A DNA stretch of 64,000 nt from Frigoribacterium sp. Leaf415 (GTDB lineage: Bacteria > Actinomycetota > Actinomycetes > Actinomycetales > Microbacteriaceae). Every line of letters starts with the position of its first letter. Positions within the stretch are counted from its first letter, which is position 1. The notes beneath the pieces were generated by a model that did not search any database, was not told the DNA's origin, and was given only the letters and a program-made list of their open reading frames with translations. The position numbers were made by a program, and so were the translations under genes. Below are positions 1 through 64,000 of the stretch, one piece after another. The stretch lies in assembly GCF_001424645.1 (NCBI RefSeq), contig NZ_LMQR01000001.1, positions 861,301 to 925,300 on the forward strand. Reading direction: 5' to 3'.

Positions 1-121
1 CGACTCGACGCCCGAGCCAGGGCCTCGGCTGTCGTCGACAACTCCGACCGCGAGCACCCCCGTCGACGCTTCGACGACGCGTGCTGAGCGCGTCCCCGGC
101 CTCGTCGCGGTCCGGCTGCGC

Positions 122-127
122 TAACGT
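122..127 (+). promoter_or_regulatory. -10-like box of truB, leaderless arrangement
   Basis: TAACGT fits the actinobacterial TANNNT -10 pattern and ends 6 nt before the GTG start, placing the likely transcription start at or next to the start codon. No convincing -35 is visible. Confidence 0.4.
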
Positions 128-133
128 CGTCGG

Positions 134-1033
134 GTGAACAGCGGCCTCCTCCTCGTCGACAAGCCGCAGGGCATCACCAGCCACGACGTCGTCTCGCGCG
201 TGCGCAAGGCCGCGGGCACGCGGAAGGTCGGCCACGCCGGCACGCTCGACCCGCTGGCCACGGGACTGCTGGTGCTCGGCCTGAACTCGTCGACGCGCCT
301 CCTGACCTTCCTGGTCGGCCTCGACAAGGGCTATGACGCGACCATCCGTCTCGGCGTGTCCACGACGAGCGACGACAGCGACGGCGAGGTCGTCTCGACG
401 ACCTCGGCGGTCGACGTCACCGACGACGCGATCGACGCCGGCATCGCCCGGCTGACCGGTCCGATCAGCCAGGTGCCCACCACGGTGAGCGCGATCAAGG
501 TCGACGGCCGTCGCGCCTACGATCTCGCCCGCGCCGGGGTCGAGGTCGAGCTGAAGGCCCGCGACGTGACGATCGCCGAGTTCACGGTGCTCGACCGACG
601 CGACGCGCTCGTCGACGGGGTGCCCGTGCGTGACCTCGACGTGCGGGTCTCGTGCTCCTCCGGCACCTACGTCCGGGCTCTCGCCCGCGACCTCGGGGCC
701 GACCTCGGCGTCGGGGGACACCTGACCGCGCTGCGTCGGACGCGGGTCGGGCCGTTCGACGTGAGCCGCGCCTCCGTCCTCGAGGGCATCGACGTCGCCC
801 CGGCGCTGCTGCCTCCCGTCGACGTCGCCCGGACGCTCTTCCCGGAGTGGTCCATGACCGCGGCCGAGGCCGTCGACCTCGGGCACGGCAAGCGCGTGGC
901 CGTCGAACTCGACGACACCCTCGGGCCGGTCGCCGCCGTCACGCCCACGGGCAGGCTCGCGGGCCTGGTCTCGGTGCGGGCCGGCGCCGCGAAGCCCATC
1001 GTGAACTTCCCGACCGACGAGGTGCAGGAATGA
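134..1033 (+). CDS. truB: tRNA pseudouridine(55) synthase TruB
   Basis: Isomerises U55 to pseudouridine in the T-loop of elongator tRNAs. The protein is 299 aa, the usual TruB length. The N-terminus has the family motif KPQGITSH (residues 10-17), and GTLDPLATG carries the catalytic Asp39; a C-terminal PUA-like part follows from about residue 240. The start is a GTG. A TAACGT box at 122-127 lies 6 nt before it, so the transcript may be leaderless. The stop overlaps the next gene by ATGA. The truB-ribF neighbourhood is standard for actinobacteria. Identification is firm. Confidence 0.97.
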   Translation: MNSGLLLVDKPQGITSHDVVSRVRKAAGTRKVGHAGTLDPLATGLLVLGLNSSTRLLTFLVGLDKGYDATIRLGVSTTSDDSDGEVVSTTSAVDVTDDAIDAGIARLTGPISQVPTTVSAIKVDGRRAYDLARAGVEVELKARDVTIAEFTVLDRRDALVDGVPVRDLDVRVSCSSGTYVRALARDLGADLGVGGHLTALRRTRVGPFDVSRASVLEGIDVAPALLPPVDVARTLFPEWSMTAAEAVDLGHGKRVAVELDDTLGPVAAVTPTGRLAGLVSVRAGAAKPIVNFPTDEVQE

Positions 1034-1398
1034 TCGAATGGTTCACCTGGGTCCAGGTCGTGGTGGCGGTGGTGGCGGGCATCGTCTGCGTGGTCGCCTG
1101 TTTCGCGAAGCGTCAGCCCGACGACATCACCGTCGGCACGGGGGCCGTCGTGTTGCTGCTCTTGCTCGTGCAGCTCGTCGTCGCGATCGTGGCCCCGTTC
1201 GTCGGCAACGCGCCGACGGGCAACCTCGTCGAGTTCTACATCTACCTCGTCTCGGCCATCCTGCTGCCGCCGCTCGCGACCGTCTGGGCGCTCGTCGACC
1301 GGACCCGGTGGAGCAACCTCGTGCTGGCCACCTCGTCGTTCGCGATCGCCGTGATGGTCTATCGCATGTTCCAGATCTGGACCGTCCAGGGCCTCTGA
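1030..1398 (+). CDS. small four-helix membrane protein, unknown function
   Basis: A 122-aa hydrophobic protein whose ATG overlaps the truB stop (ATGA), indicating translational coupling. Four membrane segments can be seen, roughly residues 5-25, 36-58, 66-89 and 95-113, separated by short polar loops (KRQPDD, RTRW). No catalytic motif is recognised. Its place between truB and ribF is positional only and does not establish a function. I do not recognise the family with confidence. Confidence 0.8.
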   Translation: MIEWFTWVQVVVAVVAGIVCVVACFAKRQPDDITVGTGAVVLLLLLVQLVVAIVAPFVGNAPTGNLVEFYIYLVSAILLPPLATVWALVDRTRWSNLVLATSSFAIAVMVYRMFQIWTVQGL

Positions 1399-1431
1399 CA
1401 CACCCGGTCGGCGGCGGGCCCGTCGGAGTCC

Positions 1432-1437
1432 TATCCT
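1432..1437 (+). promoter_or_regulatory. -10-like box, leaderless arrangement
   Basis: TATCCT, a good -10 match, lies 7 nt before the ATG at 1445, so the downstream membrane-protein gene probably has its own leaderless promoter rather than depending only on truB readthrough. Confidence 0.45.
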
Positions 1438-1444
1438 TGACGGG

Positions 1445-1921
1445 ATGGTCACTCAGAAGTCAACGCGCGCGGTCGGCCTCGGCCGGGTCCTCATCGCCGT
1501 GTACGCCCTCCTCGCCCTCGCCGCCACCGGTCGGTCGGTCTTCCAGATCACGACCCAGTTCTCCGAGGCGCCGCTGGCCTACACCCTGAGCGCGTTGTCG
1601 GCCGTCGTCTACATCGTCGCCACCGTGGCCCTCGTCGCGCCGGGCCAGGGCTGGTACGCCGTGGCCTGGGCGACCATCAGCTTCGAGCTCGTCGGCGTCC
1701 TGATCATCGGTCTCGTGACCGTGCTCGACCCCGAACTCTTCCCGCACGACACCGTGTGGTCGTTCTTCGGGCGCGGGTACGGCTTCGTGCCGCTCGTCCT
1801 GCCCGTGCTCGGCATCCTGTGGCTTCGGCGGCAGGGGCGCGCGACCCGGGCCGCGGGTGGCACCGGTGCCGAGGGTGCGGGGGCCGGCGGGTCTCCTCGC
1901 GACCCGGGCACGACGAGGTAG
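1445..1921 (+). CDS. membrane protein of unknown function
   Basis: A 158-aa protein with four likely transmembrane segments (about residues 11-30, 43-65, 70-93 and 112-128) and a charged, glycine/alanine-rich cytoplasmic tail ending in RDPGTTR. It lies directly upstream of ribF, whose GTG is only 5 nt after this stop, so the two are probably co-transcribed. No enzymatic or transport signature is visible and no function is assigned. The ATG start is supported by the -10-like box 7 nt upstream. Confidence 0.75.
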   Translation: MVTQKSTRAVGLGRVLIAVYALLALAATGRSVFQITTQFSEAPLAYTLSALSAVVYIVATVALVAPGQGWYAVAWATISFELVGVLIIGLVTVLDPELFPHDTVWSFFGRGYGFVPLVLPVLGILWLRRQGRATRAAGGTGAEGAGAGGSPRDPGTTR

Positions 1922-1926
1922 CGCGC

Positions 1927-2868
1927 GTGCAGTTCTACGACCTGGTCGGCGACGTGCCGCCCGACTTCGGGCCGAGCGCCGTCACCATCGGCAAATTCGA
2001 CGGAGTCCACGTCGGGCACCGCGCCGTGATCGACATGCTCGAGGGGGTGGCGCGCGACGAGGGTCTCGTGTCCACCGTGGTCACCTTCGACCGGCACCCG
2101 TTGGCGGTGCTGCGACCCGACGACGTGCCCACGGCCCTCGTGAGCAACCGGCAGAAGCGCGAGCTGCTCGACGAGGCCGGTGTCGCCGCCACCCTCATGC
2201 TCACCTTCGACGCCGAGCTGCGGGCGCTGACGCCCGACGAGTTCGTCGACCGCATCCTGGTCGGGGCCCTGCACGCCCGGGTCGTGTTCGTCGGCGACGA
2301 CTTCCGTTTCGGCGTACGGGGCAGTGGCACCGTCGACACCCTGCGCGAACTCGGTGCCTCCCGCGGGTTCCGGGTCGTCTCGATCGACGACGTGCGACCG
2401 AGCGGTGGCCGTCGGGCGTCCTCGACCTGGATCCGTGAACTGATGGACGCCGGCGACGTCCGCGAGGCCGGCGTCCTGCTCGGGCGCGAGCCGTCGGTGC
2501 GCGGCATCGTCGTGCACGGAGAACAGCGCGGCCGTGAGCTGGGCTTCCCGACGGCCAACCTGGCCCGCGACAGCGAGGGCTTCGTCCCCGCCGACGGCGT
2601 CTACGCCGCCCGCGTGATGGTCGGTGACACGCTCTACCCGGCGGCGGTGTCGGTCGGCAACAACCCGACCTTCGAGGGGGTGCCGGCCAAGCAGGTCGAG
2701 GCGCACCTGCTCGACGTCTCACTCGACCTCTACGGGATCGAGGTCACCGTCCACTTCGTCGACTGGGTACGGGGCAACGTGCGCTTCGACGGGCTCGAGG
2801 CCCTGATCGCGCACATCCGTGCCGACGTCGTCCGCACACGCGAGATCCTGGGGCTGCCGACCGCCTGA
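1927..2868 (+). CDS. ribF: bifunctional riboflavin kinase/FAD synthetase
   Basis: Makes FMN from riboflavin and then FAD from FMN in the cytoplasm. The 313-aa product has an N-terminal nucleotidyltransferase domain with GKFDGVHVGHR (residues 22-32, the HxGH-type motif) and SSTWIREL near residue 170, followed by the riboflavin kinase domain with GRELGFPTANL at about residue 200. The reading frame stays open upstream, but GTG 1927 gives the normal N-terminus and sits 5 nt after the preceding gene. It ends at a strong hairpin shared with the convergent deoC. Confidence 0.96.
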   Translation: MQFYDLVGDVPPDFGPSAVTIGKFDGVHVGHRAVIDMLEGVARDEGLVSTVVTFDRHPLAVLRPDDVPTALVSNRQKRELLDEAGVAATLMLTFDAELRALTPDEFVDRILVGALHARVVFVGDDFRFGVRGSGTVDTLRELGASRGFRVVSIDDVRPSGGRRASSTWIRELMDAGDVREAGVLLGREPSVRGIVVHGEQRGRELGFPTANLARDSEGFVPADGVYAARVMVGDTLYPAAVSVGNNPTFEGVPAKQVEAHLLDVSLDLYGIEVTVHFVDWVRGNVRFDGLEALIAHIRADVVRTREILGLPTA

Positions 2869-2899
2869 GACCCCGTGGGCCCGACAGACGGGACCGCCT

Positions 2900-2944
2900 C
2901 GAGGAGGCGCGGGTCACGTCGTCGACGTCACCCGCGCCTCCTCG
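2900..2944. terminator. bidirectional hairpin between ribF and deoC, made of two inverted copies of the dispersed motif
   Basis: Perfect 15-bp arms (CGAGGAGGCGCGGGT at 2900-2914 and its complement at 2930-2944) flank a 15-nt loop that can pair further (ACGTCGTCGACGT). It lies between convergent genes, where a two-way terminator is expected. No U-tract follows. The arms are the short word repeated throughout this window. Confidence 0.7.
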
Positions 2945-2949
2945 ATTCG

Positions 2950-3678
2950 TCAGTACGACGTGGCGTCGTCGCCCGCGCCCGAGGCGCGGCCAGTCTCGAG
3001 GCGGTGGGCCAGGTCGGCGAGGATCGTGCCGCTGGCGCTCGTGCCGAAGCGCGTGACGCCGAGGTCGAGCATCTCGAGCACCGTGTCGAGGCCGCGCACG
3101 CCGCCCGAGGCCTTCACCTGGACGGAGTCGGAGACGGCTTCGCGCATCAGGCGCAGGTGGGGGAGCGTCGCGCCGCCGCCCGCGAAACCGGTGGACGTCT
3201 TGACGAAGGCGGCCCCGGCGCGCTCGGCGGCCTTCGAGCCCGCGACGATCTGGTCGTCGTCGAGGTAGGCCGTCTCGAGGATGACCTTGACGATCGTGTC
3301 GCCGGCCGCCTCGACGACGCCGCGCACGTCGGACTCGACCTCGTCGGTCATGCCGCTGCGCAGCCAGCCGATGTTGACGACCATGTCGAGTTCGGCGGCG
3401 CCGTCGGCGATCGCCTGACGCGACTCGGCGGCCTTCGCGGCCGTCGAGGTCGTGCCGTGCGGGAAGCCGATGACGGTGCCGACCAGCACGCCGGTGCCCT
3501 CGAGGCGCTCGACGGCGTGGGCGATGTCGGAGGGGCGCACGCAGACGCTGAAGACGTGGTTCGCGGCGGCGTCGTCGAGGGCGGCGTCGACCTCGGCGCG
3601 GGTGAGTTCGGGCTTGAGGATCGCGTGGTCGATCATGCCGGCGACGGCGGAGACGGTGGGGAGCTGCTGGGTAGTCAT
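2950..3678 (-). CDS. deoC: deoxyribose-phosphate aldolase
   Basis: Cleaves 2-deoxyribose 5-phosphate to acetaldehyde and glyceraldehyde 3-phosphate in deoxynucleoside catabolism. The product is 242 aa, typical of the class I DeoC family. The Schiff-base lysine is Lys160 in FVKTSTGF, the proton-relay Asp98 is in ELDMVVNIG, and KASGG (Lys189) is present, so the active site is complete. The gene stands alone, convergent with ribF and divergent from the SDR gene at 3705, with no other nucleoside genes in the window. Confidence 0.97.
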   Translation of the reverse strand: MTTQQLPTVSAVAGMIDHAILKPELTRAEVDAALDDAAANHVFSVCVRPSDIAHAVERLEGTGVLVGTVIGFPHGTTSTAAKAAESRQAIADGAAELDMVVNIGWLRSGMTDEVESDVRGVVEAAGDTIVKVILETAYLDDDQIVAGSKAAERAGAAFVKTSTGFAGGGATLPHLRLMREAVSDSVQVKASGGVRGLDTVLEMLDLGVTRFGTSASGTILADLAHRLETGRASGAGDDATSY

Positions 3679-3692
3679 GATGGGGTCCAGCG

Positions 3693-3698
3693 TAGCTT
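3693..3698 (+). promoter_or_regulatory. -10-like box, leaderless arrangement
   Basis: TAGCTT ends 6 nt before the ATG at 3705 and lies in the 26-nt gap shared with the divergent deoC start. A leaderless transcript is inferred from the spacing. Confidence 0.4.
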
Positions 3699-3704
3699 GG
3701 GCCC

Positions 3705-5324
3705 ATGTCTGCGAACACTCCCGACGGCGTGCCGTCGAGCACCCCCGTCACCAGCGACACCGACCACGCCGTGGCCTCCCGCCGGGTGTTGGTGACCGGG
3801 GCGACCGGGTACATCGGCGGGCGGTTGACGCCGCGGCTCGTGGCCGCCGGGGCGGACGTGCGGGTGCTCGTCCGCTCGCCCGAGAAGCTGCGCGACGTGC
3901 CCTGGTCGGGCGACGTCGAGGTCGTCCAGGGCGACCTGACCGACCCCGAGACGGTTCGTCCCGCCATGGAGGGCGTCGACGTCGTCTACTACCTCGCCCA
4001 CGCGATGGGTGGCAGAGGCGACTTCGAGCGCGCCGAGGCCGATGCGGCGCACACCGTCGCCGACGCCGCGCGTGACGCGGGCGTCCGCCGCATCGTCTAC
4101 CTCGGCGGACTGCACCCCGAGGGCGACCTGTCGAAGCACCTGCAGTCGCGCAAGGACGTCGGCGACGTGTTGTTGGCGAGCGGCGTCCCGACCGTCGCCC
4201 TGCAGGCCGGCGTCGTCATCGGCTCGGGCAGCGCCTCGTTCGAGATGGTTCGTCACCTCACGGACGTGCTGCCCTACATGCCGGCGCCGAAGTGGGTGCG
4301 CAACTTCATCCAGCCGATCGCCGTCCGCGACGTCCTCCACTACCTGCTCGGCGCGGCCGACGTGCCCGACGACGTCAACCGCACCTTCGACATCGGCGGC
4401 CCCGACGTGCTGCGCTACGGGCAGATGATGAACGGCTACGCGCTCGAGGCCGGCCTCAAGCAACGTCCGATCGCGTCCCTGCCCGTCTTCACGCCGTGGC
4501 TCGCCTCGCAGTGGGTCAACCTCGTCACGCCCGTGCCCCGCGCCCTCGCCGTCCCGATCATCGCGTCCCTGCAGTACGACTGCGTCGTGCGCGAGCACGA
4601 CATCGACGCCGTGGTGCCCCCGCCCGCCGAGGGACTGTTGCCCTACCGCCGGGCCGTGCGCCTCGCCCTGCAGCGCGAGCAGGACGGCGACGTCGAGACC
4701 AGCTGGCAGGACTCGTCGGTCGCGGGGGCGCCGAGCGACCTGCTGCCGAGCGACCCCGACTGGTCCGGGCACACCGTCTACACGGACGACCGCCAGACCG
4801 ACACGAGTGCGCCACCGGCCGAGCTCTGGAAGGTGCTCGAGAGCATCGGCGGCGAGAACGGGTGGTACTCGTTCCCGCTGGCCTGGTCGGCCCGCGGCTG
4901 GATGGACCGCATGGTCGGGGGAGTGGGACTCCGGCGCGGCCGCCGCAGCGCGACGAGCCTGCGCGCCGGCGACGCCCTCGACTGGTGGCGGGTCGAGAAG
5001 CTCGAACGCGGTCACCTGCTGCGGTTGCGGGCCGAGATGAAGGTCCCGGGAGGCGCGTGGCTGGAACTCACGGTCGAGCCGCGTCCCGAGGGCGGCTCGC
5101 ACTACCGCCAACGCGCGGTCTTCTTCCCCCAGGGGCTCGGTGGACGGCTCTACTGGTTCGCGATCCTGCCGTTCCACGGCGTCATCTTCTCGGGCATGCT
5201 GCGGCGCATCACCGCGACGGCCGAGCGAGAGGCGGCCGAGCGGGAGGCGGCCGGTCGGGCAGCCGGCGACCGAGCGGCCGGTGCTGCGGGCGGGGCGACG
5301 ACCGACGCGACGGCCGTCGCGTGA
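3705..5324 (+). CDS. NAD(P)-binding SDR protein with C-terminal DUF2867 domain
   Basis: A 539-aa two-part protein. The N-terminal half is an NmrA/atypical SDR fold with the glycine-rich nucleotide loop VTGATGYIGGRL at about residues 29-40 and a YLGGL strand near residue 128. The C-terminal part from about residue 365 matches the DUF2867 pattern (WYSFPLAWSARGWMDRMVGG, then DALDWWRVEKLE and the FFPQGLGGRLYW region). Substrate is unknown; relatives are annotated only as NAD(P)H-binding oxidoreductases. The tail is Ala/Glu/Arg-rich and repetitive. The stop overlaps the GTG of the next small frame (GTGA). Confidence 0.88.
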   Translation: MSANTPDGVPSSTPVTSDTDHAVASRRVLVTGATGYIGGRLTPRLVAAGADVRVLVRSPEKLRDVPWSGDVEVVQGDLTDPETVRPAMEGVDVVYYLAHAMGGRGDFERAEADAAHTVADAARDAGVRRIVYLGGLHPEGDLSKHLQSRKDVGDVLLASGVPTVALQAGVVIGSGSASFEMVRHLTDVLPYMPAPKWVRNFIQPIAVRDVLHYLLGAADVPDDVNRTFDIGGPDVLRYGQMMNGYALEAGLKQRPIASLPVFTPWLASQWVNLVTPVPRALAVPIIASLQYDCVVREHDIDAVVPPPAEGLLPYRRAVRLALQREQDGDVETSWQDSSVAGAPSDLLPSDPDWSGHTVYTDDRQTDTSAPPAELWKVLESIGGENGWYSFPLAWSARGWMDRMVGGVGLRRGRRSATSLRAGDALDWWRVEKLERGHLLRLRAEMKVPGGAWLELTVEPRPEGGSHYRQRAVFFPQGLGGRLYWFAILPFHGVIFSGMLRRITATAEREAAEREAAGRAAGDRAAGAAGGATTDATAVA

Positions 5325-5527
5325 CCGACCCGCGCCTCCTCGTCCTGATGTCGTCGACGACGCCGTTGTACCCGTCGGGTGACGACGCGATGTCGCCGGT
5401 GCCCCTGTGGCTGGGGGTGCTGTTCGGGGTGCTCGTCGTCGTGTCGTCGTTCGTCGTGCTGCTGCCGCGCGTCCGCCACGCGCTCGACCGCGTGTGGTCG
5501 AAGAGGCCGCGGCGCTTCCGTCAGTGA
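5321..5527 (+). CDS. single-pass membrane mini-protein, unknown function
   Basis: A short frame overlapping the SDR stop by GTGA. Possible starts are GTG 5321 (68 aa), ATG 5348 and ATG 5390 (45 aa). The last gives a compact protein that begins MSPVPLWLG, has one hydrophobic helix (LFGVLVVVSSFVVLL) and a basic tail (KRPRRFRQ). The upstream part includes one copy of the dispersed motif (5327-5341), so the region before ATG 5390 may be intergenic. No function can be proposed. Expression is unproven. Confidence 0.5.
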   Translation: MTDPRLLVLMSSTTPLYPSGDDAMSPVPLWLGVLFGVLVVVSSFVVLLPRVRHALDRVWSKRPRRFRQ

Positions 5528-5619
5528 GGTGCGGGCGGCGGGCACGAGCGCGCCGGTTCGCGGCTCCCAGCGGGTGATGGCACGATGGGGGCACTTCAGC
5601 AGACCACCAGGAGGTCGTG

Positions 5620-6204
5620 ATGACACAACGAGAGACCGTCGCCTTCGTCGGCGACAGCTTGACCGAGAACGGCGACTGGGCGGCCTGGCTGCCCGACGAG
5701 CAGGTCGTCAACCTGGGTGTCGGGGGCGACACGGTCGCCGGCCTGACCGAACGGCTCCACGACGTCGTGGCCGCGAACCCCGACTCGGTGGTGCTGATGA
5801 TCGGCACCAACGACTTCACCGCGCGACGCTCGGTCGAACAGGTGGTGCGCGGCATCGAGAACCTCATGGTGGCCATGCGCCGCGAACTGCCGGGCACGCG
5901 TCTGCTGTTGCAGTCGATCGCGCCGCGGGGGGCGGAGTTCGCACCCCGCCTCAAGGACGCCAACCGGCACCTCCGCCAGTTCTCGTCGACCGTCCGGGCG
6001 CAGTGGCTCGACCTCTGGCCCGCACTCGCCGACGAGTCGGGTGACGCCCTGCGACCCGAGTTCGCCGCCGACCACGTCCACCTCACCGAGGCCGGCTACC
6101 AGGCCTGGTTGGGCGAGCTGCAGCCCGCCCTCGAGCGCCTTCGCGACGAACCGCCGATGAGCCGCCCGATCAGCGTGCTCGACGTCGCCTACGACATCGA
6201 GTAG
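5620..6204 (+). CDS. SGNH/GDSL-type esterase-lipase
   Basis: A 194-aa cytosolic SGNH hydrolase. Block I is FVGDSLTENGDW with the nucleophile Ser (GDS), block II GVGGDTV supplies the Gly, block III GTND the Asn, and block V DHVHLTEAGY the catalytic Asp-x-x-His, so all four SGNH residues are present. No signal peptide is visible. GTG 5617 is immediately upstream, but AGGAGG at 5608-5613 is spaced properly (6 nt) for ATG 5620, which I prefer. The substrate is unknown; acyl-ester hydrolysis is inferred from the family. Confidence 0.9.
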   Translation: MTQRETVAFVGDSLTENGDWAAWLPDEQVVNLGVGGDTVAGLTERLHDVVAANPDSVVLMIGTNDFTARRSVEQVVRGIENLMVAMRRELPGTRLLLQSIAPRGAEFAPRLKDANRHLRQFSSTVRAQWLDLWPALADESGDALRPEFAADHVHLTEAGYQAWLGELQPALERLRDEPPMSRPISVLDVAYDIE

Positions 6205-6207
6205 GCG

Positions 6208-6579
6208 GTGCCCACCCCCACCGCCCCCGCGTTCACGCGTCCGGCCCTGGCACCCGGCTTGATCGCGGCCATCGCGCTGCTCGCCGGGACCGCATTGCTC
6301 GACTCCGACGTCTTCACCGTGTTCCGGTACGTCGTGTCGATCTTCGCCCTGATCGTCCTCGTGTTCGCCTACCGAGGTCGGCTCTGGTGGGCGCTGCCGT
6401 TGCTCGCCGCCGTCGCCGTCCTCTGGAACCCGGTGTTCGTCGTGCCCCTCCCGGCCGAGCTCTGGCAGGGCCTGCAGTTCGTGGCCGCCGCGCTCATGAT
6501 CGCGGTCGGGGTGCTCGTGAAGGTGCCGACCGAGGCCGCGACGACCACGAAGTCCGCCTCGGTCCGGGGTCGCCGCTGA
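6208..6579 (+). CDS. small membrane protein, DUF6804-like
   Basis: A 123-aa protein starting with GTG 3 nt after the SGNH hydrolase stop, hence probably co-translated. It has an N-terminal Pro/Ala stretch and four hydrophobic segments (about residues 14-32, 35-53, 60-79 and 86-103) with WNPVFVVPLP between the third and fourth. This pattern resembles the DUF6804 group of small actinobacterial membrane proteins (recognised by pattern only). Function is unknown. Confidence 0.72.
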   Translation: MPTPTAPAFTRPALAPGLIAAIALLAGTALLDSDVFTVFRYVVSIFALIVLVFAYRGRLWWALPLLAAVAVLWNPVFVVPLPAELWQGLQFVAAALMIAVGVLVKVPTEAATTTKSASVRGRR

Positions 6580-6620
6580 CCGTCGAGGGCAGCGGATCCT
6601 CCGGGGTGCCTCCGACCCCG

Positions 6621-6626
6621 TAAAAT
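6621..6626 (+). promoter_or_regulatory. -10-like box of the Stealth gene
   Basis: TAAAAT is conspicuous in this GC-rich context and lies about 50 nt before the ATG at 6677, giving a leader of roughly 40 nt. No clear -35 was found. Confidence 0.4.
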
Positions 6627-6676
6627 GCCGAGGGTGCGTCCGCCCGCCCGAGGCCCGCACGGAAGGTTGAGTCTGC

Positions 6677-8362
6677 ATGGCCACGGAGATCCCCGGTACG
6701 TCAGAGATGGTCGGCACGTCCGAGAGCCCTCTGCTGACCCCTCGTCACCGAGCCGGTGGTCTCGACCGAGAGGACGTCGTGGTCCGCAAGGGCCAGTTCA
6801 CGCTCCTGAACGGTCACCTCACGCCCCAGCAGTCGATGATCGAGGACCTCCTCTACATCCGTCGGGTGCTCGACGCCGCCCAGGTGCCCTTCCTGCTCGT
6901 GCGGGGCAACGACATCCGCCCCGTGATCGCCGTCGACACGGTGCACCGTGACCGCTTCACCGCCGCCATGATCGCGGCCTCGGCCACCGAGCCCTTCTAC
7001 GCCAAGCCCCGCAAGGGTCAGGCGTCCCTCGTCGTCGAGGGTGGGCTCGAGCTCGAGACCGAGCGCGTCTTCCGCGTCTACCGGCCCCGGGTCGAGCCCA
7101 TCGGCCGCCTCCGTTACGGTGCGGGCACGGCCGTGCAGGTCGAGTTCTGGATCATCACCGACGACGAGATCCTCGCCCCGACCGAGAACGCGCTGATGCG
7201 CACCGAACTGCCCCGTGCCGAGGCCGTCGAAGAGACCGTCGAGCGGTACGGCATCGAGTGGCCCACCCTCGAGCACATGTTCGACGACCACGCCACCGAC
7301 ATCACCTTCGACATCGACATCGTCTTCTCATGGGTCGACGGCAACTCGATCGAGTACCAGCGCGCCCGGGCAGCGCAGGCCAAGCGCCACGTGGTCGGCG
7401 AGGGCGACGACTCGGCGGCCCGGTTCCGTCAGATCGACGAGCTCAAGTACGCCCTGCGGTCGGTCTACATGTTCGCGCCGTGGGTCCGCAACATCTACAT
7501 CGCGACCGACTCGCCCGTGCCCGAGTGGCTGGGCGAGCACCCCCGTGTGCGCGTCGTGCGCAGCGAGGAGTTCTTCAGCGACCTCTCGATGCTGCCGACG
7601 CACAACTCACAGGCCGTCGAGTCGCAGCTGCACCACATCGAGGGGCTCAGCGAGCACTTCCTGTACTCGAACGACGACATGTTCTTCGGGCGACCCGTCG
7701 CGCCGAGCATGTTCTTCTCGCCGGGCTCCGTCACGAAGTTCATCGAGGCCGACACGCGCATCGGCCTCGGGCACAACAACATCGACCGCAGCGGGTTCGA
7801 GAACGCCGCCCGGGTCAACCGACGGCTTCTGCAGCAGCGCTTCGGGCGCGTGCTCACCCGCCACCTCGAGCACACCGCCGCGCCGTTGCGCCGCAGCGTC
7901 CTGTTCGAGATGGAGCACGAGTTCGCCGACGAGTTCGCCGCCACGGCCGGCAGCCCCTTCCGCGCGAAGGAGAACATCTCGGTCACGAACTCGCTCTACC
8001 ACTACTACTCGCTGATGACGGGCCGCGCGATCGTGCAAGAGAACGCGAAGGTCAGCTACATCGACACCACGATGGTGTCGGGGCTGGCGTCGTTGTCCGA
8101 GGTGCTGAAGAAACGCGCGTTCGACTTCTTCTGCCTCAACGACGGCAGCTTCCCCGAGGTCACCGACGAAGAACGGACCGCCACGGTCACGGACTTCCTC
8201 GAGCGGTACTACCCGTTCCCCGCGCCGTGGGAGAAGGACGAGATGCAGCGCGTCGCCCTCGAGAACGCCGAGCAAGACCGGCGGGCGCTGGGTGCCGAGG
8301 CGGCTCAGTCGGGCGAGGCGACCGGATCGTCGTCGAACCGGGGGCTCGAGGGCTCGGACTGA
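6677..8362 (+). CDS. Stealth family protein, hexose-1-phosphate transferase-like
   Basis: A 561-aa protein with all four Stealth conserved regions in order: CR1 FDIDIVFSWVDGNS at about residue 210; CR2 ELKYALRSVYMFAPWVRNIY at about 254; CR3 HNSQAVESQLHHI to FLYSNDDMFFG at about 308-337; CR4 near residue 432 (ENISVTNSLYHYY). Known members make the phosphodiester bonds of capsular or cell-wall glycans by transferring sugar 1-phosphate from a nucleotide sugar. No glycan cluster is adjacent, so acceptor and polymer are unknown. The C-terminal about 40 residues are Gln/Glu/Ala-rich and probably disordered. Confidence 0.92.
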   Translation: MATEIPGTSEMVGTSESPLLTPRHRAGGLDREDVVVRKGQFTLLNGHLTPQQSMIEDLLYIRRVLDAAQVPFLLVRGNDIRPVIAVDTVHRDRFTAAMIAASATEPFYAKPRKGQASLVVEGGLELETERVFRVYRPRVEPIGRLRYGAGTAVQVEFWIITDDEILAPTENALMRTELPRAEAVEETVERYGIEWPTLEHMFDDHATDITFDIDIVFSWVDGNSIEYQRARAAQAKRHVVGEGDDSAARFRQIDELKYALRSVYMFAPWVRNIYIATDSPVPEWLGEHPRVRVVRSEEFFSDLSMLPTHNSQAVESQLHHIEGLSEHFLYSNDDMFFGRPVAPSMFFSPGSVTKFIEADTRIGLGHNNIDRSGFENAARVNRRLLQQRFGRVLTRHLEHTAAPLRRSVLFEMEHEFADEFAATAGSPFRAKENISVTNSLYHYYSLMTGRAIVQENAKVSYIDTTMVSGLASLSEVLKKRAFDFFCLNDGSFPEVTDEERTATVTDFLERYYPFPAPWEKDEMQRVALENAEQDRRALGAEAAQSGEATGSSSNRGLEGSD

Positions 8363-8417
8363 CGCAGGTCGTGCCCGCAGGCGCGGCCCGTGGAGTCGGT
8401 GCCGCTCGTGCCGTCCG

Positions 8418-8894
8418 TCAGGCCGTCGACGTGCCGAAGCGGGCCGCCTGCTCGCCCGAGAGGGCTGCGTCGAGACGACCGAGCATGTCGGCACCCATCG
8501 TCGGCAGGTCGTCCAGCCGGAACCACCGGGCGTCGGTGTTCTCGCCGTCCGCGGGGGAGGGCTCGCCCGAGACGTAGCGCATGACGAAGGTGTGGTCGAG
8601 GTACTGGGCGCGGTCGCCGTTCGGGTAGACGACCTCGCCGGTCACCCCGATCGACGCCAGCCGCTGGGGAACGACGTGGAGGTCGGCTTCCTCGAGCGTC
8701 TCGCGGACGGCGGCGTCGGCAGGGTGCTCGCCCGGGTCGACGATGCCCGTCACCGGAGTCCAGGCGCCGGTGTCGGCTCGGCGCACCAGCAGCGTCTCGT
8801 CACCGCGGACGACCACCGCGGTCACGCCGGCCAGCCACAGCGGTGCCGTGCCGATCTTCTCGCGAAGGGACAGGACGAAGTCGGGAGTGGCCAT
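8418..8894 (-). CDS. Nudix hydrolase
   Basis: A 158-aa protein with a Nudix box GIVDPGEHPADAAVRETLEE at about residues 51-70. The consensus Gly after the EE pair is replaced by Asp (REtlEEADL), but the metal-binding glutamates are all kept. N-terminal PLWLAGVTAVVVRGDETLLVRR is the usual first strand pair. It should hydrolyse a nucleoside diphosphate linked to another group; the substrate cannot be told. It is convergent with the Stealth gene and divergent from the MpaB-like gene. An ACCCTA (TAGGGT on the coding strand) lies 6 nt before the ATG. Confidence 0.93.
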   Translation of the reverse strand: MATPDFVLSLREKIGTAPLWLAGVTAVVVRGDETLLVRRADTGAWTPVTGIVDPGEHPADAAVRETLEEADLHVVPQRLASIGVTGEVVYPNGDRAQYLDHTFVMRYVSGEPSPADGENTDARWFRLDDLPTMGADMLGRLDAALSGEQAARFGTSTA

Positions 8895-8900
8895 GTCAGC

Positions 8901-8906
8901 ACCCTA
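8901..8906 (-). promoter_or_regulatory. -10-like box of the Nudix gene, leaderless arrangement
   Basis: On the minus strand TAGGGT precedes the ATG by 6 nt, the same spacing as at the divergent MpaB-like gene 15 bp away. Confidence 0.4.
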
Positions 8907-8920
8907 TCGACGGCCCGCCG

Positions 8921-8926
8921 TAGGCT
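8921..8926 (+). promoter_or_regulatory. -10-like box of the MpaB-like gene, leaderless arrangement
   Basis: TAGGCT ends 6 nt before ATG 8933 and faces the Nudix promoter, so both transcripts probably begin at their start codons. Confidence 0.4.
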
Positions 8927-8932
8927 GACCGC

Positions 8933-9766
8933 ATGCGACTGCCCTGGACCCTTCACGGCTCGGACGTGCGGCGCATCTCCGACATGGCGGGGGAGTCGGT
9001 GCTGTTGGCCGGTGGTGGCAGGGCGATCCTGCTGCAACTGGCGAACCCCGGGGTGGGGCACGGCGTCGCGGAGCACAGCGACTTCGTCGAGCGTCCGTTG
9101 TCGCGGCTGCACGGCACGATGACGTACCTCTACTCCATCGTCTTCGGCACCCCGTCCGAGGTGGCCCACGTCCGCCGGGTCGTCGGTCGGGCGCACCGTC
9201 CGGTGCACGACGGCGAGTCCTCGTCGGTGCGGTACGACGCGTTCGACCCCGGGATGCAGCTCTGGGTCGCGGCGACCCTCTACGACTCGGCCCTGCAGTT
9301 GTTCGAGCGGGTGCACGGGCCGATCGACCCGGCCCACGCCGAGACCGTCTACCAGGACTACGCCCTCGTGGGCACGTCGCTGCAGATGCCGCGAGAGCTG
9401 TGGCCGGCCGACGTGGCATCGTTCCGGCGGTACTGGGACGACGCCGTCGAACATCTCATGGTGGACGACGTCACCCGTCGGGTCGCGCACGAGCTGTTGC
9501 ACCCGACGACGGGGCCGTGGTGGCTGAGAGCGGTGATGCCGCTCGCGCGGCTCGTCACCGCGGGGTCCCTGCCGCGCAGCGTCCGAGACGACTTCGGGCT
9601 CCCGTGGTCGACCGGCGCCCAGCGTCGCTACGACCGGGTGATGCTCGTCACGGCCGTCGTGGTGCCGCATCTGCCCCCGCGCCTCCGTCATGTGCTCCGT
9701 GACGGGTACCTTCGGCGGCTGCGTTCGGCGATGGCGGCCGAGGCGCGCACGCCCTCCCGCGGCTGA
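8933..9766 (+). CDS. oxygenase MpaB family protein (DUF2236)
   Basis: A 277-aa, mostly helical protein of the DUF2236/MpaB family, whose members include the rubber oxygenase Lcp and fungal MpaB; many actinobacterial copies are uncharacterised. Visible family features are the N-terminal LLAGGGRAILLQLANPGVGHGV with H and the HSDF segment, RPLSRLHGTMTYLYSIVFGT, the RVVGRAHRPVHD histidine motif near residue 90, and LWVAATLYDSALQLFE. These histidines are candidate haem or metal ligands by family comparison. The physiological substrate is unknown. The ATG is supported by a -10-like box 6 nt upstream. The gene is followed by a block of inverted repeats. Confidence 0.86.
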   Translation: MRLPWTLHGSDVRRISDMAGESVLLAGGGRAILLQLANPGVGHGVAEHSDFVERPLSRLHGTMTYLYSIVFGTPSEVAHVRRVVGRAHRPVHDGESSSVRYDAFDPGMQLWVAATLYDSALQLFERVHGPIDPAHAETVYQDYALVGTSLQMPRELWPADVASFRRYWDDAVEHLMVDDVTRRVAHELLHPTTGPWWLRAVMPLARLVTAGSLPRSVRDDFGLPWSTGAQRRYDRVMLVTAVVVPHLPPRLRHVLRDGYLRRLRSAMAAEARTPSRG

Positions 9767-9791
9767 GCCGACCCGTCGCCGGGGCCCGGGG

Positions 9792-9871
9792 CGGCAGCTC
9801 CCACCTCCAGTCACGGGGTTCTCATCCCTTGTCGGCAATTCCTGACTCCTGTCACGGTGTCTTCGTCCCTT
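9792..9871 (+). repeat. two direct tandem units (about 40-41 bp) of the 86-bp element's left half
   Basis: Unit 1 (9792-9830) and unit 2 (9831-9871) run head-to-tail into the first full element at 9872. All share the pattern CCTCC/ACTCC, then TGTCACGG or CAGTCACGG, and the end TCATCCCTT/TCGTCCCTT. Unit 2 begins GTCGGCAATTCCTGAC. This is direct duplication of a unit that elsewhere occurs as an inverted pair. Confidence 0.7.
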
Positions 9872-9957
9872 GTCGGCAACTCCTGCCTCCTGGCACGGCG
9901 ATCGCAGGCAGGGGCGTGTCGGCGTCGTTCGAGCGACGTGAAGCAGGAATTGCCGAC
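9872..9957. repeat. 86-bp imperfect palindromic element, copy 1
   Basis: Begins GTCGGCAACTCCTGCC and ends in the inverted GCAGGAATTGCCGAC. It is one of three copies in the 650-bp non-coding stretch after the MpaB-like gene. The interior differs from the other copies while the termini are kept. Confidence 0.8.
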
Positions 9958-10040
9958 TCGATCGGGCCGTGTTCGGGTCGGTCGGTCCTCGTCGGCCTGA
10001 CTGCACCGGGACGGCCGTGGGTCGACGGCACCGAGCGGGG

Positions 10041-10126
10041 GGCGGCAACTCCTGCCCTGTGCCGCACGACGGGCCATGTCAGGCGGGACGAGGTGGCGCC
10101 CGCAGCAGGGGGCAGGAATTGCCGAC
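10041..10126. repeat. 86-bp imperfect palindromic element, copy 2
   Basis: Begins GGCGGCAACTCCTGCC (second base altered from the family GTCGG) and ends GGCAGGAATTGCCGAC. The left 38 bp are almost identical to copy 3, so the two are a recent duplication. Confidence 0.8.
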
Positions 10127-10205
10127 ACGAGCGGGCCGCGACCGGGGCGGTCGATCGTCGTCGGCGTGGCTGCACCTGACGAGCGGGGTCGGCTGCACCG
10201 AGTGG

Positions 10206-10291
10206 GTCGGCAACTCCTGCCCTGTGCCGCACGACGGGCCATGGAAAGCGGCGCAGGAGGTCGCGCGCAGCAGGAGGCAGGAATTGCCGAC
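10206..10291. repeat. 86-bp imperfect palindromic element, copy 3
   Basis: Begins GTCGGCAACTCCTGCC and ends GGCAGGAATTGCCGAC. The left half reads almost as copy 2; the centre has diverged. The stretch from here to the phosphodiesterase stop at 10418 holds only a weak direct repeat of GGCACCTGG(G/A)CGGC and no gene. Confidence 0.8.
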
Positions 10292-10417
10292 CGTGCGCGA
10301 AGCCGGCCGCGGCAGGCGGCACCTGGGCGGCGTGTGGCACCTGGACGGCAGGCGGGGCCGACCCAGCGGGCGAGTGCAGCGCGGCAGGGCCGGGGCGGTG
10401 CCATGAGGACCCGCCCC

Positions 10418-11386
10418 TCAGAGAGTGTCGATCGGCCCCGTCAAGGTGAGGTCGCGCGGCACGACGGGCACCGGGGCCGTGTCGGTCGCCCGGTGGCGAG
10501 GGGCGGCCGGGGCGATGCGCACGCCGGCGACGGCCAGCCGTTCGGCCACCACGTCGGCGGGGACGTACTCGCCCACGGTCTCGTAGGTGCCGATCGGCAC
10601 GACGGAGTGCACGACCGTGCCCTCGTAGACGTGCACCAGGTTGAACGCCTGCGCGCCGTCGCGGCCGCGGGTGCCGCCGCCGGCCACGTTCAGGTCTTGT
10701 GTGTAGCAGGTGGCCGACGCGACCGAGACGGGCACGCCCGCGAAGGTGGCGTTGGTCGAGTAGTGCAGGTGTCCGGCGATGATCGAGCGGACGTCGCTGC
10801 CCTCGATCACCTCGGCCAGTGCCGCCTGGTCGCGCAGCTCGACGAGCGCCGTCAGGTCTTGCACGCTCGGCACCGGCGGGTGGTGCATGGCGATGATGGT
10901 GCCGTCGGGGGCGTCGGTCGAGAGCTCTTCGGCCAGCCAGTCGAGCTGGTCACCGGACAGTCGGCCGAAGTGGTGGCCCGGCACGGTCGTGTCGAGGGTG
11001 ATGACGCGCAGGCCGTTCACGTCGTAGACGAGATCGACCGGTCGCTGCGAGGGCAGCTGACCGAAGAGCTCGGACCGGAACGCGCTGCGGTCGTCGTGGT
11101 TGCCCATGGCCCAGATCACCTGGGCGCCGAGCCGCTCGGCCACGGGCTCGATCAGGGCGCGGAGCTTGCGGTACGCGTCGGGCTCGCCCTTGTCGGCGAG
11201 GTCGCCGGTGAAGACGATGGCCTCGGGTCGCCCGTCGGACGCCTCGATCTCGTCCATGATCTGACGCAGTCGGGCCTCGCTGTCGACCGCACCGTAGAGG
11301 TCGCGGTCACCGCCGACGAGGTGCGTGTCGCTGAGGTGCAGGATGAAGTGGTTCGGCCTGGGGTGTTCGGCCGTCCGGAGATCCAT
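10418..11386 (-). CDS. calcineurin-like metallophosphoesterase, CpdA-type cyclic-nucleotide phosphodiesterase
   Basis: Probably hydrolyses a cyclic nucleotide or related phosphodiester (inferred from the CpdA-like family). Counting from the chosen start, the 322-aa protein has every metal-binding motif in order: SDTHL (D-x-H), FTGDLADKG (GDxxD), AMGNHDDR (GNHD), MHHPPVP and AGHLHYS (GHxH). An in-frame GTG at 11449 would add 21 residues; ATG 11386 has GAGAG at good spacing and begins just before the conserved [10 protein letters not shown] strand, so I prefer it. The gene ends beside the repeat block and stands alone. Confidence 0.9.
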
Positions 11387-11557
11387 GGTTCTCTCAATCG
11401 ATGTCGCCGACGCGGGCTCGGAACGAGACCCTCGTTGTTGATTCGTCACCAGTCCATCACCCGTTTGCCATGAGTGGGGTGAACGTGCGCGCGCGTTTCG
11501 GTGAACGGTCGACGAACGGACCGCATTCCCGAGCGACGACGCTAGCCCGGCGCACGG

Positions 11558-11594
11558 GACGACGCGACCCCCAGGAGGCGGGGGTCGCGTCGTC
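11558..11594 (-). terminator. hairpin downstream of the zinc alcohol dehydrogenase
   Basis: Perfect 15-bp arms (GACGACGCGACCCCC at 11558-11572 and its complement at 11580-11594) around a 7-nt loop, 24 bp beyond the stop of the alcohol dehydrogenase gene. Confidence 0.75.
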
Positions 11595-11617
11595 GGCGCA
11601 GCGAACGGTCCGAGGCG

Positions 11618-12793
11618 TCAGGGCTTGAGGACGACCTTGATGCAGCCGTCCTCCTTGTTCTTGAAGACGTCGTACATGGCCGCGGCCTCGGAGAGCGGCA
11701 CCGGGTGGGTGACGAGGTCCTCGGTGCCGAGCGGGTCGGTCGGGTCCTCGACGAGCGGCATCAGCGTGTCCATCCACTTCTGGACGTTGCACTGGCCCAT
11801 CTTGATGGTGATCTGCTTGTCGAACAGCGTGAGGAAGGGCGTGGGGTCGGCGGTGCCGCCGTAGACCCCGCTGAGCGAGACGGTGCCGCCGCGGCGGACG
11901 ATCTCGAAGGCGAGGTGCATGGCACCCAGGCTGTCGATGCCGGCCTTCTGCATGACGGCCTGGCCGATCGTGTCGGGCAGGGCGGCGGCGAACTTCTGCA
12001 CGAGGCCGATGCCGGCGTGCTCGTGGGCCTCCATGCCGACGGCGTCCACGACGGAGTCGGGACCACGGTCGTCGGTCATGCCCTTGACGACGTCGGCGAC
12101 GTCCTTCGTCAGGTCGAGGACCTCGATGCCGTGGCGCTCGGCCATGGCACGACGCTCCGGCACCGGGTCGATGCCGATGACGCGGTAGCCGCGGTACTTT
12201 CCGATGCGCGAGGCGAACTGGCCGACCGGGCCGAGGCCCAGCACGACCAGGGTGCCGCCCTCGGGCACCTGGGCGTACTCGACGCCCTGCCACGCGGTCG
12301 GCAGGATGTCGCTGAGGAACAGGTAACGCTCGTCGGGCAGGTCGGCCCCGACCTTGACGAGGTTGAAGTCGGCACGCGAGATGCGGAGCTGCTCGGCCTG
12401 GCCACCGGGGACCTGGCCGTAGAGCTTGCTGAAGCCGTAGAGGGTGGCGCCCGAGTCGTACTCGGTGACCTGGGTGGTCTCGCACTGCGAGAAGAGTCCG
12501 CGGTCGCACATGAAGCAGTGGCCGCAGGCGATGACGAACGGGACGACGACGCGGTCGCCGACCTTGATGCGGCTGACGTCGGGGCCGACCTGGGTGACGA
12601 CGCCCATGGTCTCGTGGCCGAGCACGTCACCCTTGTCGAGGAACGCGCCGAGCGCGTCGTAGAGATGCAGGTCGCTTCCGCAGATGGCCGCCGAGGTGAC
12701 CTTGATGACCGCGTCGCCGGGTTCGATGATCGTGGGGTCGGGGACGTCTTCGACGGAGACGTTGGTGACGGACTGGTACGTGAGTGCCTTCAT
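11618..12793 (-). CDS. zinc-dependent alcohol dehydrogenase (MDR family)
   Basis: NAD(P)-dependent oxidation or reduction of an alcohol/aldehyde pair. The 391-aa protein has the catalytic zinc ligands Cys38 (AAICGSDLH) and His60-Glu61 (LGHETMG), the structural-zinc cysteines Cys90, Cys93, Cys96 and Cys104 (CGHCFMC...C), and the Rossmann loop VLGLGPVGQFASR at about residues 183-195. The length and the LFSQCETTQ segment resemble the FdhA/formaldehyde-dehydrogenase-like branch, but the substrate is not predictable. It is a single gene with its own terminator. Confidence 0.93.
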   Translation of the reverse strand: MKALTYQSVTNVSVEDVPDPTIIEPGDAVIKVTSAAICGSDLHLYDALGAFLDKGDVLGHETMGVVTQVGPDVSRIKVGDRVVVPFVIACGHCFMCDRGLFSQCETTQVTEYDSGATLYGFSKLYGQVPGGQAEQLRISRADFNLVKVGADLPDERYLFLSDILPTAWQGVEYAQVPEGGTLVVLGLGPVGQFASRIGKYRGYRVIGIDPVPERRAMAERHGIEVLDLTKDVADVVKGMTDDRGPDSVVDAVGMEAHEHAGIGLVQKFAAALPDTIGQAVMQKAGIDSLGAMHLAFEIVRRGGTVSLSGVYGGTADPTPFLTLFDKQITIKMGQCNVQKWMDTLMPLVEDPTDPLGTEDLVTHPVPLSEAAAMYDVFKNKEDGCIKVVLKP

Positions 12794-12856
12794 GTGTCCC
12801 GTCTACGCCCCTCGGTGCCGTGCCTCCTGAACGAGGGGTACGGGGGCACGGAAAAG

Positions 12857-12894
12857 CCTCGGGGCGGCCGGGCCTGGGCCCGACCGCCCCGAGG
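12857..12894 (-). terminator. intrinsic terminator of rplU-rpmA
   Basis: On the minus strand a GC-rich hairpin (CCTCGGGGCGGTCGGGC pairing with GCCCGGCCGCCCCGAGG) is followed directly by CTTTTC, the classic stem plus U-run. Confidence 0.88.
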
Positions 12895-12916
12895 CGGATG
12901 CTGCGTGTGGTGTCGC

Positions 12917-13183
12917 CTAGGCGACAGCCGTCGCGGAGGCGACGATGTTGACGACCTTGCGGCCGCCCTTGTTGCCGAACTCGACCGAGCCGGGGGCGAG
13001 GGCGAAGAGGGTGTCGTCGCCGCCGCGGCCGACGTTGACGCCCGGGTGGAAGTGGGTGCCGCGCTGGCGGACGATGATCTCGCCGGCGAGGACGACCTGG
13101 CCGCCGAAGCGCTTCACGCCGAGGCGCTGTGCGTTCGAGTCACGACCGTTGCGGGTGGACGATGCGCCCTTTTTGTGTGCCAT
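12917..13183 (-). CDS. rpmA: 50S ribosomal protein L27
   Basis: An 88-aa ribosomal protein near the peptidyl-transferase centre. It starts [20 protein letters not shown] and contains LGVKRFGGQ and [20 protein letters not shown], diagnostic of L27. The N-terminus begins directly with MAHKKG, without the cleaved extension of Firmicutes. It follows rplU by 14 bp in the usual rplU-rpmA operon and is closed by an intrinsic terminator. The usual obg gene does not follow; an alcohol dehydrogenase does. Confidence 0.98.
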
Positions 13184-13197
13184 GTGTTGTCAGCCCC

Positions 13198-13509
13198 TTA
13201 GTTGGTGGTGATCGAGGTGATCTTGACGCGGGTCAGGTCGGCACGGAAGCCCATGCGACGCTTGTAACCGGTCTTGTTCTTGTAGTTCTGGATGACGATC
13301 TTGGGGCCGCGCAGGTCGTTCAGGACCTCGCCCTCGACCGTGACCTTCGCCAGGTCGTCGCCCGACAGGATGGTGTCGCCGTCGACGTGCAGGACGGGGA
13401 CGAACGAGACGGTGTCGGCGGTCGCGGCCTTGAGGCGGTCGACGGTCAGGATCGTGCCGACCTCGACCTTCTCCTGACGGCCACCGGCGCGCACGATTGC
13501 GAAAGCCAT
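13198..13509 (-). CDS. rplU: 50S ribosomal protein L21
   Basis: A 103-aa 50S protein. [18 protein letters not shown] at the N-terminus and [20 protein letters not shown] near the C-terminus (followed by TRVKI) identify L21. The frame is open 32 codons upstream, but ATG 13509 has GGAG at good spacing and gives the conserved start. The 5' leader to the divergent gene at 13599 is about 90 bp and includes a run of seven A/T pairs just before the GGAG. Confidence 0.97.
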
Positions 13510-13585
13510 GGGAACTCCAAAAAAAGTGGGGGATGTGACGCCCGGACTGCCGGACGACGTCGTGGTGCCACGAGGACAACTTGGA

Positions 13586-13591
13586 TAGTCT
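13586..13591 (+). promoter_or_regulatory. -10-like box, leaderless arrangement
   Basis: TAGTCT ends 7 nt before ATG 13599, in the only AT-rich stretch of the rplU intergenic region, suggesting a leaderless transcript for the divergent gene. Confidence 0.4.
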
Positions 13592-13598
13592 TTCACAA

Positions 13599-14240
13599 AT
13601 GTCACGACCGATCAAACTTCGCCGCCCGCCGCAGTTCACGGCCGAGATCGTCGATGACGCCCGCGAACGCCTGCTCGACCTGCTCGACGACCTGAAGACG
13701 CTCACCACCGACCACGCCGACGACATCGAGGTCTGGGGCTCGGCCGTGACGGCGGCCGGCTGGGAGATCGCGAGCCTCGGCCAGTGGCTCGGCCTCGAGG
13801 GCGAGGCGGTGCTGCTGCTGGGCGGCGCGTCGTACCCCGAGATCGCCGAGCACCAGGGCACGAGCGCGTCGGCCGTGTACGCCCGGGTCGGCCGGTCGCT
13901 CACGCTCGCTCCGTACGCGCACGCGTCCGGCGCCGACGGGGCGACCACCCGCGTCTCGGCCGAGGGCCTCGACCAGGCCCGGGCCGAGTACGACCAGGAG
14001 GCGCGGGCCGGCGACCCGACGGACGTCGCCCCGGCGGCCACGCCCGTCGGCGACTCGCTGGCCGACCGCGTGCCCGAGGTGCTGCGGGCCGGCGCCCGCC
14101 GAACGACCGAGATCGTCGCCGCCCTGCCGGACTACCGGCGCAGCAGCGTGCTGTCGACGCTGAGCGTCCTCGCCCGCCAGGGCGTGGTCGAACGGGTGGG
14201 GCACGGCGTCTACGCCCTGCCCCACCCGCCGACCGACTGA
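13599..14240 (+). CDS. hypothetical protein with possible HTH and winged-helix regions
   Basis: A 213-aa protein, divergent from rplU. The middle ([25 protein letters not shown]) looks like a helix-turn-helix, and the C-terminus ([41 protein letters not shown]) reads like a winged helix with the beta-wing [12 protein letters not shown]-binding role is inferred from these patterns only. A linker of about 50 residues (residues 115-165) is Ala/Asp-rich. A TTG at 13581 is in frame, but ATG 13599 fits the nearby -10-like box. I do not recognise the family. Confidence 0.7.
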
Positions 14241-14262
14241 CCCCTCCGGCGGCGTCGCTCGA

Positions 14263-14768
14263 TCAGTCCGGGGCGACGGCCACCGCCTCGTGGAGTCCGA
14301 ACGCCCGCAGCTCGTCGTCTGTGAGCATGCGCGACCGGATCAGGAAGCGCTTCCCTTCAGGACTCTCGACCGAGAACCCGGCCCCGCGGCCGGGGACGAC
14401 GTCGATGGTGAGGTGGGTGTACTTCCAGTACTCGAACTGGCTGCGCGACATGTAGACCTCGACGGGGTCGATCCCGTCGACGTGCAGGTCGCCGAGGTGG
14501 ACGTCGACGGCCCCCACCCGGAAGAACCCCACGGGGTAGCACATCGGCGACGAGCCGTCGCAGCAGCCTCCCGACTGGTGGAACATCAGCGGGCCGTGCT
14601 GGGCCGTCAGGGCGACGAGGAAGGTCGCTGCCTCCGGTGAGACGTCGACCCGGGAGGGGGTGGAGGCGACCGCCCCGGAGGCGGGGGCCGGCGTGACCTC
14701 GCCGACCCGCGCCTCCTCGCCTGACGCTGCTGATGCCGGCGGCGCAGCGGCCGTCTGCTCGGGCGTCA

Positions 14769-14769
<1 letters not shown>
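14263..14769 (-). CDS. DUF779 domain protein, partner of aldehyde dehydrogenase
   Basis: A 168-aa protein whose ATG overlaps the stop of the aldehyde dehydrogenase gene (ATGA). After a low-complexity Ala/Pro-rich N-terminus of about 45 residues, the DUF779 core has the cysteine cluster GGCCDGSSPMCYP followed by DVHLGDLHVDGIDPVEVYMS and QFEYWKYTHLTIDVVPGRG. DUF779 genes commonly lie beside ExaC/AldB-type acetaldehyde dehydrogenases; the cysteines suggest a metal site or redox helper, but the biochemical role is not established. The frame continues far upstream as an antisense shadow of the dehydrogenase; the overlap start is the sensible one. Confidence 0.88.
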
Positions 14770-16310
<1,541 letters not shown>

Positions 16311-16511
16311 GACGGTCCCTTTCGACGACGGTGTCGGGTCGGCGGCGGGGGTCGCCCGCCGGTGGCGGCAGGCTACGTCGGGGGAGGTTGCATCGGGTTG
16401 CGCGTCACGGCCCGCGGGCGGGCGCGGCCGCCGGGTTCCGGGGCCTAGGTGAACCGGAGGTGCGGGGTTCCAGGGCTGTGGGGTTCCGGAGGCGCGGGGC
16501 GCGAGGGCGCG

Positions 16512-17753
16512 TCAGTCCCGGTTCTCGAGGGCCTCGAGGTGCGTGACGAGGTGCGTCCGTCGGGGCGATCCCGGGGGCAGTCGACGCAGCAGCTCGAGCA
16601 GGACGCGGACGTCGTCGCGGCCCGTGGTCGACTCGGAGTACGACAGCAGGGTGTCGATCGAGCCTCCGGTGAGGAGCGCGTCCCGGACGGTCGCGGCGAC
16701 CTCGGCCCGGAGGGCGACGACGCCGGGTGCCGTGGACGAGGGGAGGGCCGGGCCCGTGTCGGCCCGCACAGCCGCGCGGTGGGCGCCGCGGTCGACGAGC
16801 CCGACGAGCGTGTCGAGGTCGAGCGTCACCGGGCGGGGCAGTCGGTACGGGCGCGACAAGGGGACCAGCGTCGGGTCGAGGGCCTCGACGACGTGGCGGA
16901 GGCGGACCATCTCGGGCCGCAGGGTGGACACCGCGTCGACGTCGCCGTAGACCGCGTCGGCCAGCTCGTGGGCGGTGTAGCCGGCGGGGCGGTGGGCGAG
17001 CAGGGCCATGATCTCGGAGTGCCGCGCACCCAGCGCGATCCGGCCGTCCCCGACCGTGAGGACCGCCTCGTCGCGACCGAGGGTCGTCAGGCCGGCGGGG
17101 GAGTCGGGCCCGGGGCGGACCGGGTGCCGCGCGGTGCGGGTCGGGGCGCGACCGACCGCGGCGAACCCCAGGAGTGCGAGATGCGCCTCCACGGCCGCGA
17201 CCGTCGCCGTGACCAGGGGCAGCGTCAGCGAGCCGGCCGCCCGCTCGTCGCCCGTGATGTCGACGACGCCGATCAGGCGCCCGTCGACGGGGTCGTGGAC
17301 CGGCACGGCCGTGCAGCTCCAGGCCCGCACGCGGTGGTTCCAGTGTTCGTCACCACGGATCTGCACGCCCCGGTCGAGCACGAGGGCCGTGCCCGGGGCC
17401 GAGGTGCCGACCCGCGCCTCCGACCAGCCGGCGCCGGCGACGAAGAGCATGTCCTCGGCGCGGCGGCGGGCCGTGTGGTCGCCCTCGACCCAGAGCAGGC
17501 GCCCGTGCTCGTCGCCGATCGCGACGAGCAGTCCCGAGCCAGAGACGTCGTCCACCAGCAGACGGCGCACCACGGGGAGGGCCGGTGCCAACGGGTGGTC
17601 GCGGCGCCGGTCGTCGAGGTCGTCCTCGGGCAGCTCGAGCCGGGGCAGGCCGTCGGGATCGAGCCGGCGTCGGGAGGCGCGGTCCCACGACTCGCGCACC
17701 ACCCGGCGCTGCGGCCCGACGTCGCGGGGCGGACGGCTCGCGGTCAGGGGCAT
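16512..17753 (-). CDS. GAF-domain transcriptional regulator of the aldehyde dehydrogenase locus
   Basis: A 413-aa protein resembling the sensor half of AcoR-type activators but lacking an AAA+ sigma54 domain. The N-terminal about 60 residues match the AcoR-like leader (VVRESWDRASRRRLDPD). A GAF-like part spans about residues 65-190 (LLVAIGDEHGRLLWVEG, AGWSEARVGTSAPGTALV, SCTAVPVHDP, GVVDITG). The C-terminal half has a winged-helix-like segment (GARHSEIMALLAHRPAGYTAHELADAVYGD). Such proteins typically sit beside aldehyde dehydrogenase-DUF779 pairs, so it probably controls 16310-14263. The ligand is unknown. Confidence 0.82.
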   Translation of the reverse strand: MPLTASRPPRDVGPQRRVVRESWDRASRRRLDPDGLPRLELPEDDLDDRRRDHPLAPALPVVRRLLVDDVSGSGLLVAIGDEHGRLLWVEGDHTARRRAEDMLFVAGAGWSEARVGTSAPGTALVLDRGVQIRGDEHWNHRVRAWSCTAVPVHDPVDGRLIGVVDITGDERAAGSLTLPLVTATVAAVEAHLALLGFAAVGRAPTRTARHPVRPGPDSPAGLTTLGRDEAVLTVGDGRIALGARHSEIMALLAHRPAGYTAHELADAVYGDVDAVSTLRPEMVRLRHVVEALDPTLVPLSRPYRLPRPVTLDLDTLVGLVDRGAHRAAVRADTGPALPSSTAPGVVALRAEVAATVRDALLTGGSIDTLLSYSESTTGRDDVRVLLELLRRLPPGSPRRTHLVTHLEALENRD

Positions 17754-17895
17754 CGAGCACCAATCGTCGTCGATCGGGGCGAGGCGGCCGTCGTGCGGCG
17801 TCGTCGCCGGGGTGCTGTCAGCGTACGACGGCGCGCGGCCCCGGGGAAGGGCGCCGCGTGGGGGTCTGCTGTGACCTCACGGGACCGGTCGAACC

Positions 17896-17992
17896 GTCGG
17901 CAAATCCTGCGTGCCGTCGCGGCGGCGCGAGGCGCCCCCCGTGTACCCGGGCTGTCCGTCACCGCGGGCGACAGGAGGCAGGACTTACCGAC
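17896..17992. repeat. palindromic element of the 86-bp family, 97-bp divergent copy
   Basis: Begins GTCGGCAAATCCTGC and ends GGCAGGACTTACCGAC, with both termini carrying substitutions. Its right end overlaps the 3' end of the SDR gene and supplies that gene's TAA stop codon (17985-17987). The rest of the 231-bp gap between this gene and the GAF regulator holds nothing else recognisable. Confidence 0.75.
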
Positions 17993-18908
17993 GCGTGGCG
18001 TCGCGGGTGGCCCCGATCGTCGCGTCCAGCGCCTCGGGCCACGGGGTCGGTTCGATGCCGAGCAGGCGTTCGCTCTCGGACGAGTCCACGACGAAGGGCG
18101 AGTCGAACTGGTACTGCATCGCCCTCACCTCGCGGAGGAACGGCACCGTGCGGGTCAGGCCGGCCCACAGCAGCGGGTTCCACGGTCGGACGCGACCGGT
18201 CAGGCCGTACCGGCGCCGCGCCTCCTCGGCGATCTCGACCCGGGAGGCGTGGGTGGCGTGCGGTGTGAGCCAGGCGCGACCCCACTCGTCGTGGTCGATC
18301 GCCGCCACGAGGGTCGAGACGACGTCGGGCAGGTACGCCCAGGCGTGCGGCTGGGTCACGTCGCCGACCGCGTGGGCGGTGCGGCCCGCGACGAGCGGGC
18401 CGAAGAAGTCGCTGCCGAGGTGGGCATTCCGCCCGGCGCCCGGCCCGAAGTAGTCGCTCGCGCGCACCTCGACGGCCCGGACGCCCCGGTCGGCCGCGGC
18501 CAGGAGGCGTTGCCAGCTGTCGGCGCGCACCCTGCCCTTCTTCTCGGTGGAGGCGAGGGGCGTGTGCTCGGTCATCGGCTCGGACACCGGCCCGTGGCCG
18601 TAGAGGTTCCCCATCAGCACGATGCCCGCCCCCGTGGTGGCGGCCGTCTCGATCAGGGCCGTGGTGAGGGCCGGCCACTCCGTGCCCCAGGCGGGGTAGG
18701 GCGGGTTCGAGCAGACGACGATCGTGTCGGCGCCGTCGGCCGCGCTCGTCAGGGCGGCGGCGTCCTTCGCGTCGAGCGTGAGCGCGGCGGCACCGGCGAC
18801 CTCGGTGCCGCGGCGGGTGGCGACGCGCACGGTGTCGCCGCGCTCGGCGAGGCGGCGGACGAGGGGGGTGCCGATGGCTCCGGCTCCGACGACGAGATGG
18901 GTGGGCAT
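17985..18908 (-). CDS. NAD(P)-binding SDR/epimerase-like protein
   Basis: A 307-aa Rossmann-fold protein. The N-terminal strand-loop HLVVGAGAIGTPLVRRL (GxGxxG) binds NAD(P), and GIVLMGNLYGHGPV and EVRASDYFGPGAG are the atypical-SDR substrate-side segments. The substrate is unknown. ATG 18908 has a full AGGAGG six nt upstream; the longer frame is spurious. The gene is divergent from a TetR regulator, and two matching palindromic operators lie in the shared promoter region, so that regulator very likely controls it. Its last codons and stop lie in a repeat element. Confidence 0.9.
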   Translation of the reverse strand: MPTHLVVGAGAIGTPLVRRLAERGDTVRVATRRGTEVAGAAALTLDAKDAAALTSAADGADTIVVCSNPPYPAWGTEWPALTTALIETAATTGAGIVLMGNLYGHGPVSEPMTEHTPLASTEKKGRVRADSWQRLLAAADRGVRAVEVRASDYFGPGAGRNAHLGSDFFGPLVAGRTAHAVGDVTQPHAWAYLPDVVSTLVAAIDHDEWGRAWLTPHATHASRVEIAEEARRRYGLTGRVRPWNPLLWAGLTRTVPFLREVRAMQYQFDSPFVVDSSESERLLGIEPTPWPEALDATIGATRDATRR

Positions 18909-18931
18909 GGGTCCTCCTGGGGACGGCTGAC

Positions 18932-18946
18932 GAGAGCGGTGCTCTC
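18932..18946. promoter_or_regulatory. TetR-type operator 1
   Basis: A perfect palindrome GAGAGC-GGT-GCTCTC between the divergent SDR and TetR genes, close to the SDR start. It is repeated almost exactly 49 bp away. Confidence 0.72.
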
Positions 18947-18981
18947 GCATATCACTGTACGGTGAAGGCGTTCCATGCGCA

Positions 18982-18994
18982 AGAGCAGTGCTCT
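18982..18994. promoter_or_regulatory. TetR-type operator 2
   Basis: AGAGC-AGT-GCTCT, the same palindrome with identical spacing, centred 49 bp from operator 1 and nearer to the TetR start. A third half-site GTGCTCTC follows at 19007-19014, suggesting autoregulation. Confidence 0.72.
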
Positions 18995-19032
18995 CATTTG
19001 TGTCCCGTGCTCTCGGGCTACAAGATCGGGGC

Positions 19033-19749
19033 ATGACCACGAACGCAGGGGACGGCGACCGCGCCCGGCCCACCGGCGGCGTCCGCGAGCGGGCACGGAC
19101 CGAGATCGTCGAACGCGCCCTCGCCTCGGCCCACCGGCAGTTGGCCGAGGTGGGCGCGGCCGCCCTGTCGGTGCGCGCCGTCGCGCGCGACCTGGGCATG
19201 GCCTCGTCGGCGATCTACCGGTACTTCCCGAGCCGCGACGCCCTGCTGACCCGCCTGATCACCGACGCCTACGTCGACCTCGCCGAGGCCGCCCGACAGG
19301 CCGAGCAGGCGGTCGACCGCGCCGACCACCAGGAGCGGTTCCGTGCCACGGCCCGCGCGACCCGCCGCTGGGCGATCGCCGACCCGCACCGCTACGCACT
19401 GCTCTACGGGTCGCCCGTCCCCGGGTACGCGGCCCCGGTCGACACCGTCGAACCGGCGATCGCGGTGGGTCTGCTGTTGCTCGGGGCGGTCGACGACGCG
19501 GCGGCTAGCGGAGCCTCGCTGCGGGCGATGCCGGTGCGGGCCGGCCTGGCCGACGAGTTCGCGCAGCTCGCCCAGGGTCTGGGGGCATCGGTCGCCCCCG
19601 GTGTGCTGGCCGCGGGCATCACCGCCTGGACCTCCCTCTACGGGCACCTCAGCTTCGAACTCTTCGGGCACCTCACCAACGTCGTCACCGATCGCGACGC
19701 CTGGTTCGAGACCTTCCTCGACGAGCAGATCGCGCGGATCTGGGGCTGA
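19033..19749 (+). CDS. TetR/AcrR family transcriptional regulator
   Basis: A 238-aa repressor. The N-terminal helix-turn-helix covers about residues 22-70 (EIVERALASAHRQLAEVGAA, then LSVRAVARDLGMASSAIYRYFPSRDALL), followed by a TetR C-terminal domain with the WAIADPHRYALLYGSPVPGY stretch typical of the TetR_C_13-like group. ATG 19033 is chosen over an in-frame upstream start because the latter would overlap the operators. It is divergent from the SDR gene and has two palindromic sites in the gap. The ligand is unknown. Confidence 0.93.
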   Translation: MTTNAGDGDRARPTGGVRERARTEIVERALASAHRQLAEVGAAALSVRAVARDLGMASSAIYRYFPSRDALLTRLITDAYVDLAEAARQAEQAVDRADHQERFRATARATRRWAIADPHRYALLYGSPVPGYAAPVDTVEPAIAVGLLLLGAVDDAAASGASLRAMPVRAGLADEFAQLAQGLGASVAPGVLAAGITAWTSLYGHLSFELFGHLTNVVTDRDAWFETFLDEQIARIWG

Positions 19750-19760
19750 CGCCCCGGCGA

Positions 19761-19817
19761 CGGCAGGACGCGCCGTTCGCGGCAGGACGCGCCGTTCGCG
19801 GCGGGACGCGCCGTTCG
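19761..19817. repeat. 19-bp tandem repeat, three copies
   Basis: CGGCAGGACGCGCCGTTCG occurs three times head-to-tail (the third copy has one substitution), followed by a partial CGGCAGGA. It fills the gap between the convergent TetR and DksA-like genes and is followed by a copy of the dispersed motif. Confidence 0.85.
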
Positions 19818-19851
19818 CGGCAGGAAAGGCGTCGACGGCAGGAGGCGCGGG

Positions 19852-20187
19852 TCAGCTCGCGCAGTCGATGCAGAGCCGGGCGGTGGGTCGCGCCTCGAGC
19901 CGGGCTTCGCCGATCCGCGCCGAGCAGCGCTCGCAGCGGCCGAAGGTGCCGTGGGCGAGCCGGGCCAGGGCGGCCTCGGCATCGGCGGCACGATCGAGGG
20001 CCGACCGTCGGACGGCGTCGAGCTGCGATCGCTCGTAGGCGATCGTCGATCCCTCGGGGTCGTGCTCGTCGTCGACGTTGGCTCCCTCGCGGGCCGTGGC
20101 CACCGCCTCCATGTCTCCGAGCAGTCGCGCGGCCAGCGCCTGCGCCTCGTCGCGTGTGACGCGCAACCGGTCGGAGGGATCGAGCAT
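19852..20187 (-). CDS. TraR/DksA-type zinc finger protein
   Basis: A 111-aa protein with an N-terminal helical part (EAQALAARLLGDMEAV, then AYERSQLDAVRRSALDRAADAEAALARL) and a C-terminal C4 zinc finger (CERC, 17 residues, CIDC), as in the DksA/TraR family. Canonical DksA binds RNA polymerase through its secondary channel together with ppGpp; the short actinobacterial members are poorly characterised. GTFGRCERC is the family signature. The TGA stop is part of a copy of the dispersed motif (19840-19853). The start lies 11 bp after the GST gene's stop on the same strand. Confidence 0.9.
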   Translation of the reverse strand: MLDPSDRLRVTRDEAQALAARLLGDMEAVATAREGANVDDEHDPEGSTIAYERSQLDAVRRSALDRAADAEAALARLAHGTFGRCERCSARIGEARLEARPTARLCIDCAS

Positions 20188-20198
20188 GCGGCGGCGCC

Positions 20199-21221
20199 TC
20201 AGGCCGCGACGAGCGGCGGCACCTCTTCGCCCGCACGAGGCGGTGCCGGGGGAGTCCCGTCGCCGAACGGACGGCCGCCGAGCTGCTCGCGCCCGTGCTC
20301 GGTGAGCCAGCCCGAGGCGTCCGGCCCGACCGGGACGATGCCCGTCGGGTTGATGTCGGAGTGCACGACGTAGTAGTGCGCCTTGATCTGGTCGAAGTCG
20401 ATCGTGTCGCCGAACCCGGGGGTCTGGAACAGGTCACGGGCGTAGGCCCAGAGCACCGGCATCTCGGCCAGCTTGTTCCGGTTGCACTTGAAGTGCCCGT
20501 GGTAGACCGCGTCGAACCGGGCGAGCGTCGTGAACAGTCGGATGTCGGCCTCGGTGATGGTGTCACCGACCAGGTACCGCTGCCCGGCGAGACGCTCGGA
20601 CAACCAGTCGAGGCGCTGGAACAGGGTGCGGTAGGCCCGCTCGTAGCTCTTCTGCGACCCCGCGAAACCGGCACGGTAGACGCCGTTGTTCACGTCGCGG
20701 AAGACCACGGCGTTCACCTCGTCGATCTCGCCGCGCAGGGCCTCGGGGTAGAGGTCGGGGGCGCCCTCGCGGTGGAACTCTGTCCACTCGGTCGCGAAGT
20801 CGAGCGTGATCTGCGGGAAGTCGTTCGTGACGACCTTGCCGCTCGGCACGTCGACGACCGCCGGCACGGTGATGCCGCGCGGGTAGTCGGGGGTGCGGGC
20901 GAAGAACGCCTCTTGGAGGCGCTCGATGCCGAGGACGGGGTCACGACCGTCGGGGTCGAGGTCGAAGGTCCAGCTGCGGGCGTCGTGCGTGGGGCCGGGC
21001 AGGCCGAGCGAGATCGCGTCCTCGAGCCCCAGCAGGCGTCGCGAGATGACGCTGCGGTTCGCCCACGGGCACGCCCGGGCGGCCACGAGGCGGTAGCGGC
21101 CGGACTCGACCGGCCAACCGTCGACGGCGTCGCGGGTGATGCGGTCCTCGATGTAGTTGGTGTCGCGGGTGTACTCCTGGCCCGGCTCGACGTAGCTTCC
21201 CTTGGCCTGCTGATCGCTCAT
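20199..21221 (-). CDS. Xi-class glutathione S-transferase, glutathionyl-hydroquinone reductase-like
   Basis: A 340-aa protein of the Ecm4/YqjG family. The catalytic Cys is in ARACPWANRSVISRRLLGL (Cys-Pro-Trp near residue 51), the thioredoxin-fold part continues with VPAVVDVPSGKVVTNDFPQI, and the helical C-terminal domain has YLVGDTITEADIRLFTTLARFD and the conserved KCN (HGHFKCNRNKL). Characterised members reduce glutathionyl-hydroquinones. Actinobacteria mostly use mycothiol, so the natural thiol here is uncertain. Probably co-transcribed with the DksA-like gene 11 bp downstream. Confidence 0.93.
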   Translation of the reverse strand: MSDQQAKGSYVEPGQEYTRDTNYIEDRITRDAVDGWPVESGRYRLVAARACPWANRSVISRRLLGLEDAISLGLPGPTHDARSWTFDLDPDGRDPVLGIERLQEAFFARTPDYPRGITVPAVVDVPSGKVVTNDFPQITLDFATEWTEFHREGAPDLYPEALRGEIDEVNAVVFRDVNNGVYRAGFAGSQKSYERAYRTLFQRLDWLSERLAGQRYLVGDTITEADIRLFTTLARFDAVYHGHFKCNRNKLAEMPVLWAYARDLFQTPGFGDTIDFDQIKAHYYVVHSDINPTGIVPVGPDASGWLTEHGREQLGGRPFGDGTPPAPPRAGEEVPPLVAA

Positions 21222-21243
21222 GGCGCCACCCTACGCACGCGGC

Positions 21244-21329
21244 GTCGGCAATTCCTGGCTGCTGCGACGCGTGCGGGCGATCGGTGGGCCCGGCGGGCGG
21301 GGTGGCGACAGGGGTCAGGAATTGCCGAC
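21244..21329. repeat. 86-bp imperfect palindromic element at the dnaE2 3' end
   Basis: Begins GTCGGCAATTCCTGGC and ends CAGGAATTGCCGAC. Read on the minus strand, the right terminus is GTC GGC AAT TCC TGA, so it encodes the last four residues (VGNS) and stop of the DnaE2-like polymerase. Length is exactly that of copies 1-3. Confidence 0.8.
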
Positions 21330-24300
21330 GGCCAGGGACGAGGAGGCGCGGGTCGCGTTCCAGTCGCGCCACATCGCCTTGAGGTCCCACGCGTTCTCGG
21401 CCTCGAGCGAGATGCCGCGCTCGCCGGTGCGACGCGTGCGCCCCTGGATCACCATCAGCTGCGTGCCGAACAGCAGGGAGCCGGCGCGGGCCTGCGCCTC
21501 CTCGAAGAAGGTGGAGTCGGAGCAGCCGCTCCCGTCGTCGAGGCTGATGAAGACCACGCGCTTGCCGCTGCGCATCGGCGGGGTCTGGGTCGCGATGCGG
21601 ATGCCCGCCACGAGCACGGTCGTGCCGTTCCAGTGGTCGCGCAGGTCGGCGGCGCGCACCACGCCCAGGTCGTCGAGCATGGGCCGGTAGCTCTCGATCA
21701 CGTGCTCGCTGACCTCCATCGACAGGATGTCGAGCTCGTCGGCGACCCGCTGCCGGGCGTCGACGTCGGGCGTGCCGGTCGGCACCGTGTCGGAGTCGTC
21801 GATCGAGAAGTCGAGCTGGTTCTCGACGTCGGTCGCCTTGGGGCGCGACGACCGGCCGGTGAGCGCCCGCACCCGGGCCAGGACGTCGCCGCGGGTGCGG
21901 CCGGGCCCGGCGACCGAGTCGAGTGCTCCGACCTGCGCCAGGCGCTCGAACAGCGACCGGGACGGCGTCGCCCGCTGCCAGAAGTCGGTGATCGAGTCGT
22001 AGGGACGGTTCACGACCACCCGGGCCAGCTCGGCGTCGCTGATTCCGTGCACGTCGGCGAGCGACAGCCGCAGCCCGAGGTCGCCCACGCGGGTCGGCGC
22101 GATCGGGGTCGCCGGCGGTCGCAGGCGCTCGACCCGGTAGACGTCGGTCGAGGCGTTGACGTCGAGCGGCAGCACGGGGACGCCCATGCGTCGCGCCTCG
22201 GTCAGCAGCAGCCGTTTCGGGTACATGCCGGGATCGTGGGTGAGGATGCCGGCCAGGAACTCGGCCGGGTAGTGGGTCTTCAGCCAGGCGCTCTGGTAGG
22301 TCGGCAGGGCGAACGCGGCCCCGTGGGCCTTGCAGAAACCGAACGACCCGAACCCCTTGAGCGCGGCCCAGATCCGGTCGACCGCGGCGTCGTCGAAGCG
22401 TCGCCGCCCGGTCGCGGGGTCGAGGTTGCCCCGGGTGCGCTCGCGGAAGGTGGCCTCGAGCGCGTCGTCGTCGCCCTTGCCCATGTGCCGTCGGATCTCG
22501 TCGGCCTCGGCGAGCGACACCTGCATCGTCGCCTCGAGGATGCGCAGCACGTGCTCGTGGTAGATGACCACCCCGTAGCTGTCGTCGAGGAACGACGCGA
22601 AGCTCGGGTGCAGGTAGTCGGGCTGCTGGAACCCGTGCTTGGTGTCGAGGAACGGCGCGATCATGTTGCCCTTCATCGGGCCGGGGCGGAACAGCGAGAT
22701 GTCGGCGATCAGGTCTTCGTAGCGGTCGGGCTGCATCTTGCCGATCAGCTCGCGCTGCCCGGGGCTCTCGATCTGGAACATGCCGAGCGTGTGCGTGGTG
22801 CGGATCGCCTCGAAGGTGGGTTCGTCGTCGTGGGGGATCTCGTCGAGCTCGATGCGACCCTGACGGTTCACGTAGGGCACGTCGACCGGCAGGGCACCGG
22901 CCAGGGCGGCACGCGGGCCGTTCACGCGCTCGATCTCGTCGAGGGCGTAGGCGAGCGAGCTCTGCATGCGGACGCCGAGGACGTCGAGCTTGAGCAGGCC
23001 GGCGTCGTTCATGTCGTACTTGTCGAACTGGCTCATCGGCAGGCCGATGCCGCTCGGCTGGACGGGGGTCGTGCTGAGCAGGTCGGAGTCGCCGAGGATC
23101 ACCCCGCACGGGTGCATCGAGATGTGTCGGGGCAGACGGTCGAGCCGTTCGCTGAGGTCGACGAGCAGGTCGATCTGGTCGTTGCTGCGGGCCAGCTCGG
23201 CGATCTCGCGCATTTCGGGTTTCTCGGCCATCGCGGTGCGCAGGTCGCGGGCGTTCGACCGCCAGACGTTCTTGGCCACGAGGTCGATCTGCTCGTCGTC
23301 GAGCCCCAGTGCGAGACCGGCGTCACGCACCGCACCGCGCCCGCGGTACGTCGACTGCATCGACATGAGCGTGACCCGGTTGCTGCCGTACCGGTCGAAG
23401 ATCGCCCGGTAGACCTCGTGCCGCCGGGCCGCCTCGACGTCGATGTCGATGTCGGGCAGGGTCTCGCGCTTGTTGCCGAGGAACCTCTCGAACAGCAGGT
23501 CGTGCTCGATCGGGTCGACGTTCGAGATGCGCAGCAGGTAGGTGACGAGGCTGCCGGCACCGGAACCCCGCGCCGCGTTGCGCACCCGCAGGTCGCGCAT
23601 CAGCGCCGAGACGTCGGCCACGGTGAGGAAGTACCCGGCGAAGCCGAACCCGGTGATGATGCCGAGCTCGTAGCGCATGCGGTCTTCGACCTTGTCGCGC
23701 AGGGCCCGGTCGGCGTCGCCGAAGCGTTCGGTGACACCGGCCTGGGCCTGCCGGAACAGCGCCTGGTCGGGGTCGCCGTCGACGCCGATCGCACTGAGCT
23801 CGGGCACCTTCGGGCGGCCCCAGCCGAGGTCGGCGACGGGGTCGAGGCGGCACCGGTCGGCCAGGCGCTCGGTCGCGGCGAGCATCTCGTCGCCGGCGCT
23901 GCGGGGCAACGACGAGGCGTCGCTCACCAGACGGGCCAGCCGGCGCATGTCGGCGGGGCCCTTGAGGTACGCCTGGGCGTTCGGCTGCGGCCGGAACGAG
24001 CCGAGCGCGGCCAGGTGGCCGGCGGAGTCGAGCACGTCGGCCGTGACGGCCTCGTCGGGATCGAGGTACCGCACGGCGTTCGTGAGCACGGCCGGCACCC
24101 CGACGTGGTCCGCGAGCTCGAGCATGCGTGCCGCGTGCCGGATGCTGCGGCTCTCACCCGGCTCGGTCAGATGGCAGACCACCTCGACCACCACGCCGCC
24201 CGGCAGCGTCGCCGCCCAGTCGGCGAGTGACGCCGCGGCCTCGGTGTGTCGCCCCGCCTGGACCAGCCGTCCCACGTCGGAGTCGGGCCCCAGCAGCACG

Positions 24301-24794
24301 GTCGCCGCCGGCTCGGTCTCGCCCTGGACGAAGCCCCGCACCCGGGACCGGGCGATGGTCGCCACGCTGTTGGCACTGCCGCTGGCACGACGGGTGGCCC
24401 GACCGTGCGACGCGCTGATCAGCCGACACAGCGCCGCCCACCCCGCCTTCGCCGGCCCGCCGCCCCGCGCCCCGTGCGCCAGCACCACGATGCGGTCGAC
24501 CCCGCCGGCTCCGTCGGGACCCCCGCCGGCTCCGTCGGGACCCCCGCCGTCCGCACCACCGCCCACGACCCCCTCGCGGTCGTCCCGGCAGCCCAGCTCG
24601 ACCCCGACGATCGGGTCGACGCCCGCCGTCCGGCAGGCCCCGACGTGCCGGATCGCCCCGTACAGCCCGTCACGGTCGGTGATCGCCGCCGCGTCGGCAC
24701 CCGCCGCGACGGCGGCGTCGACGAGCGCCTTCGGGTGCGCCGTGCCGTGGTGGGCGCTGAACGCCGACGCGACGCGCAGGTGGGTGAAGCTCAT
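21315..24794 (-). CDS. dnaE2: error-prone DNA polymerase III alpha subunit, DnaE2-type
   Basis: A 1159-aa C-family DNA polymerase. The N-terminal PHP domain starts FTHLRVASAFSAHHGTAHP. The polymerase core includes RNAARGSGAGSLVTYLL and FLGNKRETLPDIDIDVEAAR (catalytic PDIDID), FCKAHGAAFALPTYQSAWLK, and a C-terminal OB part (RVVFISLDDGSG). No tau-binding tail is seen, which fits DnaE2. A LexA box 40 bp before the ATG supports SOS-induced mutagenic repair. A Gly/Asp-rich tandem repeat inserts into the PHP domain, and the end of the gene lies in an 86-bp element. No imuA or imuB is in the window. Confidence 0.9.
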   Translation of the reverse strand: MSFTHLRVASAFSAHHGTAHPKALVDAAVAAGADAAAITDRDGLYGAIRHVGACRTAGVDPIVGVELGCRDDREGVVGGGADGGGPDGAGGGPDGAGGVDRIVVLAHGARGGGPAKAGWAALCRLISASHGRATRRASGSANSVATIARSRVRGFVQGETEPAATVLLGPDSDVGRLVQAGRHTEAAASLADWAATLPGGVVVEVVCHLTEPGESRSIRHAARMLELADHVGVPAVLTNAVRYLDPDEAVTADVLDSAGHLAALGSFRPQPNAQAYLKGPADMRRLARLVSDASSLPRSAGDEMLAATERLADRCRLDPVADLGWGRPKVPELSAIGVDGDPDQALFRQAQAGVTERFGDADRALRDKVEDRMRYELGIITGFGFAGYFLTVADVSALMRDLRVRNAARGSGAGSLVTYLLRISNVDPIEHDLLFERFLGNKRETLPDIDIDVEAARRHEVYRAIFDRYGSNRVTLMSMQSTYRGRGAVRDAGLALGLDDEQIDLVAKNVWRSNARDLRTAMAEKPEMREIAELARSNDQIDLLVDLSERLDRLPRHISMHPCGVILGDSDLLSTTPVQPSGIGLPMSQFDKYDMNDAGLLKLDVLGVRMQSSLAYALDEIERVNGPRAALAGALPVDVPYVNRQGRIELDEIPHDDEPTFEAIRTTHTLGMFQIESPGQRELIGKMQPDRYEDLIADISLFRPGPMKGNMIAPFLDTKHGFQQPDYLHPSFASFLDDSYGVVIYHEHVLRILEATMQVSLAEADEIRRHMGKGDDDALEATFRERTRGNLDPATGRRRFDDAAVDRIWAALKGFGSFGFCKAHGAAFALPTYQSAWLKTHYPAEFLAGILTHDPGMYPKRLLLTEARRMGVPVLPLDVNASTDVYRVERLRPPATPIAPTRVGDLGLRLSLADVHGISDAELARVVVNRPYDSITDFWQRATPSRSLFERLAQVGALDSVAGPGRTRGDVLARVRALTGRSSRPKATDVENQLDFSIDDSDTVPTGTPDVDARQRVADELDILSMEVSEHVIESYRPMLDDLGVVRAADLRDHWNGTTVLVAGIRIATQTPPMRSGKRVVFISLDDGSGCSDSTFFEEAQARAGSLLFGTQLMVIQGRTRRTGERGISLEAENAWDLKAMWRDWNATRASSSLAVGNS
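24501..24552 (-). repeat. 21-bp in-frame tandem repeat in the dnaE2 PHP region
   Basis: The 21-bp unit 24501-24521 is repeated exactly at 24522-24542 with a partial third copy. It encodes a GGPDGAG repeat on the minus strand. Confidence 0.8.
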
Positions 24795-24833
24795 GGTCGG
24801 TACCTCGGGCTGCTGAACCCCCGGCCGGGTCGT

Positions 24834-24849
24834 TCGAACAGGTGTTCGA
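24834..24849. promoter_or_regulatory. LexA (SOS) box upstream of dnaE2
   Basis: TCGAACAGGTGTTCGA, an essentially perfect match to the actinobacterial SOS box TCGAAC-N4-GTTCGA, 40 bp before the dnaE2 ATG. It also lies upstream of the divergent FUSC gene. Confidence 0.9.
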
Positions 24850-24927
24850 CCAGTGTACGTCGCTCCGATCGTGCCGTCCCACCGCCGGGCCCACCCGTGG
24901 CCTCCCGCGGCCTGTCATCATCGGGGC

Positions 24928-26241
24928 ATGCCCGATCGACGCTCCACCCCACCCGATCGACGCCCCACCCCGCCCGATCGCCGGGCCGCCCTGCGTCGCG
25001 ACGCCCGCACCGCGACCCACTGGACCCGTGTCCTCCTGGCCCAGCCGCGCCTCCTGCTCGCCGTGAAGACGGCGCTCGCCGCGGCCCTCGCCTACTGGAT
25101 CGCGCCGCGGGTGCCCGGCGTCGCGGCCGACTACCCCTACTACGCGCCGCTCGGCGCCGTGATCGCGATGTACCCGACGATCAAGAGCTCGCTGCGTCAG
25201 GGGTTCCAGGTGCTGCTCGGCCTGGTCGTCGGCATCGGCCTCGCCACGGCGGTCTTCGCGCTGCAGGACGGCCAGCCCGGGGTGCTCGCCGTGGCACTCG
25301 TCGTCGGGGTCGGCGTGCTCGTGGCGGGCATCCGCTGGCTCGGTGCCGGTCGTGACTGGGTGCTGACGGCCGGGCTCTTCGTCCTGCTGCTCGGCGGCGC
25401 GAACGCCGAGGCGTACTCGCTGGGCTACATCGTCCAGATCGGGGTCGGCGTCGTCGTCGGCGTCGTGGTCAACCTGGTGCTCGTGCCGCCGCTGTACGCC
25501 TCGCGGGCCGAGGCGCGCCTCACCCGGGTCAAGGACTCGCTCGCCGACCGGGCCGACGAGATCGCCGGCGTCTTCGAGACGCCCTGGCCCCTCGAGGGCG
25601 ACGAGTGGGAGCGTCGCGTGGGCGTCCTGCCGAGCACCCTCCGCCGCGTGCGCGAGACCGTCGCGTACGCCGACGAGTCCCGGCACCTGAACCCGCGGTG
25701 GATGCTCCGCCGCCGCGACCTCGGGCAGGAGTACGCCGACCTCGCCACGTACGAGCGCGTCTCGTTCCACCTCCAGGACGTCGCCGAGGTCTCGGGCATC
25801 CTCGGCCGTCGGATCGGCCGCCAGATCGGCATGCCCGACGACCTCGCGCCCGACGTCGCCCACGCCGTGCACGGCGTCGCCACCGTGATCCGGCGCCACG
25901 GTGCCGAGGACGTCGACGCGTTCACCGACGCCCGGCGCCGCGTCGCCGACCTCTGGGACGCCGTCGACCGCCACCGCGACCGCCCGACCACCGACACGAG
26001 CGGCGGCGTCTCCATCGCCGTCTCGCTCGGGCGCATCATCGCCGCGCTCGACCCCGACGACACCACGGCACCCCGCCCCGAGGACGACGCCGCCGAGGAG
26101 GCGCGCGCGGCCGACGACGACGACACCGGCGGTCGGGTGGGCGGCACCGACAGCACGGGGCCGGTCGACGACGACAGCGCGCCCCGCGACACCGCCCCGC
26201 ACGACACCGTTCAGGACGGCGACGCCGACCCCGCCCGCTGA
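24928..26241 (+). CDS. FUSC family / aromatic acid exporter-like membrane protein
   Basis: A 437-aa protein. After a basic N-terminus with a repeated DRR(S/P)TPP motif, five to six hydrophobic segments occupy about residues 40-180 (LLAVKTALAAALAYWIAP, YYAPLGAVIAMYPTIKSSLRQGFQVLLGLVVG and so on), followed by a long helical cytosolic domain and an acidic Asp/Thr-rich tail. PTIKSSLRQGFQ is the FUSC/ArAE pattern. An efflux role for aromatic or amphiphilic compounds is inferred. An upstream GTG at 24853 is in frame, but would run through the region just beside the LexA box; I use ATG 24928. Confidence 0.82.
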   Translation: MPDRRSTPPDRRPTPPDRRAALRRDARTATHWTRVLLAQPRLLLAVKTALAAALAYWIAPRVPGVAADYPYYAPLGAVIAMYPTIKSSLRQGFQVLLGLVVGIGLATAVFALQDGQPGVLAVALVVGVGVLVAGIRWLGAGRDWVLTAGLFVLLLGGANAEAYSLGYIVQIGVGVVVGVVVNLVLVPPLYASRAEARLTRVKDSLADRADEIAGVFETPWPLEGDEWERRVGVLPSTLRRVRETVAYADESRHLNPRWMLRRRDLGQEYADLATYERVSFHLQDVAEVSGILGRRIGRQIGMPDDLAPDVAHAVHGVATVIRRHGAEDVDAFTDARRRVADLWDAVDRHRDRPTTDTSGGVSIAVSLGRIIAALDPDDTTAPRPEDDAAEEARAADDDDTGGRVGGTDSTGPVDDDSAPRDTAPHDTVQDGDADPAR

Positions 26242-26427
26242 CCCCGATACGGCGCTCACCCCCGGGGAGCAGTACGGTTGACCGGGCACCGGCGCCGAGA
26301 CGCGACCCGCGCCCTCCGCGGCCGGGGCGGTCGACGGGAATGCCCGTCCCCCCTGTGCGTTGACTCCCGTGGCCCCGAGAACCCCCGCCGCCTGATCGAC
26401 CAGCGACGACACGATCGCCGCCCTCCC

Positions 26428-26445
26428 ATGAAAGCTGCACTGTGA
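26428..26445 (+). other. possible five-codon leader frame overlapping the zwf-like start
   Basis: ATG AAA GCT GCA CTG TGA ends in a TGA that overlaps the GTG start (GTGA) of the dehydrogenase gene. It has no clear ribosome binding site and may be chance. The remaining 200-bp gap upstream shows TTGAC-like hexamers but no convincing promoter. Confidence 0.2.
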
Positions 26446-27806
26446 CAGACACCACCACCCTCATCATCCTCGGAGCCAGCGGAGACCTCACCGAGCGTCT
26501 GCTGCTCCCCGGCCTCGCGAGCCTGCTCAAGAGCGACCGCGGCGTCGACGTCCAGCTCATCGGCACCGGCCGCAGCGAGCGCAGCCCCGAAGAATGGGGC
26601 GACGTCGTCAAGACCGCCTTCAACGGCGACGCCGGCAGCGACCTCGCCAAGAAGACGCTGGCGTCGAGCCGCTACATCCAGGGCGACCCGACCACGGTCG
26701 AGCACCTGAAGGCCCTGTTCGAGGCCAGCGAGGGCACCCCGGTGATGTACTTCGCCCTGCCGCCCGCGATCAGCACCAAGGTGATCCAGGCGCTCGCCGA
26801 GATCGACCTGCCCGACGGTCTGCGTCTCGCCCTCGAGAAGCCGTTCGGCTCGGACGAAGAGAGCGCTCGCGAGCTGAACGCCGAGCTGCTCAAGATCGTC
26901 CCCGAAGAGCGCATCCACCGCACCGACCACTTCCTCGGTCGTGCCACGGTCCTCAACATGATCGGCCTGCGCTTCGCCAACCGCCTGTTCGAGCCGGTCT
27001 GGAACAGCGAGAACATCGAGAAGGTCGAGATCTTCTACGACGAGGTCCTCGGCCTCGAGGGTCGCGCCCAGTACTACGACAAGGCCGGCGCGCTGATCGA
27101 CATGATCCAGAGCCACCTGCTGCAGGTGCTCGCCGTCATCGCGATGGACGCCCCGTCGAGCATCGACTCGGTCGAGCTGCGCAGCGAGATCGCTCGCGTC
27201 CTGCGGGCCACGTGGGTCAAGGACGCCGACCCGGTCGCCTCGAGCCGACGTGCCCAGTACGCGGCCGGCACCATCGACGGCAAGGACGTCCCCGCGTACG
27301 CCGACGAGGACGGCGTCGACAACGACCGCCAGACCGAGACCCTCGCCGAGGTCGAGTTCGAGGTCAAGACCCGTCGCTGGGCCGGCGTCCCGTTCATCCT
27401 GCGCTCGGGCAAGGGCATGACCAAGATCCGCAAAGAGGTGCTCATCACCTTCAAGCCGGTCCCGGCGCTGCCCGAGGGCCTCAACGGCTCGTCGACGCCC
27501 GACACGCTGCGCATCGAGATCAGCCCCGAGACGATGGAGCTCGGCGTCACGACCAACGGCTCCGGCAACCCCTTCGACCTCGAGAAGTCGACGATGTCGG
27601 TCACCCTGGGCAAGCCCGAGCTCACGCCCTACGGCGAGGTGCTGAGCGGCATCTTCCACGACGACCCGACGCTCTCGATCCGCGGCGACGTGGCCGAGCG
27701 CTGCTGGGCGATCGTCGCCCCCGTGATCGAGGCCTGGAAGGCCGACCAGGTGCCCCTCGACACCTACGCCGCCGGTTCGACCGGCCCGAAGGACTGGCCC
27801 GCCTGA
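26442..27806 (+). CDS. zwf: glucose-6-phosphate dehydrogenase family protein
   Basis: A 454-aa member of the G6PDH family, which makes 6-phosphogluconolactone and NADPH at the entry of the oxidative pentose phosphate route. It has the nucleotide loop ILGASGDLTERLL at residues 9-21, EKPFG at 132-136, and the active-site motif RTDHFLGR at 160-167, where canonical enzymes have RIDHYLGK. It is about 50 residues shorter than typical Zwf, and the catalytic-loop Lys is Arg, so it may be a paralog with changed specificity. Neither opcA nor pgl is adjacent, unlike usual actinobacterial zwf. Start is a GTG. Confidence 0.83.
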   Translation: MTDTTTLIILGASGDLTERLLLPGLASLLKSDRGVDVQLIGTGRSERSPEEWGDVVKTAFNGDAGSDLAKKTLASSRYIQGDPTTVEHLKALFEASEGTPVMYFALPPAISTKVIQALAEIDLPDGLRLALEKPFGSDEESARELNAELLKIVPEERIHRTDHFLGRATVLNMIGLRFANRLFEPVWNSENIEKVEIFYDEVLGLEGRAQYYDKAGALIDMIQSHLLQVLAVIAMDAPSSIDSVELRSEIARVLRATWVKDADPVASSRRAQYAAGTIDGKDVPAYADEDGVDNDRQTETLAEVEFEVKTRRWAGVPFILRSGKGMTKIRKEVLITFKPVPALPEGLNGSSTPDTLRIEISPETMELGVTTNGSGNPFDLEKSTMSVTLGKPELTPYGEVLSGIFHDDPTLSIRGDVAERCWAIVAPVIEAWKADQVPLDTYAAGSTGPKDWPA

Positions 27807-27824
27807 TCCTCCGCCTCACCGTCC

Positions 27825-27858
27825 ACGGCCGCCCCGCTCGTCAGAGCAGGGCGGCCGT
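27825..27858. terminator. hairpin between zwf-like gene and GH15 gene
   Basis: ACGGCCGCCCCGCTC pairs with GAGCAGGGCGGCCGT (one mismatch) around GTCA, between two convergent genes. Confidence 0.78.
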
Positions 27859-27873
27859 CGCCGTGTCGGGCAC

Positions 27874-29661
<1,788 letters not shown>

Positions 29662-29729
29662 GCGCTCATCAAACCAGCGCGCCTCCGGTCGGGGTCAGCG
29701 TGGCCGGGTCGGGCCGGGCCGGGCCGGGG

Positions 29730-30413
29730 TCAACGTTGCAGCGTCGGGTCGGGCCAGAGCGTCTCGACCTTGGGCTTCTGTCGCCGGGTGCGAGCCCAGA
29801 CGACGAACCCCGCGAGCGTGAAGGCGCCGTAGAAGACGTACATGAACGCCGACGCGTAGTAGCCGGCGCTGAACAGCAGGGGAGTGCCGACGAGGTCGAC
29901 CGCGACCCAGATCAACCAGAACTCGACCCAGCCCTTGGCCATGCCGTAGGTGGCGAGGAGCGACCCCGTGAAGATCCAGGCGTCGGCCCAGACGGGTTCG
30001 TACGACCCCAGCAGGCGGAAGACGGGAGTCAGCAGGGCGGTGCCGCCGACCAGGCCGACGACGATCAGCACCCGGTTCTTCCACCCCGCCCAGCGGGGCT
30101 CGACGGCCACGCCGCCGGTGTCGCCGGCGTGTTTCCAGCGGTACCAGCCGTAGATCGACACGACGATGAACATCACCTGGCGCGCGGCCTGCCCGAGCAG
30201 GTTCACCGGGTTCGGGGTGTCGAACACCGCGCCGAGGAAGACGGTGAACAGCAGCGCGTTGCCCACGATGCCGATCGGCCAGGCCCAGACCTTGCGTCGC
30301 ATGCCGCCGAGGGCGCTCAGCAGACCGAAGACGTTGCCCACCACCTCGCGCCAGAGGATCGTCTGGTCGCCGATGTGCAACTGGGCGTCGAACAACCACA
30401 GCAACGGATTCAT
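29730..30413 (-). CDS. pnuC: PnuC-family nicotinamide riboside transporter
   Basis: A 227-aa inner-membrane protein with about seven hydrophobic helices. Family features include the REVVGNVFGLLSALGGMRRKVWAWPIGIVGN stretch (residues about 18-48), IYGWYRWKHAG (about 80-90) and the late WIAVDL-like segment WLIWVAVDLVGTPL. PnuC proteins carry nicotinamide riboside or related vitamin precursors by facilitated diffusion with intracellular trapping; no kinase gene is adjacent. The open frame extends upstream, but ATG 30413 fits the conserved start. No riboswitch was recognised upstream. Confidence 0.9.
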   Translation of the reverse strand: MNPLLWLFDAQLHIGDQTILWREVVGNVFGLLSALGGMRRKVWAWPIGIVGNALLFTVFLGAVFDTPNPVNLLGQAARQVMFIVVSIYGWYRWKHAGDTGGVAVEPRWAGWKNRVLIVVGLVGGTALLTPVFRLLGSYEPVWADAWIFTGSLLATYGMAKGWVEFWLIWVAVDLVGTPLLFSAGYYASAFMYVFYGAFTLAGFVVWARTRRQKPKVETLWPDPTLQR

Positions 30414-30517
30414 CGGGAGGCTCTCTTCGGTCGGGGAGGCGGGTGGTGCGGGACCACGGCGTCCCCGAGGCGCAGGGCGCCTGGTGCTGCAACGAGTGTG
30501 GCACGAGGGCCATTCCC

Positions 30518-30573
30518 GGTGGCACCGCCCCGGTAGCACCGCCCCGGTAGCACCGCCCCGGTGGCACGGCCCC
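30518..30573. repeat. 14-bp tandem repeat, four copies
   Basis: GGTGGCACCGCCCC, two identical GGTAGCACCGCCCC, and GGTGGCACGGCCCC follow each other in the gap between the DUF6504 and pnuC genes. This is simple expansion. Confidence 0.85.
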
Positions 30574-30591
30574 GGGTGTCGCCGCCGGGGG

Positions 30592-30918
30592 TCAGGCGAA
30601 GAGCTGCTGCTCGACCCGGTCGTCGAACACCCCGAGCAGCAACCACGAGTCGCCCCGGCCGTCGAGCGCCAGGTCGAAGGTGCCGTCGACCCGGTGGGCG
30701 CCGTCGGTGAGCGGCACCGCGTCGACCCGCCAGACCGTCATCTCGAGCAGGTGTGCGCTCGCCCCGCGCGGCGCCCGGGTCGCCGACCGCCACCAGTCGG
30801 TGCGTGTGACCCAGAGCTCGGGCGAGCTGACGACGCCGTACACGACCCCCCGCCACTCGAAGCGCAGGGGCGCCCCGTCGGCGGTCGTCTCGACCGGGAC
30901 CTTCTCGTCCACCCTCAT
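30592..30918 (-). CDS. DUF6504 family protein, SOS-controlled
   Basis: A 108-aa protein with GAPLRFEWRGVVYGVVSSPELW and DGRGDSWLLLGVFDDRVEQQLF, matching the DUF6504 pattern. In actinobacteria this family is often encoded with dnaE2 and the Y-family polymerase ImuB (from memory, not searched), suggesting a role in SOS mutagenesis. Here it stands alone, but a LexA box lies 16 bp before the ATG, linking it by regulation to dnaE2 about 6 kb away. Its molecular function is unknown. Confidence 0.8.
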   Translation of the reverse strand: MRVDEKVPVETTADGAPLRFEWRGVVYGVVSSPELWVTRTDWWRSATRAPRGASAHLLEMTVWRVDAVPLTDGAHRVDGTFDLALDGRGDSWLLLGVFDDRVEQQLFA

Positions 30919-30933
30919 CTGCCGACCTCTCGT

Positions 30934-30949
30934 TCGAATGTGTGTTCGA
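30934..30949. promoter_or_regulatory. LexA (SOS) box upstream of DUF6504 gene
   Basis: TCGAATGTGTGTTCGA matches TCGAAC-N4-GTTCGA except for one base and lies within a longer TTCGAA-N6-TTCGAA palindrome. It begins 16 bp before the ATG. Confidence 0.82.
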
Positions 30950-31028
30950 ACGGAGTCTACGAACCCCCACCGACATCGGCCACCCCCTCTGTGGGCGGGA
31001 AGCCGAGGCGCCGGGGACGCGCGCGGCC

Positions 31029-32312
31029 TCACCAGCGGGGCAGCGCCTCCTCGACGTGGTCGACCGCCTCGCGGGGCAGGCCGGCCTCGTCGGCGAACGA
31101 CCGCCACCGCCGCACCGCGTCACGCACCTCGTCGACGATGCCCGACGCGTCCCGCACCAGGAAGCGGTCGGCCAGACGCATCACGTCGGCCCGCGAGACG
31201 TCGCGGTAGACACCGTCCACCCCCATGAGGTGCTGGTACGTCCACCGCCCGGTCGGGTTGTGCGCGAACGTCACGTCGTACGCGGGCGACAGTCCCCACG
31301 ACGCCCCGGGCCCCGCCAGCAGGAACGACGAGTTCTTCGTGTGGTCGTCGTTGTTGGCCGCCAGCACGTTGAAGACCATCCGGCGGAACGCCTGCGCCAT
31401 CGCCTCGTCGCCCAGCCCCAGGCGACGGACCACGTCGAACAGCTGCCCGTAGTCGTGCGCCTGTCGCTGACGGAAGTCGAGATGGGCCGCCCCGCACAGC
31501 GTCAGGACGTGCGCCTTGCCCTCGACCCGACGGTCGAACCGACGCGTCATGAAGTGCGACCGCCCGTTCTCGTCGAGCAGCCGGCACTCGGCCATGTCGA
31601 TCCCCGCCGCCCCCGCCATCAGTGAGTACGCGTACTCGACCCGACCGGCCAGGCCGCCCGACCCCAACTCGGAGTCCGGGCCCAACCCGTCCAACTTGAT
31701 CAACCAGTGCTCGAACCCGTCCGGCGCCGCCAACTGACCCGACCGGATCTCACCCGTCCCACGGTTCCACGCGACCACCGCCTTCGCCCGCGCCCCACCC
31801 GCCGACGTCCCCACCTGGATCAAGGACCGGATCGCCGACTCGGTCTCGTGGTCGTCGCTGAAGCTGGCGTCCAGCACGCTGCGTGCCCCCTCGACCAGTG
31901 CGCTCAGCTCGAGCGCGCTCGTCGTCCGCTGGCGCGGCCCCCTCGAGGGCCGGAACTCCAACGCCCCCATGGCCCGGTCCGCCATGTACGCCAACCGGTC
32001 CAGCGGGCTCACCTGCTGCCGCGACACGCCCTGCCGCACCAACCAGGCGTCGATCACCGCGTTGCCGAAGTCGTCCGGCATCGCGTCCGCCAGCACGGCG
32101 GGCAGCCGGTGGAACGTCGCCTCGGGCAGCTGCGGGAACACATGCCGCCGGGTGCGGACCGGCATCGTCAGCGGAGCCAGCTCGATGCCCCGAGCCACCC
32201 AGTCCGGGTAGTACTCGAAGACGTACGCCCCGAGCCCCGGGTCCAGCGCCACGGCCCCCACCCGCAGGCCCCACGCCGTCACCTCGACCGCCCGGACCGG
32301 GACCCAGCTCAC
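31029..32312 (-). CDS. hipA: HipA-type serine/threonine kinase toxin
   Basis: A 427-aa HipA-family kinase. The N-terminal subdomain has LPEATFHRLPAVLADAMPDDFGN, the nucleotide loop is GTSAGGARAKAVVAW, and the catalytic loop is NNDDHTKNSSFLL near residue 320 (Asp as base), followed by LSPAYDVTFAHNP. E. coli HipA phosphorylates glutamyl-tRNA synthetase and causes dormancy; the target here is unknown. GTG 32312 overlaps the antitoxin stop (GTGA), the expected coupling; the open frame upstream is antitoxin shadow. All kinase motifs look intact. Confidence 0.92.
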   Translation of the reverse strand: MSWVPVRAVEVTAWGLRVGAVALDPGLGAYVFEYYPDWVARGIELAPLTMPVRTRRHVFPQLPEATFHRLPAVLADAMPDDFGNAVIDAWLVRQGVSRQQVSPLDRLAYMADRAMGALEFRPSRGPRQRTTSALELSALVEGARSVLDASFSDDHETESAIRSLIQVGTSAGGARAKAVVAWNRGTGEIRSGQLAAPDGFEHWLIKLDGLGPDSELGSGGLAGRVEYAYSLMAGAAGIDMAECRLLDENGRSHFMTRRFDRRVEGKAHVLTLCGAAHLDFRQRQAHDYGQLFDVVRRLGLGDEAMAQAFRRMVFNVLAANNDDHTKNSSFLLAGPGASWGLSPAYDVTFAHNPTGRWTYQHLMGVDGVYRDVSRADVMRLADRFLVRDASGIVDEVRDAVRRWRSFADEAGLPREAVDHVEEALPRW

Positions 32313-32671
32313 GAGCCGTCGCCCGACGATCGTGCACCCCGCGGGCGGTACACCCGACGTCGCGGCTCGTCGCCCGACGACCGCAGCAGGTCGAGCGGGC
32401 TGACGGCGCTCGCCGGGGCGATGTTCCCGAGGGCGTCGTCCGCGCCCAGGGCCCGCAGGACGCGGACGAGCGAGCGCAACGTGCTGCCCCGCCCGGCCTC
32501 GAGGGACTGCACCGTGCTGGGTGACAGGTCGGCCCGTCGAGCGAGTTCGAGCTGGTCGAGTCCCTGGTCGAGCCTCAGGCGACGGATCTGTTCGCCGACC
32601 TGGCGTTCGCGCTCGTCGGTCGAGATGAGCGAGGGCGCACTCGCGGGGGGTGTCTGATCGTCGTCGAACAC
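32309..32671 (-). CDS. hipB: HipB-like XRE-family antitoxin
   Basis: A 120-aa protein with an XRE helix-turn-helix (GEQIRRLRLDQGLDQLELARRADLSPSTVQSLEAGRGSTLRSLVRVLRALGA), an acidic N-terminal arm and a basic C-terminal tail (RRRVYRPRGA). It precedes and overlaps hipA, the normal hipB-hipA order, so it should neutralise the kinase and repress the operon. An AT-rich region with repeated ATCCC/GGGAT sequence lies directly upstream. The start is chosen to keep the full HTH; an alternative start is not evident. Confidence 0.9.
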   Translation of the reverse strand: MFDDDQTPPASAPSLISTDERERQVGEQIRRLRLDQGLDQLELARRADLSPSTVQSLEAGRGSTLRSLVRVLRALGADDALGNIAPASAVSPLDLLRSSGDEPRRRVYRPRGARSSGDGS

Positions 32672-32685
32672 GATGCTCCAATCAC

Positions 32686-32735
32686 GGGATTAACCACGAT
32701 AACAGCAATGATCACTCAGAAAACGGGATCATCCC
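32686..32735. promoter_or_regulatory. AT-rich promoter/operator region of hipBA
   Basis: A rare AT-rich stretch containing the palindrome GGGATCATCCC (32725-32735), a second GGGAT at 32686-32690 in an ACGGGAT context, and TGATCA at 32709-32714. Repeated ACGGGAT words at a hipB promoter suggest autoregulatory operators; this is inference. Confidence 0.5.
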
Positions 32736-32766
32736 ACTATTCCAGGAACGTCACGACCGACCAGGG

Positions 32767-33807
32767 TCAGTCGATCACGCCGTTGTCGAGGAGTTGCTCC
32801 CACAGGCCGGCACCGTCGGGTGCCGACACCCAGACCACGTCGCTGCCCTCGGCGTGCTCCGACCGCGACCGGCCACCGGCCAGCACGGCCTCGCTGGGCG
32901 ACAGCTGGCGGATGGCCACGGCGGCCACGTTCTCGGGGTGGTCGTGCAGGAAGGTCCCGTACAGCTCTTCGTCGTGCTGACCGTCGTCGCCGACGAGCAG
33001 CCACTTGAGCTCGGGGAACTCGTCGGCCAGGCGGCGCAGGGACTCCTGCTTGTGCTGACGTCCGCTGCGGAAGATCCGGTCGTGGGTGGGGCCCCAGTCG
33101 GTCAACAGCAGCGCGCCGCTCGGGTACAGGTTGCGGGACAGGAAGCGGGACAGCGTCGGCGCCACGTTCCAGGCCCCCGTCGACAGGTAGATGACGGGGC
33201 ACCCGGGGTTCGCCGCGTTCAGGCGTTCGTACAGCACGGCCATGCCGGGCACGGGGCGCCGGGCGTGCTCGTTGAGGACGAAGGTGTTCCAGGCGGCGAG
33301 CAGCGGCCGGGGCAGCGAGGTGACCATCACGGTGTCGTCGATGTCCGAGACGATGCCGAACCGCGCCTCCGGATCGATGACGAAGATCGGCGCCTCGACC
33401 GGCACGGACCCTTCGGTGGTCAGGGTCGCGACGTGCCAGCCGGGTTCGAGGTCGACGGCGATGCGAGCGTCGAGCACGCCGCCGCGGTCGGTCTGGACGC
33501 GCTGGACGCGACCGCCGAGCGAGATCTCGACCAGGGCCTTCTCGACGGGCACGCTCGTGAAGCTGCGCCACCCCCGGACGTTGAGGCGGTCGACGCCCGA
33601 CAGCGTGCCCGTCCGGGTGAGCAGGACGCGCGACAGCACCCGAGCCCATCCCGGGGCGCCGTAGCCGGTGTACGGCACGACCGTGGGGAGGAGTCCGCGA
33701 CGCCGGGCCCGCTTCTCGCGGAAGCGATGGACCGAGTTCTCGATGCGGGCCGCTCGGTGGAGGAAGGGCTCGACGGCGGCGGGCGGTGCCTTGCGGGTGT
33801 CGGGCAT
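32767..33807 (-). CDS. App1-like phosphatidate phosphatase domain protein (DUF2183)
   Basis: A 346-aa protein with the HAD-like catalytic motif GIVSDIDDTVMVTS at about residues 150-163, followed by PVIYLSTGAWNVAPTLSRFL, LLTDWGPTHDRIFRSG with KQESLRRLADEFPELKWLLVGDDGQHDEELY. This is the conserved domain of yeast App1, a Mg-dependent phosphatidate phosphatase. The bacterial substrate is not known. ATG 33807 is selected; the longer frame runs antisense to the SRAP gene. It lies 38 bp after the SRAP stop on the same strand. Confidence 0.9.
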   Translation of the reverse strand: MPDTRKAPPAAVEPFLHRAARIENSVHRFREKRARRRGLLPTVVPYTGYGAPGWARVLSRVLLTRTGTLSGVDRLNVRGWRSFTSVPVEKALVEISLGGRVQRVQTDRGGVLDARIAVDLEPGWHVATLTTEGSVPVEAPIFVIDPEARFGIVSDIDDTVMVTSLPRPLLAAWNTFVLNEHARRPVPGMAVLYERLNAANPGCPVIYLSTGAWNVAPTLSRFLSRNLYPSGALLLTDWGPTHDRIFRSGRQHKQESLRRLADEFPELKWLLVGDDGQHDEELYGTFLHDHPENVAAVAIRQLSPSEAVLAGGRSRSEHAEGSDVVWVSAPDGAGLWEQLLDNGVID

Positions 33808-33845
33808 CCGCTCAGTCTCGCACGACGGGTCGTCGAACGGGCGGG

Positions 33846-34574
33846 TCAGTCGACGGGAGCGAGCAGACCGGGGTGGTCGACCGACGACGAGCCGACCTCG
33901 GGGCCGACCTCGTGGTGCAGCAGGCGCTCGGCGATCTCGTCGCTGAGGCCCGCGATGCCCTGCACCAGGTCGTCGTCGCCCTCGGTCTCGGGGTCGAGCC
34001 AGTCGTCCATGACGTCGGTGCCGACGAGCACCGGCATGCGGTCGTGCACGTCGGACACCGGACCCGAGGAGGCGCGGGTCAACACGGTCGTCGACAGCAG
34101 CCACCGAGACGGGGCGCCGACCTCGGCCGACGGGTCGCGCCACCACTCGTAGAGCGCACCGAACAGGACCACCTCGTCGTCGGGCAGCCGCACGAGGACG
34201 GGGCGCTTCGAGCCGTCGGGCAGGGTCTGCCACTCGTACCAGCCCGTCGCCGGGACCAGGCCACGGCGCGAGATCACGGCGTCGCGGAACGAGGGTTTCT
34301 CGGCGGCCGACTCGGATCGTGCGTTGAACAGCGGGGGACCGGAGTCGGGACCCGCCGAGCCGCCGGGCACGAGACCCCAGCGGGCCGACGCGAGGCGTCG
34401 GACCGGCGGGCCACCCGCGTCGGCGCCCCGAGGTGCCGCGTCGACCAGGAGACTCACCGGCCGAGTCGGAGCGATATTCCAGGAAGGCTCTGGGAGAGTG
34501 TCTCCTGATACATCGACGTCGAACAGGGCCACCAGGTCGCTCGAGGCGCGTGCCATCACGAATCGTCCGCACAT
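33846..34574 (-). CDS. SOS response-associated peptidase, HMCES/YedK family
   Basis: A 242-aa SRAP protein. The start gives MCGRF, where Cys2 becomes the N-terminal nucleophile that crosslinks to abasic sites in single-stranded DNA. Also visible are WNIAPTRPV, RWGLVP, the NARSES motif (Asn and Glu of the active site), RGLVPATGWYEW, and VHDRMPVLV with the catalytic His. It shields abasic sites at forks. ATG 34574 is required, since Met removal must expose Cys2. No LexA box was seen immediately upstream, though family members are often SOS-linked. Confidence 0.95.
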   Translation of the reverse strand: MCGRFVMARASSDLVALFDVDVSGDTLPEPSWNIAPTRPVSLLVDAAPRGADAGGPPVRRLASARWGLVPGGSAGPDSGPPLFNARSESAAEKPSFRDAVISRRGLVPATGWYEWQTLPDGSKRPVLVRLPDDEVVLFGALYEWWRDPSAEVGAPSRWLLSTTVLTRASSGPVSDVHDRMPVLVGTDVMDDWLDPETEGDDDLVQGIAGLSDEIAERLLHHEVGPEVGSSSVDHPGLLAPVD

Positions 34575-34688
34575 GCGATCCATTCTGGTGGCAGCCGCCG
34601 ACATCCGGTGACCGACACCTCGGTCCCCTTCCGACGTCATCGCACCGTGCCCGACCCCGTCGAGGCATCGCCACGAAACGGAGAAACG

Positions 34689-35336
34689 TTGCTCGTCACC
34701 GACGTCAATGACGCACTGCCCGGGGGTTCACCGCTGCTCAGGAACGAGCCCGTCCAGGCTCGCAGTTCCGCGCGGCTCACCGGGCTGCTCGACGCGGCCG
34801 CGGCCATCATCGACGAGATCGGCTACGAGCGTCTGACCACGGCGATGGTCGCCGAGCGCGCAGGTGCCTCGATCGGCACGGTCTACCGCTACTTCCCCGA
34901 CCGCATCGCCGTCGTCGACGCCCTCGCCCTGCGGTCGGTCCAACGCCTGACCGTCCGGGTCGGCGAGGCCGTGTCCGACGACGCCGTCACCGACTGGCGT
35001 CGTGCCGTCGACCTCTTCGTCGACGCCAAGGCCGAGATGTACCGCAGCGAGCCCGGCTTCCGCGCCATCCGCTTCGCCGACGCTCCCGACGTGCGCACGC
35101 CCGAGACGCGCCAGTACACGAGCCCGCTGGCCGAGCAGTTGCTCGCGGTCTTCGTCGAGCACTGCGCGGTGACGCGCACCGACGAACTCGAGTTGGGCCT
35201 CCAGGTGGCGGTCGAGATCGCGAACGCCCTCCTGGCGCGCGCCTTCATCGACGACCCCGAGGGTGACGACCGCTTCGTCGGCCAGTGCCGCGCGGTGCTG
35301 ACGGGCTACCTCGAGCCCCTCGTCGGCGCGCACTGA
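34689..35336 (+). CDS. TetR/AcrR family transcriptional regulator
   Basis: A 215-aa regulator from the TTG at 34689, which has GGAG five nt upstream. In-frame GTGs at 34608 and 34647 would lengthen it to 242 or 229 aa but lack a ribosome binding site. The HTH is AAAIIDEIGYERLTTAMVAERAGASIGTVYRYFPDRIAVVDAL; a TetR C-terminal domain follows. It lies 128 bp upstream of the osmoprotectant transporter operon in the same direction, so control of that operon is possible but unproven. Confidence 0.85.
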   Translation: MLVTDVNDALPGGSPLLRNEPVQARSSARLTGLLDAAAAIIDEIGYERLTTAMVAERAGASIGTVYRYFPDRIAVVDALALRSVQRLTVRVGEAVSDDAVTDWRRAVDLFVDAKAEMYRSEPGFRAIRFADAPDVRTPETRQYTSPLAEQLLAVFVEHCAVTRTDELELGLQVAVEIANALLARAFIDDPEGDDRFVGQCRAVLTGYLEPLVGAH

Positions 35337-35464
35337 CCCCGCGGGCCGTGTGACGGCCGGCGTCATGGGCCCCGGCGGGGTCGATGACACATCGTCGAGA
35401 TCTGTGGTTGGGTGAACGCCCTGGCAAGTGTCGATTCGTGCTGCCCACGAGGAATGAGCCACCC

Positions 35465-36301
35465 ATGATCGAGTTCCGTTCCGTGACGAAGCAGTACCCC
35501 GACGGCACCCTGGCGGTCGACGACTTCAGCCTGGTGATCCCGTCCCGCAAGACCACGGTCTTCGTCGGGTCCAGCGGGTGCGGCAAGACGACGATCCTGC
35601 GGATGATCAACCGCATGGTCGACCCGACGTCCGGCGTCATCGAGATCGACGGCGAGTCCATCGGCGACCTCGAGCCGGTGCGACTCCGCCGCGGCATCGG
35701 CTACGTCATGCAGAACTCGGGCCTGCTGCCGCATCGCAAGGTCGTCGACAACATCGCCACCGTCCCCGTGCTCAAGGGCACGCCCAAGAAGGTCGCCCGC
35801 GACCGCGCCCTCGAGCTGATGGACACGGTCGGGCTCGACCGCGACCTGGCCCAGCGCTACCCGAGCCAGCTGTCCGGCGGGCAGCAACAGCGCGTCGGCG
35901 TCGCCCGCGGCCTCGCCGTCGACCCGAACATCCTGCTGATGGACGAGCCCTTCGGTGCCGTCGACCCGCTCGTCCGGTCCGACCTGCAGCAAGAGCTCAT
36001 CCGGTTGCAGCGCGAGCTCGACAAGACCGTCGTCTTCGTCACGCACGACATCGACGAGGCCTTCTACCTGGGCGATCAGGTCGTGATCCTCGAGAAGGGC
36101 GGCCAGATCGCCCAGCAGGGCACTCCCGCCGAGATCCTCTCGGCGCCGGCGACCGACTTCGTCGCCGAGTTCATCGGTGCCAACCGGGGCAAGCGAGCGT
36201 TGCACGTCGAAGAGACCCCGACCGGTCAGGTGGTGGTCGACGGCGACGGACGCACCGCCGGGGTGCTGACCGAACCGGTCCGAGGTGGGCGGACGTCGTG
36301 A
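35465..36301 (+). CDS. osmoprotectant ABC transporter, ATP-binding protein (OpuCA/ProV-like)
   Basis: The 278-aa ATPase of a glycine betaine/carnitine/choline-type importer. It has Walker A GSSGCGKTT, Q-loop VMQNSGLLPH, signature LSGGQQQRVGVARGLA, Walker B ILLMDEPFGAVDP and the H-loop THDIDEA. It lacks a long CBS pair; the C-terminal about 40 residues are a short tail. First gene of four, each overlapping the next by GTGA. Induction by osmotic stress is inferred from the family, not from any visible site. Confidence 0.93.
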   Translation: MIEFRSVTKQYPDGTLAVDDFSLVIPSRKTTVFVGSSGCGKTTILRMINRMVDPTSGVIEIDGESIGDLEPVRLRRGIGYVMQNSGLLPHRKVVDNIATVPVLKGTPKKVARDRALELMDTVGLDRDLAQRYPSQLSGGQQQRVGVARGLAVDPNILLMDEPFGAVDPLVRSDLQQELIRLQRELDKTVVFVTHDIDEAFYLGDQVVILEKGGQIAQQGTPAEILSAPATDFVAEFIGANRGKRALHVEETPTGQVVVDGDGRTAGVLTEPVRGGRTS

Positions 36302-36987
36302 ACTGGATCTGGTCCAACAGCGACTACATCCTCGACAAGACGATCGTGCACCTGGGCCTGAGCGTGCCGCCGGTCATCCTGGCGTTCGTCATCTCGCTGC
36401 CGATCGGCTGGGCGGCCAATCGCTACACGCGTCTCCGCGGCATCGTCCTGGCGGTCGCCGGATTGTTCTACGCCGTGCCGTCCTTCGCGCTGCTCGTCGT
36501 GCTCCCCGGTCTGATCGGGTACAGCATCCGAAGCAACACGAACCTCATCATCGGACTCACGCTCTACGGCATCGCCCTGATGGTCCGGTCCGTCGCCGAC
36601 GGCCTGCAGTCGGTCGAGGCGGACGTCCGACAGTCCGCGACGGCGGTCGGATACTCCGGGTGGCAGCGCTTCTGGCGCGTCGAGATCCCCTTGGCCGGTC
36701 CCGTGCTGCTCGCGGGTCTCCGGGTCGTCCTGGTCAGTACCATCAGCCTCGCGACCGTGGGCGGCATCCTCGGCATCAACGGACTCGGGCTGCTCTTCAA
36801 CGACGGCCTGCAGCGCGACATCATGGCCGAGATCGTGGCCGGGATCGTCCTCACGATCGCCATGGCCCTGGTCCTGGACGGGCTGCTGGTGCTGCTCGGA
36901 CGAGCTCTCATGCCCTGGACGAGAGGTCGGTCCGCGACACGGGCGGGCACGCCCACCGTGGCCCGCCAGAAGGTCGTGGCACCGTGA
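36298..36987 (+). CDS. osmoprotectant ABC transporter, permease 1 (OpuCB/ProW-like)
   Basis: A 229-aa inner-membrane permease with six hydrophobic segments. GTG 36298 overlaps the ATPase stop (GTGA). The cytoplasmic EAA-type loop contains ADVRQSATAVGYSGWQRFWRVEIPLAGP with the conserved Gly, which contacts the ATPase. LYAVPSFALLVVLPG-like segments (residues about 60-75) are typical of OpuC permeases. Works as a heterodimer with permease 2. The C-terminal tail is basic. Confidence 0.92.
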   Translation: MNWIWSNSDYILDKTIVHLGLSVPPVILAFVISLPIGWAANRYTRLRGIVLAVAGLFYAVPSFALLVVLPGLIGYSIRSNTNLIIGLTLYGIALMVRSVADGLQSVEADVRQSATAVGYSGWQRFWRVEIPLAGPVLLAGLRVVLVSTISLATVGGILGINGLGLLFNDGLQRDIMAEIVAGIVLTIAMALVLDGLLVLLGRALMPWTRGRSATRAGTPTVARQKVVAP

Positions 36988-37724
36988 ACCTTTTTCTCGA
37001 CGCGTTCGCCTGGCTCGCCGATCCTGCCCACCTCTCCGGTGCCGACGGGGTCCCGACGAGGCTGGGCGAGCATCTCTGGTACACGATCGTCGCCGTGGTG
37101 ATCGCTTCGGTCCTCGCCGTCCCGGCTGGTTACCTCATCGGGCACACGGGTCGTGGCCGGACCCTGGCCGTCGCCCTGACCGGTGGCGCCCGGGCGCTGC
37201 CGACCGTCGGGCTGGTCTTCCTCCTGGCGCTCCTCGTGGGGATCGGCATCACCGCCCCGATGATCGCCTTCGTCGTCCTGGCGATCCCCTCGGTGCTGGC
37301 CGGTGCCTATTCGGGCTTCGAAGCCGTGGATCGCAAGACCATCGACGCCGCCCGGGCGGTCGGCATGACCGAGTGGCAGATCGTCACCAAGGTCGAGGTG
37401 CCCCTCGGGCTGCCCCTCCTGATCGGCGGCATCCGTTCGGCCACGCTGCAGGTCGTGGCCACGGCGACCATCGCCACGGTGGTCGGGGCCGGGGGCCTCG
37501 GCACCTACATCTTCCGCGGCCTGCGATCGAACGACTACACCCAGATGCTGGCGGGCTCCATCCTCGTCATCGCCCTCGCGGTCGTCCTCGAGGTCCTCTT
37601 CTCGATCGTCCAGCGTCTCGTCGTCCCCGCCGGGGTCACGGCCGGTCGCCCCTCCGACACCCGCTCCAAGGCCGTCCGGCCCGGGGCGGTCACGGCAACA
37701 CCCCTCACGAAAGGCACACAGTGA
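36984..37724 (+). CDS. osmoprotectant ABC transporter, permease 2 (OpuCD/ProW-like)
   Basis: A 246-aa permease, GTG 36984 overlapping the stop of permease 1. The EAA loop is KTIDAARAVGMTEWQIVTKVEVPLGLP, and the membrane helices before it (GARALPTVGLVFLLALLVGIGI) match the OpuCB/OpuCD family, as does TATIATVVGAGGLGTYIFRG. A Pro/Thr-rich tail follows. Together with permease 1 it forms the channel; two different permeases is the usual OpuC arrangement. Confidence 0.92.
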   Translation: MNLFLDAFAWLADPAHLSGADGVPTRLGEHLWYTIVAVVIASVLAVPAGYLIGHTGRGRTLAVALTGGARALPTVGLVFLLALLVGIGITAPMIAFVVLAIPSVLAGAYSGFEAVDRKTIDAARAVGMTEWQIVTKVEVPLGLPLLIGGIRSATLQVVATATIATVVGAGGLGTYIFRGLRSNDYTQMLAGSILVIALAVVLEVLFSIVQRLVVPAGVTAGRPSDTRSKAVRPGAVTATPLTKGTQ

Positions 37725-38656
37725 TCACAGCGAACAAGAAGGGCCGGCTCACCGTTCTCGGCGCAGTCGCGATCGGGGCCATGGTGGCCCTGGCAGGGTG
37801 CGCGTCGAGCGACCCGCTGAGCTCCGGCGATTCGTCCGCGTCGGGCGACGGCGACACGCTCGTCATCGGCTCGCAGCAGTACTACTCGAACGAGATCATC
37901 GCCGAGCTCTACGCCCAGGCGCTCGAGGCCAAGGGCTACAAGGTCGACCGTCAGTACCAGATCGGTCAGCGCGAGGTGTACCTGCCCGAGCTCGAGTCGG
38001 GCAAGATCGACGTCTTCCCCGAGTACACCGGCAACCTGCTGCAGTACTACGACAAAGAAGAGACCGCGAAGTCGCCCGAAGAGGTCGAGACGGCCCTCGC
38101 CGCCGCCCTGCCCGACGGTCTGACCGCGTTGAAGGCCGCCGCGGCGTCCGACCAGGACAGCTACAACGTGACGAAGGAGTTCTCCGAGGAGAACGACATC
38201 ACGAGCCTGGCCGATCTCAAGAACTACTCCGGCACGCTGACGCTGGGTGCTCCGCCCGAGAACGCCGAGCGCCCCTACGGCCCTCCCGGCCTGAAGAGCA
38301 TCTACGGCGTCGACGTCACCTCGACCCCGATCGACGACGGCGGTGGCCCGCTGACGGTCAAGGCCCTCACCGACGGCAGCGTCCAGCTGGCCGACATCTA
38401 CACGGCCAGCCCGTTGATCGCCGAGAACGACCTCGTCACCCTCGAGGACCCCGAGAACATGATCCTGCCGCAGAACGTGGTCCCGATCGTGTCCGACAAG
38501 GTCGACTCGGACGCACAGGCCGTCATCGACGGTGTCGACGCGGTCCTGAGCGCCTCCGACCTGCAGGAGCTCAACTCGAAGAGCCAGACCGACAAGGAGT
38601 CCTCGGCCACCATCGCCAAGGACTACCTGACCGAGAAGGGCCTGCTCGACAGCTAG
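37721..38656 (+). CDS. osmoprotectant ABC transporter, substrate-binding lipoprotein (OpuCC/ProX-like)
   Basis: A 311-aa exported lipoprotein with a signal peptide (KKGRLTVLGAVAIGAMVALAGC) whose lipobox LAGC ends at the lipidated Cys near residue 27. The mature protein begins with a Ser/Gly/Asp linker, then DTLVIGSQQYYSNEIIAELYAQALEAKGY and FPEYTGNLLQYY, the OpuAC/ProX-type quaternary-amine fold. It delivers glycine betaine or a related solute to the permeases; the exact ligand is unknown. GTG overlaps the permease stop (GTGA). A strong terminator follows. Confidence 0.93.
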   Translation: MITANKKGRLTVLGAVAIGAMVALAGCASSDPLSSGDSSASGDGDTLVIGSQQYYSNEIIAELYAQALEAKGYKVDRQYQIGQREVYLPELESGKIDVFPEYTGNLLQYYDKEETAKSPEEVETALAAALPDGLTALKAAAASDQDSYNVTKEFSEENDITSLADLKNYSGTLTLGAPPENAERPYGPPGLKSIYGVDVTSTPIDDGGGPLTVKALTDGSVQLADIYTASPLIAENDLVTLEDPENMILPQNVVPIVSDKVDSDAQAVIDGVDAVLSASDLQELNSKSQTDKESSATIAKDYLTEKGLLDS

Positions 38657-38667
38657 GCGCCCTCGTC

Positions 38668-38701
38668 GAGAGCCCCGTTCCGTCCGCGGAACGGGGCTCT
38701 C
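38668..38701 (+). terminator. terminator of the osmoprotectant transporter operon
   Basis: GAGAGCCCCGTTCC pairs perfectly with GGAACGGGGCTCTC around a 6-nt loop, 11 bp after the stop. The trailing sequence is CCGTCG, without a clear U-run. Confidence 0.82.
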
Positions 38702-38747
38702 CGTCGTCCGGGGCCACGCCCCGAGGGCGAAGGCGAGGAGGCGCGGG

Positions 38748-39416
38748 TCAGGAGGCCTCGTCGCCCGCGTCCCCGTCGGGGTGCGCCATGTGGCGCTCCT
38801 CGCGGCGGTGCAGGACCTTCTTCACGACGACGACCAGCAGGACGAACGCAGCGATGATGCCGACGAAGACGTAGCCGGCCTGGTGCAGGCCGTCCGCGAG
38901 CTCGCGGTAGCTGCCCGCCGCCGCGGCGCCGACGGAGACGTAGGCGAGCGCCCAGAGGACGCACGCGGGGGCCGTCCAGGTGAGGAACGTCCGGTAGCGC
39001 ATGGGGCTCGTGCCCACGGTCAGCGGGATCAGCGAGTGCAGCACCGGCAGGAACCTCGACACGAAGACGGCGATGCCGCCCCGTCGGGCGAGGTAGTTCT
39101 CGGCCCGGACCCAGTTCGCCTCGCCGAGGCGTCGGCCGAGCGCGCTCGCCCGGATCTTCGGTCCGAAGAAGCGGCCGAGGGCGAACCCGACGCTCTCGCC
39201 CACCAGGGCGCCCAGGACGAGGGCGACCACGAGCGCCCCGAACTCGAACGGTGACGCCACCGCCGTCGCCGACACGATCGCCACCGTGTCGCCCGGCACG
39301 ATCAGGCCGAGGAGCACCGAGGTCTCGAGCACCATGGCGACGCCGGCCAGCACCGTCCTCAGCACGGGGTCGACGGACTGCACCAGGTCGAGCAGGGTCG
39401 TCAGCAGGTCGTTCAC
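38748..39416 (-). CDS. DedA family membrane protein
   Basis: A 222-aa DedA/SNARE-associated-like protein with hydrophobic helices and the motifs ETSVLLGLIVPGDTVAIVSA and FVSRFLPVLHSLIPLTVGTSPM (re-entrant-loop arginine RFLP). Family members act in membrane lipid recycling and membrane homeostasis, including flipping of lipid carriers. GTG 39416 is chosen because it gives the usual VNDLLTTLLDLVQSVDP start; a GTG six codons upstream is also possible. The TGA stop is part of a copy of the dispersed motif (38735-38749). Confidence 0.9.
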   Translation of the reverse strand: MNDLLTTLLDLVQSVDPVLRTVLAGVAMVLETSVLLGLIVPGDTVAIVSATAVASPFEFGALVVALVLGALVGESVGFALGRFFGPKIRASALGRRLGEANWVRAENYLARRGGIAVFVSRFLPVLHSLIPLTVGTSPMRYRTFLTWTAPACVLWALAYVSVGAAAAGSYRELADGLHQAGYVFVGIIAAFVLLVVVVKKVLHRREERHMAHPDGDAGDEAS

Positions 39417-39464
39417 CCGGCCGAGCCTATTCACAGCGAGTGCACGGCGCCCGGGTGCCGTAAG

Positions 39465-39496
39465 CGACAGGTGTCGTCTATCTGTGGATCTATGCT
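39465..39496 (+). promoter_or_regulatory. cyd promoter region with short palindrome
   Basis: The palindrome CGACAGGTGTCG (39465-39476) is followed by TATGCT (39491-39496), a good -10 with about 64 nt of leader before cydA. The palindrome overlaps the expected -35 position, so it could be a repressor site. No known regulator consensus was recognised. Confidence 0.35.
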
Positions 39497-39559
39497 CGTC
39501 ACGTCCCGACGGTGCGACGCACGACCACCACCACCATCCGAGGGAGAAGGCACATCCCG

Positions 39560-40972
39560 ATGAACGAGCTGCTCGACCCGCTGCTGTTGTCTCGCTGGCA
39601 GTTCGGGCTCACCACGATCTACCACTTCCTGTTCGTGCCCCTCACGATCGGCATGGCGTTCACGGTGGCGGTCTTCCAGACGGCGTGGGTGCGCACGGGC
39701 CGCATCCACTACCTGCAGCTGACCCAGTTCTTCGGCAAGATCTTCCTGATCAACTTCGCCATGGGCGTCGTGACCGGCATCGTGCAGGAGTTCCAGTTCG
39801 GCATGAACTGGTCCGACTACTCGCGGTTCGTCGGCGACGTGTTCGGTGCCCCGCTCGCGCTCGAGGGCCTGCTCGCGTTCTTCCTCGAGGCGACCTTCAT
39901 CGGCATCTGGATCTTCGGCTGGGACAAGGTGCCGCCGAAGCTGCACCTGCTGAGCATCTGGGGCGCGACCGTCGGCAGCATCCTCTCGGCGTACTTCATC
40001 ATCGCCGCGAACGCCTTCATGCAGAATCCGGTCGGCTACGACATCAACGAGGAGAAGGGTCGGGCCGAGCTCACCAGCATCTGGGAGGTGCTGACCAACA
40101 AGGTGGCCCTCGCCGCGTTCCCGCACACGATCTTCGCCTGCTTCATGGTCTCGGCCGCGGTCATCGTCGCGGTCGCCGCCTGGCACCTGTCGCGCAACCA
40201 GCACCTCGAGACCATGCGGCCGGCCCTGCGGTTCGGTCTCTGGACGATGGTCGCCGCCGGCGCGCTCACCTTCATCACGGGCGACCAGCTCGGCCTCGCC
40301 ATGGTCGAGACCCAGCCCATGAAGATGGCGGCCGCGGAGGCGCTGTACAAGACCAGCACGGGGGCCGACGCCTCGTTCTCGATCTTCACCCTGGGGACGC
40401 CCGACGGGGTGCACGAGCTCTTCAGCATCCGGGTGCCGTACCTGCTGTCGTTCCTGTCGACGCACACGTTCGACGGCACGGTCGAGGGCATCAACGACCT
40501 GCAGGCGCAGTACGTGCAGCTCTACGGTCCGGGCGACTACACCCCGATCATCTGGGTCACCTACTGGTCCTTCCGCTGGATGATGGGCCTCGGCATGGTC
40601 AGCGTCCTCGTCTCGCTCGTCGGCCTCTGGATCACCCGCAAGGGGCGCCTGCCGCAGAACAAGTGGGTGTGGCGGGCCGCGGTCTTCAGCTACCCGATGC
40701 CCCTCCTCGCCATGATCGTCGGCTGGGTCTTCACCGAGATGGGACGGCAGCCCTGGCTCGTCTTCGGGCTGCTCAAGACCGAGGACGGCGTCTCGCCCGG
40801 GGTCACCGGCCTGACGGTGCTCATCTCGCTCGTCGCCTTCACGCTGATCTACGGCACGCTGGCGGTCGTCGAGTTCAAGCTCATCGTCAGGGCCGCCCAG
40901 CAGGGGCCGGCCGACGCCCCCGAGCCCGACCCCGTCTCGGGCGAGATCCGCCACGAGGCCACGGTCTACTGA
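39560..40972 (+). CDS. cydA: cytochrome bd ubiquinol/menaquinol oxidase subunit I
   Basis: A 470-aa, nine-helix subunit that oxidises quinol and reduces O2 without pumping protons. SRWQFGLTTIYHFLFVPLTIG at the N-terminus contains His22, the likely haem ligand matching E. coli His19. Later helices carry the Q-loop region, short as in actinobacterial forms, and the GRQPW segment (EMGRQPWLV) at about residue 395. ATG 39560 is preceded by GGGAGAAGG. First gene of cydABDC. Confidence 0.96.
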   Translation: MNELLDPLLLSRWQFGLTTIYHFLFVPLTIGMAFTVAVFQTAWVRTGRIHYLQLTQFFGKIFLINFAMGVVTGIVQEFQFGMNWSDYSRFVGDVFGAPLALEGLLAFFLEATFIGIWIFGWDKVPPKLHLLSIWGATVGSILSAYFIIAANAFMQNPVGYDINEEKGRAELTSIWEVLTNKVALAAFPHTIFACFMVSAAVIVAVAAWHLSRNQHLETMRPALRFGLWTMVAAGALTFITGDQLGLAMVETQPMKMAAAEALYKTSTGADASFSIFTLGTPDGVHELFSIRVPYLLSFLSTHTFDGTVEGINDLQAQYVQLYGPGDYTPIIWVTYWSFRWMMGLGMVSVLVSLVGLWITRKGRLPQNKWVWRAAVFSYPMPLLAMIVGWVFTEMGRQPWLVFGLLKTEDGVSPGVTGLTVLISLVAFTLIYGTLAVVEFKLIVRAAQQGPADAPEPDPVSGEIRHEATVY

Positions 40973-41015
40973 TGGCCACGACCCCCACCGAACCGACGCG
41001 AGAAAGGCTCTGACC

Positions 41016-42017
41016 ATGGACCTCCCCACCCTCTGGTTCGTCATCCTCGGCTTCTTCTTCGTCGGCTACTTCGTGCTCGACGGCTTCGACTTCGGGGTCG
41101 GCATGTCGCTGCCCTTCCTCGGGCGCGACGACACCGACCGGCGTGTGCTGATCAACACGATCGGCCCGGTCTGGGATCTCAACGAGACCTGGGTCATCGT
41201 CGCCGGCGCGTTCCTGTTCGCCGCCTTCCCCGAGTGGTACGCCACGCTGTTCAGCGGCTTCTACCTCCTGATGCTGCTCATCCTGCTGGCCCTGATCGCT
41301 CGGGGCGTCTCGTTCGAGTACCGCCACCAGCGCCCCGAGTCCTCCTGGAAGCGCCGCTTCGACCGCATGATCGTCGTCGGGTCGGCCGTGCCGGCGTTCG
41401 TCTGGGGCCTCGTCTTCGCCAACGTCGTGCAGGGCGTGCCGCTCGACGAGGGGCACAACTACACCGGGACTCTGCTCGACCTGCTCAACCCCTACGCCCT
41501 GCTGGGCGGCCTCACGACCCTGCTGCTCTTCTTCACGCACGGCGTGGTGTTCGTCACGCTCAAGACCGAGGGCGAGATCCGCGGTCGGGCCAGGCGACTC
41601 GCCACCCGAGCCGGGGTCGTCACGATCGTCGTCGCCGCGGCCTTCCTGGCCCTGACCTCGCTGATGCACGGGACCCTCGTGTCGGTCGCCCTCTCGGCCG
41701 TGGCCGCCGTCACCCTGATCGCGTCGTTCGTCGCGAACCTCCGCGGCCGTGAGGGGCGGTCCTTCGGCCTCATGGCCGTCACGATCGCCCTGGCGGTGTC
41801 GAGCCTGTTCGCGGCGCTCTTCCCCGGGGTGATGCCGGCGAGCAACGATCCGGCGAACAGCCTCACGATCGCCAACGCGTCGAGCTCCACCTATACCCTG
41901 ACCATCATGAGCTGGGTCGCCCTCGTCTTCGTCCCGCTCATCCTCGGCTACCAGGGCTTCACCTACTGGATCTTCCGCAAACGGATCACCCGTGCGGCGA
42001 TCCCGGCCGCGCACTGA
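41016..42017 (+). CDS. cydB: cytochrome bd oxidase subunit II
   Basis: A 333-aa membrane protein. PTLWFVILGFFFVGYFVLDGFDFG and NTIGPVWDLNETWVIVAGAFLFAAFPEWYA are hallmark CydB segments. It stabilises the haem-bearing subunit I. The ATG follows 43 bp after the cydA stop with GAGAAAGG as ribosome binding site. The next gene, cydD, starts 10 bp after its stop. Confidence 0.96.
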   Translation: MDLPTLWFVILGFFFVGYFVLDGFDFGVGMSLPFLGRDDTDRRVLINTIGPVWDLNETWVIVAGAFLFAAFPEWYATLFSGFYLLMLLILLALIARGVSFEYRHQRPESSWKRRFDRMIVVGSAVPAFVWGLVFANVVQGVPLDEGHNYTGTLLDLLNPYALLGGLTTLLLFFTHGVVFVTLKTEGEIRGRARRLATRAGVVTIVVAAAFLALTSLMHGTLVSVALSAVAAVTLIASFVANLRGREGRSFGLMAVTIALAVSSLFAALFPGVMPASNDPANSLTIANASSSTYTLTIMSWVALVFVPLILGYQGFTYWIFRKRITRAAIPAAH

Positions 42018-42027
42018 GCCGGCGTCC

Positions 42028-43689
42028 GTGAAGCCGCTCGACCCGCGCCTCCTGCGCTACGCCTCCGCCGCCCGGGTGTTCCTCGGGCTCGGTGCGGTGC
42101 TCGGCCTCGCGCAGACGGTCGCGATCGTCGCCGTGGCCTGGTTCACGACGACGGCCGTGGTCAAGGTCGTCGAGGGGAGCACCTCCGGGCTGTCGACCGC
42201 CCTGCTGGGGCTCGGCGTCTCGGTGGCGGCGCGGTCGCTCGTGGCGTGGGCGCTCGAGGTGACGGCAGCGCGGGCCGCGGCGCAGGTCAAGAGCCAGCTG
42301 CGGTCACGGGTGGTCCGAGCGGTCGCCGACCGGGGGCGCTCCTGGGTCGACCGGCACTCCTCGGCGCGCGTCGCGACCCTGGTCGGCCCGGGGCTCGACG
42401 CCCTCGACGAGTACTTCGCGCGCTACCTGCCGCAACTGGTGCTCACGGCCCTCGCGACGCCGCTGGTGATCGTCGTCATGGCGCTGCACGACTGGTTGTC
42501 GGCCCTCATCGTCGTGCTGACGTTGCCGCTGATCCCCGTCTTCATGGTGTTGATCGGGTGGACGACCCGTGCCGCCCAGAACCGGCAGTGGGACCGCCTG
42601 ACGCACCTCGCCTCGTCGTTCGCCGACGCCGTGGGCGGGGCGTCGACCCTCAAGGCGTTCGGTCGTGAGCGGCGCCAGGTCGAGCGGATCGGCCGCCTCA
42701 CCGACGACTACCGGGTCGAGACGATCAAGGTGCTGCGGGTGTCGTTCCTCAGCGGCTTCGTGCTCGAGCTCGCGGCGTCGTTGTCGGTCGCGCTCGTCGC
42801 CGTGTCGATCGGCATCCGGCTCGTCGAGGGGTCGATGGGGCTGACCGCCGGGCTGTTCGTGCTGCTGCTCACCCCCGAGGCCTACCTGCCCCTGCGCCAG
42901 GTCGGAGCCAACTACCACGCCGCGGCCGACGGGGTCGCGGCGGCGGAGGACGTCTTCGAGCTGCTGGACGACGAGCCGGGCGACGTCGCACCCCGGGCGA
43001 CCGGGCCGACCGGGCCGACCGGGTCGACGACCGTCGCCGATCGGGCCGAGCCCCGCGTCGAGACCGACGCGCTCGTCGTCGACCGGGTCTCGGTGAGCCG
43101 AGGAGGCGCGGTGCGGCTGGCCGAGACCTCGTTCGTCGCCGAGACGGGTCGCGTCACCGCGGTCGTCGGCCCGAGCGGTGCCGGGAAGTCCACCCTGCTC
43201 GACGCGGTGCTGGGGCTGGAACCGTGCGAGGGCCGGGTGGTCTGGCGTTCGTCGGGCCGTGCCCCCGCCCGCCACGAGATCGCCTGGTCGGGTCAGTCAC
43301 CGATGCTGTCGTCCGGCACGGTCGCCGAGAACGTCGCCCTGGGCGACGCGGGTGAGCCCGACACCGAGGCCGTCGTGCGTGCCCTCGACCTGGCCGGCGC
43401 GGCCGGCCTCGACCCGGCGCTCGTGCTCGGGGCCGGCGGCCAGGGGTTGTCCGGCGGCCAGGCGCAGCGGGTGTCGGTGGCCCGGGCGCTGTACCGGCTC
43501 GACCGGGTGGGGGCGCACCTCCTGCTGGTCGACGAGCCCTCGTCGGCGCTCGACCGCGTCACCGAGGCCCGGGTCGTCGAGGGCCTCCGTCGCATCGCGG
43601 CCTCGGGCGTCGCCGTGGTCGTCGTCACGCACCGCCGCGCCGTGAGCGACGCCGCCGACGTCGTCGTCCCGATCGGAGGTCTCTCGTGA
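42028..43689 (+). CDS. cydD: thiol reductant ABC exporter subunit CydD
   Basis: A 553-aa half-transporter ABC protein. The N-terminal transmembrane region spans about residues 20-300 and the ATPase has VVGPSGAGKSTLLDAV (Walker A), LSGGQAQRVSVARALYR (signature) and LLLVDEPSSALD (Walker B). With CydC it exports cysteine/glutathione-type thiols needed for assembly of cytochrome bd. GTG 42028 is preferred; its first codons (KPLDPRLL) include a copy of the dispersed motif. A simple GPT repeat occurs at about residue 330. It overlaps cydC by GTGA. Confidence 0.94.
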   Translation: MKPLDPRLLRYASAARVFLGLGAVLGLAQTVAIVAVAWFTTTAVVKVVEGSTSGLSTALLGLGVSVAARSLVAWALEVTAARAAAQVKSQLRSRVVRAVADRGRSWVDRHSSARVATLVGPGLDALDEYFARYLPQLVLTALATPLVIVVMALHDWLSALIVVLTLPLIPVFMVLIGWTTRAAQNRQWDRLTHLASSFADAVGGASTLKAFGRERRQVERIGRLTDDYRVETIKVLRVSFLSGFVLELAASLSVALVAVSIGIRLVEGSMGLTAGLFVLLLTPEAYLPLRQVGANYHAAADGVAAAEDVFELLDDEPGDVAPRATGPTGPTGSTTVADRAEPRVETDALVVDRVSVSRGGAVRLAETSFVAETGRVTAVVGPSGAGKSTLLDAVLGLEPCEGRVVWRSSGRAPARHEIAWSGQSPMLSSGTVAENVALGDAGEPDTEAVVRALDLAGAAGLDPALVLGAGGQGLSGGQAQRVSVARALYRLDRVGAHLLLVDEPSSALDRVTEARVVEGLRRIAASGVAVVVVTHRRAVSDAADVVVPIGGLS

Positions 43690-45437
43690 CCCGCTCGTTG
43701 CTCCGCACCGCCCAGCCCGGTGCGCGCCGGGCCGCCCCCGGCATCGTCTTCGGATCGCTCAGCGCCCTGTCGGCGGTGGCGTTGCTCGCGGCGTCGGCGT
43801 ACCTCATCACGCGGGCCGCCGAGCAGCCGCCGATCCTCTACCTCTCGCTCGCCGTCGTCGGCGTCCGCGCCTTCGCCCTGACCCGGGCGGTCTTCCGCTA
43901 CCTCGAACGGTTGTCGAGCCACGACGCGGCCTTCCGCCAGCTGGCGGTGGTCCGCACCGAGCTCTACCGGCGCCTGATCCGCGTCGCGCCGGCGGGCCTC
44001 GGCCGCACGGATCGCGGCGACCTGCTGGCGCGCGTCGTCGGCGACGTCGACGCCCTGCAGGACCTTCCCCTGCGGGTCGTGCAGCCGCTCGTGGTGTCGG
44101 GACTCACCTCGGTCGTCGCGGTCGTCGGCGTCGCCCTCGTGTCCCCGGCGGCGGCGGTCGTCCTGGCGGGCGCACTCGTCGTCGCGTTCGTCGTCGGCTG
44201 CGTCGCCGCCGACCGGCTCGCCCGCCGCAGTGAGCGCACCCTCGCCGACCGGCGCGGGGCGCTCTCGGCCGCCGTGGTCGACCTCGTGCAGAACCTCGAC
44301 GTGCTCGTCGCGTTCGAGGCGGTGGACCGCCAGCTCGGCCGGGTCGCGGGACTCGACGACGACCTGCGCCGCGCCTCCTCGCGTCGGGCCCTGACCGGGG
44401 GCGTCGTCGCCGCCGTGCTCTCGGCGCTGTCGGGTGCCGCCGTGCTCGCGACGATCCCCGTCGTCGCGCCCGACGTCGCCTCGGGCGGGCTGACCGGCCC
44501 GGCCTTCGCCTTGGTCGCCCTCGTGCCCCTCGCCGTCTTCGAGGTCGTCGGAGCCGTCCCGACGGCCGTGCTGGCCTGGCGTCGCGTCCGGGCGAGCGGT
44601 GACCGCGTCGAGTCGGCGGTGCCGGTCGAGGTGCCGGCCGGCGTCATCGACGACGAGGCCGCCGGAGGGTCGGACGCCGGCCCCGTCGAGCTCGTCCGAT
44701 CGGTCGGATCCGCCGTGTCGGCACCCGCGCCCGCCCTGCGTCTGCGCGGCGTCTCGGCGACGTGGCCGGGGGCGGCCGGCCCCGCGCTCCGCGGCGTCGA
44801 CCTCGATGTGGCCGTGGGCGACCGGCTCGTGGTCGAGGGGCCGAGCGGCGCGGGCAAGACCACGCTGGCCTCGGTGCTGGCCCGGTTCGTCGAGCACACG
44901 GGTCGCTACGAGGTCGGGGGAGTCGACACCGCGACCCTCGCCCCGGCCGCCGTCCGGGCCACGGTCGGCCTGATCGAACAGACGCCCTACCTCTTCGACG
45001 AGTCCCTGCGGCAGAACCTGCTCTTCGCCCGCGACACGGCCACCGACGACGACCTGCTCGCGGTGCTGGAGCGCGTCGGACTGGGCCGCTGGGCCACCGA
45101 GCGCGGCGGGCTCGACGCACCGGTGGGCGAGCGGGGCGTCCTCGTCTCGGGCGGCCAGGCCCAGCGCATCTCACTGGCCCGTGCCCTCCTGCGGGGGTTC
45201 CCGGTGCTCGTGCTCGACGAGCCCACCGCCGGACTCGATCCCGAGACCGCTCGTCGGCTCGTGCGCGACGTCCTCACGACGGCCCGCGACGACGGTTCGA
45301 CGGTCGTCGTGATCTCGCACGTCGAGGTGCCGGCCGAGCTGGTGACGCGTCGCGTGCGCATCGAGGCGGGCCGCCTGAGCGAGGTCGAGGTCGAGGGCGA
45401 CCTCGAACCCGACGCCGCCCTCGACGACGACGCCTGA
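43686..45437 (+). CDS. cydC: thiol reductant ABC exporter subunit CydC
   Basis: A 583-aa half-transporter, the partner of CydD. The membrane domain starts PGIVFGSLSALSAVALLAASAYLITRAAEQPP, the CydC-typical opening. The ATPase has GPSGAGKTTLASVL, LVSGGQAQRISLARALLRG and VLVLDEPTAGLDPET. GTG 43686 overlaps the cydD stop. Gene order cydA-B-D-C is the usual one in actinobacteria, so the four are very likely one operon. An acidic tail (EVEVEGDLEPDAALDDDA) ends the protein. Confidence 0.94.
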   Translation: MTRSLLRTAQPGARRAAPGIVFGSLSALSAVALLAASAYLITRAAEQPPILYLSLAVVGVRAFALTRAVFRYLERLSSHDAAFRQLAVVRTELYRRLIRVAPAGLGRTDRGDLLARVVGDVDALQDLPLRVVQPLVVSGLTSVVAVVGVALVSPAAAVVLAGALVVAFVVGCVAADRLARRSERTLADRRGALSAAVVDLVQNLDVLVAFEAVDRQLGRVAGLDDDLRRASSRRALTGGVVAAVLSALSGAAVLATIPVVAPDVASGGLTGPAFALVALVPLAVFEVVGAVPTAVLAWRRVRASGDRVESAVPVEVPAGVIDDEAAGGSDAGPVELVRSVGSAVSAPAPALRLRGVSATWPGAAGPALRGVDLDVAVGDRLVVEGPSGAGKTTLASVLARFVEHTGRYEVGGVDTATLAPAAVRATVGLIEQTPYLFDESLRQNLLFARDTATDDDLLAVLERVGLGRWATERGGLDAPVGERGVLVSGGQAQRISLARALLRGFPVLVLDEPTAGLDPETARRLVRDVLTTARDDGSTVVVISHVEVPAELVTRRVRIEAGRLSEVEVEGDLEPDAALDDDA

Positions 45438-45498
45438 CGGCTCGACGTCGCCGCGGTCGTCGGATCGCGGTCGTCGGGCGGCGGTCGACCGGCGGCGG

Positions 45499-46326
45499 TC
45501 AGACGCCGATCGGTCGTCGCAGGCGGTCGAGTCGGCCGCGCCAGAGCGCGAGGCGCCCGGGGTCCTCGGCCGGGGCCGGGCCGTCGACCCAGCCGGTGAC
45601 GATGCGGATGCCGTGCAGTGCGCTGAGGCTCCACACCTCGAACCCGTCGAGCTCGTCCGGCCGGGTGCGGTCGTGCAGCACGTCGACTCCGAGGACGGCG
45701 GCCAGCGTCGTCAGGCTGCGGACCGTCACGCCCGGGAGGCGGGGCAGGTCGTCCGCCGGCAGGCACAGGGCGTCGCCGCGCCACCAGACGATCGAGCTCC
45801 AGGCGCCCTCGACGACGTGCCCTTCGGGCGAGAGCAGCACCGCCTCGTCGGCCCCTCGGGACCGGGCGTCGGCCACGAGCGACCCGAGGGCCGCGAGGTC
45901 GGGGCCCTTGACCGTGGGCTGCGTGCGGGGGTCACGGTCGGCCGTCGCGAGGACGACCGATCGGCGGCGCGGGGGAGCGGGCCGGAGGCGCAGCCGCAGC
46001 CGTGCGCGACCGTCGTCGTCGGTTCCGTCGCCGGCGACGAGCTCGGCCCGCGGGAACCAGGCGCCCGTCCGGAGCAGGACCCCCACGGCCGCCGTCCAGA
46101 ACGCCGAGACCTCGTCCGCGTCGGGCCCCCCGGCCACCTCGGCGACCGAGCCGGCGAACCGGTCGCGGTGCACGTCGAGCGCGAGCGTCGAGCCGTCGTC
46201 GACCAGCCACGAGTCGGCCACCAGGAGGCGCGGGTCGGCCTCGCCCGTCGCTCCGTCCCCGCGCGTCGTCAGCTCGTCGCCCTGCCAGACGTGCAGCACG
46301 TCGCCTGCCGGCCGCTCGGCACTCAT
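45499..46326 (-). CDS. pabC: aminodeoxychorismate lyase (class IV aminotransferase)
   Basis: A 275-aa PLP enzyme of the class IV aminotransferase fold, which splits 4-amino-4-deoxychorismate into p-aminobenzoate and pyruvate for folate synthesis. The PLP lysine is in TVKGPDLAAL, and DEAVLLSPEGHVVEGAWSSIVWW is the family's cofactor-binding segment. It is divergent from pabB, 32 bp apart, supporting the assignment. A class IV branched-chain or D-amino acid aminotransferase role is less likely in this context. Confidence 0.87.
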   Translation of the reverse strand: MSAERPAGDVLHVWQGDELTTRGDGATGEADPRLLVADSWLVDDGSTLALDVHRDRFAGSVAEVAGGPDADEVSAFWTAAVGVLLRTGAWFPRAELVAGDGTDDDGRARLRLRLRPAPPRRRSVVLATADRDPRTQPTVKGPDLAALGSLVADARSRGADEAVLLSPEGHVVEGAWSSIVWWRGDALCLPADDLPRLPGVTVRSLTTLAAVLGVDVLHDRTRPDELDGFEVWSLSALHGIRIVTGWVDGPAPAEDPGRLALWRGRLDRLRRPIGV

Positions 46327-46345
46327 CGGGTCGGGGCTCCAAACA

Positions 46346-46351
46346 TAGGAT
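46346..46351 (+). promoter_or_regulatory. -10-like box of pabB, leaderless arrangement
   Basis: TAGGAT ends 7 nt before ATG 46359 in the 32-bp gap shared with the divergent pabC. Confidence 0.45.
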
Positions 46352-46358
46352 CAAGGGT

Positions 46359-47783
46359 ATGCGCCCCGCGGTCGTCCGATCCTCCCTGCCGTGGCGCGAC
46401 CCCGAGGCCGTCGTCCGGCACCTGGCCGCGACCGGCGACGTCGTCTGGCGCGACGCCGGGGTGGGCGCCACCCGGGGCCGGTCCGTCGTCGGGTGGGGCC
46501 CGGCCCGGACGGGCGACGTCCGCGACGGTGGCGCCGACCGGCTCTGGCACGAGGTGCGCGACGACCTGGCCGACGTCGAGCCCGACAGCCACCCGCTCGG
46601 CTGGGCGGGCTGGCTCGGCTACGGCTTCGGCTGCCGACTGCTGGACCGTGACGCCACCGAGGGGCACCGCCCGGCGGCCACCGCCTCGACCGTCGCCGCC
46701 GACGGAGACCCCGCCGACCTCGCCCTGCTCGACGTCGACCGTGCCCTGGTCTTCGACCACGCCGCACGCTCGGTCGAGGCCGTCGCGCGGGCCGGCGACC
46801 CGTGGCGCCGCTCGGTGGCCGAGACGTGGGCCGACGTGCCGTCCGAGCCCCCGGTGCCCGGGCCGACCCGCGCCTCCTCGGTGGGCTCCGCCTCGCCCGC
46901 GGTCCGCTGGCGGCACCGCCCCGACGAGTACCTCGACCTGATCGAGGGGTGTCGGCGGGCCATCGCGGACGGTGAGGCGTACCAGCTCTGCCTGACGACG
47001 GCGGTCGACGTCGACGGGCCGGTGGACGCGCTCGAGGCCTTCGCGCGCCTCCGTCGGTCCTCGCCGGCTCCGCACGCGTCGTTCGTGCGCATCGGCGACG
47101 TGGCCGTCGTCGGGGCCTCGCCCGAGTCGTTCGTCGAGGTGACGACCGACGGCCGGGTGTCGTCGTCGCCGATCAAGGGCACGCGACGCCGCGGGTCGGG
47201 CGCCGACGACACGGTGCTCGCGCGCGAACTCGTCGAGAGCGACAAGGAGCGCGCCGAGAACGTCATGATCGTCGACCTGGTCCGCAACGACCTCGCCCGG
47301 GTGGCCCGTCTCGGCACGGTCGAGGTGTCCGAACTGCTCGCCGTGCACTCGTACGAGCACGTCCACCAGCTCGTCAGCACGGTGCGGGCCCGTCTCGGGG
47401 CGGGGTGCACCGCGGCCGACGTCGTCGAGGCGGCCTTCCCGGCCGGGTCGATGACCGGCGCGCCGAAACGTCGGGCCGTCGAACTGCTCGCCGACCTCGA
47501 GGGGGCGCCCCGGGGGGTCTACTCGGGCGCGACGGGCTGGCTCGGACGGGACGGCTCGGCGAGCCTCGCGATGACCATCCGCTCGATCGTGGTGCACGGT
47601 GCCCGGGCGGCGGGTGCGGGACGGCCCGCGCGACCGGCGGGTGCGCGCGTCGGCGTCGGCGGCGGCATCACCATCTCGTCGGTGCCGGTCGACGAACGCG
47701 ACGAGGTCGAGCTCAAGGCGTCGGCCCTGCTCGCCGTGCTCGGCGTCCGTGCCGCCGACGGGGCCCCGGTGCGCATGTCGTGA
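46359..47783 (+). CDS. pabB: aminodeoxychorismate synthase component I
   Basis: A 474-aa chorismate-utilising enzyme that aminates chorismate in p-aminobenzoate synthesis. The C-terminal catalytic domain has AYQLCLTTAV, SPESFVEV, SSSPIKGTRRRG with Lys273, ELVESDKERAENVMIVDLVRND, LAVHSYEHVHQLVSTV, FPAGSMTGAPKRRAVELL and GVYSGATGWLG, in the usual order. The N-terminal part (residues 1-180) is divergent. The amidotransferase PabA is not adjacent. ATG 46359 gives a leaderless arrangement. Confidence 0.92.
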   Translation: MRPAVVRSSLPWRDPEAVVRHLAATGDVVWRDAGVGATRGRSVVGWGPARTGDVRDGGADRLWHEVRDDLADVEPDSHPLGWAGWLGYGFGCRLLDRDATEGHRPAATASTVAADGDPADLALLDVDRALVFDHAARSVEAVARAGDPWRRSVAETWADVPSEPPVPGPTRASSVGSASPAVRWRHRPDEYLDLIEGCRRAIADGEAYQLCLTTAVDVDGPVDALEAFARLRRSSPAPHASFVRIGDVAVVGASPESFVEVTTDGRVSSSPIKGTRRRGSGADDTVLARELVESDKERAENVMIVDLVRNDLARVARLGTVEVSELLAVHSYEHVHQLVSTVRARLGAGCTAADVVEAAFPAGSMTGAPKRRAVELLADLEGAPRGVYSGATGWLGRDGSASLAMTIRSIVVHGARAAGAGRPARPAGARVGVGGGITISSVPVDERDEVELKASALLAVLGVRAADGAPVRMS

Positions 47784-47900
47784 CGGGGCGCGCCGTTCGG
47801 TAGCCTTGGCGAGGATCGCTGAGCCCAGCGCACGTCGCCGTGCCCTCGCGCGGGCGGTCCGCACCCACCGCACCGACTGCCAGCAGTGAATGAGAGCCCC

Positions 47901-50510
47901 GTGGCACACGAGCACGACACGACCGCGACCGACGCCTCCCCGGCCACCCCGCCCCACGACGGCGTGCCCGAACGCGAGTACGACGTCGCCCGCCTGCAAG
48001 AGAAGTGGCAGGCCCGGTGGGACGCCGAGCAGCCGTTCGTCGTCGACCCCGACGACAAGCGCCCCCGCAAGTACATCCTCGACATGTTCCCGTACCCCTC
48101 GGGCGACCTGCACATGGGTCACGCCGAGCAGTACGCGCTCGGCGACATGGTGACGCGGTACTGGCGCCAGCAGGGCTTCAACGTGCTGCACCCGATCGGC
48201 TGGGACAGCTTCGGGCTGCCCGCCGAGAACGCGGCCATCAAGCGCGGCGTCGACCCCCGCGAGTGGACCTACGCCAACATCGCGCAGCAGAAGCAGAGCA
48301 TGAAGCTCTACGCCCCGTCGTTCGACTGGAGCCGGGTGCTGCACACGAGCGACCCCGAGTACTACAAGTGGAACCAGTGGCTGTTCCTCGAGATGTACAA
48401 GAAAGGCCTGGCTTACCGGAAAGACAGCTGGGTCAACTGGGACCCGGTCGACCAGACCGTGCTCGCCAACGAGCAGGTGCTGCCCGACGGCACGAGCGAC
48501 CGGTCGGGTGCCGTCGTGGTCAAGAAGAAGCTGACGCAGTGGTACTTCAAGATCACCGACTACGCCGACCGCCTGCTCGACGACCTCAACCAGCTCGAGG
48601 GCCGCTGGCCGACCAAGGTGCTCAACATGCAGCGCAACTGGATCGGCCGCTCGATCGGTGCCGACGTGCACTTCACGATCGAGGGCCGTGACGAGAAGGT
48701 CACGGTCTTCACCACGCGTCCCGACACCCTGTACGGCGCGACCTTCATGGTCGTCGCCCCCGACTCCGACCTCGCCGCCGAGCTCGTGGCCGACGCGACG
48801 GAAGACGTCAAGGCGACCTTCGCCGAGTACCTCGTCGAGGTGCAGAAGGCGACCGAGATCGAGCGCCAGTCGAGCGAGCGCCCCAAGACCGGCGTGCCGC
48901 TCGGCCGGGTCGCGGTCAACCCGCTCACGGGTGACCCGATGCCGGTCTGGGCCGCCGACTACGTGCTGGCCGACTACGGCCACGGCGCGGTCATGGCCGT
49001 GCCCGCTCACGACCAGCGCGACCTCGACTTCGCCCGCAAGTACGACCTGCCGGTGCGCGTCGTGGTCGACACGAACGCGCCCGTCACGGGCGTGATCCCC
49101 AAGCTCGAGCTCGACGAGGACGGCCAGGCGATCCTGCCCGACGACCTGCCCGACCTGAACCCCCGAGAGACCGGCGTGGCCCTCACCGGCGACGGTCGAC
49201 TGATGAACTCGGGCGCCCTGACCGGCCTCAGCAAGTCGAACGCGATCAAGCGCGTCGTCGAGCTGCTCGAGGCCTCCGGCGACGGCAAGGCGGCCAAGAC
49301 GTACCGCCTGCGCGACTGGCTGATCTCGCGCCAGCGTTTCTGGGGCACGCCCATCCCGATCGTGCACGGCGCCGACGGCGTCGAGGTGCCGGTGCCCTAC
49401 GACGAGCTGCCGGTCCGGCTGCCGTCGACCGAGGGGCTCGACCTCAAGCCCAAGGGCAGCTCGCCGCTCGGTGCGGCCGAGGACTGGGTGAACGTGCCCG
49501 ACCCGCGCGACGGGTCGCCGGCGCGCCGCGACGCCGACACGATGGACACCTTCGTCGACAGTTCGTGGTACTTCCTGCGGTTCCTCGACCCGACCGACGC
49601 CGACCGCGCCTTCGACCCGGCCCAGGCCAGCAAGTGGGCCCCGGTCGACCAGTACGTCGGAGGCGTCGAGCACGCCATCCTGCACCTGCTCTACGCGCGC
49701 TTCATCACCAAGGTGCTCTTCGACCTGGGTCACGTCGACTTCACCGAGCCCTTCAGTGCGCTGCTGAACCAGGGCATGGTGCTGCAGGACGGCGCGAAGA
49801 TGAGCAAGAGCAAGGGCAACGTCGTCAGCCTCTCCGACGAGATCGACAAGCACGGCGTCGACGCCATCCGCCTGACCATGGCCTTCGCCGGCCCGCCCGA
49901 GGACGACATCGACTGGGCCGACGTCTCGCCCGCGGGCTCGGCCAAGTTCCTGGCCCGGGCGTTCCGTCTCGCGAGCGACGTCGACAGCTCGCGCGACGTG
50001 GTGTGGGCCGACGGCGACCAGGCCCTGCGCCGCGTGACGCACCGGTTCCTCGCCGAGGCCCCTGGGCTCAGCGAGGCGTTCAAGTACAACGTCGTCGTCG
50101 CCCGCCTGATGGAGCTCACCAACGCCGTCCGCAAGGCGATCGACTCGGGTCCCGGCGCGTCCGACCCGGCCGTGCGCGAGGCGACCGAGACCGTCGCGCT
50201 GGGGCTGTCGCTGTTCGCTCCCTACACCGCCTCCGAGATGTGGGAGAAGCTCGGCTACGACGGCGGTGCCCTCGCCACGTACGGCTGGCGCAAGGCCGAC
50301 CCGACGCTGCTCGTCGAGACGAGCGTCACCGCGGTCGTCCAGGTCAACGGCAAGGTGCGCGACCGGCTCGAGGTCTCGCCCAAGATCGGCTCCGACGAGC
50401 TCGAGGCCCTGGCCCGCGAGTCCGCGGCCGTGCAGCGCGCGATCGGTGACAAGCAGATCGTCAACGTCATCGTGCGGGCGCCGCGCCTGGTGAACATCGC
50501 GGTGAAGTAG
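47901..50510 (+). CDS. leuS: leucyl-tRNA synthetase
   Basis: An 869-aa class Ia synthetase charging tRNA-Leu. It has the HIGH-type motif in [12 protein letters not shown] near residue 70, a CP1 editing domain (about 245-430, [15 protein letters not shown]), and KMSKS near residue 632 followed by an anticodon-binding domain. GTG 47901 has GAGAG at good spacing; GTG 47886 (five codons earlier) has no ribosome binding site. Upstream about 100 bp hold a TAGCCT -10-like box and no T-box leader. A hairpin terminator follows. Confidence 0.96.
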
Positions 50511-50540
50511 CCGCCCGGGACGCGTCTCGTCCCCACCCGT

Positions 50541-50573
50541 CGACGGCCGTCCTGGTTCCCCAGGGCGGCCGTC
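50541..50573 (+). terminator. leuS terminator
   Basis: CGACGGCCGTCCTGG pairs with CCAGGGCGGCCGTCG (one mismatch) around TTC, 30 bp after the leuS stop. Confidence 0.8.
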
Positions 50574-50615
50574 GTCGTCCGTGCGGGCGGACGCCCGCTC
50601 GTACCGTGACGGGTC

Positions 50616-51320
50616 ATGACCGTCAGCTTCCGCACCGCCGCCGATCCGTCCGAGCCGGGTGGTCCGCGGTGGCGCGTGGGGCTCGGTGCGGTCGTCGTCC
50701 TGCTCTTCGTCGTGCTGGCGGTGAGCGTCGCCGTGTCGGCGTTCGCCACCCGAGGAGGCGCGGCGGACGAGCTCGTGACCGTCGAGTCGAGCACCGGGGC
50801 CGAGGCCGGCGCAGGGTCCGGCACCGCGCCTCCCGGGGGTGCCTCGGTCGTCTTCGTGCACGTGCACGGCCGGGTGGCGGCGCCCGGCCTGTACGAGCTG
50901 CCGCACGGCGCCCGCGTGGTCGACGTGGTCGCCGCGGCCGGCGGGTTCACTGCCGAGGCCGACCAGGCGGCCGTCAACCTCGCGCGGGTGCTCGTCGACG
51001 GCGAGCAGCTCCGGGTGCCGGCCGTGGGTGAGACCGCGGACGACGGGGTGGCGGGCGGTGGTGACGCGGCGGCGGGTGGACCGGCGGCGGGCGGTCCGGT
51101 GACCGGGGGAGGTGCGGCGGCCGGTGGCGGAGCGGTCGACCTCAACCTCGCGGACGACGCGGCGTTGCAGACGCTGCCCGGTGTGGGCCCGGCGACCGCG
51201 GCCGCGATCCTGTCCTGGCGCGACGAGAACGGGCGCTTCCGCAGCGTCGACGACCTGCTCGGCGTGCCGGGCATCGGTCCGAAGACGCTCGAGTCGCTGC
51301 GAGACCGGGTGCGGGTGTGA
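50616..51320 (+). CDS. comEA: ComEA family DNA-binding protein
   Basis: A 234-aa membrane-anchored DNA receptor. One transmembrane helix near residues 23-43 is followed by an SLBB domain (VVFVHVHGRVAAPGLYELPHGARVVDVVAAAGG, about 77-110), a flexible Gly/Ala linker (VAGGGDAAAGGPAAGG) and two helix-hairpin-helix motifs (LPGVGPATAAAILSWR, VPGIGPKTLESLR) at about residues 185-232. It should bind incoming duplex DNA and pass it to ComEC. Its stop overlaps the comEC ATG. A TACCGT box ends 8 nt before the start. Confidence 0.93.
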   Translation: MTVSFRTAADPSEPGGPRWRVGLGAVVVLLFVVLAVSVAVSAFATRGGAADELVTVESSTGAEAGAGSGTAPPGGASVVFVHVHGRVAAPGLYELPHGARVVDVVAAAGGFTAEADQAAVNLARVLVDGEQLRVPAVGETADDGVAGGGDAAAGGPAAGGPVTGGGAAAGGGAVDLNLADDAALQTLPGVGPATAAAILSWRDENGRFRSVDDLLGVPGIGPKTLESLRDRVRV

Positions 51321-54300
51321 TGCCCGGTCGCGTGCTCGACCTGCGGCTGGGGGTGCCCGTGGCCGTGGCGTGGGTGGGGCTCGCGGTCGGCTCGACCCGG
51401 CCCGGGCTGCTGCCCGTCGTGACGGCGGTCGCCCTCGTCGTCTGCGTCGTCGCGATAGGACTCGTGGTCGTGGCGCGGGTGGGCGTCCTGGCCGCCGGGC
51501 AGGTCCTGCTGGTGGTCGCCTTGAGTGCCGGGGCGTGCGCCGGACTCACCGGCCAGGCGGCGGTGCGAGACGACCGCCGACACCCGTCGGGGCTCACGAC
51601 GTCGGTCGGGCACGCGGTCACCGTCGAGGGGCGACTGCTCGACCGGGTCGAGGGGCGGGCCGACGTCCTGACCATGTCGGTCGACCGCCTCGACGTCGGC
51701 GCGGGGACCGTGGGGCTCGGCGACCGAGTGCCGGTGCGGGTGTTCGGCGCTCGAGTCGACGGTGGCGGCTCGGTCGAGATCGGCGCGCGGGTCTCCGCCC
51801 GGCTCGTCCTGGCCCCGGTGCGGTACGGCGAGTCGGTCGCCTTCGAGGGGCGTGCGGTCGAGCCGCTCGGCGTCCGCGCCGAGCCCGGACGGGCGTCGGC
51901 CTGGTCGAACGGGCTCCGGTCGGCCTTCCGCGCCGTGGCCGCCGGCCTGCCGGGCGACGGCGGGGCGCTGCTGCCCGGGCTCGCCATCGGCGACACGTCG
52001 GGTGTGCCCGACGATCTCGACGACGACATGAGGCAGGCGTCGCTCAGCCACCTGACGGCCGTGTCGGGCTCGAACTGCGCGGTGCTCGTCGCCCTCGTGA
52101 TGCTCGTCGGGTCGCTGCTGAAGGTGCCGCGGTTGCTGCGGCTCGCGGTGGCAGTCGTCGTGCTCGTCGCGTTCGTCGTGCTCGTCACGCCCGAGCCGAG
52201 CATCGTCCGGGCCACCGTCATGGCGGTGCTCGTCCTCGTGCACCTCGCCGTCGCCCGACCGATCGCCGGCGTGCCCGTCGTCGCGCTGGCGGTCGCCGGG
52301 CTGCTGTTCACCGACCCGTGGTTGGCCCGCGACCTCGCCTTCGTCCTGTCGGTCCTCGCGACGTCGGGGCTGGTCGTGCTCGGCGGACCGCTGACCGCCC
52401 TGCTGGCGCGCCTCGTGCCCGAGCCGGTGGCGGCCGCCCTCGCCGTGCCCGCGGCCGCGCAGCTCGCCTGCCAGCCCGTGCTGCTCGCCCTCGAACCGAG
52501 CATCGCCCTGCACGGCGTCGTCGCGAACGTGCTCGCCGGCCCGGCGGCTCCGGTGGCGACCGTGGGCGGACTCGTCGTCTGCGTGCTCGCGCCCTGGGTG
52601 CCCGGGGCGGCCACGGCCGTCGCCTGGGCCTCGTGGCTGCCGTCGTCCTGGGTCGCGGCCGTCGCCCGGTCGGCGGCGAGCTGGCCGGGCACGCGACTCG
52701 GGTGGGACGCCTCGGCGCTCGGCGTCGCCTCCCTGGTCGGCGTCACGGCACTCGTCGTCGTGGCCGTGGTGGCCCGGGCCCGGGGGCGCACGCGAGCCGT
52801 GGCGGCGACGCTGCTGGTGAGCGTGCTCGTGGCGGCCGTCGGCGTGGTGGGCGGGCACACCGTGGTGACCCGCGCCTCCGTACCCGACGACTGGGTCGTC
52901 GCCCAGTGCGACGTGGGACAGGGCGATGCCGTGCTCGTGCGCAGCGGCCCCGTCGTCGCCTTGATCGACGTGGGCGACGACGGGGCCGCCCTCGACCGAT
53001 GCCTCTCGACGTTCGGCGTCCGGCACGTCGACCTGCTCGTGCTCACCCATTTCGACCGTGATCACGTCGGGGCGATCGACTCCGTGGTCGGTCGGGTCGG
53101 CACAACTCTCGTCGGGCCCGTGGGGCGCTCCGACGACGCCGAGGTCGTGGCGGCGCTGCGCGACGGTGGTGCCGAGGTCCAGGAGGCGCGGGTCGGCACC
53201 CGGGGACGCCTCGGCGACATCACGTGGCGGCTGCTCTGGCCGCCTGCCGACATCGCCGCGGGCAACGACGCCAGCCTCGTGCTGCGCGTCGACCCCGGCG
53301 CGGCCTGCCGGATCGGATGCCTCTCGCTGCTGGCCCTGGGCGATCTCGGCGAGACGGCGCAACGCCGCCTGGCCTCGTCGCCCGACGGTGAGGAGGGGCT
53401 CGGGCGCGTCGACGTGGTGAAGGTCTCGCACCACGGGTCGGCGGACCAGCACGCCGAGCTGTACGAGCGGGTGGCGGCCCGTGTCGGGCTGATCGGCGTC
53501 GGGGCCGACAACTCGTACGGGCACCCGACCGACGTCGCGCTCGACCTGGTCCGGCGCGGCGGGGGAGTCGTGGTCCGCAGCGACGAGGCCGGACAGGCCG
53601 CGGTGACGCCCGTCGACCGTGGGGACGGCGACGTCGGCCTGCGGATCTGGCGGGAGCACGCGGGGCCCCGGGACCGTGACGACACGTCGGGCACGTCGGT
53701 GGCGTCCTCTAGCATCGGAGGTGGCGCGGCGGGCCCCGCGTCCGTGGGACGACGTCCGAGAGGCAGCATGGCAGCGCGAGCGAGTGGCAAGACGGCGAAG
53801 AAGGCCTCGGTCGCGATCGACCAGGTGGGGTGGGACAGAATCCGGCCCGCGGCCGTCGTGCTGGTGAGCGGGCCCGAGCAGTTCCTCGCCGATCGGGCCT
53901 CACGCCAGCTGCGCGACCAGCTCGCCTTCGAAGACCCCAGCCTCGAGGTGCACGACCTCGAGGCCGACCACTACCAGCCCGGCGAACTCGTGACCCTGGC
54001 GAGCCCGTCGCTCTTCGCCGAGCCGCGTCTCATCCGCGTCTCGAACGTCGAGAAGTGCACCGACGCGTTCCTCACCGAGACGCTGCGCTACCTCGAGACG
54101 CCCGCCGACGACACGACCCTGGTGCTGCGCCACGGGGGCGGGGTCCGCGGCAAGAAGCTGCTCGACGCCGTCCGGGGCGGCACCGGCGGCGGCCTCGAGG
54201 TCGTCTGCGCCGAGCTCAAGAAAGACACCGAGAAGCTCGCGTTCGCGGCCGCCGAGTTCGCGGCCGAGCGACGACGCATCTCGCAAGGGGCCCTGCGGGC

Positions 54301-54802
54301 GCTCGTCACGGCCTTCAACGACGACCTGGCCGAGCTCGCCAGCGCCTGCCAGCAGTTGATCAGCGACGCCGCGGCCGAGATCACCGAGGCCACCGTCGAG
54401 AAGTACTACTCGGGCCGGGTCGAGACGAACGCCTTCAAGGTGGCCGACGCGGCCATCGCCGGCCACCAGGGCGAGGCCCTCGTGCTGCTGCGCCACGCGT
54501 TGTCGACCGGGGCCGACCCCGTGCCCGTGGTGGCGGCGTTCGCGATGAAGATCCGCACGATGGCCAAGCTGCAAGGTTCGTACGGTGGCTCGGGGCAACT
54601 CGCCTCACGCTTCGGGCTCGCCCCGTGGCAGGTCGAGCGGGCGCAACGCGACCTCCGTGGCTGGTCCGAGGACGGGCTGGGCCGATGCATCGAACTGCTC
54701 GCCGAGACCGACGCGGCCGTCAAGGGCGCCGAACGCGATCCCGTGTACGCACTCGAGCGGATGGTGACCATGATCTCGACGCGCGGTGCGCTGCTGTCGT
54801 GA
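51320..54802 (+). CDS. comEC: ComEC/Rec2 DNA uptake channel, reading on into holA in the same frame
   Basis: The ComEC part covers roughly the first 785 residues: an N-terminal OB-like region, the competence domain with SLSHLTAVSGSNCAVLVAL and many membrane helices (about 235-500), and a C-terminal metallo-beta-lactamase-like domain with LTHFDRDHVGAID (metal ligands) and VKVSHHGSADQ, ending near DEAGQAAVTPV. It forms the inner-membrane channel for single-stranded DNA. No stop codon occurs before the HolA sequence, so the frame is 1160 codons long. The ATG overlaps comEA (TGATG). See the finding on the fusion; the ComEC part may normally end near 53680. Confidence 0.85.
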   Translation: MPGRVLDLRLGVPVAVAWVGLAVGSTRPGLLPVVTAVALVVCVVAIGLVVVARVGVLAAGQVLLVVALSAGACAGLTGQAAVRDDRRHPSGLTTSVGHAVTVEGRLLDRVEGRADVLTMSVDRLDVGAGTVGLGDRVPVRVFGARVDGGGSVEIGARVSARLVLAPVRYGESVAFEGRAVEPLGVRAEPGRASAWSNGLRSAFRAVAAGLPGDGGALLPGLAIGDTSGVPDDLDDDMRQASLSHLTAVSGSNCAVLVALVMLVGSLLKVPRLLRLAVAVVVLVAFVVLVTPEPSIVRATVMAVLVLVHLAVARPIAGVPVVALAVAGLLFTDPWLARDLAFVLSVLATSGLVVLGGPLTALLARLVPEPVAAALAVPAAAQLACQPVLLALEPSIALHGVVANVLAGPAAPVATVGGLVVCVLAPWVPGAATAVAWASWLPSSWVAAVARSAASWPGTRLGWDASALGVASLVGVTALVVVAVVARARGRTRAVAATLLVSVLVAAVGVVGGHTVVTRASVPDDWVVAQCDVGQGDAVLVRSGPVVALIDVGDDGAALDRCLSTFGVRHVDLLVLTHFDRDHVGAIDSVVGRVGTTLVGPVGRSDDAEVVAALRDGGAEVQEARVGTRGRLGDITWRLLWPPADIAAGNDASLVLRVDPGAACRIGCLSLLALGDLGETAQRRLASSPDGEEGLGRVDVVKVSHHGSADQHAELYERVAARVGLIGVGADNSYGHPTDVALDLVRRGGGVVVRSDEAGQAAVTPVDRGDGDVGLRIWREHAGPRDRDDTSGTSVASSSIGGGAAGPASVGRRPRGSMAARASGKTAKKASVAIDQVGWDRIRPAAVVLVSGPEQFLADRASRQLRDQLAFEDPSLEVHDLEADHYQPGELVTLASPSLFAEPRLIRVSNVEKCTDAFLTETLRYLETPADDTTLVLRHGGGVRGKKLLDAVRGGTGGGLEVVCAELKKDTEKLAFAAAEFAAERRRISQGALRALVTAFNDDLAELASACQQLISDAAAEITEATVEKYYSGRVETNAFKVADAAIAGHQGEALVLLRHALSTGADPVPVVAAFAMKIRTMAKLQGSYGGSGQLASRFGLAPWQVERAQRDLRGWSEDGLGRCIELLAETDAAVKGAERDPVYALERMVTMISTRGALLS
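53768..54802 (+). CDS. holA: DNA polymerase III delta subunit (sliding-clamp loader)
   Basis: A 344-aa protein from the internal ATG 53768, which has GAGAGG 4 nt upstream. It begins ARASGKTAKKASVAIDQVGW, then RIRPAAVVLVSGPEQFLADRASRQLRDQL, the clamp-loader delta opening, and continues with VSNVEKCTDAFLTETLRYLE and the C-terminal domain (TNAFKVADAAIAGHQGEALVLLRHAL). It opens the beta clamp. A TAGCAT -10-like box at 53710-53715 could drive it separately. It is in frame with comEC, and a fusion product is possible. The TGA stop is followed immediately by the dispersed motif. Confidence 0.92.
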   Translation: MAARASGKTAKKASVAIDQVGWDRIRPAAVVLVSGPEQFLADRASRQLRDQLAFEDPSLEVHDLEADHYQPGELVTLASPSLFAEPRLIRVSNVEKCTDAFLTETLRYLETPADDTTLVLRHGGGVRGKKLLDAVRGGTGGGLEVVCAELKKDTEKLAFAAAEFAAERRRISQGALRALVTAFNDDLAELASACQQLISDAAAEITEATVEKYYSGRVETNAFKVADAAIAGHQGEALVLLRHALSTGADPVPVVAAFAMKIRTMAKLQGSYGGSGQLASRFGLAPWQVERAQRDLRGWSEDGLGRCIELLAETDAAVKGAERDPVYALERMVTMISTRGALLS

Positions 54803-54850
54803 ACCGCGCCTCCTGACCGTCAGGGCGGCCGGCCGCGCCGGCGTCCGGGT

Positions 54851-54892
54851 ACGACGAAGGCCCCGTCTCGATCGAGACGGAGCCTTCGTCGT
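54851..54892. terminator. hairpin between holA and rpsT
   Basis: A near-perfect hairpin: the GACGAAGGC...CCGTCTCG arm pairs with CGAGACGG...GCCTTCGTC around AT, in the gap between convergent holA and rpsT. Confidence 0.82.
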
Positions 54893-54920
54893 CGAACCCG
54901 GGGGCTCGGGGGAGGGGAGC

Positions 54921-55181
54921 CTAGAGGGCGCCGACCTGCTTCGCGATGGACGATTTGCGGTTCGCGGCCTGGTTCTGGTGGATGACGCCCTTGCTGGCGG
55001 CCTTGTCGAGCTTCTTCGACGCGAGGAGCAGAGCCGAGGTGGCCTTGTCCTTGTCGCCGGCAGCGATGGCCTCGCGGGTGGCGCGGACGGCGGTCTTGAG
55101 CTCGCTCTTGACGGCGCGGTTGCGGTCCTGGGCCTTCTTGTTGGTGCCGATGCGCTTGATCTGCGACTTGATGTTTGCCAC
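54921..55181 (-). CDS. rpsT: 30S ribosomal protein S20
   Basis: An 86-aa basic protein binding 16S rRNA. The N-terminus (GTG start) reads [20 protein letters not shown] and the C-terminus [21 protein letters not shown], both diagnostic of S20. The longer frame upstream is spurious. The leader to the upstream gene is about 150-240 nt and contains several possible hairpins, compatible with translational autocontrol known for S20, but no defined element was recognised. Confidence 0.97.
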
Positions 55182-55413
55182 GTGAACTACTTTCTGGATT
55201 CTGTGTCTCGGACGGGTGTGCGCCAGCCGAGCGTCCGACCGACGTGAATCGGTGGACCCGGTGCTGCCGCCGGTGATGGCCACCGGAGCGGCTCTCGGCT
55301 GCGATCGCGTTCCGCCACTGCAGACGTAACGCGCAAGCCAACAGGCAACGTTACCAGCAGCAGGCCCGACTCTCAACGAGCGTCGGCCCGACGGCGTGCC
55401 GTGTCGTGCGTAG

Positions 55414-55419
55414 TACCGT
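55414..55419 (+). promoter_or_regulatory. -10-like box, leaderless arrangement
   Basis: TACCGT ends 6 nt before ATG 55426 of the aminotransferase. Confidence 0.4.
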
Positions 55420-55425
55420 GCCATC

Positions 55426-56577
55426 ATGCCCCAGCTCGCGCCCCACATGACCACCGTGCCCGCGTCCGGAATCCGTCGGGTGTTCGAGCTGGCGGCCCAG
55501 CTGGACGGCGTCGACATGCTCGTGGTGGGCGAGCCCGACGTGCCCGTCGCCCGCCACATCGCCGACGCCGCGCGCCGCGCCTGGGCCGACGACCGCACCG
55601 ACTACACGCCGAACGGTGGCATCCCCGCCCTGCGCGAGGCGCTCGTGGCCAAGCTCGCCCGCGAGAACGACGTGCACGTGGACCTCGAGCAGGTCTGGGT
55701 CACCGTCGGCGGGACGCAGGCCCTGCACCAGACGATGGGACTGCTGCTCGCGGCGGGTGACGAGGTCCTCGTGCCGGACCCCGGCTACACGACCTTCACG
55801 ATGAACGCCCACATGCTCGACGCCGTGCCCGTGCCGTACACGCTGGCGCCCGACCTCGACTTCCACCCCGACCTCGACGAGCTCGAGAACCTCGTGGGGG
55901 ACCGCACCCGCGCCCTGATCGTCAACAGCCCGTCGAACCCGCTCGGCGTCGTCTACCCCGAAGAGACGCTGCAGCGCCTGCTGGACTTCGCCCGCCGACA
56001 CGACCTCTGGGTGATCAGCGACGAGGTCTACGAGTACTTCACCTACGGGCCGAAGCACGTCAGCCTCGCCTCGCTCGACACCGACGACCGCGTGTTCAGC
56101 GTCTTCTCGATGAGCAAGACCTACGCCATGACGGGCGTTCGGGTCGGCTACCTCGTGACGCCGAAGGGCCTCGCCGAGACGATGCGCACGGTCCAGGAAG
56201 CGGCCATCAGCTGCGTCGCCGAGCCCGACCAGCACGCCGCCCTCGCCGCCGTCACGGGGGATCACCAGCCCGTGGCCGACGCCCGCGAGCACTACCGGAG
56301 CAACCTCGACCTCGCCACGGCGCTGCTCGCCGAGCGGGGCATCCGGTACCTCGAGCCCAGCGGCGCCTTCTACCTCTGGATCGACGTGAGCCACGCCTCG
56401 CAGGGCGACGTCGCGGGATGGGCCGAGCGGTTCCTGCTGTCGGAGCGCGTCGCGGTCGCTCCGGGCAGCGCGTTCGGCCGCAGCGGCGAGGGGTGGATCC
56501 GTGTGTGCCTCGCGTCGTCGCCCGAGGTGATCACCCGCGGTCTCGGCAAACTGCCCGCGCCGGGCGACCCCCGCTGA
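55426..56577 (+). CDS. class I/II pyridoxal phosphate aminotransferase
   Basis: A 383-aa fold-type I aminotransferase (AspC/AAT superfamily). It has the substrate-side [28 protein letters not shown], the conserved [20 protein letters not shown], and the PLP lysine Lys231 in [15 protein letters not shown], then WIRVCLASS with the substrate-carboxylate arginine. The amino donor and acceptor cannot be told. It stands alone between rpsT and a small membrane-protein gene. Confidence 0.93.
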
Positions 56578-56619
56578 GATCCGGGGGTCAGCCCCCTGGG
56601 GTCGCTCCGAGGGGCTTCC

Positions 56620-56625
56620 TAGGCT
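56620..56625 (+). promoter_or_regulatory. -10-like box, leaderless arrangement
   Basis: TAGGCT ends 6 nt before ATG 56632 of the DUF4190 gene. Confidence 0.4.
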
Positions 56626-56631
56626 CGGAAC

Positions 56632-56940
56632 ATGACGAACCAACCCGTACACACCACCGTCTCCGCCCCCACCAGCGGCGTCCGCTCGCCCCTCGCCGTC
56701 TGGAGCCTCGTCCTCGGCCTCGCCTCGATCGGCTTCGGCTTCACCTTCGTCGTCCCGATCGCCGGCCTCGTCCTCGGCATCCTGTCCCGCCGCCGTGAGC
56801 CCGAGGGTCGCACCATGGCGCTCGTCGGCATCATCTCGTCCGCCGTCATGCTCGTGGGTACGCTGATCGCCCTGTTCATCGGCCTGGCCGTCGTCGGCGG
56901 CGCGGGCGTCATCGCGCTCCTCCCCGGCACCGCCGCCTGA
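56632..56940 (+). CDS. DUF4190 domain membrane protein
   Basis: A 102-aa protein with a short N-terminal tail and two hydrophobic hairpins: PLAVWSLVLGLASIGFGFTFVVPIAGLVLGILSRRR (residues about 19-54) and TMALVGIISSAVMLVGTLIALFIGLAVVG (about 61-89). This twin-hairpin pattern is DUF4190. Function is unknown; such proteins are common in actinobacteria. Confidence 0.85.
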   Translation: MTNQPVHTTVSAPTSGVRSPLAVWSLVLGLASIGFGFTFVVPIAGLVLGILSRRREPEGRTMALVGIISSAVMLVGTLIALFIGLAVVGGAGVIALLPGTAA

Positions 56941-57051
56941 CCCGCGGCCCCGGCACCTCCGCCTGACCCGCGGCCCCGGCTCCGTCCTGACCCGCCGGCC
57001 CCGTCCCCCGTCCCCCGTCCCGCGGCCCGACCCCCGACCCCCGCCTCCCGC

Positions 57052-57139
57052 GTCGGCAACTCCTGGCTGCCGTCACACGTGCGCTGTGAGTGCCGCGAAG
57101 CCCGGCCCGCCCCGCGGCACCAGCCAGGAATTGCCCGCA
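57052..57139. repeat. 86-bp-type palindromic element, copy upstream of lepA (a)
   Basis: Begins GTCGGCAACTCCTGGCTG and ends CAGCCAGGAATTGCCC. The right end carries a one-base insertion, so its exact limit is unclear. It lies in the 434-bp gap between the DUF4190 gene and lepA; the part before it is a C-rich run with TGACCCGCGGCCCCGGC repeats and no gene. Confidence 0.7.
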
Positions 57140-57197
57140 CCGACCCTCACGCCGTCCGGTGGTGCCCCGAGCGCACGGCATCCGTCCCGGGCCGGGT

Positions 57198-57283
57198 GTC
57201 GGCAACTCCTGCCTGCTGTCGCGGCACGAGCGGCGGACCGGGGAGGCGCGGTGCCGTCCGCGGCACCGGGCAGCAGTTGCCGA
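57198..57283. repeat. 86-bp imperfect palindromic element, copy upstream of lepA (b)
   Basis: Begins GTCGGCAACTCCTGCC and ends GGGCAGCAGTTGCCGAC. Its centre includes one copy of the dispersed GGAGGCGCGG motif (57242-57251). It ends 92 bp before lepA. Confidence 0.78.
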
Positions 57284-57374
57284 CGGGCGGGCCCCGCGCG
57301 GCCCGACGCCCGATCCGTCGCCCGGGCGTGGGAGAATCGTGCGGTACCCCCGCCCACCACCCCCAGAGGATCGT

Positions 57375-59225
<1,851 letters not shown>

Positions 59226-59230
59226 GGCGC

Positions 59231-60004
59231 ATGCGTCGAGCCACCCACACCGAGACCCGCACGACCTACGGCGAGGTCGGGGCGACGCAGGCCCCCGACC
59301 TCATGCAGTACCCGCCGAAGGGCTTCAAGCCGGCCGAGTACCGGGCCCGCGTCGGCCACGGCGACGCCCGTTTCGCCGCGGCCTGGATCGCCACGATGAC
59401 GTGGCAGATCCAGGAGCGCAGCGGCATCCGCGTCCGGGTCGACAGCGTGCCGCCGGCCGACGAGAGCGAGTACACGCCCGTCCAGTTCGACGAGCACGGG
59501 CAACCGGTCGACGCGGCCGAGTGGGCGACCGCTCGCGACGAGTCGCGGTACTCGCCCGACGGCACGCCCCTCCTCACGGCGGGCACGACGGCCACGCTCA
59601 GCATCGAGGCCTACGGGCGCACGGTCGAGGCGCCGGTCCGCGTCGTCTACGTCATCGACGAACCGAAGCGCAAGGGCTTCGCGTACGGAACCCTCGACGG
59701 CCACCCCGAGAGCGGCGAGGAGTCCTGGATCGTCGACCAGACCGACGACGGTTCGGTCTGGCTCTCCATCCGGTCGTTCTCGAAGCCGTCGAGCGCGAAG
59801 TGGCGCCTCGTGGCCCCCTTCCTGCGGCGCACGCAGGCGCAGTACACGAAGCGGTACCTGCGGGCCCTGAGCCTCAACGACAAGGGCGAGCAGACCGACG
59901 AGGTCGTCGTCGTGGAAGACACCGAGGCCGGGGTCGGCGATCCCCGCGGTGACGACCGGCCCCCGACCGGCCCGCGCGGCGACGCCTCGGGAACCGGCGC
60001 CTGA
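59231..60004 (+). CDS. DUF1990 family protein
   Basis: A 257-aa protein with the DUF1990 (UPF0548) pattern: TYGEVGATQAPDLMQYPPKGF at the N-terminus, RVVYVIDEPKRKGFAYGTLDGHPESGEE and SFSKPSSAKWRLVAPFLRRTQAQYTKRYLRAL. Function is unknown; in Microbacteriaceae it lies between lepA and hemW, as here. It is 5 bp after lepA and its stop is 2 bp before hemW, so all three are co-transcribed. The last about 40 residues are a disordered, acidic Gly/Pro tail. Confidence 0.87.
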   Translation: MRRATHTETRTTYGEVGATQAPDLMQYPPKGFKPAEYRARVGHGDARFAAAWIATMTWQIQERSGIRVRVDSVPPADESEYTPVQFDEHGQPVDAAEWATARDESRYSPDGTPLLTAGTTATLSIEAYGRTVEAPVRVVYVIDEPKRKGFAYGTLDGHPESGEESWIVDQTDDGSVWLSIRSFSKPSSAKWRLVAPFLRRTQAQYTKRYLRALSLNDKGEQTDEVVVVEDTEAGVGDPRGDDRPPTGPRGDASGTGA

Positions 60005-60006
60005 CG

Positions 60007-61233
60007 GTGCCCGGAGCCCTTCCCCTCGGCGATCCCGCCCCCGTCGACGGACACCTGCCCGAGACCGTCGCGGTCGGCGCGGACGACCGCAACTTCGGGG
60101 TCTACCTGCACGTCCCGTTCTGCCGTGTGCGCTGCGGGTACTGCGACTTCAACACGTACACGGGCGACGAACTGCGGGGCGCACGCCGGGACGACTACGC
60201 CGGGCAGGCCGTCGCCGAGATCGAGCTCGGGGGCCGGGTGCTGCGCGAGGCGGGTCTGCCGCCGCGCCGCGCCTCCTCGGTGTTCTTCGGCGGGGGCACC
60301 CCGACGATGCTGCCCTCGGGCGACCTCACGTCGATGCTGCACGCGATGGTCGACACCTGGGGTCTCGAGCCCGGCGCCGAGGTGACGACCGAGGCGAACC
60401 CCGACTCGGTCGACGCCGCGTACCTGCAGCAGCTCGCCGACGCCGGGTTCACGCGCGTCAGCTTCGGCATGCAGTCGGCCGTGCCGAGCGTGCTCGCCAC
60501 CCTCGAGCGCACGCACGATCCCGAGCGCATCCCGTTCGTGGTGCGCTGGGCGCGCGACGCCGGGCTCGACGTCAGCCTCGACCTCATCTACGGCACGCCC
60601 GGCGAGACCCTCGACGACTGGAGGCGTTCGCTCGACGTCGCCCTCGAGCAGCAGCCCGACCACCTCTCGGCCTACTCGCTGATCGTCGAGGACGGCACGA
60701 AGCTCGCCCGTCAGATCAAGCGTGGCGAGGTCCCGATGCCCGACGACGACACCGCGGCCGACATGTACGAGATCGCGGACGACCGGCTCGCCGCGGCGGG
60801 GTACGACTGGTACGAGGTCAGCAACTGGTCCCGTGGCGTCGAGCACCGCTCCCGACACAACCTGGCCTACTGGCAGGGCCACGACTGGTGGGGCGTCGGC
60901 CCGGGCGCGCACAGCCACGTCGGCGGCGTCCGCTGGTGGAACGTCAAACACCCGGCCGCCTACCAGCAGCGCATGGCCGCGGGTGAGTCGCCGGCCGCCG
61001 GACGCGAGACCCTCGACGACGAGACACGACGGGTCGAGCGCGTCCTGCTCGGGGTGCGCATCCGCGAGGGGCTGCCGACCTCCGAGCTCGACGACGACGG
61101 GCGCCAGGCGGTCGCCGGCCTCATCGCCGACGGCTGGGTCGAGGGGCGCCCGGCCCTGCAGGGCCGCGTGGTGCTCACTCGCGAGGGTCGCCTGATGGCC
61201 GACGCCGTCGTGCGGCGCCTGCTGCCCGACTGA
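60007..61233 (+). CDS. hemW: radical SAM haem chaperone HemW
   Basis: A 408-aa radical SAM protein. The [4Fe-4S] cysteines are Cys39, Cys43 and Cys46 in HVPFCRVRCGYCDF, followed by VFFGGGTPTMLP, TEANPDSV, SFGMQSAVPSVLATLERTHD and SLDLIYGTPGET. HemW was once called an oxygen-independent coproporphyrinogen oxidase but delivers haem to target proteins; the single third Cys (lacking CxxxCxxC-x-C) fits HemW. GTG 60007 is used. Confidence 0.94.
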   Translation: MPGALPLGDPAPVDGHLPETVAVGADDRNFGVYLHVPFCRVRCGYCDFNTYTGDELRGARRDDYAGQAVAEIELGGRVLREAGLPPRRASSVFFGGGTPTMLPSGDLTSMLHAMVDTWGLEPGAEVTTEANPDSVDAAYLQQLADAGFTRVSFGMQSAVPSVLATLERTHDPERIPFVVRWARDAGLDVSLDLIYGTPGETLDDWRRSLDVALEQQPDHLSAYSLIVEDGTKLARQIKRGEVPMPDDDTAADMYEIADDRLAAAGYDWYEVSNWSRGVEHRSRHNLAYWQGHDWWGVGPGAHSHVGGVRWWNVKHPAAYQQRMAAGESPAAGRETLDDETRRVERVLLGVRIREGLPTSELDDDGRQAVAGLIADGWVEGRPALQGRVVLTREGRLMADAVVRRLLPD

Positions 61234-61236
61234 CCG

Positions 61237-61282
61237 CGCGCCCTCCTCCTGCGCTTCGCGCACGGCGGACCGAGGAGGCGCG
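61237..61282 (+). terminator. imperfect hairpin after hemW formed by an inverted pair of the dispersed motif
   Basis: CGCGCCCTCCTC (61237-61248, one extra C against the motif) directly after the TGA can pair with GAGGAGGCGCG (61272-61282). A further direct copy lies at 61295-61305. Confidence 0.5.
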
Positions 61283-61356
61283 GGCCGGGAACGCAGGAGG
61301 CGCGGCTCCCGGGGGAGTCGCGCCTCGCGTCGTGCCCGTGCGGGCCGGTCGACCGT

Positions 61357-61830
61357 CTACTTGATGAACTCGATGGTCAGCGGGTACTTGTACCACTGGC
61401 CCTTGTTGGCGGCGACGGCGGCGATGATCGAGAAGATGACGACGAGGATGCCGGCGACGAGTGCGAGCACGCCTCCGATGACGATGACCGTCAGGATCGC
61501 CGAGATCACGTAGACGATGGCCATGGTGATCTGGAAGTTCAGCGCGGTCTTGGTGTGCTCCCGGATGAACGGGCCGCGGTCCTTCAGCACGAGGTAGCCG
61601 ACAAGGGCCGGGACGAACGCGAAGATGATGCCGCCGAGGTGGATGAGCGTGGCCCAGAGCTTCTCGTCCTCGGGGCGCATCGGCTGGACGGGCTGCGGCT
61701 GGTAGCCGGGCTGCTGGCCGTAGCCGGCGCCGGGCTGCTGGCCCTGCCCGTAGGGCTGGCCGGGCTGCCCGTTCTGGCCGGGTCGACCGTTCTGCGGGCC
61801 GTTCGGCTGGGCGGGAGGGGTCTCGGTCAT
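61357..61830 (-). CDS. DUF4870 domain membrane protein
   Basis: A 157-aa protein with a Gln/Gly/Pro-rich N-terminus (repeats of GQPGQ and GYGQQPGYQPQ) and a DUF4870 domain: LWATLIHLGGIIFAFVPALVGYLVLKDRGPFIREHTKTALNFQITMAIVYVISA, then a second hydrophobic hairpin, ending KYPLTIEFIK. Function is unknown; the disordered N-terminus faces the cytosol by prediction. It is divergent from hrcA. Confidence 0.87.
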   Translation of the reverse strand: MTETPPAQPNGPQNGRPGQNGQPGQPYGQGQQPGAGYGQQPGYQPQPVQPMRPEDEKLWATLIHLGGIIFAFVPALVGYLVLKDRGPFIREHTKTALNFQITMAIVYVISAILTVIVIGGVLALVAGILVVIFSIIAAVAANKGQWYKYPLTIEFIK

Positions 61831-61926
61831 GGCTGCACCTGTTCGTGAGTGTCCTGCGGATGTCCCCGCCACCCTAGGGCAGCCGGGCGCGGCGCGAGTA
61901 GGCCTCGCGACGGAGGTGTCGTACGA

Positions 61927-61953
61927 TTGGCAGTCCGGCACGTCGAGTGCCAG
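61927..61953. promoter_or_regulatory. CIRCE operator (HrcA binding site)
   Basis: TTGGCAGTC, nine bases, GAGTGCCAG: each arm matches the CIRCE arms (TTAGCACTC / GAGTGCTAA) in 7 of 9 positions with the standard 9-bp spacing. A TACGAT -10-like box (61922-61927) abuts it, so HrcA would block hrcA-dnaJ transcription until heat stress. Confidence 0.85.
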
Positions 61954-62010
61954 GCCCGGTCGCCCGGCGTGCGGACGACCCGGGGGGCGTCGAGCGAAGA
62001 GAGGTGCGTC

Positions 62011-63033
62011 ATGGTCTCCGAACGCGGTCTCGAAGTGCTGCGCGTCATCGTGCACGACTACGTCGCGTCCCGCGAGCCGGTGGGGTCGAAGTCCATCGTC
62101 GAGCGACACCAGTTCGGCGTCTCGGCGGCGACGATCCGCAACGACATGGCGCTGCTCGAAGAAGAAGAGCTCATCGCGGCCCCGCACACCTCGTCGGGTC
62201 GCGTGCCGACCGACAAGGGCTACCGGCTCTTCGTCAACCAGCTCGCCGACCTGCGACCGCTCAGCGCCGCCCAGCGTCAGGCCATCGAGACCTTCCTCGG
62301 CGACTCCACCGACCTCGACGAGGTGCTGGGGCGGACGGTCCGACTGTTGTCGCAGCTCACCAACCAGGTGGCGCTGGTGCAGTACCCCACTTTCTCCCGG
62401 GCCCGCGTGCGTCACGTCGAGCTGGTCAGCCTGGGCGACGGCCGCGTCATGACGGTGCTCATCACCGACAGCGGCCAGGTCGAACAGCGGGTCGTCGACA
62501 TCCGCACCGCCGTCGACGAGTCCTTCCTGTCCGAGTTGCGGGCCGCCATCAACGCCGCGGTCGGCGGACGACCCCTGGGCGAGGCCTCCACGGCCCTCAC
62601 CGACCTGCCGACGCGCTTCCGCCCCGACCTCGCCGCGGTCGTCGGCGTCGTCGTCGCGAGCCTCACCGAGCAGATCGCCGCCGGACGCCAGGACCGCCTC
62701 GTCATGGCCGGTGCGGCGAACCTGGTGCGCACGGGCGACGACTTCAGCGGCGACCTCTTCCCGGTGCTCGAGGCGATCGAAGAGCAGGTCGCCCTGCTGC
62801 GGTTGTTCGGCGAGATGCAACTCGACGCCGTCGACGTGGCCGCGAGCATCGGGCGCGAGAACGCCTCGTTCGGGTTGTCGCAGGCGTCGGTGCTGGCCAG
62901 CGGGTACTCGACCCAGGGCAGCGAGATCGCGAGACTCGGCGTCCTCGGGCCCATGCGCATGGACTACTCGACCAACATGGCGGCGGTGCGTGCCGTCGCC
63001 CGCTACCTGTCGTCGCTGCTCGCCGAGCGGTAG
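62011..63033 (+). CDS. hrcA: heat-inducible transcription repressor HrcA
   Basis: A 340-aa repressor with an N-terminal winged helix ([29 protein letters not shown] then [19 protein letters not shown] and [15 protein letters not shown]), followed by the GAF-like and inserted dimerisation domains. It binds CIRCE and represses chaperone genes. ATG 62011 is preceded by AGAGAGG; the frame upstream would run through the CIRCE site and is not used. dnaJ follows by about 110 bp, the usual hrcA-dnaJ order. Confidence 0.96.
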
Positions 63034-63142
63034 CCGACGCCGACGGCCCCGGCCGTCCCACGACCCCCATCCCCGTCCCGGTCCGCCGGGCCCGGCCCCG
63101 CCGGGAAGACCACCACACCACACCAGAGGCAGACGAGAACCA

Positions 63143-64000
63143 GTGGCAGATCATTACGACGTCCTCGGAGTCGACCGTCAGGCGACCCCGGAAGAGATCA
63201 AGAAGGCGTACCGCAAGCTCGCCCGCGAGCTGCACCCCGACGTCAACCCCAGCCCCGAGGCGTCCGAACGCTTCAAGGACGTCACGCACGCCTACGACGT
63301 GCTCAGCGACCCGCAGCAGCGTGAACGCTACGACCTCGGCCCGCAGCCCGGTTTCGGCGGCGGCGGGGGAGGCGGGGCCGCCGGCTTCGGCGACATCTTC
63401 GACGCGTTCTTCGGCGGCGGCGGCGGCCAGGGTCAGCGCCAGGGCCCGCGGTCGCGACGCGAGCGTGGGCAGGACGCCCTGCTGCGCCTCGAGGTCGACC
63501 TCGAGGACATCGTCTTCGGCACCCAGCGCGACATCGAGGTCGACACGGCCGTCCTCTGCGACACGTGCAGCGGCTCGTGCTGCGCACCCGGCACCTCGCC
63601 GCAGACCTGCGACATCTGCGGTGGCTCCGGCCAGATCCAGCGCACCGTGCGCTCCCTGCTCGGCAACGTCATGACGTCGAGCCCGTGCGGCACCTGCCGG
63701 GGCTACGGCACCGTCATCCCGAACCCCTGCCCGACCTGCCAGGGGCAGGGCCGCGTGCGGGCCCGTCGCTCGATCCCCATCGACATCCCCGCGGGCGTCG
63801 ACACGGGCCTCAGGCTCCAACTGCCCGGTCAGGGCGAGGTCGGCCAGGCCGGCGGCCCGAACGGCGACCTCTACCTCGAGGTCAAGGTGCGGCACCACGA
63901 CACGTACAGCCGCAACGGCGACGACCTGCTGGCGACGCTCGAGGTACAGATGGCCGACGCCATCCTCGGCACGTCGACGACGCTCACCGGGCTCGACGGC
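63143..64000 (+). CDS. dnaJ: molecular chaperone DnaJ (5' part; continues past the window)
   Basis: A co-chaperone for DnaK. GTG 63143 begins [35 protein letters not shown], with HPD at residues 31-33; a Gly-rich linker ([15 protein letters not shown]) follows, then the zinc region with CDTC, CDIC, CGTC and CPTC pairs. The first zinc motif reads CDTCSGSCC rather than CxxCxGxG. The frame stays open to the window end after 286 codons; about 85 more residues are expected. The neighbour hrcA makes this the second, HrcA-linked DnaJ of actinobacteria. Confidence 0.95.

What the first reader, a model, noticed from the sequence alone, without database searches (positions are those of the whole stretch)
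766..61305. A 10-15 bp word, core GGAGGCGCGG (fullest form GAGGAGGCGCGGGTC), dispersed 29 times on both strands: DNA-uptake-sequence-like
By eye the exact 10-mer GGAGGCGCGG or its complement occurs at about 766, 2901, 2930, 5327, 13996, 14704, 16488, 17409, 18216, 19840, 21340, 25045, 28305, 33361, 34066, 38735, 42040, 43100, 44369, 46223, 46865, 50752, 52867, 53181, 54803, 57242, 60267, 61272 and 61295. My rough composition estimate (72% GC, both strands) is about two by chance. Orientations are balanced (15 against 14), unlike Chi or KOPS. Ten sites are at or just after gene ends; the rest lie in variable parts of genes such as truB, pabB, cydD, comEA and comEC, and none in leuS, lepA, zwf, cydA, cydB, rplU, rpmA, rpsT or hrcA. 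Sequence-specific uptake words of Haemophilus and Neisseria share all these properties: short, dispersed, on both strands, and often in inverted pairs that act as terminators. comEA-comEC are in the window. No such word is established for Microbacteriaceae to my knowledge.
Basis: partly seen in the sequence, partly recalled or inferred. Interest (0 to 1): 0.78.

Follow-up and report, generated by a model that had tools for sequence, protein, structure and literature searches.

The report
DNA-uptake-like watermark words in Frigoribacterium
A short DNA word is stamped about once every two thousand letters through the genomes of one group of bacteria, looking much like the "self" tags that two other bacterial families use when they take up DNA, and related groups appear to carry their own versions; whether it works as an uptake tag is untested.

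Summary
GGAGGCGCGG occurs 32 times in the window (16 per strand; shuffle mean 1.68) and 1,725 times in the genome (867/858; backward-word control 67). All 16 held genomes of the genus, Frigoribacterium, carry 842-1,725 copies. Among 292 sampled genomes of other genera of the family, only genus g53 and one g76 genome show clear excess. Codon usage does not explain it: 120 copies in genes against 13.5. There is no strand or replichore bias, and spacing is more even than chance. Copies are threefold enriched between genes, often as inverted pairs. Orthologues show a footprint of about 12 bp. Words are nearly absent around four prophage portal genes (2 against 34.6). Other genera carry other, partly similar words. 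Best reading: a DNA-uptake-type word, possibly the first in Gram-positive bacteria, kept by biased uptake and recombination. ComEC matches in 16 of 16 genomes, but the type IVa pilus in only 13, so pilus and receptor are unknown. Uptake itself is untested.

The parts
2903..2912 (+). word site, intergenic, left half of an inverted pair with 2932
2932..2941 (-). word site, intergenic, right half of the inverted pair
5330..5339 (-). word site just past the end of ORF 3729-5324, in a short called ORF without Pfam match
13997..14006 (+). word site, inside ORF 13599-14240
14707..14716 (-). word site, inside ORF 14263-14769
16488..16497 (+). word site, intergenic
17412..17421 (-). word site, inside ORF 16512-17753
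18216..18225 (-). word site, inside ORF 17985-18908
19841..19850 (+). word site, intergenic
21342..21351 (+). word site, inside ORF 21315-24794 (- strand), near its 3' end
25045..25054 (-). word site, intergenic
28306..28315 (+). word site, inside ORF 27874-29661
33361..33370 (-). word site, inside ORF 32767-33807
34068..34077 (+). word site, inside ORF 33846-34370
38737..38746 (+). word site, intergenic, between convergent genes
42043..42052 (-). word site, inside ORF 42028-43689; whole in 6 of 6 aligned orthologues (4 of 10 loci unaligned here)
43102..43111 (+). word site, inside ORF 42028-43689
44369..44378 (-). word site, inside ORF 43686-45437; gapless against non-word sequence in 2 of 2 aligned distant loci
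46224..46233 (+). word site, inside ORF 45499-46326
46868..46877 (-). word site, inside ORF 46359-47783; word kept in 5 of 5 close relatives while the 5' flank varies
50754..50763 (+). word site inside comEA
52870..52879 (-). word site inside the comEC part of comEC-holA
53182..53191 (+). word site inside the comEC part of comEC-holA
54804..54813 (-). word site, intergenic, directly after comEC-holA
60267..60276 (-). word site, inside ORF 60007-61233; gapless against non-word sequence in 5 of 5 distant loci
61274..61283 (+). word site, intergenic, just after ORF 60007-61233
61296..61305 (+). word site, intergenic, tandem to 61274
50616..51320 (+). comEA (SLBB and helix-hairpin-helix), candidate uptake machinery
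51320..54802 (+). comEC fused in frame to holA, candidate uptake channel

Best explanation
The word is a DNA-uptake-type watermark of the genus Frigoribacterium. Its consensus is about 5'-AGGAGGCGCGG(G/T)(T/G)C(G)G-3', with a strict core GGAGGCGC and roughly one copy per 2 kb. Competent cells probably prefer DNA that carries it, through an unidentified surface DNA receptor feeding ComEA and ComEC. Incoming words then recombine into the chromosome, so the word accumulates by biased gene conversion (molecular drive). It does so most easily in tolerant parts of genes and between genes, and not in recently arrived phage DNA. Related genera would use other words as dialects. Shown here: the excess, strand balance, distribution, conservation footprint, scarcity around prophage genes, genus-level restriction, and other over-represented words in other genera. 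Inferred: competence, preferential uptake, the receptor, the drive mechanism, and that the other words are dialects of one system.
For: Excess: 1,725 copies against 67 for the reversed word; 16 of 16 genus genomes with 842-1,725; 211 against 4.6 by Markov model; 120 in genes against 13.5 by synonymous shuffle. Restricted to few genera. Balanced: 105 against 99 over 19 chromosome stretches, heterogeneity p 0.91, strongest replichore split 0.534, below the null mean of 0.575. Distribution: 91 of 211 intergenic against 30 by length; 52 of 92 intergenic sites within 60 nt of a gene 3' end; 23 of 27 neighbour pairs within 120 bp inverted. Gap CV 0.75 against 0.93 (sd 0.07). Word whole in 261 of 332 site pairs among six comEC regions against 0.38 expected; column identity 0.93-0.99 at -2 to +9, mostly 0.75-0.95 outside. 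Around prophage portal genes 2 against 34.6 expected, P 6e-13. Other words: CAGGATCCG 816, 677 and 313 copies in the three g5 genomes searched, at most 352 elsewhere, 0 in the own genome; CGGATGCCG more than 7 times control in 13 of 17 genomes of g99, g100 and g106. Machinery: a ComEC match in 16 of 16, PilC in 13 of 16, Tad-like locus.
Against: No uptake experiment was possible, and no held paper names both Frigoribacterium and natural transformation (0 papers). Three of 16 word-rich genomes (G002, G003, G005; 1,415-1,562 copies) have no PilC match and no match to an 89-aa piece of PilA. GGATGC-type words are enriched in two genomes without the pilus (G022, G026), while G213 and G031, which have it, show no clear word. 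G014 has PilB 99% and PilM 98% identical to the own genome but minor pilins only 34-43% identical, and the same word, so those pilins do not obviously set specificity. In g53 the related word is almost wholly intergenic (22 of 25), with no excess in genes (3 against 2.7). The synonymous shuffle ignores codon-pair effects: words such as CGAGCACG reach 2.5-fold, and in a 100-kb own sample the core ranks fourth among 8-mers though its extension is first among 9-mers. One of seven control words is conserved as well as the word (0.78), the rest 0.00-0.57; the 332 pairs are ordered pairs of six related sequences, not independent. Against the distant clade 31 of 56 aligned comparisons show an indel inside the word stretch.
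Confidence: 0.6

Rival explanations
1. The word is bound inside the cell by an abundant host protein (a nucleoid, repair or segregation factor) or belongs to an unexplained class of iterated words like HIP1 of cyanobacteria. It is kept by selection or by a mutation or repair bias, and not by uptake.
For: Over-represented words also occur in family genomes without a type IVa pilus. Even spacing was read by others as a sign of replication, repair or compaction for the known uptake words (PMC1939737, passage).
Against: The combination of a footprint of about 12 bp, inverted pairs near gene ends and restriction to a genus is the uptake-word pattern. HIP1 is palindromic (recalled); this word is not.
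Confidence: 0.18
2. Chi-like recombination hotspot read by a RecBCD or AddAB enzyme.
For: Dispersed and over-represented on the host chromosome, scarce around prophage genes. Related genera have short words at about 5- to 12-fold excess in genes.
Against: No strand or replichore bias, whereas Chi is skewed to the leading strand (recalled). About 45-fold excess and conservation over about 12 bp exceed a 5-8 base Chi (recalled). Intergenic enrichment and inverted pairs.
Confidence: 0.1
3. REP-like or terminator hairpin elements: the word is one arm of small intergenic hairpins that spread or were selected as transcription terminators.
For: Inverted pairs often 20-29 bp apart and intergenic copies near gene 3' ends. 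g53 has the related word mostly between genes (22 of 25), with 6 inverted pairs among 31 sites. The word starts with GGAG, as some REP elements do (recalled). 31 of 56 aligned comparisons with the distant clade hold an indel.
Against: In the sampled own genome 120 of 211 copies lie in genes, spread over six frames, and only 36 of 210 are in an inverted pair within 60 bp. At coding sites 17 of 41 aligned comparisons with the distant clade are gapless non-word sequence, so at least these arose or were lost by substitution.
Confidence: 0.06
4. By-product of high G+C and codon usage or of a repeated protein motif.
For: In genes some frames are preferred (sense frame 2: 36, antisense frame 2: 43, sense frame 1: 1).
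Against: 120 seen against 13.5 with proteins and codon usage held; intergenic enrichment; no such excess in most other genera of the family sampled.
Confidence: 0.01

Closest known systems
DNA uptake sequence (DUS) of Neisseriaceae, 5'-ATGCCGTCTGAA-3' (sequence as printed in PMC5031613, passage)
   Same: Short non-palindromic word, hundreds to thousands of copies spread over the chromosome (PMC5031613, passage), dialects sharing a short core (PMC3630211, abstract and passages), inverted pairs able to form hairpins (PMC2346458, passage), under-represented in the accessory genome (PMC5031613, passage).
   Different: Unrelated sequence and a monoderm actinobacterium. No receptor such as ComP identified and no uptake test. 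Here 57% of sampled copies are in genes; 35% is given for N. gonorrhoeae in a passage cut short (PMC1939737).
Uptake signal sequence (USS) of Pasteurellaceae, 5'-AAGTGCGGT-3' (PMC5031613, passage)
   Same: 1,725 copies in a 3.4-Mb genome; 57% of sampled copies in genes with 86% coding, where H. influenzae has 65% with about 86% (PMC2346458, passage); significant even spacing (PMC1939737, passage).
   Different: Unrelated sequence. Only weak base preferences flank this word, not the A+T tracts of the full USS (recalled). Uptake untested.
Chi sites (properties recalled)
   Same: Dispersed, over-represented short words that differ between genera.
   Different: No strand bias, longer footprint.
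HIP1 of cyanobacteria (properties recalled)
   Same: Very frequent iterated word of debated function.
   Different: HIP1 is a palindromic octamer; this word is asymmetric and longer.
REP elements and intrinsic terminators (properties recalled)
   Same: A subset of copies forms inverted pairs.
   Different: 57% of sampled copies are in genes and 174 of 210 are not in a close inverted pair.

Membership tests
DUS/USS uptake words | Strong genome-wide over-representation of a 9-12 bp word | tested here: met
   1,725 against 67 control; 211 against 4.6
DUS/USS uptake words | Both orientations, no replichore bias | tested here: met
   867/858; 19 stretches, p 0.91
DUS/USS uptake words | In genes and between genes, intergenic excess, inverted pairs near gene ends | tested here: met
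DUS/USS uptake words | Shared within a genus, dialects in relatives | tested here: inconclusive
   shared by 16 of 16 in the genus: met. Other genera have other words, but that these are dialects of one system is inferred
DUS/USS uptake words | Scarce in recently acquired DNA | tested here: met
   2 against 34.6 within 10 kb of four phage portal matches in three genomes
DUS/USS uptake words | Host has a pilus and ComEC/ComEA | tested here: inconclusive
   ComEC match in 16 of 16, some over stop codons; PilC in 13 of 16; a second, Tad-like ATPase hit in 24 of 24 genomes, locus seen in three
DUS/USS uptake words | Preferential binding or uptake of word-bearing DNA | not testable with these tools
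   needs a bench assay
DUS/USS uptake words | Specific receptor (as ComP) | not tested
   no candidate established; minor pilins vary without the word varying
Chi | Skew to the leading strand | tested here: not met
Chi | Protects DNA from the host RecBCD or AddAB nuclease | not testable with these tools
   biochemical
FtsK orienting words (KOPS) | Strong replichore skew | tested here: not met
REP elements | Mainly extragenic palindromic units | tested here: not met
   120 of 211 in genes; 36 of 210 in close inverted pairs
REP elements | Spread by insertion as blocks | tested here: inconclusive
   of 41 aligned coding comparisons with the distant clade, 6 keep the word, 17 are gapless non-word, 18 hold an indel (counted)
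HIP1-like iterated palindromes | Palindromic octamer | tested here: not met
   the word is not its own complement

The most novel reading that the evidence does not exclude
Microbacteriaceae as a family use sequence-specific DNA uptake, with a set of dialects built on a GGA core: AGGAGGCGCGG in Frigoribacterium, CAGGATCCG in g5, CGGATGCGC in g50, CGGATGCCG in several other genera. This would be the third family and the first Gram-positive (monoderm) lineage with self-recognising DNA uptake, probably served by a Tad/Flp-type pilus and ComEA/ComEC.
Probability: 0.4. Interest if true: 0.93.

Novelty: new variant of a known kind. Interest (0 to 1): 0.85.

Why it matters
A 2016 review passage describes sequence-specific uptake for two families, Pasteurellaceae and Neisseriaceae (PMC5031613, section 14), and a 2025 abstract says the Pasteurellaceae receptor remains unknown and its title names a minor pilin as the predicted receptor (PMC12616744, listing). 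A third, independent case in monoderms would show that self-tagging of DNA evolves repeatedly, also without an outer membrane. It would give genetic access to a large plant and soil family: add the word to the donor DNA. Several genera with different words would form a natural comparative set for finding the receptor.

Tried and rejected
Rejected: codon usage or composition; Chi or KOPS; Shine-Dalgarno sites, since the word often carries AGGAGG but only 1 of 92 intergenic copies ends within 15 nt upstream of a start on its strand; REP units as the main cause (insertion as such is not excluded); the type IVa pilus as the simple determinant of which genomes carry words; the minor pilins as the specificity determinant (weak).

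Led nowhere: a viral-contig scan with an arbitrary window ORF. Names for g53, g76 and most other G handles could not be had. Two strains are tied to handles by equal contig lengths only: G010 contig 1 to Frigoribacterium sp. VKM Ac-2836 and G003 contig 1 to Frigoribacterium sp. CFBP 13712. The gene caller was my own. Its first version found no genes in Glaciibacter, so that row is not used; the second version was used from then on. Judgements of excess over the lists were made by eye. Literature was searched with nine queries. No listed title or abstract start concerned such a word in Microbacteriaceae, but several lists were capped (for example 12 of 1,275, 20 of 25), and preprints and most subscription papers are not held.
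Full report
CHECK. The genome that holds the window has 867 forward and 858 reverse copies and 67 of the word read backwards. In 444 kb of own sequence (window plus 19 stretches of 20 kb) there are 211 copies against 4.6 by a third-order Markov model, and the top-ranked 10- to 12-mers are mainly parts or extensions of this word. Codon usage does not explain it: 50 shuffles of synonymous codons with the proteins held give a mean of 13.5 and a maximum of 23 inside genes, where 120 are seen. That null ignores codon pairs; unrelated words such as CGAGCACG reach 2.5-fold under it, and in a 100-kb own sample the core ranks fourth among 8-mers while GGAGGCGCG ranks first among 9-mers.

MOTIF. From 209 sites, A precedes the word in 74%, C is at +12 in 76%, with weaker preferences at +10 (G/T), +11 (T/G), +13 (no T), +15 (G/C) and +16 (T/A). 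Single mismatches are enriched 6- to 11-fold in five of six variants of the last two bases. Elsewhere they are at most 3.2-fold, so GGAGGCGC is the strict core. Copies in genes (114), single intergenic copies (60) and paired copies (36) show much the same consensus.

WHO HAS IT. The nearest named relatives of the window's ComEC are five Frigoribacterium strains at 84-95%. All 16 held genomes of the genus carry 842 to 1,725 copies. In 299 genomes of the family, 7 from this genus, the only others with at least 200 copies and twice the control are genus g53 (6 of 6 genomes, 216-688 copies) and one of five genomes of g76 (399 against 142) (by eye). None of the 23 genomes of other families among the 60 relatives does. 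Ten of ten named Frigoribacterium loci around comEC carry the word (4-19 copies); the other 61 of the 71 loci, from Cryobacterium, Leifsonia, Agromyces, Clavibacter, Plantibacter and others, carry 0-2.

HOW IT IS LAID OUT. Over 19 chromosome stretches the strands are balanced (105 against 99; heterogeneity p 0.91), and no split into replichores that I tried gives more than 53.4% on one side, below the null mean of 57.5%. 91 of 211 are intergenic, three times the share by length. Of 92 intergenic sites in the second gene call, 52 lie within 60 nt of a gene 3' end and 17 within 60 nt of a 5' end. Of 27 neighbour pairs within 120 bp, 23 are inverted, often 20-29 bp apart. After merging close sites the gaps are more even than chance (CV 0.75 against 0.93, sd 0.07). 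In genes the word occurs in all six frames, with strong preferences.

HOW IT EVOLVES. Between the window region and five Frigoribacterium loci (mean identity 0.908), the word is whole in 261 of 332 ordered site pairs against 0.38 expected. Six of seven control words give 0.00 to 0.57 and one gives 0.78; the pairs are not independent. Column identity is 0.93-0.99 from -2 to +9 and mostly 0.75-0.95 outside. Against a more distant clade of five loci (78-80% identity where aligned), 70 comparisons at 14 sites give 14 unaligned, 31 with an indel inside the word, 6 with the word, 2 with one mismatch and 17 gapless with two or more mismatches. At the 10 coding sites it is 41 aligned: 18 indel, 6 word, 17 gapless non-word, for example 44369 and 60267 (counted). 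So at a good part of coding sites substitution suffices; insertion elsewhere is not excluded, though I think many of the indels reflect poorly aligned stretches.

FOREIGN DNA. A phage portal gene occurs in 3 of 16 genomes, four matches. Within 10 kb on either side of the four, there are 2 words in 83.7 kb against 34.6 at genome mean density, about what the shuffle rate would give. The regions are mostly lower in G+C.

OTHER WORDS. The relatives have words of their own. With synonymous shuffles: g5 CAGGATCCG 25 in genes against 2.0; g50 CGGATGCGC 22 against 4.5; Leifsonia CGGATGCCG 38 against 5.4; Agromyces GGATGCCGC 50 against 6.2; Clavibacter GCGGATCC 42 against 5.2; in two Plantibacter loci GGAGGCGCGG (0) and CGGATGCCG (3 against 1.2) showed little. 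Whole genomes: CAGGATCCG has 816, 677 and 313 copies in the three g5 genomes among 199, none in the own genome, and at most 352 (G084) elsewhere; the backward control is poor here, since many genera exceed it about tenfold. CGGATGCCG has 175 to 3,084 copies in 17 genomes of g99, g100 and g106: more than 7 times control in 13, 2.7 to 4.3 times in G200, G229, G501 and G533. In 230 genomes of 19 other families it is mostly one to three times control, up to about 4.5 (G424, G372) (by eye). In g53 the related word TGGAGGCGCG is different in kind: 22 of 25 sampled copies are intergenic, with no excess in genes; a wider sample of 31 sites holds 6 inverted pairs, four of them 24 bp apart. That these words form one dialect system is my inference from their shared GGA.

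MACHINERY. The window has comEA (SLBB, helix-hairpin-helix) and comEC, the latter fused to holA. A ComEC match is found in 16 of 16 genomes of the genus; in G006, G009, G003 and G012 a match runs over stop codons, so intactness was not established for each. Elsewhere the own genome has an operon whose order and sequences fit a type IVa pilus (pilB, T, C, A, three minor pilins, D, M, N, O). Only its two ATPases were matched to Pfam; the other names are my reading. It also has a small Tad-like locus near topA (my reading). PilC is in 13 of 16. G002, G003 and G005 lack it and an 89-aa piece of PilA yet have 1,415-1,562 words. Among 24 chosen genomes, 19 have the strong PilB-type ATPase and 24 an ATPase hit of the weaker, Tad-like kind; I looked at the locus of the latter in three, where it fits Tad. 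In Micrococcus luteus, an actinobacterium, Flp/Tad pili are required for transformation (PMC4322843, passages), so the Tad route is the more economical guess here. Both pili remain guesses.

KNOWN PARALLELS. Sequence-specific uptake is described for Pasteurellaceae and Neisseriaceae (PMC5031613, passage). H. influenzae has 65% of its words in genes with about 86% coding (PMC2346458, passage); here it is 57% and 86%. Even spacing was noted for the known words (PMC1939737, passage). Neisseriaceae have eight dialects sharing a three-base core (PMC3630211, abstract and passages). I saw only abstracts, listings or passages of these papers.

VERDICT. By sequence this is the uptake-word pattern in most tests that could be run; the pilus test is inconclusive. 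Functionally nothing is shown. I give 0.6 to an uptake word, 0.18 to an unknown intracellular factor or HIP1-like phenomenon, 0.1 to a Chi-like role.

Noticed in passing
window 51320-54802 (+): ComEC and HolA (DNA polymerase III delta) are one uninterrupted 1160-aa ORF. In 8 of 16 genus genomes one match spans both parts without a stop; in the others it is split or runs over stops.
   Followed up: partly
L123 (own genome C1:2402501-2422500): Operon with type IVa pilus order in a monoderm actinobacterium, before what read as str ribosomal genes; PilC not found in 3 of 16 genus genomes.
   Followed up: partly
L125 against L123: G014 shares PilB at 99% and PilM at 98%, but the block pilA to third minor pilin is only 34-70% identical: the cassette looks swapped by recombination.
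   Followed up: no
L021-L027 (g53): Intergenic hairpins with arms like GGCCTGGAGGCGCG, several 24 bp apart; REP-like or terminators.
   Followed up: partly
G178, G292, G143, G512 and other genomes of g100 and g106: CGGATGCCG reaches 3,084 copies in G178 (1,534 and 1,550 per strand) with 162 of the reversed word: a denser word than the one reported.
   Followed up: partly
own genome sample (window, L001-L019): A second over-represented word, GGGGGAGTC (30 against 1.6 by Markov model), and CAGGGCGA (195 against 61).
   Followed up: no
window, places not mapped: A 14-base word GTCGGCAATTCCTG whose three 12-mers each occur six times, both strands counted.
   Followed up: no
own genome G000: CAGGATCCG, common in g5, has no copy in the own 3.4-Mb genome, while most other genera have some: site avoidance or exclusion of a foreign dialect.
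   Followed up: no
L147-L151, L139 (G031): CACGCCCAC-type repeats top the Markov 9- to 12-mer lists of this genome.
   Followed up: no
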